Assembly: GCA_031002005.1 (NCBI GenBank)
Contig: CM061919.1
Location: 20,097,687-20,161,686, forward strand
Direction: 5' to 3'
Length of the DNA: 64,000 nucleotides
DNA from: Vandiemenella viatica
Taxonomy: Eukaryota > Arthropoda > Insecta > Orthoptera > Morabidae
A program made the position numbers and the translations under genes. The notes beneath the pieces are model-generated. The model was given only the letters and a program-made list of their open reading frames with translations, was not told the DNA's origin and ran no database searches. Numbering within the stretch: position 1 is the first letter of the stretch; the number at the start of each line of letters is the position of its first letter. Of the stretch, positions 1 through 64,000 are shown piece by piece.

Positions 1-75
1 ATATAGCCATTTAATTGTCAAATCGTAACGTAAGACAGAGACTTACTTCCGCATTTATAGTATTCCTACTGTAGA

Positions 76-143
<68 letters not shown>

Positions 144-632
144 ACTACGAATCAACCCTGATGGATCAATATAACGTAAAAAAAGTGTATATCTACTGTA
201 TTGCAATTGCCTCAGATTGCACCCCTAACTTTGTGATATCTAAAGTTTAAATTCAGTCTGAATAACCTACAGCCCAGGCCTGACTCTTACGATGAAAAAC
301 AATTTTAAAAATCTTAGCGTCCAGGGAGATTTGAACCGGAGACCAAGACGCTTGGAAGCAAGCGCTTTAACCACTCAGCTGCCAGTCCACTATACGGAAA
401 CACGGTACGGAGACGTCCATCTCCAACGTGTCTGTCTATCACCGTATTTCTAAGTTATGAGACAACATGTGTTATTTATACAGATAATTTTTTAACCAAA
501 TGTAGACAGTATTTGTCTCCTTGTATCAAAGGATAAGTGTGCAAAGTTTCATCGAGATCGGATGAAAACTGTGGATTGTATGAAGAACAAAAAAACAACA
601 AACATATATACATTCGTCTTTATATATACAGA
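1..632 (-). mobile_element. Non-autonomous Helitron, partial copy
   Basis: The sequence reads on the minus strand from a Helitron-type 5' end (TC followed by TGTATATATAAAG, with the first T at 632) leftwards off the window edge. It contains the family's blocks in order: a GTTT-rich leader, the block ATCCGATCTCGATGAAACTT, a tRNA-like module at about 318-388 and the tail block that other copies in the window also carry. Helitrons move by rolling-circle replication, insert between A and T without target duplication, and small ones carry no protein. This copy has none. The 3' end lies outside the window. Confidence 0.7.
77..141. repeat. (CA)n microsatellite
   Basis: An uninterrupted CA dinucleotide run of about 32 units sits inside the Helitron at the place where other copies have only a short CTCACACAC stretch, so it probably expanded from that seed. 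Confidence 0.95.
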
Positions 633-689
633 TGACAAGAACGTTGGTAGCGTTCACAAGCTGATGGTATTTTGCAATGTCGGAACGCG

Positions 690-900
690 ATAGGTAAGTA
701 GTAAAGTTCTGGTCTTGCATTCGGGAGGACACAGGTTCCAAGCCCAGTTTGGTCATCAAGATTTCGTTTTTCCTTGGTTTCTCTAAATGACTCCAGGTGA
801 ATGTCGAGAAGGTTTAATCAAAAGACCATTACCGAATTCCTTCCAGTTGCTTGCAATAAGTCCTTGCCCGCCTCTAATGACCTCGACGTTGACGTCGTCA
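690..900 (+). mobile_element. tRNA-derived SINE, diverged copy
   Basis: This is a degraded copy of the SINE seen intact at 63660-63905. It keeps the tail of the tRNA-like head (CATTCGGGAGGACACAGGTT), the TGGTTTCTCTAAATGACTCC block and the CCGAATTCCTTCCAGTT block, in the same order. It is non-coding; a LINE would supply the reverse transcriptase. The short reading frames across it are incidental. Confidence 0.6.
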
Positions 901-1521
901 ATGTCACTTAAAACCATATATATGTATAAGGAGGGTTTGATACCATAAGGTTTTAATATTTTGAACCTTCCGTGATTTTGAGACATTTTTGTTCTTTTTA
1001 TTCCTATGCAGTTTTAGACCAGATGGGCTGTTACAGTCTCAATATCATTCTTGTTATGATCAAACGTAATCATATAAAGAGAATCACCCAAAACCGAGTC
1101 AGTAGTTATGGCGCCGTATCACTTTCGGAGTAGAAATGAAATGAAAAAAAAAAAAAGATTAATTTTAAAACTAAATATAGTACCTGTAAGCTAACGGTTA
1201 TTTGAGAAACAACAAGACTCATGATTTTCAGGAGAGGCTTATACTCCAAAAACAACCAACTGTGAGGGAATGGAATCTACACATCCCGAATTTTTTATCC
1301 CTTTAAAATTTTGGGTCATTTTTGAATATATATATTTGACGGTTCCTTACATAAATATGCTTACAATAACAAATGTGTATTATTGAAGAAGTATATTTAA
1401 CTGAAAAAGAAAGTGTAATACAAAGGACCCGAGCAACAGGCTTCGGATCATATTCCAAGCAGCTTAATTTCCATCTAAAATCCTGTTTTATGTTATTCCT
1501 CTAAAACTATCAACATGAGGA
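901..1521. other. Unassigned AT-rich sequence
   Basis: There is no convincing reading frame and no repeat I recognise beyond an A-run near 1143. It lies between a SINE and a Penelope fragment and may include diverged flank of the latter. Confidence 0.4.
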
Positions 1522-1869
1522 TTATATATATTTTCCCACAATTGGTGATAACAGCCCGGTCAAGTATCGAGCCAGATAATAAGTGGCCGATCCAACAGTA
1601 CACACTATTGGTAGTAATGGTGTTCCTTGTTTATGGATTTTTGGTAACCCATAAAGTCTGGGTGGAACAGCTGCGTGGGGTTGTAAGTGTTTAATAGTGT
1701 CTTCTGGTAGCCCCGAACATTTCAGCAGAGCTGTTGTTTTCTTCGCTACCGCATTGGTTGGATGTTTCGACACCTTTCGGTAAGACGCGTCCACCAAAAG
1801 TTCTACTTTCCGTTGATAATCTGCCATCGTAAGAACCACCGAAACGTTTCCCTTGTCTAGGCTTACCAC
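1522..1869 (-). pseudogene. Penelope-like reverse transcriptase, N-terminal fragment
   Basis: A 115-residue minus-strand stretch opens with a DKGNVSVVLTMADYQRK segment and carries YGLPKIHKQGTPLLPIV, which matches the conserved GLPKIHK..PLRPIVS block of Penelope-like RTs. The catalytic YADD region and the GIY-YIG endonuclease that follow in complete elements are missing. On its 5' side (about 1870-1930) the CTGAAGATGGCGACG stretch looks like the terminal-repeat leader often found in Penelope elements, but that is a weak resemblance. It is a dead 5' piece of a retroelement. Confidence 0.75.
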
Positions 1870-1930
1870 TACATCTGAAGATGGCGACGGAAGTTTAGGT
1901 CGCCGAAATATTGTGCATCAATAATAATAT

Positions 1931-2617
1931 TTCTCGGTTTGTTTCCCGAGAAACGTTTATAAATAAACAACACCGAGAAAAATTGCATTCATGTATACTC
2001 TTTATAATAGTTTATATAGTTTTGTAGAACTAAAAGTTCTAGATACTTGAACATTTCCACCCACTGTTTCTCCCACACATCGCATTATGTGTAGTATTTT
2101 TGGAAGGAATCAGCCATATCAATGTATAAATAAATATCGTTATTGTTTTACGCTAATCATTTGGAATAAAATGTATCGCTGAAACTTATGTTTGCCTCGC
2201 TTTATTGCACTCTTGTTAATTACAACTTTAAGGATATGTTTCTCGATCGGAATTTAGGAAGAGTATAGCTGGAACCAAATTTCGCCCGACTGAGGAATAG
2301 TTGGCCATATACGGCCGAATATGACATCCAATCCCGGGACAGTAAAATGCATTACCTGCCTCGGGATTGGTCAGTAGCCTTTTACTGAAATGTAGGGGAA
2401 GATTGGAGAGAACAACCCTGCCAATAAGTATCGTCAGTAGGAGGAGTCTTAGTGTATTGTTCCAGGCATTGACAAAAGGAAATTAATTACAGATACTATA
2501 CTATACTATAACAACATCAAAACATGCACGTAACTTGTTCTAGAACATTGAGGATCACTAAATATATAACCGAAACGCGTATACCAAAATAAAGTGTTTT
2601 ATACCTGCACTAGTCAG
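1931..2617. other. Unassigned sequence
   Basis: No gene or recognised mobile element is visible. The part at about 2270-2460 is less AT-rich and contains two inverted GCCCGGGA-like words, but I cannot assign it. Confidence 0.3.
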
Positions 2618-2772
2618 AAAAAACCATTAGAAACCCTTATTAGCTTATTATCAAAGCAGTTAAGAACAAAAGGTCTAGATATTAGTTTGGGGCTTGCATT
2701 TGGTTTTCTCCTTTGCCACATTTCCTCTGGTGTTTTATATGTCAGTGATCGAGTTGAAGCTATGTTGACAAG
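2618..2772 (+). other. Possible host exon (weak)
   Basis: A 155 nt open stretch is preceded by a pyrimidine-poor but acceptable TAGTCAG acceptor and followed by a good donor (ACAAG|GTAAGC). Its frame encodes a basic start followed by a hydrophobic run (LGLAFGFLLCHISSGVLYVS) that could be a membrane segment. I do not recognise the protein, and a short open frame with chance splice signals is an equally good explanation. Confidence 0.2.
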
Positions 2773-5248
2773 GTAAGCAATTTATTCGTTCGAAACACCA
2801 TTTTTGTCTCGAGTGTGTAGTGGTCTATTATTCCAGCACCTTGAAGAACAGAAAAGTTGTAAACATATTCAAGGTCATAGTCTGAGCGTAGACATTTTAT
2901 ATTAAATTCTTATTGTTTTGCAGCTTGTATTTTGCAATGTTTGATTATTTGTAAAGCTTCTGTCTTTATATGAAGAGAATAAACAAATATTTTCTTTGAA
3001 TTGACGTTAAGGAATGTCATAAAATATTTACGATCTCCTAATGACATGACATGGTTTCAATTGGACCACAAATGGTGAACCAAAATTTTTAGCGTTTGAT
3101 ACATTCTATTTTAATGGTAACAGGATTTGTTTTCCTTCTAAGTCTGTGGTAGGAACTAATTTCTCCGATTTCTTGCCTAATTTTACATTTTCTGCATTCT
3201 CTATTACTTTCTACATATAATCAAAATTAAAATGGCACATTCGATGGTGCTATAGGGAAATGTTTTATTCATCAACATCGGATATGATTATACACATTTA
3301 GCCTGTACACAGTGTTGATTAAACTCGCTATCCCAACTATTTCACCGTTCCTATTCATTATATTACAGCCCTCACTACTGACCTTAACTTGGCCACCATT
3401 TCTACGTAATTATTTGGCTAATGGATAGTAGATTCGACACATACAGAAGATTCTGAAAAAAAAAATTATGTTAACCATTGGCATCACTCACATTCAAATT
3501 TAGCTTATCAGAGTCTTACTGATAAGTGATAAGCATTTGTCATTTGCTACCTTGACTGAGTTGATGAGTGATACTGGTTCTTTTGCTAATATTTTATTGC
3601 GTTGGTCTTGTACATAGGAGCATTGGAGTTCACATAACAGACGTTTCTCACTGAAGTTATGAATGCAGCATTTCCAACTTTGTGTTTCTTCTTTGTGTAA
3701 GACTTGCAAACTGCAGATATTAAAAACAGTAATAGCGATGTCCATTTTGAAACTGTTTCTTGAAATTTTTATTATTGTTCTTATAATTTATTGCAAAAGC
3801 GGATGTGTCACCGTCACTTGTTATGACATCTTGCAAAATTTTAGCTTTTACGGAGTCACAACTTGTTATCATACCGGAACCTCCATGGCGATTATCATCG
3901 CTATATATGCATTTGATAGACCGGAAAGAAACAGAGTTCCAAGTCACTTGTAGTCTACTTTACATTTTGTAACTTAATGGAGAATTTCAACCTTGGTGGA
4001 CTGAGGAATATGGCATGATTAATAAAGGTGATAAAATGGTGTGTGCTTTATGGTCTGGAACAGTGTGTAGAACATCATCTTATAATGATATATCGTTATA
4101 TCTTTGTATTGTATATATCTAATGTTTTGTAAACGAGGTTCCACGGTGAGTATTTTGTATATTATAAACTAAATAGTTTAAGTTGGTGGCATACAGTTTT
4201 AATGTTAGCGATTGGTAACACTGCCTCCGCGGCAGACGGACTAAGGGGGCAAGAGTGTGTGTTAAAGAAATTATTATGTTGGCGTATAGCGTCCCTCAGA
4301 GGCGACTGCCATAAAAGGAGTAGTATTTTTTGTTATTGTGATTTTAATAGTGTGATTCGCATTGCTTCCCTCAAAAACTAATACTGTAATGGTTCGAGTA
4401 AAAACTGCCTGCCAAACATATCCAGTAAAAAATATTGATTGTGGATTTGTTAGATAATTTTCAAACTGTTTGTATCTGCATTAAAGTTTCGTTTTCCTAT
4501 AAAACCTTATGTGTAACGTGAGCTATCGTACCTCCAAACAGCACTGTAAAACAAATCACAAATCTCTTTGTCAAAGAAACGAACCAGAATAATGTTCCGA
4601 AATCGTTTGTAAGATGACTCCATTTGCTTGCATGGTGATCAAAGTAACAAACTATCAACCTAATTTAAGTTATTTGGCATCTTAATTGCAACAACAGAAG
4701 TTTCACTAGTTTCATTTTATTTCTTTGCCCATTAATTACTAAGTCGTGATTGTTTGATGCCACTCCATGGCTTCATTGAACATTTCATTAGCAAAAATCG
4801 CACTTAGATCAATAATGGTTCACCATCTCTGCTACATAGCAACGAAGATATTGTTATGTATTGAAGACAAGTAGTTCAGATTTAATGAACACAAACATAT
4901 CATATTCTAACAACTGGAAGAAATTTTACCAGTGCCCTTTGAAGGAACAAACCCCACGTACATCTGATATGATTTCTCGAAACCATGGAGAGCCGAAATA
5001 TAATTTTCCGAATTACAGATTAGCAAGCCGTTGTTGAACTAGATTCCATCTATGCAGATCAGAATGTTATCCACAACGCTCTGCCTTATATGATTTTGCT
5101 AGTTTATCAACAAGATCTAATTACTTATGTACTGAACTCGGCTTTTGGATAATTTCTTATAATTGTGCTTCACCCAGAAATTTCGCAAAGTAATATTATT
5201 AGAAAGTCGAGAGTAAGCTTACTCTAATTAAATTTAATGTCTACTCAC
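2773..5248. other. Unassigned sequence
   Basis: About 2.5 kb without a recognisable gene. Overlapping open frames on both strands at 3500-3950 (up to 96 residues) show no motif I know and are probably incidental. No terminal repeats or tRNA-like boxes were seen. This is the least TE-like part of the window and may be genuine intron or intergenic DNA. Confidence 0.35.
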
Positions 5249-5331
5249 GGTGATAGTTGCATACATCAGCACGATGTTAATGAGGACCCCAACTAGGAAG
5301 ACGGTTAACATATTCCCGACGATGATTACAT
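5249..5331 (-). other. Possible 83-nt exon encoding a membrane helix
   Basis: On the minus strand a TTTTGCTGTTGCAG acceptor is followed by 83 nt and a near-perfect donor (ACC|GTGAGTAG). Only one of the three frames is open. After a two-base partial codon it encodes VIIVGNMLTVFLVGVLIN and continues hydrophobic to a polar threonine, 27 residues in all, so it would be a transmembrane segment flanked by a phase-1 intron before and a phase-0 intron after. No neighbouring exon was found, so the gene is unidentified. This is the best candidate for real host coding sequence in the window. Confidence 0.4.
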
Positions 5332-5769
5332 CTGCAACAGCAAAATTACATATCATCAATAATAGTTGAACTATGGCAGAATTTCAGTTTATACCGTGTT
5401 ACACATTGAAGTGTACTAATGGGACAGAGAGATGCCAATACCCAGCTGGATGTACAACTGCAGAATAAACGTGTACATGTGCCGCGCAGAGTGGAGGCTT
5501 GAGTCGTGGCGTGATTAAAGCCACACGACAAAAATTAACAGACTTAAAACGCGTAATGGTAGTTGGCTCTAGATACATGTGACATTCAATTTCGGAAACT
5601 GTCTGTGATTCACTGTGTCCTGTAAATATATAAATTCAGCTATTACCTCCAGAATTGGTCAACGCATTGGCCGACCACATCTATTTACGGTATTGACAGA
5701 GGCGAGTGAAGTCTGCGTTGAGGTGTCAGTGTTTACGGACAGGTAACACAGTATCCAAATACAACAACA

Positions 5770-6038
5770 CTCAATATAGGACGTACGACAGACGTTTAAA
5801 TGCGGAAATTTAATCGAAAATTTGGCGTTGATGGTATATGGCAGCGGAAGACCGAAGCAAATGTCTTTCCTAAAAAGACGCCATTGTCTGCATCACCGTC
5901 CTCAGCTTGCTATCGTAAGCTTGGACCCAAAATTATGGCAAAAGGGTTGCGTGATCAAGTGAGCCACGTTCCAAGCTGGTAGGAACTGAGGGTAAAGTAC
6001 GAGTGTAGGGAAGGCCCGACAAGGCCGTGGATCTAGGT
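5770..6038 (+). pseudogene. Tc1-like transposase relic, 5' piece
   Basis: This sequence lies directly upstream of hAT copy A and rejoins, across the hAT target duplication, to the piece at 9788-9898. The translation is broken and only loosely recalls the N-terminal half of a Tc1/IS630 transposase; the assignment rests mainly on continuity with the clearer pieces at 9788 and 24709. The upstream limit is not defined. Confidence 0.3.
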
Positions 6039-6126
6039 CAGGGGTCGCCAAACTTTTTATCACGCCGACCCCCTAATAGAACATTTGTCTTCTCATCGAC
6101 CCCCAGATTAAACGTTTAATAAAAAC

Positions 6127-6437
6127 CAGTGCCGGATCTGGGGGGTGGGGGGTGTACACCGGGGTGCCAACTTCAAGGGGGCGGCAAAATCATGTTTGAA
6201 GGGCGACGATTTAAGTCGAGGAAATTTTTTTTAGCTCTACTAATACACTGGGCGCCGGGCGGCGACAACAATGAGTTTGACCAACAATCGGGGTGGCGAC
6301 AACAATGTGTTTGGCTGACAATCGAGGCGGCGACACTTGGGGTCAGACGGCAAAAATGGGAGCTCCAAATAATGTTGCAAGGGGCGGCATTCCTACAGTT
6401 TTTGCCCCGGCTCGAAAAGTTCCTGGATCCGCCACTG
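6127..6437. mobile_element. Nested miniature hAT-like element in copy A
   Basis: The ends are CAGTGCCGGATCTGG and CCTGGATCCGCCACTG, an imperfect inverted repeat, with an imperfect 8 bp match on either side (ATAAAAAC and ATGAAACT). The interior is GC-richer than its host and holds no gene. The homologous element lies at 60044-60319 in hAT copy B, so it was already present in the ancestor of both copies. Confidence 0.65.
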
Positions 6438-6785
6438 ATGAAACTTTTAAATTATTTTTAGCATATCTGATGCTATGCGATAAGGAGACATGCATAACAA
6501 CCCAAAGAAAGTATTTATAGTTCCTACACCTTAAAAAACACACCCAACAACACTAACAGAAAAAGGAGATATTTTACACTGTTATTATAATCGTAAAAAA
6601 TAATAAAAAAATTATAGATAGATGGAAACTAGCCTATAGCTGTAAGTGTCATAAAATGTAAAACACAAAATAATCATTGAAAATTTAGATAAATTATATT
6701 TGATGAAAAAACATCTACCATTTTACGAATACTATTGAGTACATTAAAAATATGTTACCATACCTTTTTATTAAAGTAGCTGATA

Positions 6786-8557
6786 TTAGTGAGATGGATG
6801 GGTCTGAAGGGCAGCATCAAGATTACTGATGTTCGGTTGAAAATTGGTAAGTTTTAGTCCCAAATCGCCACCGTTTTCCAAGTTCAGTCTGTTTCTCTGT
6901 TTTGTCAAAATAGCGTTCGCGTGGCTAAAGCCAGCTTCAACGATGTATGAAGTTGGGAATGCATGTAAGAAAGGTTCGGGTTCTGCTCTGAGCTTGGGGT
7001 ATTTTGTAGCAATATTGTTATTGCTCCAAAATTCGCTGAGGTTTTTATTTTTAAACAACGCTTTAGCTTCCAGATCTACGAATATTTGAATCATTTCATC
7101 TTCTAGGCCACATTCACTACCTTCATTATCAATTTTAACATCAAATGGAGAAGCAAACGATTCAGGAACATGCATGTTCTCCAAGTCTTCGAAACGTTCT
7201 TTGAAGTCTTCTCTTAATTTATCGAGATATTTAATATATATCTCCAAATCACGGTCGGGTATCTCTTCATTTTCTTTTAGTATTCGAAAGTTTGAAAAAT
7301 ATTTAAAATCTTTACGTGCCAGTGAAGATTTTAACAGGTCCATTTTTAGTTGAAAGGCCATTATAATTGTTCGAGCTTGAACAATTGTAACATTTTTTTC
7401 TTGCAAACGCTTCTGTACTTTGTTAAATTTCGAATAAAGATCTACCAAATAGAACAGATGGTTCTTGCACTGTTTTAACTCGTCACATACTAATGGATCC
7501 ACATTCTTAAGAAACTCTGCAGACGAGTCATACAAGTCAACAAGCCTCTGCAAACTATCACCTCTTGACAACCACCTTATCTCAGTGTGCAAAAGTAATT
7601 GATTGAAAGGTTCATCATTTTCTTCACATAACTTCGCAAACAATCGGGAATTGAGAGGATGAGCTTTAATTTTATTAATTGTCGTAATGCACACTTTTAG
7701 AGTATCATGCAGCTCGCCACTCAATTTTTTGGCTACAAGATGCTGCCTGTGTAGGACACAGTGAACGGTACGTACATTAGGAACCTTTTCCTTCAGAAAG
7801 ACGAAAAATCCTGTATAATGGCCTACCATAGCAGGCGCACCGTCAGTAGCTACTGCAGTAATATTCCCGAAAGGAATGTTGTGCTTGTTCAAATAATCTT
7901 GCAAACATAAAAAATTGTCTCAACTTTTGAATCAGTTTGGAGATATTTAGCAAACAGAAATTCATCAACAGTGTCATTCAGGATTGGACTATGGAACCAA
8001 ACATAAGCCATGAGAAGATTTGATCTTCCGAAAGTTGATTCAAGTTGAATAGCAAACTTACAATGCTGGTGCTCAGAGGTCAAAGATCTTTCCACATCAT
8101 CGGCCATTTCCTCTATACGTCGCTGCACAGAAATAGTTGAGAGTCTTTCTTCATAACATTTTCAATTACATCTTTTATAGCTGGTACTATAATCTCTTCA
8201 CCAATAGTGTACGGTTTGCCTTTCTTTGCTATGTTAAGAGAGATGCTGTAGGATGTCCTCAGTCTTCCTTCACTGTCAGCGCCAGCAGATGACTTCAAAT
8301 ATATACTTAAATTTGGCAGATCTCTCAATTTCTCTTTTAGCACTTTGAAATACTCAATATCTTTGTTTTTCTTATCAGAATGGATCCTTTCCAAGTGGTA
8401 TTTCATTTTCGCCGGCTTCATAGCATCATTGCTGAAAGTTTTTTTCACATAACAAGCATATAGGAATAGTTTCATTAGCAGAAGATGGCACAAAACCATA
8501 TTTCAAATACTCGTGTAAATACTGTCTGCATTTCTTCTTAGCACTGGTAGACGACAT
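6786..8557 (-). pseudogene. hAT transposase (ZBED5/SCAND3-like), frameshifted
   Basis: The ATG at 8557 gives MSSTSAKKKCRQYLHEYLKY, followed by a BED-type zinc finger (CLLC, then HLERIH). After it come the conserved DGAPAMVG and TVHCVLHRQHLVAKKL blocks of the catalytic domain, and near the 3' end AGFSHANAILTKQRNRL, the hAT C-terminal dimerisation region. Together these mark the family that in vertebrates gave rise to domesticated ZBED5-like proteins. The frame shifts at about 8430, 8120 and 7900, so the protein is not made intact. Expected full length is near 590 residues. The 3' 372 codons are still uninterrupted. Confidence 0.88.
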
Positions 8558-8948
8558 TGTAAGTATTAAACTCAGATTTATAATATGAACAACACGATAC
8601 GATCGCAGCACAACAAAACAGCAGCAGTAACAGACGCAACTTATTACGGCACGAGCTATAAAGAACTGCCTGTTCTTTCTCAGAGTGCATTGTTGCTACT
8701 TTTTGCTAACAACAGATATCTAGACTTGTAGGAATAATAATTACATCTAAAAGTAACCTATTCAATAGAATTAGATAGGAAAAAGATAAAAAAGAAGTGT
8801 CTAAATTTAATGATTTTCGGTATATTACGATATCTTCTAGGCCTATATAAAAGGACAAAATCTACATTTAGATATACAATACATATAGTGGAAACCATAC
8901 TAGAGTTTTAACAGTGAAATTTGTGTATAATGAACCAGCAGCGTTATC

Positions 8949-8951
<3 letters not shown>

Positions 8952-8994
<43 letters not shown>

Positions 8995-9003
8995 CCCCCC
9001 CCC
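8952..9003. repeat. (CT)n plus poly-C tract
   Basis: About 20 CT units run into a 12-base C run at the 3' tail of the SINE in hAT copy A. The corresponding site in copy B (about 57507-57525) has a short G run and GAGA, so the tract changed length after the two hAT copies separated. Confidence 0.9.
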
Positions 9004-9009
9004 TTCTGT

Positions 9010-9196
9010 GGCTTTACGTCTGGTCGACAGCGCGGTCATTAGAGGCGGGATGGAACTGCGAACAAGGAACTGGAAGGAATTCGGTCATGGCTTTTTGGAG
9101 GAAGCATCCCGGCATTAGCCTTGAGTGATTTGGGGAAACCATGGAAAACCCAAATCCGTATGCCTGGACGGGGATTCGAACCAGCGTCCTCCAGAA
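9010..9196 (-). mobile_element. Truncated tRNA-derived SINE inside hAT copy A
   Basis: Read on the minus strand it has GGTTCGAATCCCCGTCC, TTCCATGGTTTCCCCAAATC and the CCGAATTCCTTCCAGTTCC block of the SINE intact at 63660. The first part of the tRNA-like head is missing. Its position and truncation point are the same in hAT copy B (57314-57500), so it was carried by the hAT, not inserted independently. Confidence 0.8.
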
Positions 9197-9787
9197 TATA
9201 AAATGCTTAAATACCCGAAGTAAATAAAAAATAAAGTTTTAATACTTGTTCAGTTCATCACGTAGGTTAGCTAAAATAAAATAATTGTGATGTTGAACTT
9301 CTTTCTTATCCCAAAGACGGACCTTAGAAGAGACATAATTCGTAAATTGGTCTACATTCGTTTCTCACAGGAACAACCACTAGCAAACCAGCAATGCGAG
9401 TAAAGAATGAAGCGGCGAAATCAAACAGTTTGGGCGCTGAGCTTTGCTCCATTATTATCTCAACGCTTTGCGCCCCAGTATGAGTCACCGCAACAATCCA
9501 ATTGGTTTATTTGTTTTCGCTGCTTTGTTCTTCGCTCTCGTCGTTGCTATGCTCTCCACTCCAGTGTGTTTTATCCTTAATACTTACCTAAAGCGACGCA
9601 GACTTCGGTAAAACTCAAATTATAACGGGGGTAGTCAGTTATTTTGGATTTTTGTTGGAATATTCCCATTTTTATAGACCATTTAACTGATCCTCTTTAA
9701 TATCAATCGACCCCCGGGTATTAATCGACCCCCGGAGAACTCTTATCGACCCCCAGGGGTCGATACCGACCACTTTGGGGACCCCTG

Positions 9788-9898
9788 ATCTAGGTTGATA
9801 GGAAGGCGTTATGTAACATGAGGGTGGCTCCATCCAGCAACGGACTATGTTTACATGGCATGGACTGAGAAGTCTGGACAAATGGTTTTATTCAACTA
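9788..9898 (+). pseudogene. Tc1-like transposase relic, middle piece
   Basis: After the hAT duplication the translation gives GGSIQQRTMFTWHGLRSL, the Tc1 block that normally reads GGSVMVWG(x)FxxxGxGPL in the catalytic domain. The relic stops at 9898 where the Helitron begins and resumes at 24709. It has no start or promoter of its own and is not functional. Confidence 0.6.
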
Positions 9899-10751
9899 CT
9901 AGCCCGTACCCGCGACTTCGTACGCGTAGATTAAGATTTTTTTTGCCAGAATTAAATATAGAAAGTTGTTTGGTAACTAAGGATTGGTCCCAAACAATAT
10001 CGAGTCGGAATAATATGACACGAAACCTATCACTATATCACTGTACCGTCGAACCTGTCTCTTGAAGAGAATCAGTTTCCAACATATTTCTATCACCATT
10101 CGGTATGGTCTCAAAGTTTCGTGACTAAAACTGTTAATCATACTGGAAAAAATATCCTGTGCCCTTCATACACATTTCCTTATAAAATTCCATCACAACG
10201 ATATAGCCATTTAGTCGTCAAAACGTAACAATTTACTTCCGTATTTATAATAATACTAGCCTCGTACCCGCGACTTCGTATGCGTGGTTTAAGAATTATT
10301 TTGCCAGAATTAAATATAGAAAGTTGTAGGTAACGAAGGATTGGTCCCAAACAATATCGAGTCGGCATAATATGACTATATCATTCTACCGTCGAACCTG
10401 CCTCTTGAAGAGAATCAATTTCCAACATATTTCTGTCACTATTCGATAAGATCTCAAAATTTCGTGACTACAACTGTTAATCATACTGGAAAAAATATCC
10501 TGTGCCCTTAATACAGCTTTCCTTAAAAAATTCCATCACAACGATATAGCCATTTAGTCGTCAAAACGTAACAAAAAGACAGAGACTTACTTCCGTATTA
10601 ATATTAGTATTACTGTGGTTCTCACTCACACACTGACTGCGAACAACACCTGAGGGATCATTATAACGTAAAAAAGTGTACACCTACAAAATTGCAAGAC
10701 TACCTACGATTTTCCTCGCATTGCTCCACTAACATTCAAATATCTACAGTT

Positions 10752-12158
10752 TGTGGTGTGACAGCGTCACCCACAATGAATATAATTAAATTATTATTAA
10801 TTATATTCATAATTTTTTTATTATATTCAAGTTTATTAATTATTTAATCTTGCAACATGTAAGTAATTGTAAATAATGAGGGTTGTCTGAATAGATTAAA
10901 CGTATGTTTAAACCAGGGCGGCCAAAGGTATAGTTTGTTATAAATTTAATTTTTCTGTAAACTCATGGCTCAGAAAGGTTGAATATTGAAGGCTGGAAAC
11001 TGCCATTTCGGACGGTTGAGGGTGGAACAAAAGCGAGCGAGGCGACTCGGCGGCGCCGGGCCAGCCCGGCTTCAGTTCCGTTTGAAATAGGACGATGACC
11101 TACCCCTACCCTGCTACTGCCCCGAAGGCCAAGTAGAAAACGCGCGGAGGGAGACGGCGAATGCGACGCGTGATATTAAACACGTGACGACGGAAATGTG
11201 TAGATAGCCAATCCTGAACATTTATTGGGGTCTACAATACTAATTCCGTGGAGTTCTTTTACATGTGGAGTGCAACTAGCCGAGGAAGAAGAAGAGGCCA
11301 TTTTTAGACTGCACTTGGGTCCAAGACGAGCTGACGAACGGACGTGTCAGCCGACACGCTCTCGACTGATGATCATTGTATGGTTGATCATTCTTGCTTT
11401 GGGAAGCGAGATGTTGAGTGGCATGCCTGCCATTACCTGGAAGTTATTCTAATAACGCGGTCGTAGCCGCTTATTTAGCTTCCACAGCTGCAGTGACATT
11501 GTATATGTCGCTCACCAACACGGCGATGATTTCATGGTGATGTACCAGAAACGACGGTCACTATTCATTGGGTTTTAACAGACTTGTGAGCCCTTAAGCG
11601 ACGCCTGGTTAAGACTCTGTTCCCGTCACTTAAATTCTGAGCTAGCTGAATTTATATTCCACAATTAAAATTTTCAAGCATCTTGCTATTTGTTAATTCA
11701 ATTTTGATGCTTTTCTTTCATTTATACGGCGCCCCTGGGATTTTTCTTTGTACAGTGAAATGTTAGCTTCAATTTGATGGCCTGTGTTGCCATATTATTC
11801 AATGTTAACTTTTCTGTTGTATTTTATTTGTTGAGATATTTCATTCGGTTTTTGTTTGCTTTCACCGGCGAATTGTAAACGTCGGGTATTGCTTGTTTTT
11901 GCTGAATCAATTGTGTTTAACGTAACGTTAGTTACTACCCGACCTTGTAAAGGCCATAAGACCCAATAAATGAGGTATTATTTTGTGTCTAAATTTCATG
12001 GTTCTAGTTAAACCCTTTTGATCCCCTTTTAAATTAGCATATTTTATATGTTTTTTTTTTTTCATTTTCAGGATTTAATTATAGATTTTAATAATCCCCC
12101 CTCCCTTTTTTGGCAACTTACGTTCTCGCCAACGAGCCCTATAATTGTATTTAATACA
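10752..12158 (+). repeat. Gypsy-1 5' LTR
   Basis: A 1407 bp LTR runs from TGTGGTGTGACAGCGTCACC to TTTAATACA, so the ends are TG and CA. It is AT-rich at both ends with a GC-rich block at about 11000-11200. A 75-codon frame at 11225-11452 also occurs in the 3' LTR because the sequence is duplicated; it shows no protein-family features. A promoter and a polyadenylation signal are expected here, and AATAAA occurs at about 11966. Confidence 0.93.
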
Positions 12159-12160
12159 AT

Positions 12161-12180
12161 TGGCGCTGCCAACCTGGGGC
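12161..12180 (+). promoter_or_regulatory. Gypsy-1 primer-binding site
   Basis: Two bases after the LTR the sequence TGGCGCTGCCAACCTGG starts with the TGG expected to pair with the CCA end of a priming tRNA. The tRNA identity is not decided here. Gypsy-2 has the same AT spacer followed by TGGCG. Confidence 0.7.
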
Positions 12181-12692
12181 TCCAACAAATTAATTTCCCA
12201 AGTCGAAATTATTTTGAGAAATTATACAAGTCTTAAAATCCATGGATGTGACCTGTGTTGATTTATTTTATTATTTTAGAATAAGTTCTATGTAGAAATT
12301 TGTTTGCTTTGTTTGCCATGCTTGAATTAAATTTAAATGTGTGATTTATTTCAATCAGTTGTTCAAGTATATGTTTTGTCCACTTGCATCAAGCATGATT
12401 AATCTAAAAATAAAGATAGAGTTAGTGCTTTTGAAATTTTTAATGCATGGTAAGAGTTAAGATTTTTCTTTATGCTGATTTTGCTCATGTGTTGAGGTAT
12501 TTGTGTCGCATGAAACATCGTTGTTTTTCCTTGTTGTTTCTTTTGGATTGGTTTATTTCATGTTGAAGGGATTTATGCGCGAAATTTGTTTAATGCTGTA
12601 CTTTTCGAGTTAAATCGTGCCGGTTGTATTTTGTTTGTTGTCGATTATTCTAATTGTTCGGAGTTGGAATTTTGTATCTTACGATCAAATCT

Positions 12693-14525
12693 ATGAAGTT
12701 GAGGTCACGCACCATTAATAGGGCAGATCGATCAATTATTCATAACATTTCCGAGCAAACTAACGCGATGGATCAAGCACCGGAAGTACGCGACATACCG
12801 TTGGCGGACGAAGAGTGTAATGATACTCCTAGTACGCGAAGCATTCATTCAAATGCATCATTAGATGGGGAACAGTTAGGAATTTTTCCAACCCCAGACA
12901 ATGAAAGTGTTCAGAATCCACCCATGCGGGCAGACGTTGGAACACGTGATGCGTCGCAAAGCACGGTAGAATTGCCACCGGCGACCGCACAATTTCAAGA
13001 CCAAAACCCGATACTTAACATGCTGGCGGCATTAAATCAGAAATTAGATGCACAAAGTCAAAATTCTGTCTCATTGAGGGAGGAGATAACTAAACAAATA
13101 AATAAAAATTCTGCGTCGCAAAAGGAAGAGATGGCGGAATTAAATAAGAAATTGGATGCACAAAGTCAAAATTTCGAATCGCAAAGTGCTTTGTTAAAAG
13201 GCATGGACGGAAAATTGTCCGTTTTTCGCGAGGAAATGACCCGTGAAATGAATGCATTCAAATCGGAGATGCGAGCAAACGTTTCAGTGTTGGAGAGACG
13301 CACAGATGCGATTCAGGCAACGTGCACTTCATTGCAGGAATCAAGCGCGGAAATCTCGAAGCGTTTGGACGTGTCCGAGAGATCTATCGAACAGATACGG
13401 CAAGAAAGCCACCAGAATCTCGGTCAGGTCTCGGGATTCGTCCACGAGATTAAGGACAATACTGAAAGAAGCTTGCAGGCTGTAAATGCAAAGGTGTCGG
13501 AGATCACAAGTTCGGTTGAACAAGTGAAAACGGCGCAACAGGATTTGCAAGCGTCACAGCAAACACTCGTGCAAAACACAAACACAAAGCTGGCACAGTT
13601 GGAATCAAAGGTGAAGGAAGTGAGTAATTCCAACGCTAGCGGGAGTTTTGTTCACGCGAATTGCGGGCAATATGCAGCAGCCAATATCGAGCTTAAATTG
13701 CCACGTTTTGGGTCTCGCAAGGATGTAAATCCTAGGATTTATCTTACCGAAATGGAGCGGTATTTTGAAATCAAAGGAGTACCTGATTCCATGAAGCTTG
13801 TGTTAGTCGAGGAATCATTTTCAGAAACAGACAGACTCTGGCTGAAAATTGCGTCCGAAACGAACTTGTCTTACGCCGAGTTTCGAGTCCTGTTTCTTGA
13901 GACCTTCTGGTCGAAAAGGATTCAAAACCAGGCGAGGATAAAGCTGTACCAAGGAAGGTACATTCCCAAATGGCATTACTCAATGGAGAGCTACGTCAAA
14001 ACTTTGCTGGTGCAGTGTAGGCAATTCGACGCTAAGATGACGGACGGAGAGTTCATAGAAATGGTGATCGCGCACTTTGGTCCACAAGTGCAGTCACTCA
14101 TTAACCCCGTGGTCATTCGTACGATACCAGAACTGCTAGAAACCGTCGGTAACCTAGATAGAATCGGGAAAATGGCCGATAATCTGGCGAGACAAGACGC
14201 GGAACGAAACCATGGCGAAACGCAAAGCGAGGCTAAGCGACCGCATGGCGGCAATAAAGCTTCCTTTTCTGACGGACAAAACGGGAAACCTGCCAATCAG
14301 AATTCCGGCAATCGCAACGGAGGGAAGAAATGGAAAAACGGAGATGCGCGATGGAAGGATGATAAAAATCATCAGCGGTCGGGAAACAACCGATCCGCGT
14401 ATCCGGAAGAATTTCCAGTGAACGCGATCTCGATTGAAAATACGGAGCCTGAGATATGTGCAAAAGTGACGGAGAAAAATGTGGGCGGCGTTAGCAACGC
14501 GTCTAATTCCGCGCCGTCACAATGA
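12693..14525 (+). CDS. Gypsy-1 Gag polyprotein
   Basis: An uninterrupted frame of about 610 codons. I chose the ATG at 12693 (MKLRSRTINRADRSII) because the basic start resembles other arthropod Gag starts; an upstream ATG at 12654 adds 13 residues. Residues 120-320 are predicted coiled coil rich in Q, S, E and K with repeated KKLDAQSQN units. A retrotransposon-Gag domain follows (KLPRFGSRKDVNPRIYLTEM to about 150 residues later, with WSKRIQNQARIKLY). The C-terminus is basic and glycine/asparagine-rich. No CCHC zinc knuckle is seen. It ends at a TGA in frame with the protease. Role: assembly of the intracellular particle for reverse transcription. Confidence 0.88.
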   Translation: MKLRSRTINRADRSIIHNISEQTNAMDQAPEVRDIPLADEECNDTPSTRSIHSNASLDGEQLGIFPTPDNESVQNPPMRADVGTRDASQSTVELPPATAQFQDQNPILNMLAALNQKLDAQSQNSVSLREEITKQINKNSASQKEEMAELNKKLDAQSQNFESQSALLKGMDGKLSVFREEMTREMNAFKSEMRANVSVLERRTDAIQATCTSLQESSAEISKRLDVSERSIEQIRQESHQNLGQVSGFVHEIKDNTERSLQAVNAKVSEITSSVEQVKTAQQDLQASQQTLVQNTNTKLAQLESKVKEVSNSNASGSFVHANCGQYAAANIELKLPRFGSRKDVNPRIYLTEMERYFEIKGVPDSMKLVLVEESFSETDRLWLKIASETNLSYAEFRVLFLETFWSKRIQNQARIKLYQGRYIPKWHYSMESYVKTLLVQCRQFDAKMTDGEFIEMVIAHFGPQVQSLINPVVIRTIPELLETVGNLDRIGKMADNLARQDAERNHGETQSEAKRPHGGNKASFSDGQNGKPANQNSGNRNGGKKWKNGDARWKDDKNHQRSGNNRSAYPEEFPVNAISIENTEPEICAKVTEKNVGGVSNASNSAPSQ

Positions 14526-15033
14526 GGTTTTCCTGGGGACGCTCCAAGCGCCGACAGCATTTGCCTGGGCAGTTTGGAATATTGGCGCGGCGAAGGACCG
14601 GAAAATATCGATGAAGAAGACGATATGGGATCCGGCGACAGCCTCATGACACGTGCGAAGTGTCCCCGAATAGCTATTATTGCATATGGCATAAGGGCGA
14701 ATGTTTTAATTGACTCGGGATCATCTGTCTCTGTAATGTCTAAAAAGTTTCTGCTACGCTTAAAAGATAAGAATCCGCGGCTGAAAGTAATTCCCACAAC
14801 GCAAGTTACGGTGGTTCCTGCAATAGGAAAGAGAGAAAAGATCGTTAGCACGCAAGCGCTTATCCCCGTAAAAAATCGCAAATAACGAATTAATGTTGCC
14901 ACTTCTTATAGTACCCGGTTTGACGCAAGATGTGATCGTTGGATGCGACCTCTTGGCAAAACGTCAAATAATTTTGGATTGGGGAAAGAAGACGGTGACG
15001 AATCTAATTCCGGATGTGTTTGCATTGGGAAGA
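14526..15033 (+). pseudogene. Gypsy-1 aspartic protease, frameshifted
   Basis: The frame continues directly from Gag after its TGA, and residues ANVLIDSGSSVSVMSKKFL contain the DSG catalytic motif of retroviral-type proteases. The frame stops at 14885, and the next part (LPLLIVPGLTQDVIVGCDLL, with the conserved GCDLL) is in the +1 frame up to 15033. A single indel near 14880 therefore separates the two halves. The enzyme normally cleaves Gag-Pol. Confidence 0.75.
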
Positions 15034-15991
15034 TGAGGTCTGTGAGCAGAACCTCGGAATAAATGTTTCCAACCCGATGCAAGACACCGCGGGCTGCGAA
15101 GGCGATTTAAATAACGGAGGAAGAGCTATAATGTGCGCACTAGCTGACGAGCGAAATCTCATACTAGAGGACCTAACCGGTAAAGTGCGGGGAAACAAAA
15201 ACTTGACGCCAGCGCAAAAGCAACAGCTTTGCCAGATGCTGACAAGCAATTTGCAGGCATTTTCTTACCGCCCTGGGGAGATAAAGGATTACACGCACGG
15301 GTTCCGAGTAACGGATACCTCGCCACTGCGGGGACGAACCTATAGTGTGCCCCACAAGTTACGGCAGGCGGCCCAGGTAACAATAGCGGAGATGGAGAGG
15401 AACGGGATTATCGCACCCCGCCCGTCAATGCATTTAAACCCTATGACATTTGTCGTCAAGAAAGACGGATCTGTTCGTCCTTGTCTGGATGCGCGGTTAC
15501 TCAATTTGAGAATTGAGGCAGACGGTGAACGAACCGAGCGCATACCGGAACTGATGACGCGGTTTCACGGGAAACCATGGCTATCGACACTTGACGTAAC
15601 CTCTGGGTTTAACCAGTTGGTACTGGCTGAAGAGTGCCGGCCATATACCGCTTTTATATTCCAGGGAAGACAAATGTGTTTCAATAAATTGCCTTTCGGT
15701 TTGAAAGACGCGGCTTCGGCATTCATTAGGGCCATGAACCACGTGCTACCACCGGAAGTCAAGGAATTTTGTACCATTTATGTAGATGATTTATTGGTGG
15801 CGTCGGAATCATTCCAGCAGCACGTGATGCACCTGGAAACGTTGATTAAAGTAATGGCACGAGCCGGGATCACGCTAAGGCCGGACAAAGCCACTTTGTG
15901 TACACACGAAGTAGAATACATCGGATTTCGGATCACACCCGATGGTATTACGCCCTCGCCGGATAAAACCCGAGAAGAATCCCGAGGATGA
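15014..15991 (+). pseudogene. Gypsy-1 reverse transcriptase, truncated
   Basis: A 325-codon frame with Ty3/Gypsy RT blocks in order: the LRGRTYSVPHKLRQAAQ region, DGSVRPCLDARLLN, LDVTSGFNQLVLAEE, LPFGLKDAASAFIRAMN and the catalytic YVDD at 15779-15790. It reaches IGFRITPDGITPSPDKT, the end of the palm/thumb, and then runs into integrase-tail sequence at about 15965-15985 in another frame. RNase H and most of integrase are absent. A short GAAG/CCCGAG microhomology at the join suggests a simple deletion. Confidence 0.88.
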
Positions 15992-16274
15992 CATCAAGAA
16001 GGCACATGAATTCTTGATAGAAAAGGCTACGAAGCGGCAACGCAAGCACGACGGGTTACGAACGCAAACGTTTAGCGTCGGACAGCAGGTGCTACTTAGA
16101 ACAATGACCCCGTCTGACGCACAGCGGAAATTAATTTCCAAGTTCTTTCTATTATATTCGGGACCGTTCTCGGTAGCACGGATTATCTCCACAAACTGTT
16201 ACATGCTAACCGACGGCAGAACGGAGATCGGCCCGCATAATGCCCGAAATTTGCGTCCGTTTCGCACAGAATAG
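15976..16274 (+). pseudogene. Gypsy-1 integrase C-terminal tail
   Basis: About 95 residues from DDIKKAHEFLIEKATKRQ onward, with FSVGQQVLLR and LLYSGPFSVARIISTNCYML. These are the GPF/Y module and the target-proximal tail of Ty3/Gypsy integrases. The HHCC finger and the DDE core are missing. The frame differs from that of the RT, so no fusion product is predicted. Confidence 0.75.
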
Positions 16275-17201
16275 AATACAAGTTTCTGGACGAATATTTG
16301 TAAATATAGTTTAAGGAGCTATGAATGTAGTTAGGTAATAGCATAGAATATGTGTTTTGGAAAATAAGAGTGTCAGTCCTGAAACACGTAATTGCATAAC
16401 AAGCTTAGCGCTAACACAGCGAGAACAGGTAGGGACACTCAGCTGTTTGAATAACAGATGTGCCGATTTCCAGTTTTTCCTGGAAAGATTGCTATCAAGT
16501 TAAACGAAAAGCAGGTAGCCTGAGCCGCAAGCTTAACGGTACTGCCCCTGCGGACAACAACAGAGCGGACAAAATGGAAACAGCTGATCGCTTAGTTTCA
16601 CCGCTATGATGTCATCGATACGATTGTGGAAATTGGGAAAGCATGATGTCATTCATTTGCGAGAACTGTCCTTTGAATTTTATGGAAAGTTATGTAAATT
16701 CGCGGGGAGATTTTGTTCCATCTGTTTTTCATGTTATGTGGTTTCGACATGCTTGTGTCGACCTTGGTAATGGACATTCAGTGCATTATTTATTTTGTTG
16801 TTGCTAAAGCTAACTTCAATACATGTGCTGAATTGGCATAGTCTATTGTAAATAATTAATTGAGTTGTCTAGCTGTAATGTTAATGTGTTGTGCTTACAT
16901 CATGTTGTTTGTTGTTTATTGATTGAACAGATTTTGTTGTTCATTTACATCTATGTACCTGTCAATGTTTTATGATGTTATCTTTTGCATATTAGAATAA
17001 GGCATTTCTTTAATAATTTATATTAACCAGAATCACGTGTCGTACTTACATCTTTCAAAAAGGTCACATGTATGCGATAGTTTGAATGAACTGGAACCGT
17101 GAAACTATAGTGTAGGCAATGATTTTGATGCAACTGTAGAGCTAGAATAGTTCAAATAAAATTATTTGCATAATTTTATTTTGATTGGGTAGCAGGTATA
17201 T
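16275..17201 (+). other. Gypsy-1 3' non-coding region
   Basis: About 0.93 kb between the last coding remnant and the 3' LTR. No env-like frame, signal peptide or membrane segment is visible. The expected polypurine tract is weak: only GATTGGGTAGCAGG lies before the LTR. Confidence 0.6.
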
Positions 17202-18601
17202 TGTGGTGTGACAGCGTCACCCACAATGAATATAATTAAATTATTATTAATTATATTCATAATTTTTCTTTATTATATTCAAGTTTATTAATTATTTAAT
17301 CTTGCAACATGTAAGTAATTGTAAATAATGAGGGTTGTCTGAATAGATTAAACGTATGTTTAAACCAGGGCGGCCAAAGGTATAGTTTGTTATAAATTTA
17401 ATTTTTCTGTAAACTCATGGCTCAGAAAGGTTGAATATTGAAGGCTGGAAACTGCCATTTCGGACGGTTGAGGGTGGAACAAAAGCGAGCGAGGCGACTC
17501 GGCGGCGCCGGGCCAGCCCGGCTTCAGTTCCGTTTGAAATAGGACGATGACCTACCCCTACCCTGCTACTGCCCCGAAGGCCAAGTAGAAAACGCGCGGA
17601 GGGAGACGGCGAATGCGACGCGTGATATTAAACACGTGACGACGGAAATGTGTAGATAGCCAATCCTGAACATTTATTGGGGTCTACAATACTAATTCCG
17701 TGGAGTTCTTTTACATGTGGAGTGCAACTAGCCGAGGAAGAAGAAGAGGCCATTTTTAGACTGCACTTGGGTCCAAGACGAGCTGACGAACGGACGTGTC
17801 AGCCGACACGCTCTCGACTGATGATCATTGTATGGTTGATCATTCTTGCTTTGGGAAGCGAGATGTTGAGTGGCATGCCTGCCATTACCTGGAAGTTATT
17901 CTAATAACGCGGTCGTAGCCGCTTATTTAGCTTCCACAGCTGCAGTGACATTGTATATGTCGCTCACCAACACGGCGATGATTTCATGGTGATGTACCAG
18001 AAACGACGGTCACTATTCATTGGGTTTTAACAGACTTGTGAGCCCTTAAGCGACGCCTGAGTTAAGACTCTGTTCCCGTCACTTAAATTCTGAGCTAGCT
18101 GAATTTATATTCCACAATTAAAATTTTCAAGCATCTTGCTATTTGTTAATTCAATTTTGATGCTTTTCTTTCATTTATACGGCGCCCCTGGGATTTTTCT
18201 TTGTACAGTGAAATGTTAGCTTCAATTTGATGGCCTGTGTTGCCATATTATTCAATGTTAACTTTTCTGTTGTATTTTATTTGTTGAGATATTTCATTCG
18301 GTTTTGTTTGCTTTCACCGGCGAATTGTAAACGTCGGGTATTGCTTGTTTTTGCTGAATCAATTGTGTTTAACGTAACGTTAGTTACTACCCGACCTTGT
18401 AAGGCCATAAGACCCAATAAATGAGGTATTATTTTGTGTCTAAATTTCATGGTTCTAGTTAGTAACCCTTTTGATCCCCTTTTAAATTAGCATATTTTAT
18501 ATGTTGTTTTTTTTCATTTTCAGGATTTATTATAAATCCCCCTCCCTTTTTTTGGCAACTTACGTTCTCGCCAACGAGCCCCTATAATTGTATTTAATAC
18601 A
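17202..18601 (+). repeat. Gypsy-1 3' LTR
   Basis: A 1400 bp copy of the 5' LTR with the same TG and ACA ends. Differences from the 5' copy are few, for example CCTGAGTTAAG against CCTGGTTAAG and a shorter tract before the CTCCC run near 18540. Confidence 0.93.
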
Positions 18602-19247
18602 AGTTTAACATTCAATCCGAATAACCTACGGCCCAGGCCTGACTCTTACGATGAAAAACAATTTTTAAAAATCTTAGCCTCCACGGAGATTTGAACCGGT
18701 GACCACGACGTTCGTAAGCAAGCTCTTTAGCCACTGAGCTGCCAGTTCACTACACGGAAACACGGTCTGGAGACGTCCACATCCAACGTGTCTGTCTATC
18801 GCCGTATTTCGAAGTTATGAGACAACATGTGTTATTTATACAGATAATTTTTCAACCAAATGTAGACAGTATTTTTCTCCTTGTTTCAAAGGATAAGTGT
18901 GCAAAGTTTCATCGAGATCGGATGAAAACTGTGGATTTGTAAGAAGAACAAACAAACCAACAAACCAAACAAACAAACAAACAAACAAAGATACATTCAT
19001 CTGTATATATAAAGATTACTGTGATTCTCACTCACACACCAGAGGGATCATTATAACGTAAAAAAGTGTACACCTACAACATTGCAAGTCTACCTACAAT
19101 TTGCCTCGCATTGCATCCCTAACTTTCTAATATCTACAGTTTAACATTCAATCCGAATAACCTACGGTCCAGGCCTGACTCTTACGATCAAAAACAATTT
19201 TTAAAAATCTTAGCCTCCACGGAGATTTGAACCGGAGACCAGGACGT

Positions 19248-19378
19248 TCGTAAGCAAGCGCTTTAACCACCTTTTTTTCGTAAGCAAGCGCTTTAACCAC
19301 TTTTTTTTAGCCCATAACCTAAACATTTGTAAGCAAGCGCTTTACCTAATTTTTTTTCATTTTTTTGTGGTAAGCACT
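19248..19378 (-). repeat. Serial A-tract plus target-motif units at the non-LTR 3' end
   Basis: On the minus strand the 3' end of the retrotransposon alternates A-runs with copies of the tRNA-like target motif GTGGTTAAAGCGCTTGC. The genomic target is at 19248-19270, a second copy at about 19279-19300, a diverged third at 19327-19347 and a stub at 19367-19378. This fits repeated target-primed insertions of almost nothing but tail at the same site, each duplicating the target. Confidence 0.75.
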
Positions 19379-19392
19379 TTTTTTTTACATTG

Positions 19393-22300
19393 TTATTTTA
19401 ATGGTAACACTGCGTTTAAAATTTTTTGGAAGAGGTCCTTGTAGTTTTTAATGTTTTGCAGTTTGTGATGGTTCTCTGTTATGTTATACCAAAAATCTTC
19501 TATTGTTGGATTTTTTTCTGTTATTGCGTATTTGAAGTATTGGCCTAGTATCCATATGGTGCTATTTCTTTTTGTTTCCGGGTATGGCCAGCACTGTGGT
19601 TTCAGTAAGTATTCTAGGTCTATTGTGTTGGCGCTGGTTCTGTTTATGACTGCGAGTTTTTCTTTTACCCATTGCCATATGTTTTTTCTCTTGCCGCATG
19701 TCAGCCGGTGCTGGATTGTGTCGATTAGTTTGCATCTTGGATATAATGGTGTTGGGCTTAAGTGGATTTTGTTTAGTTTTTCTCCTGTTTTAAGTGTTCC
19801 AGTTACCACTTGGTACCAGAGTGACCTGGTTGTTAGGTCTAGAGTTCTATTATGTACGTTAGACCAAATTTTACTCCATTCTAACCTCGGGAACTTGGAT
19901 TCTATTCCGCTTGGCGTCCGGTTGTTCGTTAAGGCTTTGTAGATGTCCTTCGTATTTCCTTTGATTTCGTGAATGTAGCTCATTTCAATGTAATATGTCC
20001 GTACTTGTTGCAGATCTTTGCTGATATTGCTGACATCGACAGGCGCCATAGGACAGGGTGGCTTTAATACGGAGAAAAGGATCTGCTTGAGGCTGCTGTC
20101 GCTATCTTCTAATATTGCCTTGGTACTGGCTAAGAAGAGGGCCGTGCATTTTTTATGGACGTCCACTACTCACAGTCCTCCTTTGTTACAAGGCATAGGG
20201 CAGGTGCTGAAGGGAACTTTAAAAACGTTCCCTCTCCAAATATACCAGCATATGGCTGCTTCTATTTTACGCGCTATGTTCTGCGGAATAGGTATTATAC
20301 TTGCTGTGTAGTAAATCTTACTTAGCATGTAGGTGTTAACTAGTCTCACTTTCTGTAATAGGTTAAGGGGTCTTGTTGTATTTTCTTGTAGCAAAGCTCT
20401 GACTACATTTAGGTTAGTTCTCCAGTTAATTGCTACCATTCTGTTCGGGTTGGTTGTTAAAGTGATTCCAAGAACCTTGCATTGGGTCGTTGTTTGTATC
20501 CATTCATTGTCGATTTTGGCCTTCTTCTTGCCTAACAGAAGTATTTTTGATTTGTTTTGGTTTATTTGGGCTCCACTTGCTGCGGAAAATTGTTGTATTA
20601 TATTGCGGGCTTCTGTTATTTCTTCCTTATTATTAATAATTATGTTTATGTCGTCGGCATAGGCTTGAACTACGAATTTGTGGCCGAAGATGGTCAAGCC
20701 TGGCAATCTGTTGTGGAGCTGCCGGAGTAGTGGTTCCATGGAAATACAGAAAAGGGTCATGGATAGTGGACACCCCTGCATGATACCTTTTCCTATTGGT
20801 ACTGCTTTCGTGATTTGTCCGTTTATTTGAATACTGGACCTCGTGTTGCTCGTACATTTTCTTATTGTAGCTACGAGGGCATCGCTGAATCCCATGTGGC
20901 GTAGTGTTGCAAGCAGGAATTCATGGTTTACCCTATCGTATGCTTTATCAAAGTCGAGGGTCGCGAGAGCTGTTTTAGTGTTGCTAGCCCATGTTAGATG
21001 GATCAGTTCTCTGTATTCAGCCGCTGCCTCCGTTATCTTTTTGCCTTGTATACCACTTTTTGGTGGGGTCCTAGAATTTGGTGTAGTATGGGTTTTATCC
21101 TGGCATTGATGGTGCGAGTAAGTATTTTAAAGTCTGCGTTCAGAAGTGTGAGTGGGCGAATGTTGGCGAAGCAAGTGCTAGGTTTCCCTTTCTTGGGGAT
21201 CGTAATTACAATTCCTTCAGTGAATTCTGCTGGTAGATGGTAAAGCTGTTGGATCTCGTTGTATATTCGTGTTAGCTGTGTTCCTAGTATGTCCCAATAC
21301 TGGTTATAAAATTCTATTGGCAGGCCGTCCTTTCCGGGGGATTTATTCCTGGGTGAATTTGTTGCTGCCTCTGTTATTTCTTCATGCGTAAAGACACTTC
21401 CAAGATTGATGTTGTCTTCTTCGGTTATTGCTTTATTGACAAAGCGCAATGCGTTTTGCATCTGTGTCGTGTCCTGTGCTTCGGGTGCATATAGTTGTCT
21501 GTAAGACTCTCTGATATAATTCATTATTTCTTGTTGTTCTGTTAGGGTGCGTCCGTCATCGTCTTTAATTTGGGTGTAAAGTTTCTGTTTCCCTCGCTTG
21601 GCTTCTCTGATCATGTGGTACAGTGCAGTTTCTTCTTCTTGTATCGCAGAGGTAATTCTGGACCTTACTTGGCGGCCTTTTATTTCTTCCTGGGTTGCTT
21701 TTACGATTTTTAACTTAATCTTCTTGATCGCAATATTATTATCCGTTGTTTGGGTTGTTTTTTTTTGATAAAGCTCTCGTAGACACAAGAAGTAGAACTC
21801 TTTGGTTGTTCTGCTCCACATGGATTTTTCTTTGGCGTATATTATGGCAGTTGTTCTTAGCCTTGGCTTGGCATGTCTTGTCCACCAATCGATAAGAGTA
21901 GGGTACTTAGCTTGCTGATTGATGCATTGGTTCCAAGCGACTTTTATGCGTTCACTTAATTCTTCCTCCTTGAGAAGCTGCGTGTTTAGTTTCCAAGGAT
22001 TTTTCGCTCATGTAATTTGTTGCTTATCTAATTTAATTTGGATGTGATAAGCGCTGTGGTCACTGAAGGCAAGTGGCCACATCTCGCAGCTGCTTAATTG
22101 GTCCTTTAGTTCTTCAGCCACGTACACTCTGTCGATTCTGCTTGCTGAGCTGCTATTTATGTAGGTGTAGGCAATTCTATTGGGGTTTAGAACGTTCCAT
22201 GTATCCCTTAGTGATAGGTTGGTAGTTAAAAGTTGTAGCTCCTTACAAAAGTTGTAATTTGGGTTTTGGTCCTCTTGCTGCAGTACACAGTTAAAATCAC

Positions 22301-22695
22301 CCCCTATTATTATTGGTCTCTTCTTGCCCCCTATTAGGTTTGTTACATCACTGGAGAAGAAGGTGGCCCTATCTGCTCTTCCTTGTGATCCAGTCGGAAG
22401 CATATATATTGATCACGGTGACACCTTGCACTATTGCCGAGATTCCTCTTCCACTCATTAGGACCGCTTGTTCGGTGTATCGTATTCCTTCTTTAATGAG
22501 GATGGCGGTACCAGCTTCATTCCCTATGTTGATCAGGGATTCGTAGCCGTGTATTGCACCTATCTTTCGGGTATTGACTTCTTGTATTAGTGCCATATCT
22601 ATGTCAGCAGCATACAGGTAATCTCTTAAGCATTTTAGCTTGACATCTGAGGTAATTCTAGCTGCGTTGACTGTCGCTATTTTGTAAGTCTGCAT
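19393..22695 (-). pseudogene. Non-LTR element 1 ORF2: endonuclease and reverse transcriptase
   Basis: Starts MQTYKIATVNAARITSD. The APE-type endonuclease shows the catalytic glutamate in ALIQEVN, IIIGGDFNCVL, SSASRIDRVYV and the terminal FSDHSAYHI, so all conserved residues remain. The RT shows VITIPKKGKPS, IRPLTLLNADFKIL, MQGCPLSMTLF and QAYADDINII, with YADD at 20650-20661. The C-terminal part has a CxxC...H...C finger (YPRCKLIDTIQHRLTCG with C replaced by Y/P context) followed by a conserved tail. Frameshifts or stops near 22400, 22008-21821, 21030-20895 and 20168 inactivate it. Clade placement in L1/Tx1 is from motif style only. Confidence 0.85.
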
Positions 22696-22999
22696 TCGTA
22701 ACCGAAGAGTTCAAACTCCCTGATTAACACTTCTTGCATGAGTGCGGCGTCTATTTGATTTTGTATAAGAAATTGTTTCAAGACATAAAACTTTTTTTTA
22801 GCTGTTATGCAATTGGTGTTAATCGTTGTTAGTGTCAAGACTTGATTCGTTGTGTTGGTGCTTGGCCTTGGTTGTCCGCCAATCCATTAGTGTCCGACAG
22901 CAGCTGTTCCATACGTCAAGTCTGTTCTATGCCGTTAAGGTTCCTATTTACGGTCTTCAGGTGTTTGTTTCCTTGTGAGTTCGTCGCTGCGATTTGTAT

Positions 23000-24288
23000 T
23001 CAGGAAGTCTGCCTGACATCCTCTATGTCTTCGTTCTGATCGTTGTCTGCCCAACTAATGGGCATACCTGGTGTCTCCGTACCTGTTTCTCGGTGTCTGA
23101 CTGAGTTTGTATTTAACTCTGCATTAAATGTTGGCAGGCTCTTCCCGATTTGTTGCTTTTTGAGCTTTTTTCCAGTGCCTTTAGCATCGTCTGTATTTTC
23201 TCTTTCAGTAGATTTTTCCCTAGTTTGTTTACTTTTCGTCTCCGGTTGTTTTCTTGCACGACGTTTCTTACTGGGTTTGGGCTTCGCTGGTTTCGTCCAC
23301 TCGGTTTCTTCTGCTGTCGACGGGACTTCAGTTGTCAAGTTCGTTTCGGCCTTCTCGTCGGCCGACTCCATGTTATCGTCGGTTTCTGCCGTGTTTTTCA
23401 ACGATTCAACTTTTCTCTTCTGTTTTGTCTCTTCCATGTTTGTTATTGACTTTTCTATTAAGTCTCCTTCTTGTTTTCTTGGTAAGTTATTCGCTTTTGT
23501 GTTCATGGTTTAGGATACCTCGTCGCACCTTGATTCTTCGGTGTTCCTTATGTCGTCATTTTGTTGTTCCCTCGTTTCTCTTCTTGTTTTCGTCTCCGTA
23601 TTCCCACTGTCCGTTATCGTCAGTGATGGAAACTGCTGCTGATCTTCCAGTGGCATTTCTTCATCTTGTTTCGGTGTTCCTGTTCGTCTAAGGTAGGTTA
23701 GCGATAGTACTGTCGGTTGTATGCGGGGGCAGTTTGCTCTAATATGTTGTATTGAATTGCATAGAGCGCAAGTTCGGGGCTGGCCGTCGTATACAACCAG
23801 TGCTCTGAAACCACACACATTGATGTATGATGGTATGTGCTTCGTTATCTCCATTTTTACTAGCCGCTCTCCATTTGCTTTCTTAAACCTGATATTGCCT
23901 CCCCATTTGTCTTCTACGATCTCTGCCACGTTGCCGAACGGTTTTATTGCTTGTAGAATGGCTTCATTAGATATTTCAAAGGGCAGATTTAGCACTCTTA
24001 TCTGTCTTTTTCCCATTCCTGCGTTCGTTACTTGAACATTGCTTACGTTTCCATCGGCGTGATGGAATTTCAGGTTCCCGGTATTTGATTCAATTACACT
24101 AACACAATGTTCCTCGCTTATCATTTTAACAAAAACACAGTTCTGGAAAGAGTCTAGTTGTATTCCCAGTATTTCTTCGTCAATTAACATTACTTTATCA
24201 AACAACCACTCATGTATTTCATAGGCCGATGGTCTTATGTATGCTAGAATTTCACTGTGTTTTTTCTTGTTATGGCGGTGGAAGCCAT
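23000..24288 (-). pseudogene. Non-LTR element 1 ORF1: nucleic-acid-binding protein
   Basis: The likely start is the ATG at 24288 (MASTAITRKNTVKF), with a frameshift shortly after; the main frame runs from about 24250. It holds a region found in ORF1 of the second element (EIHEWLFDKVML), an RRM-like stretch (IRVLNLPFEISNEAILQA) and a zinc knuckle, CALCNSIQHIRANC. A TAA at 23510 lies in frame before a lysine/glutamate-rich tail that ends at 23000. ORF1 proteins bind the element RNA. The gap to ORF2 is about 300 bases. Confidence 0.75.
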
Positions 24289-24708
24289 CTCTTACCTTTT
24301 ACTGCAAAATTCGCCTAAATGCGGCTGCGTTGATGGGTTTTCAATAGCTCACACACAAACTTCACACTAACACTGTTATAATAGCTGCGGCGTTAACGGA
24401 AGTTGCTGACAGCACGTCCGCGTCTGACCGCCGCTGAGCGCGGAATGGAACCAGAGCTGGCAGTCCAGGACACGGAAACACGGTAAGTTGACATCCACAT
24501 CCAACGTGTCTGTCTATCTCCGTATTTCGAAGTTATGAGACAACATGTGTTATTTATACAGATAATTTTTCAACCAAATGTAGACAGTATTTTTCTCCTT
24601 ATTTCAAAGGATAAGTGTGCAAAGTTTCATCGAGATCGGATGAAAACTGTGGATTTGTATGAAGAACAAACAAAATAACAAACATACATTCATCTTTATA
24701 TATAAAGA

Positions 24709-25049
24709 TTTGGAGACCATTTGCTAGCAATTACTTCTTTCATCTTCCGAAACAATGATCAAGGTATCCAGGACGCCAATGCTCTATGTCATGGACCAAA
24801 ATCGTTCATAATTTGATTGAGGAATATTTTTGTCAATTCCATCTAATGATTAAGTCATCTATACCTCCAAACATGAATCCGACTGAACACACCAAGGACG
24901 TACTTGAAAGACAGTTTGTGAACAACGCCATATACCGGCAACACTTTCGCAATTACAGTCTTCATGGGATTTCCGTGTGACTTGTTTAGTCAATCCCATG
25001 TCAGTTTGTTGCACTTTACCGGGCAAAATGGCGTGCCACGCGATATTAG
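24709..25049 (+). pseudogene. Tc1-like transposase relic, 3' piece
   Basis: Continues from 9898 across the Helitron. It keeps a degraded second catalytic block (QDANALCHG, where Tc1 has QDNAPCHxA), NLIEEYFCQFHLM and PPNMNPTEHTKDVLERQFVN, the third catalytic block with D changed to N. The tail SIPCQFVALYRAKWRATRY with its stop at 25047-25049 matches the usual C-terminus. Frames change twice. It is an old, dead copy that served as target for two later insertions. Confidence 0.7.
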
Positions 25050-25758
25050 GCCGTATCCCTCTATTTTTGGCTCTTCCGTGTAAGCGCAATGTGTGTTTTT
25101 TATTCAAATTTCAGCAGCGCAGCTGATCAGAGGAGCTTTTGCGATATGCAGGAAGTTCGCCGACAATGAATTCCGATATATATGGAACTACACGATCTGA
25201 ACGTCCCGTTTCTGACTTAATTCAGTCGGTGGTGTATCTACGAATTTTTGGAGCTGGGAAAAAATCTCGAGGTTACTGCCCCTTCCAAAATGAATTTACC
25301 GCCCGAGGTAGTTGTTCGATTTTGCCTCTGCACTGATGGTTGTCACTCGAAACAGTATAAGTAGAAAAAAGGTAGCCGTCACACGAATTTGCCATTTACC
25401 ACCACTTGCAAAATGATTTTTGTCGCCTCCTGAAGCTGCTGCCAGGAGCAAGCGCCCCAGTTTGACCGCCCTGGATCGAACGCAATGTTTTCAGTGAAGC
25501 ATAACTTATACAGCGAATTCACAGGAAACGCCCAGATCGTTGACTAGTCTATTCCAAGTCTCTGTTAGCCAATATGTAGAAGACAAATACTACCGAGATG
25601 TTCCAGGAACGTTCATGCTCACTGACTGGAGTTTACTAAGGCCTTAAACCGTAAAAATTGATTTTTATAGTATTGGCGCCAAAACCTGTAGTAGTTAGGG
25701 AGCAATGATTTTTGCCCAAATAAATCTGAAAATTGCCCAATAATATAACAAGTAGATA
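25050..25758. other. Unassigned sequence
   Basis: No gene recognised. Short stretches such as TTGTCGCCTCCTGAAGCTGC (about 25424) recall interior parts of the miniature hAT-like element at 6127, but the match is too short to call. Confidence 0.3.
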
Positions 25759-26619
25759 CACTGAAGAGCCAAAGAAACTGGTACACCTGCCTAATATCAT
25801 GTAGGGCCCCCACGAGCACACAGAAGTGCCGCAACACGACATGGCATGGACTCGACTATTGTCTGAAGTAGTGCTGGAGGGAACTGACACCATGCATCCT
25901 GCACGGCTGCTCTTAAATCCGTAAGAGTACGAGGGGGTGGAGATCTCTTGTGAACGGCACGTTGCAAGGCATCCCAGATATGTTCAATAATGTTCATTTC
26001 TGGGGAGTTTGGTAGCCAGCGGAGGTGTTTAAGAAGAGTGTTCCTGGAGCCACTCTGTAGCAATTCTGGACGTGTTTCCTATCATCAACATTCCACTGTC
26101 GGTGTTGACGGGCCCATGCTTTTTGTCGTGCACTCAGCAAGGGTACACGCGTGGGCCTTCGAATCAGCAAGCCCATATCGATTATGTTTCGTTAAATGGT
26201 TTGCACGCTGACACTTGTTGATGGCCCAGCATTGAAATCCGCAGCAATTTGCGGAAGGTTGAACGATTCTCTTCAGTCGTCGTTGGTCCCATTGTTGCAG
26301 GATCTTTTTTTCCGGCCACAGCGATGTTGGAGTTTTGATTCCTGATATTCACGGTGCACTCGTGAAATGTTCGTACGGGAAAATTCCCACCTCATCGCTA
26401 CCTCGGAGATGCTATGTCCCATCTCTCGTGCGCCGATTATAACACCACGTTTAAACTCACTTAAATCGTGATAACCTGCCATTGTAGCAGCAGTAACCGA
26501 TCTAACGCCTCGCCAGACACCTGTTGCCTTATATAGGCGTTGCCGACTGCAGCGCCGTACTCTGAGTGTTTACATATCTCTGTGTTTGCATGCTTGTAAC
26601 AATTTTTTTGGAGCTTCAG
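25759..26619 (-). mobile_element. Tc1-like transposon with internal deletion
   Basis: The left end CACTGAAGAGCCAAAGAAAC follows a TA and the right end GGAGCTTCAGT precedes TA; the two ends are imperfect inverted repeats. Between them is a transposase that has lost its centre. Length is 0.86 kb against about 1.3-1.6 kb for complete Tc1 elements. Confidence 0.8.
25797..26482 (-). pseudogene. Tc1-like transposase, centre deleted
   Basis: The N-terminus MAGYHDLSEFKRGVIIGARE starts at 26482 and gives two helix-turn-helix motifs typical of Tc1. A frameshift near 26280 leads into ARQKAWARQHRQWNVDD. The sequence then jumps to the segment before NSPEMNIIEHIWDALQRAV, the third catalytic block, and ends in SMPCRVAALLCARGGPT. 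The first and second aspartates and about 110 residues are missing. It cannot catalyse transposition. Confidence 0.85.
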
Positions 26620-26621
26620 TA

Positions 26622-27370
26622 CAAGTTGAAATATATAGAGCTCAGTTTTGAAGGAGTGGTCGTACTTTGCATGTGATCTTAGAGAGCCAGTATCGCTGTT
26701 AGCATCTTCCAGTTCGGAAATTCGAAGCCTGAAGTTTTTTAATGACTAGCCGCGCTTACGTAGAAAATATCTCTCCTTTACTTCCATTACGATGATTTTT
26801 GCTAACAGTCTTAGTCTGGATTATCGATTTCTGTATTTTATTCTTGCTTCTCGTGCTGTTCACGATTAAGTCAGATATCCCTTCGTCGTCCACGATGACT
26901 TTTTCTTCTCATATCAAACTACACATTCTTTATTCACTGATTTTTTGTGTCATTACATCCTCAATAACGAATATCTTTCTCTTTCATCTCCGACGCTTCG
27001 AACAGTACGTTAATACGTATAAAGTTCTGTAAATAATTCATTTTCACTTCTTTGGATCCTCCTGGCTATATACCGTCCACTGACACAATTAAGGAATTAG
27101 TTTTTAACACTCTCTCGTTTAATTTCCTGCTGTTTCTTCCATCATGTTTTCCAAATTCCTTAGTAATATAATGTTTGGATACAACATAGGTTTGGTCCTA
27201 TATTTCTTCCAAGACAATTTCATTTTTTTTTTTAAAGTGAAACTTTTATTCTATCGGCTCAAATTTTTCCGTTCATCTATCGCATGTCGCATTACAGCCG
27301 GCCAGGCGCATGGGCGCAGGTATGGTGGCGTGACCTAGTGAGGAGGACTCATTTCCGTTAACATTCACAA
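26622..27370. other. Unassigned AT-rich sequence
   Basis: No reading frame or repeat recognised, apart from the 31 bp word at about 27274-27304 that recurs in direct orientation at 28622-28652 on the other side of the foldback element. Confidence 0.35.
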
Positions 27371-28504
27371 GGGGAGGTTTTCAGGGTGGAACTCGCAATC
27401 GTAGAACGAATAAGTCTGGGAAATAGTGCGTCACATCTGGTTTCTCGCCCTAAGGTAGTTCAGCCTGGTGGGCCTTCGTTTAAGAGAAATCGGAGGTTAA
27501 AAAGTTCTTAAATTGTATGTAAATGAGCTATACTTGTACGGAAAAGCGTTAGTTTATAATGTCTATTTAGCCGTGCTCGTTGAGGCGGTGTGATCGGATG
27601 CGATGGGTCAAAGGTACGATTCCCCCACCGCCGCAATTTCTTTTTTTTTCTGTTTGTATTTTTTTTTATTGCTTTTCTATGTTGAAGCATTAAAAATTGT
27701 TTTGAACCAAATTCTACAATTTTTTTTATTTTCCATTGACAAATACGCAAATATTAGTATGGTACCACCGAAATGTTTGAATTTATGTCAGCCATGTGAT
27801 GTGTATTTCTATCATCAGGTAAAAATACTAATAAAAAAGCTCCAAAATGCACCGAAACTGTTGTAAGATAACCGTGCAATATCTTCTCGTGAAGATGCTG
27901 TTAAGATATATTCTCTTATTCACCAGATTTTGCGAGCGCCTTTATTTTATGACATGATAAAATATTCCTGGTACAGTTCAAAATTAACGAATAAAAGGCT
28001 GTAATTTACAAATGTTAACGACACCTTCTTTCCTAAATCAATAATAAATACTGTATGTAACTGTCGAAACATATCCTTCATAAAATGTTCCTGGTGTGTA
28101 CGTAATTTTTGTTCCAAATGTTTTTATGATTTATACCATCCTAATATTTGCGTATTTGTCAAAGGAAAATAAAAATTGTGTAGATTTTGTTTCAAAACAA
28201 ATTTTAATGATACAAGATGGAATGGCAATAAAAAAATAGAAAAAAATTTCGCGGTTTGTGGGATCGAACTTTGAACTTGATTACATCGCCTTAACAACCA
28301 TGGCTAAATAGTAATTACAAACGAACGCTCTACTGCAAAAATATAGCTCATTTAAATACAATTTAAGCACTTTTTTTAATCGCTGGTTTCTCTTAAACGT
28401 TGCCCACCAGGCTGAACTGCTTTAGGGCGAGAAACCAGCGGTGACGTACTATTTCCCAGACTTGTTCGTTCTACGATTGCGATTTCCACACTGAAAACCT
28501 CTTC
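27371..28504. mobile_element. Foldback element with long inverted arms
   Basis: The arms are roughly 27371-27755 and 28145-28504 in inverted orientation, with blocks such as CGCAATCGTAGAACGAA and AGTCTGGGAAATAG conserved. The outer end is GAGGTTTTCAG. No coding potential is visible. Each arm contains a tRNA-like stretch: A-box-like TTAGCCATGGTTGTTAAGGC and B-box-like AGTTCGATCCCA, best read on the minus strand of the right arm. No clear target duplication was found. A miniature DNA transposon or a pair of inverted SINE-like copies would both fit. Confidence 0.65.
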
Positions 28505-28914
28505 TAGTCAGTTGAGATCTGTCTGGCGTCGACTAAAGTTGAACTGAAGCAAGGTAATCGGCAACTGAGCGGGTGCTTTCTAATCTTCACTTCCGAAAAC
28601 AGGAAGCGTTATATCTTCGTCCATCTATCGCATGTCGCATTACAGCCGGCCACGGAGTGGGGATAAAGTGAAAGGCGCTAGGCAGATCAACCAAGGCCAA
28701 TATGGCGGCGCCCATAGCTCGCATCAGACGACCGGTTAGCATTTACATTATCACTTATTCGTGCGATTGTATTTATTATGTATTTCGTAATCTAATACAT
28801 AGATTGAAATTATTATTTATAGTAGCATATCTTGTTAACTGTTGATTTCCCATTATCTTTCCCATTTTCCAATTATTAAGTTAAGATTAAGAACGCAATT
28901 TTAATACCCTAAAT
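28505..28914. other. Unassigned sequence
   Basis: No gene recognised. It includes the second copy of the 31 bp direct repeat (28622-28652) and ATGGCGGCGCCC at about 28700. Confidence 0.3.
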
Positions 28915-29983
28915 CAGCGGTTCCCAACCTTTATTGGTACCCGACCCACTTTTAAGCCAAAAAATTTTCGCGACCCACCTAATATGTGAGTCTATCTAAT
29001 ATCAGAATGGGAACTGTTATATGACCTAGATACGCTATCGTCTATCCTATCCTACGAAAAGGCAAATATTCGTACAATGGATATACTGTCTACAAACACA
29101 AGAATTGATAATACATAAAACAACAAACATATAATAGACCGAGAGGCGGCTGCACACTGCACAGACTATAATCTCATCCAAGTCACTGGAAACCACCTTC
29201 AGACTCGATTTTAGTGGTTGATTGGTAGGTTTATCATTGTGTTTTGCTACACCCAAATGTATGAAAATATGGAGGACCGGTAGCAGGAAAACACAAGGGT
29301 AAACTTACCAGTCAACCACTAAAATGGGATTTGTAGTAGTTTTCCACCAAGATATGACTTGGCACATCAGTGGCATTTTAATGTTCAAATAGAGGTTTAA
29401 CTAATCCTAGGATTTCAGCCTTCAAATTGATGAGGTGATGCTTTGTGCAGCTGCCTCCCGCTTTATTACAAAAATAATGAAAAATGCGTTTAAAATATTA
29501 TAAAAGCAAAACTTTACAATGAGTGAGATTTCTGGCACTGGTGTTTACTGATGAGGGCATCGATATCAAGGTTAACACTGGTTAATTTTAACGTGAAGAC
29601 ACTTTCGTCACATAGTTTATTTCTATATTTGTTTTCAAAAACAATAAAGTAGAAAAAGTTGGTTCACACAAGTATATCATGTTGAATGGAATCAAGAACT
29701 TCACAGCTAATTTAGAGATTTCTGGAAACTCTGCTTGTACATTCATCCAGAAGGAAATTAAGGATTTTACCATGAACATTGTCTTTAAAGTAGAATTGCA
29801 AGATAGTTCTATTAGCGAGTCTTCTTCAGCTGTTAAGAGTTTTAAGCCTTTCAAATGTTCCTCTTCAAAAATAGATAAACTAAAAGATAATTTTTGTGGC
29901 AAAAACATAGATTGTTCCGCGACCCACCAAAACACACGCCGCGATCCACCAGTGGGTCGCGACCCATAGGTTGGGAACCGCTG
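28915..29983 (-). mobile_element. hAT transposon, internally deleted (third hAT family)
   Basis: Ends CAGCGGTTCCCAACCT and AGGTTGGGAACCGCTG are inverted repeats with a perfect 8 bp duplication, CCCTAAAT, at 28907-28914 and 29984-29991. At 1.07 kb only the transposase C-terminus is left. The sequence differs from the CAGGGGTC family of copies A and B. Confidence 0.95.
29588..29935 (-). pseudogene. hAT transposase C-terminal fragment
   Basis: About 115 residues with FWMNVQAEFPEISKLAVKFL and IPFNMIYLCEPTFSTLLFLK, the hAT C-terminal dimerisation domain as seen in ZBED/FAM200-like proteins. The zinc finger and catalytic core are deleted. No start codon of its own is implied. Confidence 0.75.
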
Positions 29984-30228
29984 CCCTAAATCGAATAATT
30001 TTCCTAAACTTTTCAGTTAAATACTTTTAAAAAATTTCACTTGCTTCGTGGTTTCATAAAACCACCTTTTTTTTATTATTTCGCAGAGAATGGTATTCTG
30101 AATTATTTCAATATTTCCCGACGGTTACTCTTGAACTTCCTTATTAAAATTTCCCAATATCATCATGTTAGTATAAACAAATATAACTCTCATCCTTAAT
30201 ACCCTGATCTTACTTTCCATCTCTTATT

Positions 30229-30280
<52 letters not shown>
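30229..30280. repeat. (CA)n(TA)n microsatellite
   Basis: About 12 CA units pass directly into about 14 TA units. The mixed tract probably grew from one TA/CA-rich seed. Confidence 0.95.
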
Positions 30281-30284
<4 letters not shown>

Positions 30285-30403
30285 ACAAAACCATGCGATG
30301 AGTAAAAACCGATTTGTCAGATTTTACCTATTTCTTCTGTATTTTTGGATGCTGGTTTTAAGAAAACATAAAACATGTTGTACCATATACTCATGTATTG
30401 CGG

Positions 30404-30645
30404 CGCCCGGAGCTCAGGCGTAGAGGGTCTGACTACGGCGCGGACGACCGGGATTCGATCCCCGACGAAGCCGAGAACCTTTTCTCCAAGCTGAACGTTC
30501 GGAACGGTCCCTCAGGCCCAATCAGTATGGTGTCAAATCAGTACCGTGGCGGAAACTCTGCAAGAAGGTAATGTCGCCAGCCACGGCACTTCCACTCAAA
30601 TTTTACGGTCAGGAAATAGGAATGCGGACCTCCACCCCCTCTAAT
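30404..30645 (+). mobile_element. tRNA-derived SINE, second family
   Basis: A tRNA-like head (GGAGCTCAGGCGTAGAGGGT with A-box character, then GGGATTCGATCCCCGAC as B-box) is followed by a body containing CTGAACGTTCGGAACGGT and AATCAGTATGGTGTCAAATC. It shares no body sequence with the SINE at 63660. Exact ends are not defined. Confidence 0.65.
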
Positions 30646-32161
30646 TTTTCTGGAATACGACTTGAAAGCTGTGAAAACCCACTATTTTTACATACTTTTT
30701 TACTCATATTCGCGCTATACACTGTTGTAACTTCGTAAAGAAGAGGATAAAAAAGGATTTGGAGAATAAAAACTGTTTACTTACCTCAGTCGTTAACAAG
30801 TATCTGTGGATAAATAAAATGGCTTATAAAGCAGAAAAAAAGGATATCGGAGGGATCTTTCATGTAAATCTCAGTTAGTGGAGTATTCGCAAGACAATTC
30901 ATATGAAACAGGGAATGCTCAGTTGTAGTGTGGTCTGGATCTGCAAAACATAATTAAAAGAGTGATTCATGGAATAGTGGATTGAATCATGACGTTAGAA
31001 ATCTGAAGAACTATGAAGCATACAGCTGTGGTAAGAAATATTGTATCACTAAAGGTTACAAGTGATGACGTGACCCGCGGCATGGACATACTTCCACGTT
31101 ACTCCCACATTCCCCTGCGGCGCCATCTTGCGAGCTGTTAAAAGTGACATTGCTCTTATCACAGATGGCAGCTGTCAAAATGAAGATTTACACCCAAAAA
31201 GTTGATAAGTATATAACTATCAACGAAGCAACATATAAATATCTTATCCACGTGACTCTCTGTTGTCAGACAATGTGGATCCTCTCGCGAACCGATACGC
31301 TGTACTCTGGAAAAACTGAAGATATTTTTCAGTCAGATGATTCCGAAATAACTGTTATTTTCGTCAGTGATGTCCCATCGTACAATGGAGAATGTCGCCA
31401 TACTTTCTCCTGGTTCAACTTGGATATCGGAGGATGTGAGTGCCAGCTTGACATTGGCAAATAGGTCATATCCAACGGTAGAGAATATATTGTATATCAA
31501 ATAGACAAGAAAATTCCAACTGAACTTACTTTAAATAATTTATAATCACCCAAATTACTTCAAAGCCTTCAACACCATCTCAAGTTTCACGAAATGTAAA
31601 CAAATGCCTAGAATTAAATACTAATTTTGACAATCTTCCACTAAACTCCTATTTTGTTGCCCAAACTCCGTCCAAGTATCATGGGGAAAATATTGCTCAT
31701 GGGCACCTACCACATTCTTGCCTCCCATCTCTTCATGATATCCTTTTTGGTTCCATACACTATTCCTATTTTGGCACCAAAAATCTTTTGTAGACTTACA
31801 CTTTTTTTGCTGATTGCATTTCACATTAATTTCCCGTTCCCAACAACAAGCCTCAACAATTCAGTATGCAGCCACATGGACAAACGGAAAGACATAATAT
31901 TCAGCCAGATAAAAGCACAAAACGACAAACTCACTCTTAAACCGTCCCGCACCCATCAACGCACCCACTCAATTACATATTCAGACACTCACTCAAGAGG
32001 GCACAGAACCAAACACCCAAAACCCTCACTCACTCACAAAATAAGACGAACAAAGACATATGTCCTCAACCACCAACAACCACAGCATACACATATACAC
32101 AGAAATCCAACAACGTATGTGAACACACGCACACACACCCACACTCGTGAGTGTCGCTATA
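30646..32161. other. Unassigned sequence
   Basis: No recognised gene. A 101-codon open stretch at 31163-31464 follows a CTTATCACAG acceptor-like signal and contains NGECRHTFSWF and GGCECQLDIG, but I know no family for it; it could be an exon or chance. The part at 31900-32150 is rich in CACAC and CTCA words, and its open frame is low-complexity. Confidence 0.3.
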
Positions 32162-32701
32162 CAGGGTGAGTTTTTTATCTTGAGACAACTAAATATCTCG
32201 AAAACTACAAATCCGATCAAAAAAAGTGGGTAATAAAAATTGTTCGTCTCGACGGGGGACATCCGATGATACCAAATTTGACTCCCCACCCCCACCCCCT
32301 AGGGGTGGGGGAAGGGGGAGAAAAAAAACTTAAATAGGAACCCCCATTTTTTATTGCAGATTCTGATTCCCCGGAAAAAACTACCCCTATTTCACCCCCA
32401 ATTCGAGTCATTTTGGTCGATAGATGGCGCTGCAATCGACAAAAATCAAAATAAGCAAAAATTCATTTAAAAATGAGGATATCTCGTGAAATACACATCA
32501 GATCAGCAAAATACAAGTTAATGTGATTGATATTTTTCAAAAACTATTCAATAACACCACCCACCTCCAAACTTGAGGGATGGGAATGGACATTATTTCA
32601 AAATGCACTGATGCAAATTCTTTAGCAGATAGCGAAAGTCAAACATTACTTTTTGCGTTACCCAGGAACAACGACGTGGACGTAGTAATTTTCTGTTCCC
32701 T

Positions 32702-32947
32702 TTGGGGTGCTAGATTTAGGTGAGTCCCCTCGCCTCTCACCATCGGGGTGCTTGTTTTTGGTGAGTCCCCTCGCCTCTCACCATCGGGGTGCTTGTTTTT
32801 GGTGAGTCCCCTCGCCTCTCACCATCGGGGTGCTTGTTTTTGGTGAGTCCCCTCGCCTCTCACCATCGGGGTGCTTGTTTTTGGTGAGTCCCCTCGCCTC
32901 TCACCATCGGGGTGCTTGTTTTTGGTGAGTCCCCTCGCCTCTCACGT
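32702..32947. repeat. 41 bp minisatellite, six copies
   Basis: Unit starting at GGGGTGCTTGTTTTTGGTGA and ending in CCTCTCACCATC, nearly identical between copies; the first and last copies differ slightly. Each unit has GGTGAG and CTCACC, able to pair as a small hairpin around CCCCTCG. It lies between the transposase stop and the left TIR. Confidence 0.95.
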
Positions 32948-32967
32948 GTTTGTTTCTAACAACAATT

Positions 32968-34047
32968 CTAAAGCAAGTGCTCGAAAATATCACCACCGAC
33001 ATCGATGCATTTATTTACCCGCTCTTGGAATGATTCGACGCAACTAAGAAGCATATCCGGCGTGATTTTTTGACAAGCGTTGGTAATTCGTTCAATCATG
33101 TTTTCAGGCGTTGTTGGCACTTCACTGTAAACTTCATTCTTCAAGTATCCCCATAAAAAAAAATCAGGCGAAGTGAGATCTGGTGATCTTGCAGGCCACG
33201 GCACTGGACCTCCTCTTCCGATCCATCGACGATTGTACAGACGATCTAACACTTCCCGCGATCTTACAGCAAAATGTGCTGGACAACCGTCATGTTGAAA
33301 CCACATTGTTTGTCGCACGTCTAAGGGTACGTCTTCAAGCAATGTTGGCAGTACGTCCTCTAAGAGTTGTTGATATTTCTCCCCATTGAAATGTCCATGG
33401 ATAAAATGTGGACCAATAAGTTTGTCCCCAATTATCCCACACCAAACATTTACATTCCACGGACGCTGATGTTCAACTTGGCGTAACCAATGCGGGTTTT
33501 CCACACTCCAATAATGCATGTTGTGTCGATTAATGGTGCCGTGGTTAGTAAAAGTGGATTCATCCGAAAACAGTACTCGAGCAAAGAAATGGGGTTCTTC
33601 TTGTATTTTCTGTAGCGACCATCGGCAAAATGTCAATCGATTATCGAAATCATTGCCGTGAAGTTCTTGATGCAACGAAACATGGAACGGATGGTATTTT
33701 CTACGATGCAAAATCTGACAAACAGTAGTCTGAGAAATTCCTGATTCACGACTTATTTGTCGAGTACTAATGTGAGGGTTATAAGCCACTGCAGCTAAAA
33801 CTGCAACTTCGTTATTTTCTCCAGCTATCGTCCTTCGCCGCTTTCGTTTGTTTGTGTGCACACTTCCCTCCTGAGTGAACTGTTGGATAATACGGTAAAA
33901 AGAAGCGCGCGATCGAGGCTGGTCTGGAAAACGATGAGCATAAAGATCAACAGCATTATCGATATTCTTGCGACATTCTCCATAAATGTAGACCATTTCA
34001 ATTTTTTCTTGCAACGTTATAGCCTGCATTCTCATTGACACGTGCAA
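32968..34047 (-). CDS. Mariner-superfamily transposase, intact
   Basis: 359 codons without interruption. The N-terminal third has helix-turn-helix character (KIEMVYIYGECRKNIDNAVD, then ISRESGISQTTVCQILHRRK). The catalytic acidic residues are in VLFSDESTFTNHG, WFQHDGCPAHFAV and PWPARSPDLTSPDFFLWG; about 36 residues separate the second and third aspartates, unlike the 34 of classic mariner or Tc1. The start may be the ATG at 34035 or 34047. The protein should bind the long TIRs on either side and cut at TA. Similar proteins are common in insect genomes and often labelled by their N-terminal DUF4817 domain. Confidence 0.9.
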   Translation of the reverse strand: MHVSMRMQAITLQEKIEMVYIYGECRKNIDNAVDLYAHRFPDQPRSRASFYRIIQQFTQEGSVHTNKRKRRRTIAGENNEVAVLAAVAYNPHISTRQISRESGISQTTVCQILHRRKYHPFHVSLHQELHGNDFDNRLTFCRWSLQKIQEEPHFFARVLFSDESTFTNHGTINRHNMHYWSVENPHWLRQVEHQRPWNVNVWCGIIGDKLIGPHFIHGHFNGEKYQQLLEDVLPTLLEDVPLDVRQTMWFQHDGCPAHFAVRSREVLDRLYNRRWIGRGGPVPWPARSPDLTSPDFFLWGYLKNEVYSEVPTTPENMIERITNACQKITPDMLLSCVESFQERVNKCIDVGGDIFEHLL

Positions 34048-34069
34048 CAGAACGAAGTAAATAAATCAG

Positions 34070-34181
34070 AGATGTTATGAACGCTATGAAAGTACATCAA
34101 GTAATGAGAAAACTCTGAGAAATGAGCGACGATGTGAACGCAATGGAAGTACATCAAGTAATGAGAAAACTCTGAGAAATG
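34070..34181. repeat. 57 bp tandem duplication in the mariner 5' region
   Basis: AGTACATCAAGTAATGAGAA and the following 15 bases occur at 34091 and again at 34148, with diverged GAACGC sequence between. It lies between the transposase start and the right TIR, so it may affect the promoter. Confidence 0.9.
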
Positions 34182-34679
34182 CAGCGCCATCTATCGACCA
34201 AAATGACTCGAATTGGGGGTCAAATAGGGGTAGTTTTTTCCGGGGAATCAGAATCTGCAATAAAAAATGGGGGTTCCTATTTAAGTTTTTTTTCTCCCCC
34301 TTCCCCCACCCCTAGGGGGTGGGGGTGGGGAGTCAAATTTGGTATCATCGGATGTCCCCCGTCGAGACGAACAATTTTTATTACCCACTTTTTTTGATCG
34401 GATTTGTAGTTTTCGAGATATTTAGTTGTCTCAAGATAAAAAACTCACTTGGTATATTTGGTTCATTAAGATCCTCCTGTATGTAATTCTGCAAGTAATC
34501 CGTCCATGAAACTACTGTAATCATATCCGTACGCGCAAGATAATATTATGTACCGAGCTGTAAGGAAACTTGTAACCACTGTCGATTTATTAGGTTTCCG
34601 AGATCGTCTGGTTTACCATCTCATAAATTGCTTTTAAAGAAAAATGCTATTATTATGTTTTCTCTTATGGCTTCACGAC

Positions 34680-34830
34680 TCGTCGACGTCGAGGTCACTA
34701 GAGGCAGCAAAGGACTGGGTACAACGAAAGGGAAGGAATTCTGCCATGGCCTTTTGAAGGAAGCATCTCGGCATTCGCCTGGAGTGATTTGGTTAAACCA
34801 TGGAAAACCCAAATCTGAACGCCCAGACGT
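34680..34830 (-). mobile_element. Truncated tRNA-derived SINE
   Basis: Minus-strand copy of the 63660 family, from GGGCGTTCAGATTTGGGTTT through TTCCATGGTTTAACCAAATC to GCCATGGCAGAATTCCTTCC. The tRNA-like head is missing at its 5' end, where it abuts Helitron helicase sequence. Confidence 0.75.
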
Positions 34831-35466
34831 TACTATGTTATGTACAAAGCTTAGTGCTAATCAGGGATTAATTAATGGTGCAAGACTTGTGGTAATTCTC
34901 TTAGGAGAGTACACCATCAGTGCTAAATTAATTCACTCAGATAAAACTATGCTCTGATCAACCGTGCCTTTCCAAATCGTAAGAAAACAATTCCCAATAG
35001 AAGTAACCTTCGTTATGGACATTAATAAAACACAAGGTCAGAGGCTTCAAAAGGCAAGATTGTATTTATCAGAGCGTGTTTTTTTCATATGGACACCTGT
35101 GCGTGGCTTTTTCATGAGTTTGTAGATCCATTAATGTTTAGTTTTGTGTTAAAGACACATACTGTCAAAAATTCAACGATGATCACATTTTAACTGCTAA
35201 TATTGTTTTCAAAGAAGTTTTGTAAAGTAAAAAAAAATTGACAAAGGTTATCTGAAAAACAATTTTTTTAATATATATTTTTTTAAATGTTTTACTATTG
35301 AACATGTAGTAATTAATAACAACGGTTTTTTACAATGAAAGTGATATTTATTACCGCACTTCAAAATAAAATACCTTTCATTAATAAATAATTGCATTTA
35401 TTTATTTGCATATTATTATATTACCATTTGGTGACTGACCACGATCTGTTCGCATGGATCAGCTAG
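34831..35466 (+). pseudogene. Autonomous Helitron remnant: Pif1-type helicase tail and 3' end
   Basis: Translation gives LSANQGLINGARLVV, then after one TGA VPFQIVRKQFPIEVTFVMDI and NKTQGQRLQKARLYLSE. This is the C-terminal end of the Helitron helicase (usual motif FPIxxxFAMTINKxQGQ). The coding part ends at about 35124. Downstream an AT-rich tail leads to GCATGGATCAGCTAG at 35466 followed by T, a Helitron 3' terminus. The Rep domain and most of the helicase are missing. An intact relative of such an element would supply the proteins the small Helitrons lack. Confidence 0.75.
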
Positions 35467-35689
35467 TGTATGAAAGTTATTCTTTTAAAGATATGAGTTA
35501 CTTGATGTAAGCAAAGAGAACTAACATTAGTCGGCTTACTGGTACCTGAAAAATTTACAGACGTTTCCGAAATACCAAATACAAGAATTGCTGACCTTTT
35601 TTTTACGAAATTTCATTAAAATCGTTAGAGCAGTTTCCGAGATCCCAAATATATATATATACAAGAATTGCTTGTTTAAAGATATAAGA

Positions 35690-36010
35690 TAAATACGAAT
35701 GTAACTCTGTCTTTCTGTTTGTTACGTTTTCACTCCAAAACGGTTAAAACGATTTTGAATAAATTTTGACAAGGAAATACATTTGTCATTACGAAGGGCG
35801 TAGGATCCCATTTTCTGTATAAATGATACGTTTTGTCATAGAATTTTGAAAACGGTGACAGATAGCGTAGTTCTACGCCGCAGAGCAAGCTGGTGGTTCC
35901 GTAGTTAAAACGCTTGCTATTTAAAAGTTCTGCTTCCGATCCCGGTAGGGTCAGGAATTTTAAAAGTTGTTTTTGATCGTCTGAGCCCTTCCGTCGCACG
36001 GATTCCACGA
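35690..36010 (+). mobile_element. Second Helitron-like small repeat with tRNA-like module
   Basis: The arrangement parallels the main small Helitron family: a leader (CTCTGTCTTTCTGTTTGTTA), an AAACGGTTAAAACGATTTTG block, then a tRNA-like part with A-box-like GGTTCCGTAGTTAAAACGC and B-box-like CTTCCGATCCCGGTAGGG. The sequence is otherwise different. The ends are not clear. Confidence 0.45.
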
Positions 36011-36189
36011 TAAACTGTAGGTCCAGCAATGGCATTGGTGGAATTTAGCATAAATCGATACTCTGTCATGTAAGGGGGCGAACTCCCCTTCGAAATCTAT
36101 CGGCCAACAATGCCATATGGATTTACATTTTTGTGTCAAATTGGTTGCACAGACTTTCCTTCCTTTGTAATCAGTTTTTGTATGATCTA

Positions 36190-36578
36190 CAATAATAACA
36201 TTATAAATGGGAAAATAACTCTGTTTCTCTGTGTGTCTGGTGCGTTTTGACGACTAAACGGCTGTACCGTTATTGATGAAATTCGACAAGAAAACATTTT
36301 GTATCATTACGAAGGAAATACTTTTTTCGGGATAGATAATCTTACAATATCATGATTTTTCGATAACTAACCCCCCCCCTTTTTCTGTTTTTCATTATAT
36401 TGCAAACTGATTATCTTCATGAGACAGGTTCGATAGTAGAATGGTATAGTGAAGGCGTCCTCCTCATATTATCCAGACTCCGTGGTTATTTATTTATTTA
36501 TTTTTTTTACTCTGTTTACGTCCAGTTCTAACGATAATATTTTAAGTCCACGCATACGAAGTCACGTGAAACAGCTAA
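36190..36578 (+). mobile_element. Helitron 3' fragment, related small family
   Basis: It carries blocks of the small Helitron family (GTTTTGACGACTAAACGGCT, GAGACAGGTTCGATAGTAGA) and ends CGCATACGAAGTCACGTGAA followed by ACAGCTAA, a CTRR-type end before T. It lacks the 5' half and the tRNA-like module. Confidence 0.6.
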
Positions 36579-36637
36579 TACCTTTATATTCTGTGATCAT
36601 GTTACAGACAGTTACTTATTGGCATTTGCCACAAATA

Positions 36638-36766
36638 CTTTGTGTTGTATAACACCAAGTCTGCGTTCACGTCTAACATCTTAGATCGGAAGATAATGTG
36701 TGAAGAGATCATATCAGGTTTAACGAGGTTGCCATATAACTCTACCACCAAAATCATAGTTTTTCA
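36638..36766. repeat. About 125 bp repeat, copy 1
   Basis: CTTTGTGTTGTATAACACCA to ACTCTACCACCAAAATCATA, repeated in the same orientation at 37669-37793 with about 90% identity by eye. No ends typical of a known class are seen. Confidence 0.85.
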
Positions 36767-37261
36767 AAAAATTTCATAAATAGTGTTTCTTCCTATTACC
36801 ATTTCTCGAATAAATGTTCTTCTCTGTTTGATCGTTGGGCGAATGTTCACGTAACCATTGTAAAGCATACGTACATAGATATATAACTAATTTAAAATTA
36901 TTTTCCTACTGAACAATAACGACAAAAAAAACTGTTATAAGCAGCACGAGCTTACCAAAAATGTCTATTTGATAGTTAAAAGGAACTACAATCACTCAGC
37001 TATTTTATCATTATTATTAATTTTTAATTGCGATGAAGCTAACGCTCCGGTGGCAATTCCCCTAATCATCTAATTACCACTGTTATGTATAATTGTTTTA
37101 TAATTGGAATGATAAATTAATGCCTCATTTACTTTTTCGATTTACAAATTTGAATTTTAAATTTCTCAAGAGGTTTTGGTAAATTATTTTTTACTTTACT
37201 TGGTTATTTGTTCCAGTCCGTGACACCCTTAATTTTATTTTTAACTGCTTAACGTTTCTCA
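36767..37261. other. Unassigned AT-rich sequence
   Basis: No reading frame or recognised repeat. Confidence 0.35.
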
Positions 37262-37470
37262 ACAGCGAGGTCTTTAGAGACGGGAAAGTATGGTGGTCAA
37301 GGAAAGGGAAGGAATTCGGCCATGGCCTTTTGAATGAAGCATCCCGTCATTTGCCTGGGGTGATTTGGGAAACCATGGAAAAACCAAATCTGGATGCCCG
37401 GACAGGGATTCGAGCCGCCATCCTCCCGAACGCGAGACCAAATCGCTAACCGTTACACCACCACTCTAGG
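37262..37470 (-). mobile_element. tRNA-derived SINE with complete head
   Basis: Minus strand: A-box region GTGGTGTAACGGTTAGCGA, B-box GGCTCGAATCCCTGTCC, then the TTCCATGGTTTCCCAAATC and GGCCATGGCCGAATTCCTTC blocks. It adjoins the 3' end of the CR1/jockey-like RT at 37480. Confidence 0.85.
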
Positions 37471-37479
37471 TCTTAAAAG

Positions 37480-38810
37480 AAAATTTTCCCACTCCCTTAT
37501 GCATGAAATCGAGCACAAGGTTGTGGTCATGGTCGTCTTTCGCCTTCCGTGCACCATCCCAATTCTTTGACCAATATCTCTCCAAAGCCCATCATCAACA
37601 TATGCCCTGTACATTCGCAGCACTCTCTTCACCCTCATTCTTTCTTCCAATTAGTTCCATACATACCTTGTGTTGTATAACACCAAGTTTGCGGTCACGT
37701 CTAACATCTTAGTTCGGACGATAATGTTTGAAGAGATCATATCAGGTTTAACGAGATTGCCATATAACTCTACCATAAATATCATATTACTTACTGAATG
37801 GGTCCTGTGATAATTTCAACAAACAAATCTAGCTGCTCTTCTTTGCACACCTTCCAACTCCTGTATTTGATAACCAAAACGTGGGTCCCAAACTACACCA
37901 CTATATTCAACCAATGGTCTGACCAAAGTTTTGTAACCCAACTCCCTAACTTCTCTGGTACATCCTCTCATCACCGGCTCCAGTAAATGAAGGATTTTAT
38001 AACCTTTTCCTACCACCCGCCCATTATGCTCTGCCCAACTGAGTTTGTTATCGAACGTTATGCCAAGATATTTACACTTCAAGCTTTTAAAAAGCAATTC
38101 TGACCCCAACCTATAATCATAATTAACCTTTACTTTTTTATTTGTGAGCCTAATAAGCTGACTCTTCTTGGCATTTATCTTCATTCCATGATGACCTACC
38201 CATTTAGATATTCTAGCCACGTTACCGTGCAACTGTTCACAGTCTTCTGGTTTCTTTGATCTTTCTGTATACCATTATGTCCTCTGCAAACAACCTAAAT
38301 TCTGACTGTAAACCATCAACACAATCATTGATTGGAATAATCAACAGCAATGGTCCCAATACACTACCCTGTGGCAGTACCATATTCACTTCCACCTCTT
38401 TTGATAATGTGTTTCATACTCTAACACTTCGCTTTCTGGCTTTTGAGAATTCATCTACCCAGCAAGTAACTTTCTCATCCAATCCAATAGTTCTCAGTTT
38501 ATCACTCTGTCAAATTCCTTAGGAAGATCTTGTGCCACCCTATCAACTTGGCCTCCCTTGTCCAATTCATCTGAAATATCTTGCGTATAGCCCTGTTGCC
38601 TAAAGTCATGTTGTCGATATGAAAACCAGTTTCTTTCCTCACAGACATTTCTGATATAGTTGCATATCAATCTCTCCATCATTTTGTCTATCACTGATGT
38701 CAAACCAATTGGCATGCAATTTTCGACCCTATTTGTAACCCCTCCTTAATGAACCTGTAGAACTATCGCTCTTTTCCAGTCATCCGGTAAGAAGCAAGAC
38801 TCCAAACTCA
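37480..38810 (-). pseudogene. CR1/jockey-like reverse transcriptase, C-terminal part
   Basis: Minus strand from 38810: SLESCFLPDDWKRAIVLQVH, then PIGLTSVIDKMMERLI, a region with KEFDRVIN, and from 38232 a well preserved stretch SKWVGHHGMKINAKKSQLIR, KYLGITFDNKLSW and QIQELEGVQRRAARFVC. The YADD core region (about 38240-38500) is frameshifted. A 125 bp repeat interrupts it at 37669-37793 before RMRVKRVLRMYRAYVDD and the tail. At 38810 it is cut by the Helitron composite and continues at 46852. The frame is preserved across the empty site. Confidence 0.85.
37669..37793. repeat. About 125 bp repeat, copy 2, inside RT
   Basis: Same sequence as 36638-36766. It interrupts the C-terminal part of the RT, so it behaves as an inserted unit, not as part of a segmental duplication. 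Confidence 0.85.
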
Positions 38811-39222
38811 TCTTTATATATAAAGATGAATGTATGTTTGTTTGTTTGTTTGTTAGTTTGTTTGTTCTTTATACAAATCCACAGTTTTCATCCGATCTCG
38901 ATGAAACTTTGCACACTTATCCTTTGAAACAAGGAGAAAAATACTGTCTACATTTGGTTGAAAAATTATCTGTATAAATAACACATTTTGTCTCATAACT
39001 TCGAAATACGGCGATAGACAGACACGTTGGATATGGACGTCTCCATACCGTGTTTCCGTGTAGTGAACTGCCAGCTCAGTGGCCGCAGTCGAGTCGTAGC
39101 CGTCGAGCAGTGTGGACGTGTTTTCCGTCTGACTGTGGAATAGCAGTGACACGACATTGCGGCAGTGCCAGCGCAGCTGTCAACCGCCTTAATATATTAC
39201 TGTTCTGATTTTGACGATTATT

Positions 39223-40565
39223 ATGGAAGGAGTGACCAGAAAATCAACGCTTAGTTTTAACTTCCCATATTGTCATTCCAGACCGAAGATCTACGAAATT
39301 GACGAATGGTTATTTGAGAAAATAGGCCTTCGCGAAGACGACGTCAGTGGACTGCAATATGACTTTATTGCAAACATCGTTTACGTAAAACTGAAAGATG
39401 ACAAAATGTGTTCACAGATCTTGGAGCAGACCGGCGGACATGCGGACTTTCCCCTCTCCTCTGGAGAAATAAGCAAAGTGACAATTAATATTTACGGGTG
39501 TCGGGCTGAGAACAGTGAAGATGTATAACATACCATTCGAATTGCCACTTAACGAGATACAGAGGGCGTTAGCGCCATATGGCAAAGAGTATGCCATCAA
39601 TGTGGAGAAATGGAGCGGAAATATGCGGTTTACAGTAGATAACGGTGTAAAAATCGTGAGAATAGACCTCAAGAAACATATTCCGTCATACCAAACAATT
39701 TTTGGATTCAAGACGCTAGTCATGTATGACGGACAGCCAAGAACGTGCGCCATATGCAACTTGCCAAACCATCTGAGAGCAGAATGACCCCGAGGAAAAC
39801 CAACAAATCCTGCCCCGAATACAATCAAAGAGAAACAAGCCACATACGCAGGGATTACGTCGGGAGACACACCGACGCTGCAAAGCGCATGGAAAACATA
39901 CGAGCAACGGCAACACCGGCCAACAACACTCAAAGCAGCAGCAATCTTGAGGCAGAAGAAAGAGGCACCAAACTGATCGCCGTGGACATACACAACCCAG
40001 ATCATAGAGATAACGCAATGCAGGTGGATGCTGAAGAAGATCTAGAAACCACAAAGAACACCGACACCATCAGTGAAACAAAGCCGGCAAGCCAGCTAGA
40101 ACGAGGAAACAATCAGGGACAACAGGCCACTGATAGCGTGATGGCCGCGAACGTAAACACAAACAAAACACCATGGAGGAAAGCAGACGGCCGGAGGCAG
40201 ACTAATTCCAACTGAATCCAAGGCAATCGCAAACAACAAACGAGAAGGCAAAGGAACCACCAAAAGACAAACCGCTAGAAAAGGAGAGCATGCAAGAAGA
40301 GGGAGCCAAAGAGAAAAGGAGAGAGGCACGAAAAACAGCAGAAGCAACCGCCAAACAAATGAAATTGAAACTACTGCAGATAAAACAGAAATCCCACACG
40401 GAAAACGGACAAGAAGAACACAGAGAAAAGAAACAACGGACCCGCAGCAGGGACAGCAGTTCAGAGAGGAACGACGAGAAAGAAGAAGTAATCCAAGCAG
40501 ATAGAAACCAAGGTCATTGGGCCGATGTGATGGAAACACAAAATATAGCACAGATCGACTTCTGA
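39223..40565 (+). pseudogene. Non-LTR element 2 ORF1
   Basis: MEGVTRKSTLSFNFPYCHSR starts at 39223, with IYEIDEWLFEKIGL matching EIHEWLFDKVML of element 1. After a frameshift near 39515 comes MYNIPFELPLNEIQRALAPY, then a zinc knuckle, CAICNLPNHLRAEC, at about 39748-39787. A long charged tail follows in two further frames up to 40565. It is dead as it stands but keeps the same domain order as ORF1 of element 1. Confidence 0.72.
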
Positions 40566-40573
40566 CTCACCCC

Positions 40574-43500
40574 ATGCCGGCAAACCAAACATACTGCGTT
40601 GCCACACTAAATGTGTGCGGCATACAAAATGACACTAAAATCCGATGTTTAAAAGAATATCTGCACGCTGCGTCGGTAGACATAGCCTTATTACAAGAGG
40701 TTACAGCAGGAATGACAGATGACTTTTACGGATACACAGCAATTAAAAACTTCGGCGACGGCCCGAATCTCGGCACAGCTATTCTGACAAAAGAAGGCAT
40801 AATGCCGAAAGATGTAGAGATCCTACCGAGCGGCAGTGGAATCGCGTGCACAATAGCGGACATGCGCGTTGTGAACATATACGCGCCGTCAGGGAGCCAA
40901 AATAAGGAGAAAAGAAAACTTTTTTACACAGCTAACATTGTTCCCCTGATAAGAGGTAATTATGCAAAGTTCCTGTTAGCAGGAGATTTCAACTGCGTCA
41001 TATCTCCTAACGACCAAACCCCAAATTTCAACAAAAGCATGGAGCTCGAATATCTTGTAGAAAACCTCAACTTAGCAGACACATGGAACCTACTACATGG
41101 AGAGGAACGCGGATACACTTTCGTCACCAACACGTCAGCAAGCCGACTAGATCGAATGTACAGTTTCGCAAACCCTGTCAGCTATGGTGACATCTTCAGA
41201 GATTTGGCCAACCAACTTTACAGATCACTGCGCATACCATTGCAAAGTTCTAAGCACACCCCAAGAAACCTAGAGAGGGAAAGGCACATGGAATCTTAAC
41301 ACTTCAATCCTGGAATACAGTGACCTACACACAGAGTTTTCAGAAATGTGGAACCAATGCAAAAAACGAAACACCAGACACACCAGTGAGATGGACTGGT
41401 GGCTGCATCAGATGAAGCCCAAAATTAGGAAAAGCTTAATGAACTACTCAAGACAGAAGTCAGCATGGCAAAACCACACAAAAGAATATCTATTCATAGC
41501 CCTCAGAGAACTGTACCAAGACCAAGAAAATATATCAGCCAACTTATGGAAAATTAAACAAATCAAAGCAAGAATTACAAAAATAACGAGACAACAGATG
41601 TACGGTTCCCAAATACGAGCGAGGACAGATACCAGCCTGACCGATGAAGAAACAACTACACACCACCTTATGAATGAAAGACGTAACATCAAGAACAAAC
41701 TAATAACGGAACTACACGCCGGAGACCGAAGAATCACAAGGCAACAAGAAATAGCAAAAACCCTTCAAGATTACTTCTCACAACTTTACACAGAAGAACC
41801 TACACAAGAACCGGAAGAAGAACAGATTTTAAATAACGTCAACCAACAGATCACAGCACTAGAAAACGATCAACTACTAGAAGCCAATAACAGAACACGA
41901 AGTACTAGCCACCATAAAACGCAGCCCGCGGAAAAAAATCACCCGGTCCTGACGGTCTTCCGACGGAAGTCTATCTAACATTCTGGAAGCATCTCAAAAA
42001 ATCCTTGACGCAAATATACAACGACATTTTACAAGGACAAATTTTATTTCCAGAATTCCTAGAGGGCATCATGGTACTTATACCCAAAAACGGGAAGAGC
42101 CGTAACATAGAGAACTACAGACCGATAACACTGCTTAACTCGGACTACAAAATATTCAGCCGGATAATAGCATACAGACTCCGAGACACAATGTCGAAGA
42201 CGATCGGCAATCACCAGACATGCATCGGAAACGGAGGATCCGTAGTACAAACAGTTGCGGACATACGAGATATCATCACGCTGTCAACACTGGTGAAAAC
42301 TAAAACGGCTATCTTATCCCTAGACTTCCATAAAGCCTTCGACCGAGTAAACCATAACTACCTGGCCAAAGTAATGAGGAAAATGGGTTACTCCACCCAA
42401 ATAGTAAAGGTAATACAATTATTAACAATAGATGCAACCTCGAAAATCTGAGTCAACGGATAGATAAGTCAAACCATAAAAATAGGCAGGTTGGTGAGGC
42501 AAGGCTGCCCCCTATCCATGCACCTCTTCGCAATAGCAATCGAACCTTTTCTGACAGCACTGAACACCAGAATAACAGGTGTCACTGTCCGAGGTCAAAA
42601 GATAGCAGTACGCTCATACGCGGATGACATAAATCTCATCATCACCGGGACAAGAGACATCGAAGAAATCAAGGCGCTAACGACAACATACTCTAATGCA
42701 TCAAACGCAAAGCTAAACATAAAAAAATCCAAAATCATGCTCTTGGGCGAAGATCGTGGAATAGACACCGGAGGCTGGATAGAGAAAACAGAGACCTTAA
42801 AGATTCTAGGCATACACTTCACCAAACAACTGCCAAGAACAATAGCACTCAATTGGCGAAACCAACTTGCGAGCACACGGGTATAGAAACCTAGACCCGA
42901 TTCGAAAGATACATTTTATAAACTGCGCAGCTTTATCTAAAGTATGGTACACAGCTCACATCCTCCCCATCCCACGGGAGATCGCGAAGAAGATGGATTC
43001 CGCGATGGGTTGGTTTATACAACGAGGAGAAATATTTAAGATAAAATACAACACACTGAAGGCACCCGTTGAGAAGGGAGGATTAAAACTGATTGACGTG
43101 TACACCAAATGCACAGCCATACTTATGAAAAACATACTTAAAATGTGGAAAAGCAACACACCTGGGCTCTGCGGACACATAATGGCCGAGACAGAACCTA
43201 GCAGCATAGACGCGCCCATTGATATAAATCATCTGAATTCAGGATTAATTCATATCCGTCAGTTCTACATCAATTACAGTTACATACATAAAGAGATTAA
43301 AAACAACAACCTGTCAGCCAAAACATTTTATGACCTCATGGCAGCTAATAAATACTTCAACAACATAGAAAACCTGCATAAAAGCATCGACTGGAAAACG
43401 CTATAGGAAAAGATACATAATTCATCGCTGCGCTCTAATGTTCGGTCAACATGGTACAGAGTGGTAAACAGAGCGATAGCCACAAATACCAAGCTCCATA

Positions 43501-43877
43501 AAATCCACCTCTGTGCGTCACCGCTGTGTACAAGCTGCGGCCTCCAAGACACCATTGAACATAGACTACTGTGCTGCGAGGATCCGAAGATATGGAATTG
43601 GACGAAGGCAAAGCTAGCCTTGATTAACAGAACAGTGCCAAGAACATACACACCTGAAGACATCCTGCGTCCAGATCAAAGACAATACCCGAAAAATAAA
43701 AGAAATGCCCATGTCTGGCTAATTGCCAATTACACACACTATTCCATCGCAAACCAAGGAAGGGCAAACATAGAGGACTATTGGCATTACCTAACGGTGG
43801 AACACCACAAATTAAAGAAACACAAGAGCTACAAAGATGACTTCGCCAGATTCTTACTCGCAGTGATGCCATATTAA
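40574..43877 (+). pseudogene. Non-LTR element 2 ORF2: endonuclease and reverse transcriptase
   Basis: MPANQTYCVATLNVCGIQND starts at 40574. The APE endonuclease has ALLQEVT, VVNIYAPSGS, LLAGDFNCVI and NTSASRLDRMYS; its final SDH block is not seen because of a frameshift after 41200. The RT has MVLIPKNGKSRNIENYRPIT, LSLDFHKAFDRVNH, RQGCPLSMHLFAIAIEPFLT and the catalytic YADD at 42617-42628. The C-terminal finger CTSCGLQDTIEHRLLCC is intact at about 43523-43574. Two TGA codons near 42450 and frameshifts near 41300, 41960, 42870 and 43405 inactivate it. Confidence 0.87.
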
Positions 43878-43916
43878 AATAAAAAAAGTAAAATAAAAAA
43901 ATTAACAAATAAAAAC

Positions 43917-43975
43917 AATGGATAGCATTCTGGACATTGAATCCAGCGGTCCGAGTTCATATCTCGGTGGAAACT
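43917..43975 (+). pseudogene. tRNA-Gln(UUG)-like sequence, 5'-truncated
   Basis: AATGGATAGCATTCTGGACA and the next 39 bases follow a tRNA-Gln: an anticodon stem CTGGA/TCCAG with loop CATTGAA (anticodon TTG, but A in place of the universal T33), and a T arm CCGAG/CTCGG around TTCATAT. The acceptor 5' strand and part of the D arm are missing, and the last bases are AAACT in place of AACCT. It lies between A-rich segments of the retrotransposon 3' region, so it was captured, not expressed as a gene. Confidence 0.8.
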
Positions 43976-44860
43976 ATATTTTTAGAACAGTATTCTTTTT
44001 CTTTTAATTTTTTATTAAGGGGTGGGACTCATATGCATCTAAAGAAAAATTATTTTTTTTTTCAAATGTAATTGACGGGTGTAAAAAATAAATAAATAAA
44101 AAAATATATATAAAACAGTGGGAGCGAGGGGGAAAAAAAAAGTGCCTAAAGCTCTTGCTTACGAACGTCGTGGTCTCCGGTTCAAATCTCCGTGGATCGT
44201 AAGAGTCACGGTTGGGCCCTCGGTTATTCGGATTGAATTTTAAACTGTAGATTTCACAAAGGTAGGGGTGCAATCTGAGGCAATTCGTAGGTAGTCTTGC
44301 AATACATTAGATGTACACTTTTTTACGTTATATTGATCCATCAGGGGTGATTCGTAGTCAGTGTGTGTGTAATCTGCAGTAGGAATACATAAGTCTCTGT
44401 CTTATGTTACGTTTTGACAATTAAATGCCTATACCGATATTGACGGAATTTGACGAGAAAATGTGTAGGGAGGGCACTGGACTTTCTTTGTTCATCATAC
44501 AAATCAACAGTTTTCATCCTATCTCGATGAAACTTTGCACACTTATCCATTGAAACAAGGAGATAAATACTGTCTACACTTGGTTGCAAAATTATCTGTA
44601 TAAATAATACATGTTGTCTCATAACTGAAAAATTTCTCGTCGAATAGAAGTTGTCCGATTCAAATAGTGCAATTAGGACCAGAGATATTCGTAATTAAAA
44701 TAAAAGAAATGATTCTGAAATTTTCGTAACTTGAATTGTGTCAATACTCTGCAGTATGCCACGATAATCAGCAATACTCCGAGCGCCCCAGCGGACACGT
44801 CTGTACTCCGGCCAAGCAGAGGTCAGCCCATGTAGCTCTCTAGCCACTTCGCCAGGCAGT

Positions 44861-44935
44861 TGGCGCTTTAGCTCAGCGATACCGCGCTTTCTTGTCAAGC
44901 GTGCAGCTCGGGTTCGAATCTTCGTCCCCGCCACT
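44861..44935 (+). pseudogene. tRNA-like sequence
   Basis: GGCGCTTTAGCTCAGCGATA holds an A-box, CGCTT/AAGCG can form an anticodon stem around TCTTGTC, and GGGTTCGAATCTTCG is B-box-like, but acceptor and T stems pair poorly. It is either a decayed tRNA gene or a SINE head. It lies in non-Helitron sequence between two Helitron family units (44640-45014). Confidence 0.5.
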
Positions 44936-45014
44936 ACGATTATTTAACTCACTTTTCTTCAACTTTCCAGTGTGTTCTGGACCATCTATCTATTCTTTGG
45001 TAAAACAAGAATAA

Positions 45015-46851
45015 TCTTTATATATAAAGATGAATGTATGTTTGTTTGTTTGTTTGTTCTTCATACAAATCCACATTTTTCATCCGATCTCGAAGAAACT
45101 TTGACACTTATCCTTTAAAACAAGGAGAAAAATACTGTCTACATTTGGTTGAAAAATTATCTGTATAAATAACACATGCTGTCTCATAACTTCGAAATAC
45201 GTCGATAGACAGACACGTTGGATGTGGACGTCAACGTACCATGTTTCCGTGTAGTGGACTGCCAGCTGAGTGGTTAAAGCGCTTGTAAACTTCGTGGTCT
45301 CCGGTTCAAATCTCCGTGGAGGCTAAGAATTTTAAAAATTGTTTTTCATCGTAAGAGTCAGGCCTGGGCCGTAGGTTATTCGGATTGAATGTTAAACTGT
45401 AGATATTAGAAAGATTAGTTGTGCAATACGAGGCAAATCGTAGGTAGTCTTGCAATGTTGTATGTGTAAACTTTTTACGTATAATATCCTCATGGTTGTT
45501 CGCAGTCAGTGTGAGTGTGGACACAGTAATTTATAAATCGGAAATCTCTGTCTTTTGTTATGTTTAACGACTAAATATCGTTGTGTTGGAATTAAAGGAA
45601 ATCTGTATGAAGCACGAGATTTTCCTCTATATACAGTTGTAGCTCGAAATTTTGAGACCTATCGAATGGTGACAGATATGTGGAATTGATTCCCTACTTC
45701 GAATACGGATAGACAACACGGATGTGTACGTCAACGTCTTGTCACGTATTGCACTGCCTGAGTTTAAAGCGCTGTTACGACGTCGTGGTCTCCGGTTTAA
45801 ATTCCGATGCTAATTTAAATGTGTTTCTCGTAAGAGTCAGGCATGGCCGTAGTTTTCGGATTGAATGTAACTGAGATATGAAGATTAGTTGTGCAATAGG
45901 CAAATCTAGGTATGCAAGTTGTATTGTACTTTTTTACGTTATATAATCCTCTTGTTGTTCCATCAGTGTGTTGTCCGTACGTATGATAATATATCTATGT
46001 CTTTTGTTATGTTTTAACGATCAAAGGCTATAATCGTTGTGTTGGAATATAAAGGAACTTATGAAGGCACAGAATTTTCCTACTATGATAAATTGTAGAC
46101 TCGAAATTTTGAGACCTTATCGATTGAATTGATCCCATAACTTCGAAATACGGCGATAGACCGGACACGTTGGATGTGTGACGTCAACGTACCTTGTTCT
46201 CCGCGTATATTGCACTGCCAGCTGACGTGGTTAAAGCGCTGTATACGAACGTCGTGGTCTCCGGTTTAAATCTCCGTGAAGGCTAAGATTTTCAAAAATT
46301 GTTTTTCATCGTAAGAGTCAGCCCTGGGCCGTAGGTTATTCGGATTGAATGTTAAACTGTAGATATTAGAAAGTTAGTGGTGCAATACGAGGCAAATCGT
46401 AGGTAGTCTTGCAATTTGTATGTGTAAACTTTTTTACGTTGTATTGATCCCTCATGTGTTGTTCGCAGTCAGTGTGTGAGTGTGAATCACAGTAATGTTA
46501 TTATAAATACGGAAGTAAGTCTCTGTCTTTTTGTTATGTTTTAACGACTAAATGGCTATATCGTTGTGATGGAAATCTGTATGAAGGGCACAGGATATTT
46601 TTTCCAGTATGATTAACAGTTGTAGTCACGAAATTTTGAGACCTTATCGAATGGTGACAGAAATATGTTGGAAATTGATTCTCTTCAAAAGACAGATTCG
46701 ATGGTACAATGATATAGTGATAGCTCTCCTGTCATATTATTCCGACTCGATATTGTCTGGGACCAATCCTTCGTTACCAACAACTTTCTATATTTATTTC
46801 TAGCAAAAAAAAATCTTAATCCACGCGTACGAAGTCGCGGGTAGGGGCGAG
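45015..46851 (+). repeat. Tandem Helitron family units ending in the 3' terminus
   Basis: After a TC start (45015) with leader, the tRNA-like module and body recur three times, with modules at about 45250-45320, 45755-45815 and 46220-46290. The first and third match other copies well. The middle unit (about 45700-46140) is riddled with one- or two-base deletions. The last body runs to the 3' hairpin and CGAG. Confidence 0.8.
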
Positions 46852-47575
46852 TTTTAAATAAAACTTCAAGGAAAGGTACAATATCGCATCCCACAATCTT
46901 TCATAAATCTGCAGTAATTTATCCACACCAGCTCCTTTACATATTTTTACCTTTCCGAATTCCATCATAATTTCCTAAAAATTTATTTCAAATTTTGTAG
47001 TTTTCTCATTTATACTTTCAGGGAAACTCTCCTCTGATTCATTGCCTTCCATCAAAGGATGGTAGTCCCTAGTTGCCACACTAACCTACCACCCAAAAAT
47101 CTTTGCAATTTTATAATCCTCAGTAACTTCAACTCCGTTCTTATCTACTACAGTCTCAGTACCTTCCCTTCCCTTCCGTTTTTTAATATAGTCATAGAAA
47201 TTTTTAGATGCATCGTTCAGTGGTCCTCCTGCACGAATAATACTCTTCATGAACCCATTTTTTGCTTCTCTCTTTGCTCTTATTAATTGCTTGTCTAATG
47301 GTTTTAAGTATTCCCTACTGGCATCCTGTCCCATTACTCGGGTGTGTTCCCGTCTCACTAGCCTCTTTAAATTTCTCACCTCCCTATTGTCGTATGAAGG
47401 TTCTGTATTTATCTTTATGTTCTGCTTTGGAATAAACATTTCCTCGTACTTTTTTACTATCTCCTTAAATTCTTCCCATTTCACTTCCTCTGTACTTGTG
47501 CCATCCTTCCATTTGCTGAATTTCTTCTGGACACTGCTCTCCAATATTTTGTATTGAATCCTTGTCCGTCCCTTT
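46852..47575 (-). pseudogene. CR1/jockey-like element, linker between endonuclease and RT
   Basis: Minus strand: KKFSKWKDGTSTEEVKWEEF, NLKRLVRREHTRV, NFYDYIKKRKGREGTETVVD and NGVEVTEDYKIAKIF, the region just before the RT palm in CR1/jockey-type ORF2, then CDIVPFLEVLFK up to the Helitron junction. It continues at 38810. The endonuclease should lie above 47575 but is absent, so the element is 5'-truncated, as most LINE copies are. Confidence 0.8.
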
Positions 47576-48018
47576 TGCAGACCATCCCTGCATCAGTATT
47601 TCACTGCAGCCATTATTGTAGGAAACTTGATCTGTGCACTTACAATCTGCCAGGGTAGAAAATGATTTTTCATAGTGAAACTAACGCACTGAATATTGCA
47701 TTATGTTTTACTTACTGAATTCCCGTCGTAATTACGCGAGTCTTACTCACATTGCATTGTCCTCTGACGATACCAATTCTCAAAACAAAATGGATATACG
47801 ATACAGAATTGCTTAGGCTAAATATATCCTTAATTAGAGAAGTGCTTCCTTGGCCGATGTATAAACACAGTTTCACCTGTTGCATTACAATGCTCTTTTG
47901 CGTTATATAAAAAACTTAATTCTTCTGAAATCTGACAGGAATGTTTTTAAAGAGCATAGATATTCTCAGTGCTGCTAACTGAAACTTTGTTTCACATCAG
48001 TCTTCCTAGTCGAAGATC
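47576..48018. other. Unassigned sequence before the long-TIR transposon
   Basis: No gene or recognised repeat. GATC at 48015-48018 is mirrored by GATC at 63441-63444 and may be the 4 bp duplication of the transposon, although the surrounding AAGATC/GATCTT symmetry makes this uncertain. Confidence 0.35.
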
Positions 48019-48635
48019 CCAGAGTCCCCAGACCTACGTAATTTTAGCAAAGCTGAAATTTTGAGGATGAGTAGAGTAATATGTAGTTAAGAACGTATGC
48101 GTACTCGCCAGCATGGAAGTGGGGCCCTTTCAGAGGTAGCGGGTACTAAAGGGCCCAAAAAATCTTGCTAACCTACGTCATTTTAGCAAAGCTGGTTTTT
48201 ATATATGTTTTACAGGATATTGTTAAAAACCAACATTCATTATTGCCAGACACTTCCTGTGGGCCATTACCTGAGCCAGACGCTTTAAAGGTCGTAAAAA
48301 AAAGGAGGTAAACTACGTCATACTAGCAAGCCTGAATTTTATATATGTTGCTCGGGGTACTATTTCAAGACATTTTGTAAGCAGCCAGACCAATCCGATG
48401 GGCCAAAGTTCCTGCCAGACACGATAAATGTTCCGTTCTGAATATGAGCGCGTGGCCAGTATTCATGCGCATGAGCGCGAGTGAGATATCTTTGTGTCTT
48501 ATAATCATGGTGTACCCTGTGATTATATTTGTGTGTAACGTTTTTTTCAGTCTCTGGTCATGCTTCTGCTATTAAGTTGACATTTCGAGTGAGTGAAATA
48601 AAAATTTAAATAATTGCAGTGTTTAAAAATATATC

Positions 48636-51586
48636 ATGGCAGCGTTATTAAATTGTGTTTTTTGTAACAATTCTAATGAGAATTTAATATTGTTTACTGA
48701 AGAGACGTTAACAAAGTGCCAACAAATTTTAAAACTTAGAAAGGATCATAATCTGAAATTTAAAGATGTTGTTTTTTCCAGTTGAATTATTTGAAAGTGG
48801 TTATCATAGAGAATGTTATAAGTCATTTACAGGATTAATGAAAAAATATTACAAATCCAAATCTACAACAAAGCCTGCTCCAAAAAAGAAATCATCAAAT
48901 GCTACAGAGGACCTATGTGCAACGTATTCATCGATACCTAACCTTAATAGACAATCTATTGAACCACTGTCATGTTTTTCACAGTCTTCATTTCCAGCAG
49001 CTACTCTTATACCTGACCAGATTAGAATACCTGAACCGATCGAACAGGCAACATCATTTTCTCAAGAAAATTGTGTTCCATTAAAAAATGTTAACATTAC
49101 ATCTGAAAGTAATACTGAGATTGAAAGTGATGTAAGTATTGAACGTAAAAATATTGTTTGCTTATTTTGTGACCAAAAGACCAAGAAACATCATTCAAAA
49201 AGACAGCCTTTACATTCAACTGAAAAAGAAATTTTTTTATCAAACATATCACGAGGACATGAAAATTATCCACACTTATTTAACAAGATAGTAAATCTTT
49301 CTCATTCAAATATTTACTATCATCATATTTGTCAAGTGGACTTTGCTAACAAAATATCATTGTTCAGTAAAAAAACAACTAAAGGTATTTGGCATGTTCT
49401 GCATCAGTGTCATCAAATGGCTTTTGATGAAATAAGTGCTTTTATTTAAGAAAATGTCATCGAAAAAGGACGATGTTATTTTTTGACTTATCTTCACAGA
49501 TATTACATCGACTTTTTAGAAAGAATTGAAGAAGAAAATGCTGAAAAACTTACAGTGAATTTTACACCACAGCATTTAGAAGATAAGATACTTAAAGCAT
49601 TTAGCAAAGAAATTAAATTTTTTTTTCATTCAAAATAAAAAAAAATTATTAGCCCCAAAACATTTAACAACCATTGATGACCAATCATTTGAAAATTTAA
49701 AGGACGAAGACATTTTGCAAAAAGCTGCGTTGCTGTTAAGAAAATCAGTTTTGCACATTGAAAAGAAAAAATTACCTGAAACTATATCAACACAAGATTT
49801 AAAGGAAGGAGAAGTATCAGTGACACAAAATTTGTTAGACTTTTACTTTACTCTGATTGCCGGTAGTAATCGAAAACGAAGAAATAATCCAAAATGTATT
49901 CGTCAAGTGTGATCTTATTGTGAAGATGTCGTATATGGAATACACAATGAAAAAGTGAAAACGTCAAAACATGATTAATTGACTTTCGGGTTTTGCCGCG
50001 TTGTTTATTTTCATTACCTAAGCTTAGGTAATGAAAATAAACAACGCGGCAAAACCCGAAAGTCAATTAATCATGAACAAAGATGGCCGTGGAAGTCTGA
50101 GGAACGTCAAAACATATTATTCTAGGAATAACATTAAAAAGTTTAACCAGTAGTAGAAAAATTATTGATATTATTCATAGATATGGGCATTGCATAAGTT
50201 ATCCGGGAATAGTAGAGCAGGAAACAGAAGCAACATACACTTCTATACAAAAATCAAGTTTATGTCCTGCAACAGTTAAAAAAAATCCAAATCTCTGTAC
50301 TGGTGTTGCCTACGACAATTTTGATAGGTTCGTAGAAACAAGAAGTGGTAAGGATACCTTGCATGATACTGTTGGCATTATCTACCAAAATCTTGATTTT
50401 AAAATTCCAAATGTATCAGAAATAACAAATTTCCCCATTCCCAATGATGGAGAAACCTTGAATACGAAGAAAAGAAGACGGAGAACTTTTGAAGCTATAT
50501 CTTTAGATGAAGTTGCTTACCCTAAGAAACCAAGGATGACAGATGATTTGCAGTTGTCAGTACATGAATCTGAAAATTCACAACCTGTAAATTTAAAATT
50601 ATATGATGCAATAGACACAATTTGGATGGTTAGCCATGCATTACACATACCAAATGTTCCAATGTGGGTTGGTTTCAATAGTTTAATAAGTGACTATAAT
50701 AATACAAAACAAATAATTTCTTATCTGACCCCCATCAATTCATCACCAACTAATCCATCAATAGTTTTGGAGACTATGAAACAAAGTCAGAAAATTTGTC
50801 AAGACGTAAAACAATCTTCTATTCAAGTCACTTATGATCTCGCGATTTCGAAAGTAGCCTTACAAATTCAAGCTACCGAAAAGCCTACATTTGATAATTT
50901 ATTCATTCATTTAGGGCCTTTTCATATTATGATGGCTTATTTTAAAGCTTTGGGCAAAGTTATGGTCCAAAGTAATTTGCTTGCAATGGGCTCGTTAAGT
51001 GGATTTCTTGAAGGAAAGCATTTTAACAGGTGTAAGAGACTTCATCCTTTGATGGCAGTGGGATTGGAAATTTTACACTTCAAGAAATTTTTGGAAATTA
51101 AAAATATAGTATTCACAGATATAATGATAGAGGAAGTCTCACGACTGGGAACCTGTCCAATATTGTCATTTAAAATAGAAAATGAAGAACTTAATGAACT
51201 ATTAAATGACTATAGTATTTACAAGAAGCAAACTCTTAATGGCGAGTTTGGTAAGACACCGCAGTTTTATTTAATCTACATAAACCTTGTACATTATTAT
51301 CTAACTTTGTCAAGAAGCATCCGCACAGGAGATTTTGAACTATTTAAATTTGTATTGCCAAAAATCACTAACTTATTCTTCATATGCAACCAGCAAAATT
51401 ATGCTTGATGGGCAGTTAAGTACCATGCTAATCTAGTAAACGTCGCCAAAACTCATCCTGATTTGTTTGAAGAATTTCAAAAAGGTTGCTTTAGCATTCA
51501 AAGAACCAATAAACCTTTCTCAAGACAGCCAATTGACTTAGTTTTGGAGCAAACAATCAATGCAGATGCTGCCAAGAGACTTACAG
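48636..51586 (+). pseudogene. Long-TIR transposon protein, exon 1
   Basis: MAALLNCVFCNNSNENLILF begins at 48636 with a Cys-rich start (CVFC...CYKSF), then a frameshift in a T-run near 48770. A second Cys/His cluster (NIVCLFCDQKTKKHHSK) lies near 49155. In-frame stops or shifts occur at 49447, 49630 and 49910, and a 130 bp palindromic insert at 49973-50102 interrupts KTSKHIILGITLKSLT. The longest intact part is 50359-51408 (349 codons, including SNLLAMGSLSGFLEGKHFNR). The exon ends LTG at a GGTATTC donor. The protein would have been about 1,500 residues. Confidence 0.7.
49960..50115. repeat. 106 bp perfect palindrome inserted with 13 bp duplication
   Basis: 49970-50075 is a perfect inverted repeat with no spacer, centred on AAGCTT. 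The insert (49973-50102) is bordered by AACGTCAAAACAT at 49960-49972 and 50103-50115. Removing one copy plus the insert restores the transposon reading frame (KTSKHIILGI). Its right end also holds a 27 bp non-palindromic part, AACAAAGATGGCCGTGGAAG and seven more bases. Confidence 0.92.
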
Positions 51587-51886
51587 GTATTCAGTACTGA
51601 AAACAACATGATTTAATTAATTCGTAATTTCATTAAAAAGTTATGATTTCAACTAATTAATCGAAAAATAGTAATTAACTTCATTTCAATTTACAACAAA
51701 ACAAAACCGTTTTTTTAATAATTCACATCATCAATTGAAAATCAAGGTTTAATTAAATTTATTTCAATTGTTTATTTGGCCATATAGTAAAAATAAATTA
51801 GCCTAGAAATTTAATATTTTTATAATCATAGTTTGGTATAAATTAACATTAAATGTAGCAAACTTTAAAAAATTACAATCTTTCAG
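51587..51886 (+). other. Intron 1 of the long-TIR transposon gene
   Basis: A 300 nt AT-rich segment with stops in all frames, beginning GTATTC and ending CAATCTTTCAG. Joining the exons gives LTGITQFTK without a break, which supports splicing. Confidence 0.75.
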
Positions 51887-52759
51887 GTATAACGCAATTT
51901 ACAAAGTCCATCTCAGCGCGGCAACGATGGGCCCGAAGTCATGATTTAAGGTCAACAGTTATAAGTTATGTTTATGAAGAGTTAGATTTGCAAAAAGAAC
52001 AAGATGTTACAGCAGACTTAAACAATCATAATATTAAAAATAGCATCAGGCAATTACAAAAATTTGTTAATACATTTGATCAGTTTATTAACCCATTTGA
52101 CGGAGGAGTACCTAAAAATCTCTTAGTAAATATTTCATCTGGTAAGCAGCATCAGATATAGTTGAAAAATTTTCTCCTTAATATTGAAGAAAATGGAGAT
52201 ACTAACGTAAAAACCTTCATTGCAGAATGTGAAGCAGATATTGGTAGGTTTGAGAAGAGTATAAAAAAGACACCGTTAGAAAACTTTTCTCAAGATTATT
52301 CAAAAACAAAAACAAAAGTTGGTGGTAAAGTACAGGAAGTGCGTATTCAAAGAGATTTATTTGGACGTATTCTTGGTATATCTGTTGATCATAAAGTCGA
52401 TATTGCAAAACATTTATCTTATCCTATAACTTCAGTGCCTTTATCCATGTGTCATTTTGATGATGCTATTTGTAAAACACAAAAATCTGCTTTGATGAAA
52501 TCTATAGATAGAGACATTGAGCATCATCCACCACCGTTCATACCATGAAAGATATTCCTAAAACATTTGGAAATATTTCAAAGAAAATGTTACAATTGGT
52601 AACACAATTAAATGCGACAAGAACTGACGTTATTTTCTATCAGTATTTTACTCCTTCAATCAAGGATTATGAAAGATCTCTACGAAATGAATGTACTCAA
52701 CTTGATTTTACTATAACTGGACCCAATCAAGTTCGACCTGCTGATTGTGGGAAAGAGTT
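51887..52759 (+). pseudogene. Long-TIR transposon protein, exon 2 (first part)
   Basis: ITQFTKSISARQRWARSHDL starts the exon. It runs with a TAG near 52160 and another stop at 52546. Blocks include NIKNSIRQLQKFVNTFDQF, RDLFGRILGISVDHKVDIA and LMKSIDRDIEHHPPPFIP. It is cut at 52759 after CGKE by Gypsy-2 and resumes at 61659. Confidence 0.7.
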
Positions 52760-53173
52760 TGTGAGATAACAACCACAGAATTAGTTACCTTGTGTATGTA
52801 ATAGTTAAAATAATAAGGTGAGATGTTTAAGTTGGCTAGCGTGTAAACCAAAGATTTATTCAATGAACATCTCTGACTGTATCTTTGTTTTGTTTTCCTC
52901 GTTGATATAGTAGACTGGCTTAAGAAATTGTTGGTTTGAGTTTTTTTTGTTAAACTTGTGAAAGTTTTAAAACACTAAGAGTACAATAAAAAGAAAATCA
53001 ATGTTGAACAAAAGAAACCGAAGGAGAATTATTTTTAATGACTGATGAATTAATTTTTTTTTAGAGAAAGGTCTGTATTAAACAACGAGGCGGCTAACGT
53101 TTGACATTTTTGGCTAAAATCAAAAATGCATAACGGGCCCTATTAAACTACAAAAGTAAGTATAAACCTCGCA
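52760..53173 (+). repeat. Gypsy-2 5' LTR
   Basis: 414 bp from TGTGAGATAACAACCACAG to AAACCTCGCA. The 3' copy differs at only a few positions (for example CCTCGTTGATATAG against ACTCGTTGATATAC). Confidence 0.93.
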
Positions 53174-53175
53174 AT

Positions 53176-53193
53176 TGGCGAACCTGGACCAGG
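53176..53193 (+). promoter_or_regulatory. Gypsy-2 primer-binding site
   Basis: After an AT spacer, TGGCGAACCTGGACCAGG follows the LTR. It shares the TGGCG start and the two-base spacer with Gypsy-1. Confidence 0.7.
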
Positions 53194-54063
53194 ATTATGG
53201 GTGTTAATTAAGATGATTAACATAACACCTTGAACGTCTGGAGTTTCTTCTGAAGCAGTGGTTTCAGTTGGGCAGTAGCAGAGAGCTGATCTACGGGCAA
53301 GTGCATCAAGTAAGAGAATTCCAGTTTTCATTTTGTTTTTGGGGCTGCAGTGTCAACGATCAGATTCCAGCAGGAAGTATATTAACTAAATTTTGAACAC
53401 TCAGTAAATTATTATGAAAGTGGAATCAAAGTTGAACTTACAAGATGAGTTATATTCGTTAAAGAAACAGTTGCAAAGTTAATTTTTTTTTTTTCACGTG
53501 AGAAAAGTAGTTAAAGGGGTAAAATTTGTGATTTTAAGAAATTGTAAAGAAAAGTAATACCATCGATTAGTGGTTAAAATTTTATCATATAAAAATTGTA
53601 CTAACATGGATAGAGTAGTCTAGAATCTGTGGATTTCCGTCGAGAAGCAAGAAGCTAATAAGGAATTATTACAGAAATTATTACAAACAAAACAAAGGAA
53701 AGGGGGAATTTATATGTACAGCCAAATTAGTTAAAAGAGCAAAAGATCAGCATTTTAAGCATTGTATATTATATATGTGTCGGCTTTGTTTCCAGAATAT
53801 GAGGCCGCCGAATTTTGTTGTCTCTTTTCTGTGATAATTATACATGTTTTCAGCTGTTACGATAAAAAGTTGTAAGTTAATTGCTATTTTTTTCTGTGTG
53901 TTCCTAAAAATTGTGTTGCAGAGTTGAATGTGGACAGCGTTGTATCATTGTTGTGGATTGGAGTTGTAAGTTTGTAATATCGATTGCGGTTTAAAGAATT
54001 TCTGCTAAGAGTAATAATATCGTTGTGTTTGCTTGCATTATGAAATTTTAAATGTCAAATTAT
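53194..54063 (+). other. Gypsy-2 5' untranslated region
   Basis: About 0.87 kb between primer-binding site and Gag without a long reading frame. Confidence 0.6.
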
Positions 54064-56426
54064 TATGGAAAATAAGTGTGGAAAATTGGTTAGTGAGTTG
54101 GGAGAAACAAATAGTAATATGTCAGAGGGGGAAACGGTAAGTTCCGGAATCTTAAGTTTTGATGGGGAATATGAAATTAATGGGTTGTCCGAGGAGATAG
54201 TAATTCGGTGCAAATAATTTCAGTAGTAGTCCTATTAATAACGGGGATAAAGATTGGGTTACCGGTTATTTTCCAAACAATGATCTCAGCAACATTGATG
54301 AGGATGACGAATTGGTTGATGGAGAAAATGAAATTAATGGGGGGCAGAATTCAATAGGACATGCAGTTTTGCCAAAACCAAATCAACCTGAGTACGCTCG
54401 AGAAGTGAATACGGACCTAAGGTTATTATTAAATGCTATCAGGAAATGAAACAAGAAATGAATCAGAGCCAAGAAAAAGTTATTCAGAGAATTGAGAAAA
54501 ATCAAGAGAAATTCAGGCAAGAATTGAAACAAGACATAGGAGAACTTAATGAAAAAATCGAACGTAGTCAAGGGAGGGCAGAAGAGATGATGGGGAGGAT
54601 GTCAGACAGAATTGAGAAGGTGGAAAAGGAATCAGAAGAAAGATTACAGTCGATTGAAAGCGATATTTTTGAAGTTAAAAAAAAAATGTACAGCGAGACG
54701 TTAATGTTTTGGTAGGCCACTGTATAGAGGAAAAAAAAGAAAATTATCGCTGAAAGAATAGAAGGATCACTAAGCCAGAAAATGGAAGGACATCAGAAGG
54801 ATATTGAAAGCAGGATGGAAACTATTTTAGAAGGCCAAGTGCAATGTGAGATTAAAATACATAGCGTAGCGGAACATGCTGATAATGTAGGAAGACAAAT
54901 TACTGGTTTGTCGACGGAAGTAGGCCAAATATGTGGGAATATGAGTCACATTAATGAAAGACTGGAAAAAGTGGAAAAGCGGCCAGACACCGTGGTTAGC
55001 CGTATACCAAGTTATTGTGAGATTACTTTACCAGAGACTGTGTTTGAAACCAAGCGGAAAAGTACACCCCGCCGATTTTTGTAAAGATGTATTCCCGAAC
55101 CTTTCCAATAGAGTGGTCGGATACAAATAAAATCCGCTATGTACAAAGCAAATTAAGAGATGAGGCTTTTTCATGGAGTTGTGAAGTTACAGAGAGGTGT
55201 ACTAATTATGACGATTTCCTAAAAATGTTCCGAGATAGATACTGGTCTCAGAGAAAACAGCGCAAGGTAAGGAGTGATTTTTACAACTGTAGGAGATACT
55301 ATAGAGGCGACGGCAGTATGAGGAAATTTTGCGAGGAGATGAGAAAGGAATTGCGGCACCTGGACCAAAAGGTAGGGGAAGTAGAACAAGTGGAGATATT
55401 ACTGCAAAAGCTGCCGCGGCAAGTTCAAGATAAACTGGTGGTTACTCAATGGGATAAGATGGAAGAATTCTTGGACATGCTGGAAAGACTCGACCGATTC
55501 CAAGAAAGTTATGAAAATAATAATGAAAAGAATCGAAAGTCTGATCACAGATATGAAGAGCCAAGGGACGATCAATACAGGTAGCGAGCAAATCATTGGC
55601 CACCGAAAGGAAGTGGAGGATATGGACGAGGATTGCACAGGCAAGAATCTCGGGAAGAGATTGTTGAGGAATTCAAAAAGCATAATTTTGGTAACAATGT
55701 AAGGAGGTACGACTGGAGGAATAGTTTTAATATGAACCAAGTAACTGCAAGAGGGAATTACGGATATAATGAGCGTAAAATGGTGAGACACCCGGCAGAA
55801 TACAGAGGAAGAGGCTATTTCAAAAGAAGTACTCCCGGAAATGGTGGAAACTCTTTTGCAGCAAACAAGGAATATAATCAGGGGTCAAATTACAATGCAG
55901 AGACACGAGAAGGAGGGGAAGGCAGATTTCGGCGGAATGAAGAAAGGAAGGAAAACTGTTAACCGGGACTGATGCGGTCCGTTCAGTTTCGGATTGGAAG
56001 GGTACAGGACCAAAATGTAATGATAGTAATATCAAGAAAGGAGAATTTAAGGCAGTAAAGTTAAACGGTGAATTGGATCGAGACCGAAAGGAGTATGACG
56101 ATCACGAAGAAAATTGTAATTTAGCGAAATGTTACCTTAATGAAGTGAAGCAAAAACAGGAAGAAGCTCCTATACATTGGTGGGAATGTTTTGAATTGGA
56201 AAAGAATAAATTAAGAGTAGGGGACGAAAGGGAGAACCCTAAATATAGCTGGACAGATGAAGGAATTTCCGATTTTATGAGAATAAATGAATGGAGAAAT
56301 GAAGATCAGAAGGAATGTATTTCTTATGAGGAAATGGTGGATGACATGGACAATATAAGTATGATTTCAGAGGAGGAATCAAGTGAAGAAGGACGGATGT
56401 TCGGGAATGGACAGTATTGTGAATGA
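54064..56426 (+). pseudogene. Gypsy-2 Gag, frameshifted
   Basis: MENKCGKLVSELGETNSNMS (with an additional E near the start) begins at about 54064. The frame shifts near 54215, 54440 and 54715. A coiled-coil part rich in E, K and Q (54446-55084) precedes the retrotransposon-Gag domain (RTFPIEWSDTNKIRYVQSKL, FRDRYWSQRKQRKVRSDFYN) at 55087-55584. A glycine/asparagine/arginine-rich part and an acidic C-terminal part follow in other frames. The order matches Gypsy-1 Gag, and again no CCHC knuckle is seen. Confidence 0.75.
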
Positions 56427-56707
56427 TGAAAGAAGCTGAAAATTAGTAATAAGGAAGGAGGAAAAAGAAGGAGCCCAAGGAAGGGTTCAGAAGATGAAGT
56501 TAGATTTTTTTTACCAGGAAGGACGAGTTAAACGAATGTGACAGTCTGTTAGTGCCTGGAGAGTCAAAAACAGAGTTAGCAAAGAAAGACGACGTAAGGA
56601 CAGTATCAGCAGCAGTTTGTGGAATAACTAAAGTAGAAGTTTATGACGACAATAGCAAAAAGAATGGAAAGCAACCAACAATGGAAATTTGTTCGAATAG
56701 TCTAGAG
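56427..56707 (+). pseudogene. Gypsy-2 Gag-to-pol spacer remnant
   Basis: Contains an open frame (about 56552-56707) which, with the hAT removed, continues into the integrase-tail piece at 60416. A protease DSG motif is not seen. The sequence is probably the remnant left by the pol deletion. Confidence 0.5.
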
Positions 56708-57313
56708 CAGGGGTCCCCAAAGTGGTCGGTATCGACCCCTGGGGGTCGATAAGAGTTCTCCGGGGGTCGATTAATACCCAGGGGTCGAAAGGGGGTCGAT
56801 TGATAATAAAGAGGATCAGTTAAATGGTCTAGGAAAAAAATGGGAATATTCCAACAAAAATCCAAAATTACTGACTACCCCCGTTATAATTTGGGTTTTA
56901 CCGAAGCCTGCGTCGCTTTAGGTACGTGTTAAGGAGATAACATACTGGAGCGGAGAGCATAGCAAACGACGAGAGCGAAGAACAAAGCAGCGAAAACAAA
57001 TAAACCAATTGTATTGTTGCTGTTACTCATACTGGGGCGCAAAGCGTTGAGGTAATATTATGGGGCAAAGCTTAGCGTTCAAACTGTTTGATTTCGCCGC
57101 TTTATTCTTCACTCGCATTGCTGGTTTGCTAGTGGTTGTTCCTGTGAGAAACGAATGTAGACCAATTTACGAATTGTGTCTCTTCTAAGGTCCGTCTTTG
57201 GGGTAAGAAAGAAGTTCAACATCACAATTATTTTATTTTAGCTAAGCTACGTGATGAACTCAACAAGTATTAAAACTTTATTTTTTATTTACTTTGGGTA
57301 TTTAAGCATTTTA

Positions 57314-57500
57314 TATTCGGGAGGACGCTGGTTCGAATCACCGTCCAGGCATCCGGATTTGGGTTTTCCATGGTTTCCCCAAATCACTCAAGGCTAATGC
57401 CGGGATGCTTCCTCCAAAAAGCCATGGCCGAATTCCTTCCAGTTCCTTCTCCGCAGTTCCATCCCGCCTCTAATGACCGCGCTGTCGACGAGACGTAAAG
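57314..57500 (+). mobile_element. Truncated SINE inside hAT copy B
   Basis: Homologous in position and truncation to the one at about 9010-9196 in copy A: GGTTCGAATCACCGTCCAGG, TTCCATGGTTTCCCCAAATC, CCGAATTCCTTCCAGTTCC. Confidence 0.8.
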
Positions 57501-57905
57501 CCACCAGGGAGGGGGGGGGGGGAGAGAACGCTCCTGGTTCATTATACACAAGTTGCACTGTTAAATTCTAGTATGGTTTCCACTCTATGTATTGTATATC
57601 TAAATGTAGATATCTAAATGTAGATTACATAGATGATATCGTAATATACCGAAAACCATTAAATTTAGATACTTCTTTTTTTTCCTATCTAATTCTATTG
57701 AATAGGTTACTTTTAGATGTAATTATTATTCCTTCAAGTCTAGATATCCATTGTTAGAAAAAGTAGCAAACAATGCACTCTGAGTAAGAACAGGCAGTTC
57801 TTTATAGCTCGTGCGGTAATAAGTTGCGTCTCTTACTGCTGCTGTTTTGTTGTGCTGCGATCGTATCGTGTTGTTCATATTATAAATCTGAGTTTAATAC
57901 CTACG

Positions 57906-59695
57906 ATGTCGTCTACCAGTGCTAAGAAGAAATGCAGACAATATTCACACGAGTATTTGAAATATGGTTTTGTGCTATCTTCTGCTAATGAAACTATTCC
58001 TATGTGCTTGTTATGTGAAAAACTTTCAGCAATGATGCTATGAAGCCGGCGAAAATAAAAGACCACTTGGAAAGGATCCATTCTGATAAGAAAAACAAAG
58101 ATTTTGAGTATTTCAAAATGCTAAAAGAGAAATTGAGAATTCCGCCAAATTAAAGTACATATCTGAAGTCATCTGCTAGCGCTGATAGTGAAGGAGGACT
58201 GAGGACATCCTACAGCATCTCTCTTAACATAGCAAAGAAAGACAAACCGTACACAATTGGTGAAGAGATTATAGTACCAGCTATAAAAGATGTAATTGAA
58301 AATATTATGAAGAAAGACTCTCAACTATTTTTGAAGTGCATACCATTGAGCGCAAATACTGTGCAGCGACGTATAGAGGAAATGGCCGATGATGTGGAAA
58401 GAACTTTGACCTCTGAGCTCCAGCATTGTAAGTTTGCTATTCAACTTGACGAATCAACTTTCGGAAGTTCAAATCTTCTCATGGTTTATGTTAGGTTCCA
58501 TAGTCCATCCCTGAATGACACTGTTGATGAATTTCGTTTTGCTAAATATCTTCAAACTGATTCAAAAGGTGAGACAATTTTTTTATGTTTGCAAGATTAT
58601 TTGAACAAGCACAACATTCCTTTCGGGAATATTACTGCAGTAGCTTCTGACGGTGCACCTGCTATGGTAGGCCGTTATAGAGGATTTTTCGTCTTTCTGA
58701 AGGAAAAGGTTCCTAATGTACGTACCGTTCACTGTGTCCTACACAGGCAGCATCTTGTAGCCAAAAAATTGAGTGGCGACCTGCATGATACTCTAAAAGT
58801 GTGCATTACGTCAATTAATAAAATTAAAGCTCATCCTCTCAATTCCCGATTGTTTGCGAAGTTATGCGAAGAAAATGATGAACCTTTCAATCAATTACTT
58901 TTGCACACTGAGGTAAGGTGGTTGGCAAGATGTGATAGTTTGCAGAGGTTTGTTGACTTGTACGACTCGTCTGCAGAGTTTCTTAAGAATGTGGATCCAT
59001 TACTATATGACGAGTTAAAACAGTGCAAGAACCATCTTGTTCTATTTGGCAGATCTTTATTCGAAATTTAACGAAGTACAGAGCGTTTGCAAGGAAAAAT
59101 GTTACAATTTTTCAAGCTCGAACAATTATAATGGCCTTTCAACTAAAAATGGACCTGTTAAAATCTTCACTGGCCCGTAAAAATTTTAAATATTTTTCAA
59201 ACTTTCGACTACTAAAAGAAAATGAAGAGATACCCGACCGTGATTTGGAGATATATATTAAACTTCTCGATAAATTAAGAGAAGACTTCAAAGCACGTTT
59301 CGAAGACTTGGAGAACATGCATGTTCCTGAATGGTTTGCTTCTCAATTTGATGTTAACATAATGAAGGTAATGAACGTGGCTTAGAAGATGAACTGATTG
59401 AAATATGCGTAGATCTGGAAGCTAAAGCGTTGTTTAAAAATAAAAACCTCAGCGAAATTTGGAGCAATAACAATATTGCTACAAAATACCCCAAGCTCAT
59501 AGCAGAAGACGAATCTTTCTTACTTGCTTTCCCAATTTCGTTGAAGCTGGCTTTAGCCACGCGAACGTTATTTTAACAAAACAGAGAAACAGACCGAACT
59601 TGGAAAACCGTGGTGATTTGCGACTAAAACTTACCAATTTTCAACCGAACATCAGTAATCTTGATGCTGCCCTTCAGACCCATCCATCTCACTAA
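57906..59695 (+). pseudogene. hAT transposase (ZBED5/SCAND3-like), copy B
   Basis: MSSTSAKKKCRQYSHEYLKY starts at 57906 with the same BED-type finger. The main intact part is 58307-59071 (QLDESTFGSSNLLMVYVRFH, DGAPAMVGRYRGFFVFLKEK, HCVLHRQHLVAKKLSG). The frame breaks near 58020, 58150, 59040, 59370 and 59545. The C-terminus ends LDAALQTHPSH at 59695. Copy A is intact where copy B is broken at 59040-59545, and copy B is intact across the 7900 break of copy A, so the two lost function independently. Confidence 0.88.
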
Positions 59696-60043
59696 TATCA
59701 AAAAGGTATGTTAATGAAAACGTATGTTAACATATTTTTAATGTATTCAATAGTAGTCGTAAAATGGCAGATGTTTTTTCATCGAATATAATTTATTTAA
59801 ATTTCCAATGATTATTTTGTGTTTTAAATTTTATGAAACTTACGGTTATAGGCTAGTTTCCATCTATCTATAATTTTTTAATTATTTTTTACGATTATAA
59901 TAACAGTGTAAAATATCCCTTTTTTGTTATTGTTGGGTGGATTTTTTAAGGTGTGGGAACTATAAATACTTTCTTTGGGTTGTTATGCAAGTCTCCTTAT
60001 CGCTTAGCATCAAAAAATGCTAAAAATGATTGAAAATTTTCAT

Positions 60044-60319
60044 CAGTGGCGGATCCAGGAATTTTTCGAGCCGGGGCAAAAACTGTAGGAATGCCGCCCC
60101 TTGCAACGTTATTTGGAGCTCCCATTTTTGCCGTCTGATCCCAAGTGTCGCCACCTCGATTGTCGGCCAAACACATTGTTGTCGCCGCCCGGCGCCCAGT
60201 GTAGTAGTAGAGCTAAAAAAAAATTTCCGCGACTTAAATCGCCGCCCTTCAAACATGATTTTGCCGCCCCCTTGAAGTTGGCATCCCGGTGTACACCCCC
60301 CCCCCCAGATCCGGCACTG
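60044..60319. mobile_element. Nested miniature hAT-like element in copy B
   Basis: Ends CAGTGGCGGATCCAGG and CCAGATCCGGCACTG, with flanks ATTTTCAT and GTTTTTAT that may be a decayed duplication. Homologous to 6127-6437. Confidence 0.65.
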
Positions 60320-60415
60320 GTTTTTATTAAACGTTTAATCTGGGGGTCGATGAGAAGACAAATGTTCTATGAGGGGGTCGACGTGATAAAAAGTTTGGGG
60401 ACCCCTGGTCTAGAG

Positions 60416-60857
60416 GAAGCATGTGAAGGTCACGTAAAACTTCTGAAGATAAGAAAAAAGAAAATTGAGAAAAATGAAGAAAATCTGCAAAATGAAGATT
60501 TTAATGAAAGTATAATGAAGGATGAAGGACAATACGTAATCGAGAGAATAAAGAAAATGAATGATATATATGAAGAAGAGATGAGAAACTGGAAAAAGAG
60601 AAAGAAAGAAACAAATACTACAAGCAGATAATGCTGACCGAATTCAATGTCGGTGATTTTGTGTGGGTTAAAACAACCAAAAATCGTGTTAGATCAATGC
60701 CCAAATTAAGAAATAAATTGATATATATTGGGAGCCTTTCATAGTCAAGAATAAACCTCATCCAAATGCTTATTTGTTAGTCTACCCTGTATCAAAAAAG
60801 AGATTTGGATTGCGGAATATAGTAGATTTAAAGCTTTATAGGGCGAAGGAACACTAA
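60416..60857 (+). pseudogene. Gypsy-2 integrase C-terminal tail
   Basis: A lysine/glutamate-rich stretch (KIRKKKIEKNEENLQNEDFN) leads to a frameshift near 60630, then LTEFNVGDFVWVKTTKNRVR and, after a one-base shift at about 60735, PFIVKNKPHPNAYLLVYPVS up to a TAA at 60855-60857. This is the SH3-like and GPF/Y tail of Ty3/Gypsy integrase. Confidence 0.7.
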
Positions 60858-61239
60858 TATTATGACTGATGATCACATAGCACACACTCTTATTTGGCCA
60901 TGTATGGTATTAGATATTTCGATACATGTTCGATTTTTTTGTTGAATTGAGGCAATTTTTAATAACATAATGTATGTATTGAGTTCTAATTAAGTGGTAG
61001 TCTAATTTTAACTTTAATAATTTTTATTAATTGAATACAAAGAATATCTAAACTGATCCTGAAATACGATGAGTGTAAAATCTGAACATTATTTCGATGA
61101 AAAGATTTTGATAGACTTATTTAGTTGAGTAATTTAGTTGTTTTTGAAAATGTAACTGTGGTTGTTATTTAACATTTCGGTTTGTTGAAATCATAATTTA
61201 GTTAAATAATGATTTAACTGCTCCGAAATGGGGGGCATA
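60858..61239 (+). other. Gypsy-2 3' untranslated region and polypurine tract
   Basis: AT-rich, non-coding. GAAATGGGGGGCATA directly before the 3' LTR is a good polypurine tract for plus-strand priming. Confidence 0.7.
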
Positions 61240-61654
61240 TGTGAGATAACAACCACAGAATTAGTTACCTTGTGTATGTAATAGTTAAAATAATAAGGTG
61301 AGATGTTTAAGTTGGCTAGCGTGTAAACCAAAGATTTATTCAATGAACATCTCTGACTGTATCTTTGTTTTGTTTTACTCGTTGATATACTAGACTGGCT
61401 TAAGAAACTGTTGGTTTGAGTTTTTTTGTTAAACTTGTGAAAGTTTTAAAACACTAAGAGTACAATAAAAAGAAAATCAATGTTGAACAAAAGAAACCGA
61501 AGGAGAATTATTTTTAATGACTGATGAATTAATTTTTTTTTTAGAGAAAGGTCTGTATTAAACAACGAGGCGGCTAACGTTTGACATTTTTGGCTAAAAT
61601 CAAAAGTGCATAACGGGCCCTATTAAACTACAGAAAGTAAGTATAAACCTCGCA
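61240..61654 (+). repeat. Gypsy-2 3' LTR
   Basis: 415 bp, same ends as the 5' LTR (TGTGAGATAACAACC and CCTCGCA). The close match between the LTRs indicates fairly recent insertion. Confidence 0.93.
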
Positions 61655-61658
61655 AGTT

Positions 61659-62606
61659 GAAAAATTCACTTTTTAAACAGGCACTCGTAGATTTTTTTTA
61701 TTTTACATTGGGCCACTGAAGAGATGGCACCATTCATTGGTAATAAACTGATTAAAATTAATTTCAGGCAATGTCATTCTTTTAGTGTCACTAATAACAC
61801 AGTTGTGACTAGTATTGATGAAAGTTTATCGTGTCCAGAGCATGAAGAAGCTGACACAAAAATTATTTATCACGTATGTAATATCGATTCCCATGCAAAC
61901 ATTGTAATCAGATGTTCTGATACTGATGTTGCAGCGATAATGCTGGGTAATATGCATCATCTGAAAGATGATATTTCACACATTTGGATACTTACTGGAA
62001 CTGGAAACAACCAAAGATATATTGATTTGACCAAGATCTATGAACACTTGGGACAATCTTTGTGTAGAAGCTTACCAGGATTTCACGCTCTCACAGGATG
62101 TGATTACAATCCTGCTTTCTTCAAGAGAGGAAAACAAAGACCATTCAAAATATTAAAAAAACATCAGGAGTATCAACAAGCTTTTCTAAAATTCGGCGAG
62201 CTTGAATTATTTAGCAGTAAAGACATAAAACAAAATGTATTCAGTACAATACAAAAATTCATATGTGATGTTTACAATGTTGCGGGGATGGATGATATGG
62301 ATGCTGCTGGGCTTCAACTTTTTATTAATACATATGCAGTTTCCAATATAAATGAAGAATTCAACCGTAAAAGTATGAGAAACTTCGATGCAAGTACTCT
62401 GCCACCATGCAAAAGAGAACTACTCCAACAATTCCGTCGAGCACATTATATTGCAAGTATCTGGAGTAATGCTCATATGAAACATCCAACCACTTTCAGT
62501 CCTGAGAATAATGGGTGGCTACTGGAAGACAACCAGTATAATTTTAAATGGTTCGATGGTGATCAGTTGCCAAGTTTTGTCAGCGAGTCACTTCAAACTG
62601 AATTAG
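61659..62606 (+). pseudogene. Long-TIR transposon protein, exon 2 (second part), nuclease-like domain
   Basis: Continues after the Gypsy-2 duplication with LKNSLFKQALVDFF, a frameshift near 61710, then an intact 295-codon stretch from MAPFIGNKLIKINF. HEEADTK (61841-61861), a DTDVA block (about 61921) and LPGFHALTGCDY (62071-62106) place acidic residues as in XPG/FEN-type nucleases, a fold reported for Academ transposons. Insects and cnidarians have many proteins with the GFHALTGCD motif. The exon ends QTELG at a GGTATTA donor. Confidence 0.7.
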
Positions 62607-62683
62607 GTATTATACTTTCACTTCATATTATTTTCATGAATTTGTAGATATTCGCAACATAACTAATTTATTTGTTTTTACAG
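62607..62683 (+). other. Last intron of the long-TIR transposon gene
   Basis: 77 nt from GTATTATAC to TTTGTTTTTACAG. Splicing joins QTEL to VELNNNEDDD in frame. Confidence 0.7.
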
Positions 62684-62778
62684 TGGAATTAAATAACAAT
62701 GAAGATGATGATATTCAGATCGAAGATGGGCTTGATGAGGAAGCAGAAAATGTGGATAGTGATGACAATGAAGATTAA
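62684..62778 (+). pseudogene. Long-TIR transposon protein, last exon
   Basis: Encodes an acidic tail, VELNNNEDDDIQIEDGLDEE, and then AENVDSDDNED before TAA at 62776-62778. A short AT-rich 3' region leads to the right TIR at 63002. Confidence 0.65.
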
Positions 62779-63440
62779 TTGTTCATAATATAATTTTAAT
62801 GTTAATTTTTCATTAAATTTGTATTTAAAACCGAGATATATTAAACCATCCAACCGTTTGAAGTTTATTTTGCATAATTGTTTGGTTCGTAATTAATTTT
62901 ATAATTTGGCATTGAAATATTATTGGATCAATATAAAAAAATCATAAAGACAAATGAAGAACCAAAATTCCATACAGCTGATTTACAAAGCCAACTAATG
63001 CTCTCACTCGTGCTCATGCGCATGAATACTGGCCACGCGCTCATATTCAGAACGGAACATTTATCGTGTCTGGCAGGAACTTTGGCCCATCGGATTGGTC
63101 TGGCTGCTTACAAAATGTCTTGAAATAGTACCCCGAGCAACATATATAAAATTCAGGCTTGCTAGTATGACGTAGTTTACCTCCTTTTTTACGACCTTTA
63201 AAGCGTCTGGCTCAAGTAATGGCCCACAGGAAATGTCTGGCAATAATGAATGTTGGTTTTTAACAATATCCTGTAAAATGACGTAGGTTAGCAAGATTTT
63301 TTGGGCCCTTTAGTACCCGCTACCTCTGAAAGGGCCCCACTTCCATGCTGGCGAGTACGCATACGTTCTTAACTACATATTACTCTACTCATCCTCAAAA
63401 TTTCAGCTTTGCTAAAATGACGTAGGTCTGGGGGCTCTGG

Positions 63441-63659
63441 GATCTTGAGCTATCCTTCCAGTCGTACGCTGTCTTTCAGCCGACGTCTTGTAATAGCATT
63501 GTGGGATTGTCAAATTGTAAATATTCACTGATCGTTCTAAAAATGACGTACTCTTTGACCATTTAAGGGCTTCTATTCGTTTTGATAGTAAGAAGTGATC
63601 AAGTACGTTTTTCAAAGTTTCTGCTAATGCAAACAACGCTGTCGCCGCACGATAACAGG
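63441..63659. other. Unassigned flank of the long-TIR transposon
   Basis: No gene recognised. It ends in ACGATAACAGG, the left copy of the SINE target duplication. Confidence 0.5.
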
Positions 63660-63905
63660 ACCGAGCGTGGTGGTGTAACGGATAGCGTTCTGGCCTCGCA
63701 TTCGGGAGGACGGCGGTTCGAATCCCCGTCCGGGCATCCAGATTTGGGTTTTCCATGGTTTCCCCAAATCACTCCAGGTGAATGCCGGGATGCTTCCTTC
63801 AAAAGGCCATGGCCGAATTCCTTCCCATTCCTTGCCCCCATCCTTTCCCGTCTCTAAAGAGCGCGTTGTTAAAAAGGGACGTTAAACTGATACAAAAAAA
63901 AAAAA
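63660..63905 (+). mobile_element. tRNA-derived SINE, complete reference copy
   Basis: The head has A-box TGGTGTAACGGATAGCG and B-box GGTTCGAATCCCCG; the body has TTTTCCATGGTTTCCCCAAA and CCATGGCCGAATTCCTTCC; the tail is AACTGATAC followed by A15. An 11 bp duplication, ACGATAACAGG, lies at 63649-63659 and 63906-63916. RNA polymerase III transcription from the two boxes is expected. The intact tail and duplication make it the youngest SINE of this family in the window. Confidence 0.92.
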
Positions 63906-64000
63906 ACGATAACAGGGACCGTCTTAAGTTAATTGTTTGTTGATCAAGATTCGCACCTTGTGACTGCAAACAAGAAACACTCGTGGATTCACTCGTACTC

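Follow-up and report, generated by a model that had tools for sequence, protein, structure and literature searches.

Target-specific retrotransposons are known from rRNA, snRNA, tRNA, microsatellite or telomeric repeats. Mutsu, Dewa and Tx1L are members of the Tx1 clade, Tx1L inserts into another transposon, Tx1D, and the target of R1Bm is 28S rDNA. Elements of the Tx1 clade are described as carrying an APE endonuclease (PMC4640811), and the targets given for Keno, Mutsu and Dewa are U2, 5S and the tRNA-Leu spacer, respectively (PMC3706591). For target-specific elements that belong to neither the Tx1 nor the R1 clade, a restriction-like endonuclease is described, and NeSL-1_TV, LIN15_SM and LIN25_SM are placed in tRNA-Pro, tRNA-Arg and tRNA-Glu, respectively (PMC4640811). 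For some Perkinsus Dada families, TAGCTC, which is part of the A-box, is given as a putative target duplication inside tRNA genes (PMC3706591). The 3' end of SART1Bm has been proposed to anneal to the target, and R1Bm is cited as needing downstream target sequence (PMC7265360).

We analyzed a window of 64,000 nucleotides from Vandiemenella viatica containing two non-LTR retrotransposons, E1 and E2, together with a third member, E3, from a different contig. All three are located inside the D-arm of a tRNA-like segment (3 of 3), although each of them came to notice through its site (n = 3). The nearest precedent for their transposon hosts would be Tx1L in Tx1D. The R1-clade elements SART1Bm and R1Bm have a telomeric repeat and 28S rDNA as their targets, in contrast to the tRNA-like D-arm of E1–E3, and the Dada elements are DDE-transposase DNA transposons that, unlike E1–E3, move without reverse transcription. 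The Dictyostelium elements TRE5 and TRE3 are likewise L1-type and associated with pol III genes, but TREs integrate away from the tRNA gene itself. Tx1-clade elements resemble E1–E3 in their APE endonuclease and fixed position in repeated sequences, whereas a tRNA D-arm target is absent from their descriptions in the available parts of PMC4640811 and PMC3706591. The NeSL-related elements named above are described as site-specific in tRNA genes; the tRNA-specific elements of the NeSL/R2 type have, in the available text, a restriction-like endonuclease, whereas E1 and E2 match APE. No title or abstract start describing such an arrangement was found in a search that covers subscription journals poorly and thus does not show absence from print.

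Two retrotransposons and their Helitron hosts

E1 (19271–24454, minus strand) and E2 (39083–44141, plus strand) contain an ORF1, an ORF2 with APE and RT, and an A-rich tail, which is long in E2. Positions 24451–24454 at the 5' edge of E1 may belong to the target. ORF1 of E1 (23510–24298, minus) contains a CCHC-like knuckle, CALCNSIQHIRANC, with a score of 18.2 bits against the Pfam zinc-knuckle, under the cut-off of 27. The ORF2 pieces of E1 (19393–22710, minus) comprise the APE (22008–22710), a connecting region (21033–22007), the RT (20170–21126) and a C-terminal piece (19393–20169). Those of E2 (40505–43877, plus) include the APE (40505–41299), the RT (41918–42886) and a C-terminal piece (43407–43877). 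Pieces of both elements matched Pfam Exo_endo_phos and RVT_1; E1 contains several frame breaks, and the reading frames of E2 are broken too. A short B-box-like word was seen by eye near the 5' ends of E1, E2 and E3.

The outer flanks of both elements are the halves of a Helitron repeat. E1 lies between a 5' half at 24455–24710 and a 3' half at 19056–19270 (both minus), bordered by CTGCCAGCT, which ends at 24455, and GTGGTTAAAGCG, which starts at 19270 and reads leftwards. E2 lies between a 5' half at 38810–39082, ending in CAGTGG, and a 3' half at 44142–44328 (both plus), bordered by CTGCCAGCTCAGTGG, which ends at 39082, and GTGCCTAAAGC, from 44142. Uninterrupted modules with the empty site are present at 207–633 (minus), 18602–18965 (minus) and 45000–45480 (plus). 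These data bear out the initial annotation, which had placed both elements at the same position of a Helitron tRNA-like module and had pointed to empty sites in uninterrupted copies, and reading of the junctions confirmed the like orientation relative to the module. Its span for E2, bordered by Helitron halves, stands except at the 3' border, which is 44141/44142. Each element thus splits the tRNA-like segment at one position in the D-arm, which corresponds to the pol III A-box.

Helitrons start with TC, end with CTRR and insert between A and T. Four copies of the host repeat outside the window (L002, L003, L007 and L008) read A/TC...GGGCTAG/T, with slashes at the element ends, and the repeat thus has the ends and insertion site of a Helitron. 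The copies, of approximately 900 bp, look non-autonomous. Comparison of the halves in four copies gave 90–97% identity on the 5' side and 71–97% on the 3' side; between the flanks of E1 and E2, the values are 90.6% and 75.2%, respectively. The module at 45000–45480 contains CCAGCTGAGTGG and GGTTCAAATC, which we take to be A-box-like and B-box-like pol III motifs. ARAGORN (bacterial code) called no tRNA across the window, and the doubtful folds obtained with relaxed settings in 4 of 7 stretches were set aside. Rfam gave no match at 18400–25000, only one chance-level snoRNA at 38000–47000, and a single chance-level CRISPR repeat match on one Helitron module.

A third insertion and protein relationships

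The large genome contains 561 exact GAGTGGTTAARGCG sites, and we read 98 of a list of 100. Helitron-like sequence was present at 48 of them, and ARAGORN called two as tRNA, both tRNA-Ser(aga) and both uninterrupted, and none as tRNA-Leu. None of the examined sites showed a live tRNA gene with an insertion, and loci L001–L010 were without a close copy of the elements. One site was the 3' junction of E3, which sits in a tRNA-headed SINE. The 3' flank of E3 matches the SINE copy L088 over 31 bp (97%) and 110 bp (89%), which in L088 lie about 110 bp further apart than at E3, and the 5' flank, TTCTGGTAGCTCAGTGG, resembles the SINE heads L044 (29 bp, 86%) and L087 (27 bp, 85%). The Helitron query covers just 21 bp of the E3 locus. 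A reading in which the 3' flank was part of the tail and the insertion lay in unrelated sequence was dropped, since L088 holds both pieces in one repeat.

The three elements, in two Helitron copies and one SINE head, share the orientation relative to the target, and all of them lie where the A-box ...AGCTSAGTGG meets TTAARGC. Their 3' ends are A-runs joined to (GA)GTGGTTAA or GTGCCTAA. The flanks overlap by GTGG/GTGC in E2 and by AGTGG on both sides in E3, and E1 has no clean target duplication, with CTGCCAGCTCTGG as its 5' flank versus CTGCCAGCTGAGTGG at the empty site.

E1 and E2 are only 28–47% identical in the protein pieces that match, and hence neither insertion was copied from the other, as the initial annotation had stated. 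The E3 proteins are 30–48% identical to those of E1 and E2. E1, E2, E3 and the database proteins P0022 and P0023 form one clade with a support of 100/99, whereas E1–E3 without these proteins were grouped in only 12% of the bootstrap trees, so that the tree does not establish that the specificity arose only once. A piece of 591 amino acids from E3 aligns to residues 4–584 of human L1 ORF2 (E 2e-34). The best chain named LINE-1 ORF2 was matched at 1.1e-23, as compared to 1.8e-12 for the best named R2 and 5e-14 for 8gh6, named only reverse transcriptase-like. The RT is thus nearer to L1 than to R2, and an APE-type endonuclease is joined to an RT in ORF2, as in the L1/Tx1 group; the tree includes no reference Tx1 sequences and does not address membership of the Tx1 clade. 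In 264 kb, matches to ORF1, the APE and the C-terminal piece were confined to E1 and E2, and further RT places (such as L030) were 20–38% identical in the RT or connecting pieces only.

Composition of the 3' tails

The E1 tail (19271–19392, minus) consists of A-runs alternating with short pieces. The piece at 19367–19377 starts with GTG and matches nothing, and the piece at 19309–19349 has its best matches among longer-loop Helitron modules (best match 24, as compared to a score of 20 for the younger-type module L108). The piece at 19279–19300 is identical to a younger module at 22 of 22 bases, whereas shuffled sequences peak at 17 (n = 2000).

The E2 tail contains a tRNA-Gln(TTG)-like fragment (43916–43974, plus) that extends from the D-loop towards the acceptor, with an A-rich run before it and TATATTTTT after it. 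It matches a tRNA-Gln sequence at 52 of 59 bases, and the Rfam RF00005 match at 43917–43967 (16.5 bits, E 0.25) is under the gathering score of 29. The fragment corresponds to the 3' part of a tRNA-Gln-like (class I) gene and starts at the homologous D-arm position. Between two A-rich runs lies CAGTGGGAGCGAGGGGG (44116–44132, plus), possibly a further target remnant, for which the sampled sites give 8-base matches only.

Judged from their sequence, the tails of E1 and E2 look like logs of earlier targets, although the pieces could instead result from a switch of template or from priming more than once at a single site. The annealing between RNA 3' end and target proposed for SART1Bm, and the help that downstream target gives to accurate priming (PMC7265360), offer a parallel. 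The initial annotation had proposed recognition of the D-arm segment GAGTGGTTAARGCG, typical of class II tRNAs. Independent insertion at the D-arm was upheld and extends to E3, but the restriction proved too narrow, since the class I piece at the homologous position in the E2 tail implies that the target need be neither GAGTGGTTAARGCG nor a class II tRNA.

Origin of the shared insertion position

The most likely explanation is a target-specific clade that would recognize the tRNA D-arm/A-box in genes and in transposon-borne copies. It is quite probable that E1–E3 belong to one L1-type APE clade at the tRNA-like D-arm, whose endonuclease likely nicks the A-box and starts target-primed reverse transcription. 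That the target is instead the Helitron or its chromatin, with an incidental tRNA likeness, agrees with the hosts of E1 and E2 and with the Helitron-like half of the sampled sites (48 of 98), yet it is very unlikely given the equivalent placement of E3 within the head of a SINE, at a locus where the Helitron query matches 21 bp only, and the homologous start of the tRNA-Gln-like piece. Several module copies lie close together in the window, as would suit chance or a single ancient insertion duplicated with its flank. Such an origin is barely credible beside proteins of 28–47% identity within flanks of 90.6% and 75.2%, on which the duplication raised in the initial annotation was rejected, and a third diverged element at the same site on another contig. 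Two independent insertions would have a chance of (35/264,000)^2, or about 2e-8 without orientation, by our own arithmetic from 7 module copies in 264 kb, each with a site of 5 bp, a biased test because the window was chosen for the coincidence itself and E1 and E2 are not an unbiased sample.

Guidance by the pol III machinery, with TFIIIC/TFIIIB on the promoter leading the element as in Dictyostelium TREs, in place of sequence recognition by the endonuclease, is rather unlikely. The insertion point does fall within an A-box-like stretch, and the TRE5-A ORF1 protein is reported to interact with TFIIIB proteins (PMC5911963), but the three hosts agree in position to a few bases, and the available descriptions place TREs 40–150 bp away with spread; the two modes could also operate together. 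Ordinary L1-like elements that prefer a motif only loosely, with the majority of their copies elsewhere, would agree with the discovery of all three insertions through their site and with the several further RT places in 264 kb. This is unlikely in view of a site of a few bases common to three diverged members and of tails in which pieces resembling earlier targets begin at the same point.

Under recognition by the endonuclease, the bottom strand would be nicked immediately 5' of GTGG, where the poly(A) tail would prime, and a top-strand cut after GTGG would yield the 4–5 bp duplication. Some transcripts would continue beyond the element's end and be polyadenylated within the tRNA-like target, so that each jump could add a short piece of the most recent target to the 3' tail. 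The order in E1 would then be an older Helitron module, a younger module and the present host, and in E2 a tRNA-Gln gene, perhaps another, and the Helitron. We see an even chance that a deep APE clade lives on the A-box of any tRNA-like sequence, has spread from tRNA genes to Helitrons and SINEs, and has its hosts written into the 3' tail as ordered logs.

If site-specific cutting is true, the tRNA-like parts of abundant transposons would be landing sites for retrotransposons of this type and would make up an abundant, harmless share of the target set. A clade that reads the A-box could exploit this larger pool, and insertions would thereby spare functional genes. Should the reading of the tails as logs be true, target changes would be readable from single copies and shifts in specificity would become directly testable. 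A natural A-box cutter would also be of interest for site-specific insertion tools.

Two insertions at one position of a Helitron repeat

Element E1 (19271-24454, minus strand) is located between two halves of one repeat, and element E2 (39083-44141, plus strand) between two halves of the same repeat, both in the sense of its tRNA-like segment. Uninterrupted copies of the flanking repeat were observed in the window at 207-633, 18602-18965 and 45000-45480. Flank identity among four repeat copies was 90-97% for the 5' halves and 71-97% for the 3' halves, the E1 and E2 flanks being 90.6% identical to each other in the 5' half and 75.2% in the 3' half. Where their proteins can be matched, E1 and E2 are 28-47% identical, and they thus represent two independent insertions. 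This confirms the claim of the initial annotation that the two elements were inserted independently at one site, which is strengthened by a third diverged member, E3, at the same site.

When the search was widened to the window plus 200 kb of adjoining sequence, the ORF1, APE and C-terminal pieces had no matches other than E1 and E2 themselves. A further ten or so RT places in this region gave matches restricted to RT or connecting pieces (20-38% identity). The long module copies were confined to the window, and the adjoining 200 kb contained four partial copies of about 100 bp (73-80%). At locus L030, an RT piece (368-754) showed 36% identity to E2 across 129 residues, and no match was seen there for ORF1, the APE piece or the C-terminal piece.

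The host repeat of E1 and E2 is a Helitron, as classed by the Helitron end rules. Copies at four sampled loci (L002, L003, L007 and L008) are 900 bp or slightly longer, starting with TCTTTATATATA after an A (variant start TCTCTATATATA in L002) and ending with GGGCTAG before a T. In its tRNA-like segment, CCAGCTGAGTGG is A-box-like and GGTTCAAATC B-box-like. ARAGORN with default settings identified no tRNA genes in the window. Three module pieces (45000-45480, 45696-45939 and 46133-46439) are arranged head to tail at 45000-46440, suggesting a tandem Helitron array. A further tRNA-like stretch (TTTAGCTCAGCGATACCGCGC...GGGTTCGAATC), also with no ARAGORN call, is present between Helitron pieces at 44866-44935.

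A third member and the clade

E3 came to notice as the exact-site locus L036, which represents its 3' junction and was extended to 7 kb (L071). It contains ORF1 in a 508-codon frame and ORF2 in pieces of 591, 141 and 394 codons, and its proteins are 30-48% identical to those of E1 and E2. The 5' flank ends with TTCTGGTAGCTCAGTGG and the 3' flank starts with GAGTGGTTAAGGCG, and thus AGTGG is found on either side. On the 3' side lies a SINE that also occurs at locus L088 (97% over 31 bp, 89% over 110 bp). The 5' flanking sequence is similar to SINE heads, for example those of L044 and L087 (27-29 bp, 85-86%). Thus, the same D-arm position was hit again on another contig, in a repeat other than the Helitron. 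In L088 (974-1000), a SINE-head start GTCTGGCAG is followed by 27 bases ending with CAAAATAAAA, and then by GAGTGGTTAAGG; this may be a minimal insertion at that position, perhaps a heavily truncated copy, and it contains no coding sequence.

The Pfam domains Exo_endo_phos and RVT_1 are present in both E1 and E2, which are both broken by frame changes, and the best match of the E1 RT piece among solved structures was human L1 ORF2. In a tree of 62 rows, containing E1, E2, E3 and relatives from the protein collection, the three elements formed one clade with the database proteins P0022 and P0023 (support 100/99), next to a group with the mosquito proteins P0039 and P0046. The insertion position was read for E1, E2 and E3, their clade mates P0022 and P0023 (37-38% identical to E3) being known as proteins. 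The three elements without these two were grouped in only 12% of the bootstrap trees, and their branches were 0.7-0.8 changes per site. By eye, short B-box-like words were seen within about 20 bases of the 5' ends of E1, E2 and E3.

Genomic target sites and 3' tails

The genome of 3.72 Gb contains 561 exact GAGTGGTTAARGCG sites, of which 98 were read (L001-L008, L031-L070 and L072-L121); two further listed sites are in the window. By the cut-off, 48 of the 98 were Helitron-like, including L088, which is better read as a SINE, and some of the last ten sampled sites fell below the cut-off though Helitron-like by eye. Two sites (L079 and L080) were tRNA-Ser(aga) genes, the only ARAGORN-called tRNA genes in the sample; both are uninterrupted and are located about 210 kb apart on C5. 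Many of the remaining sites resembled tRNA-like SINE heads by eye, and a tRNA-headed SINE-like repeat (TGGTGGCTGAGTGGTTAAGGCGTCTGAC...) was recurrent among the non-Helitron sites (L038, L040, L042-L046 and others). The upstream A-box half was clearly missing in four of the 98 (scores 2-3 of 9), being replaced by an A-rich stretch in L036 and L088 and by other sequence with no A-run in L033 and L034.

In the E1 tail, A-runs take turns with target-like pieces. All 22 bases of 19279-19300 match the start of the younger module, as compared to a maximum of 17 in 2000 shuffled tails. The best matches of the 41 bases at 19309-19349 were longer-loop modules (L095, 83% over 36 bases), with a best local score of 24 versus 18 in four younger-type modules; L108, also of the younger type, scored 20. 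The piece at 19367-19377 had no match. The E2 tail contains a tRNA-Gln-like fragment (43916-43974), with 52 of its 59 bases matching a tRNA-Gln sequence. Its bases AATGGATAGC are homologous to GTGGTTAAAGC, and a T-run comes after the fragment. An A-rich run directly precedes it, which leaves the exact first base uncertain. A search with 96 bases against all Rfam families gave tRNA at 16.5 bits (E 0.25), below the gathering score of 29. A second short piece, CAGTGGGAGCG..., is flanked by two A-rich runs and showed nothing longer than 8-base matches to the sampled sites. We infer that the tail pieces of both elements are earlier targets, brought along by read-through transcripts.

Scope of the target and probable insertion mechanism

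Tx1L inserts in Tx1D. Non-LTR elements targeting other transposable elements are mentioned in PMC8869645. PMC4640811 reports target-specific APE elements in two clades, Tx1 and R1, as well as NeSL-related elements that insert specifically in tRNA-Pro, -Arg and -Glu genes. PMC3706591 describes Keno, Mutsu and Dewa as target-specific, the target of Dewa being a tRNA-Leu spacer, and Dada transposons as A-box-related. TREs are described in PMC5911963 as inserting at a distance, whereas E1, E2 and E3 are inside the D-arm. Titles and abstract openings of the open-licence papers found by searching yielded no description of an APE clade that is specific to the D-arm and uses Helitrons and SINEs. The initial annotation proposed that the lineage of both window elements recognizes a D-arm segment also typical of class II tRNA genes (Ser, Leu); this kind of explanation probably stands, with a target that was drawn too narrowly.

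The ORF2 endonuclease would likely nick the bottom strand just 5' of GTGG, where the A-tail is likely to prime, and the second cut probably falls after GTGG. For SART1Bm, annealing of the RNA 3' end with the target has been proposed, and R1Bm is cited as requiring downstream target (both in PMC7265360). The insertion splits the A-box from the B-box, and the host tRNA-like segment is therefore likely to be inactive for pol III thereafter.
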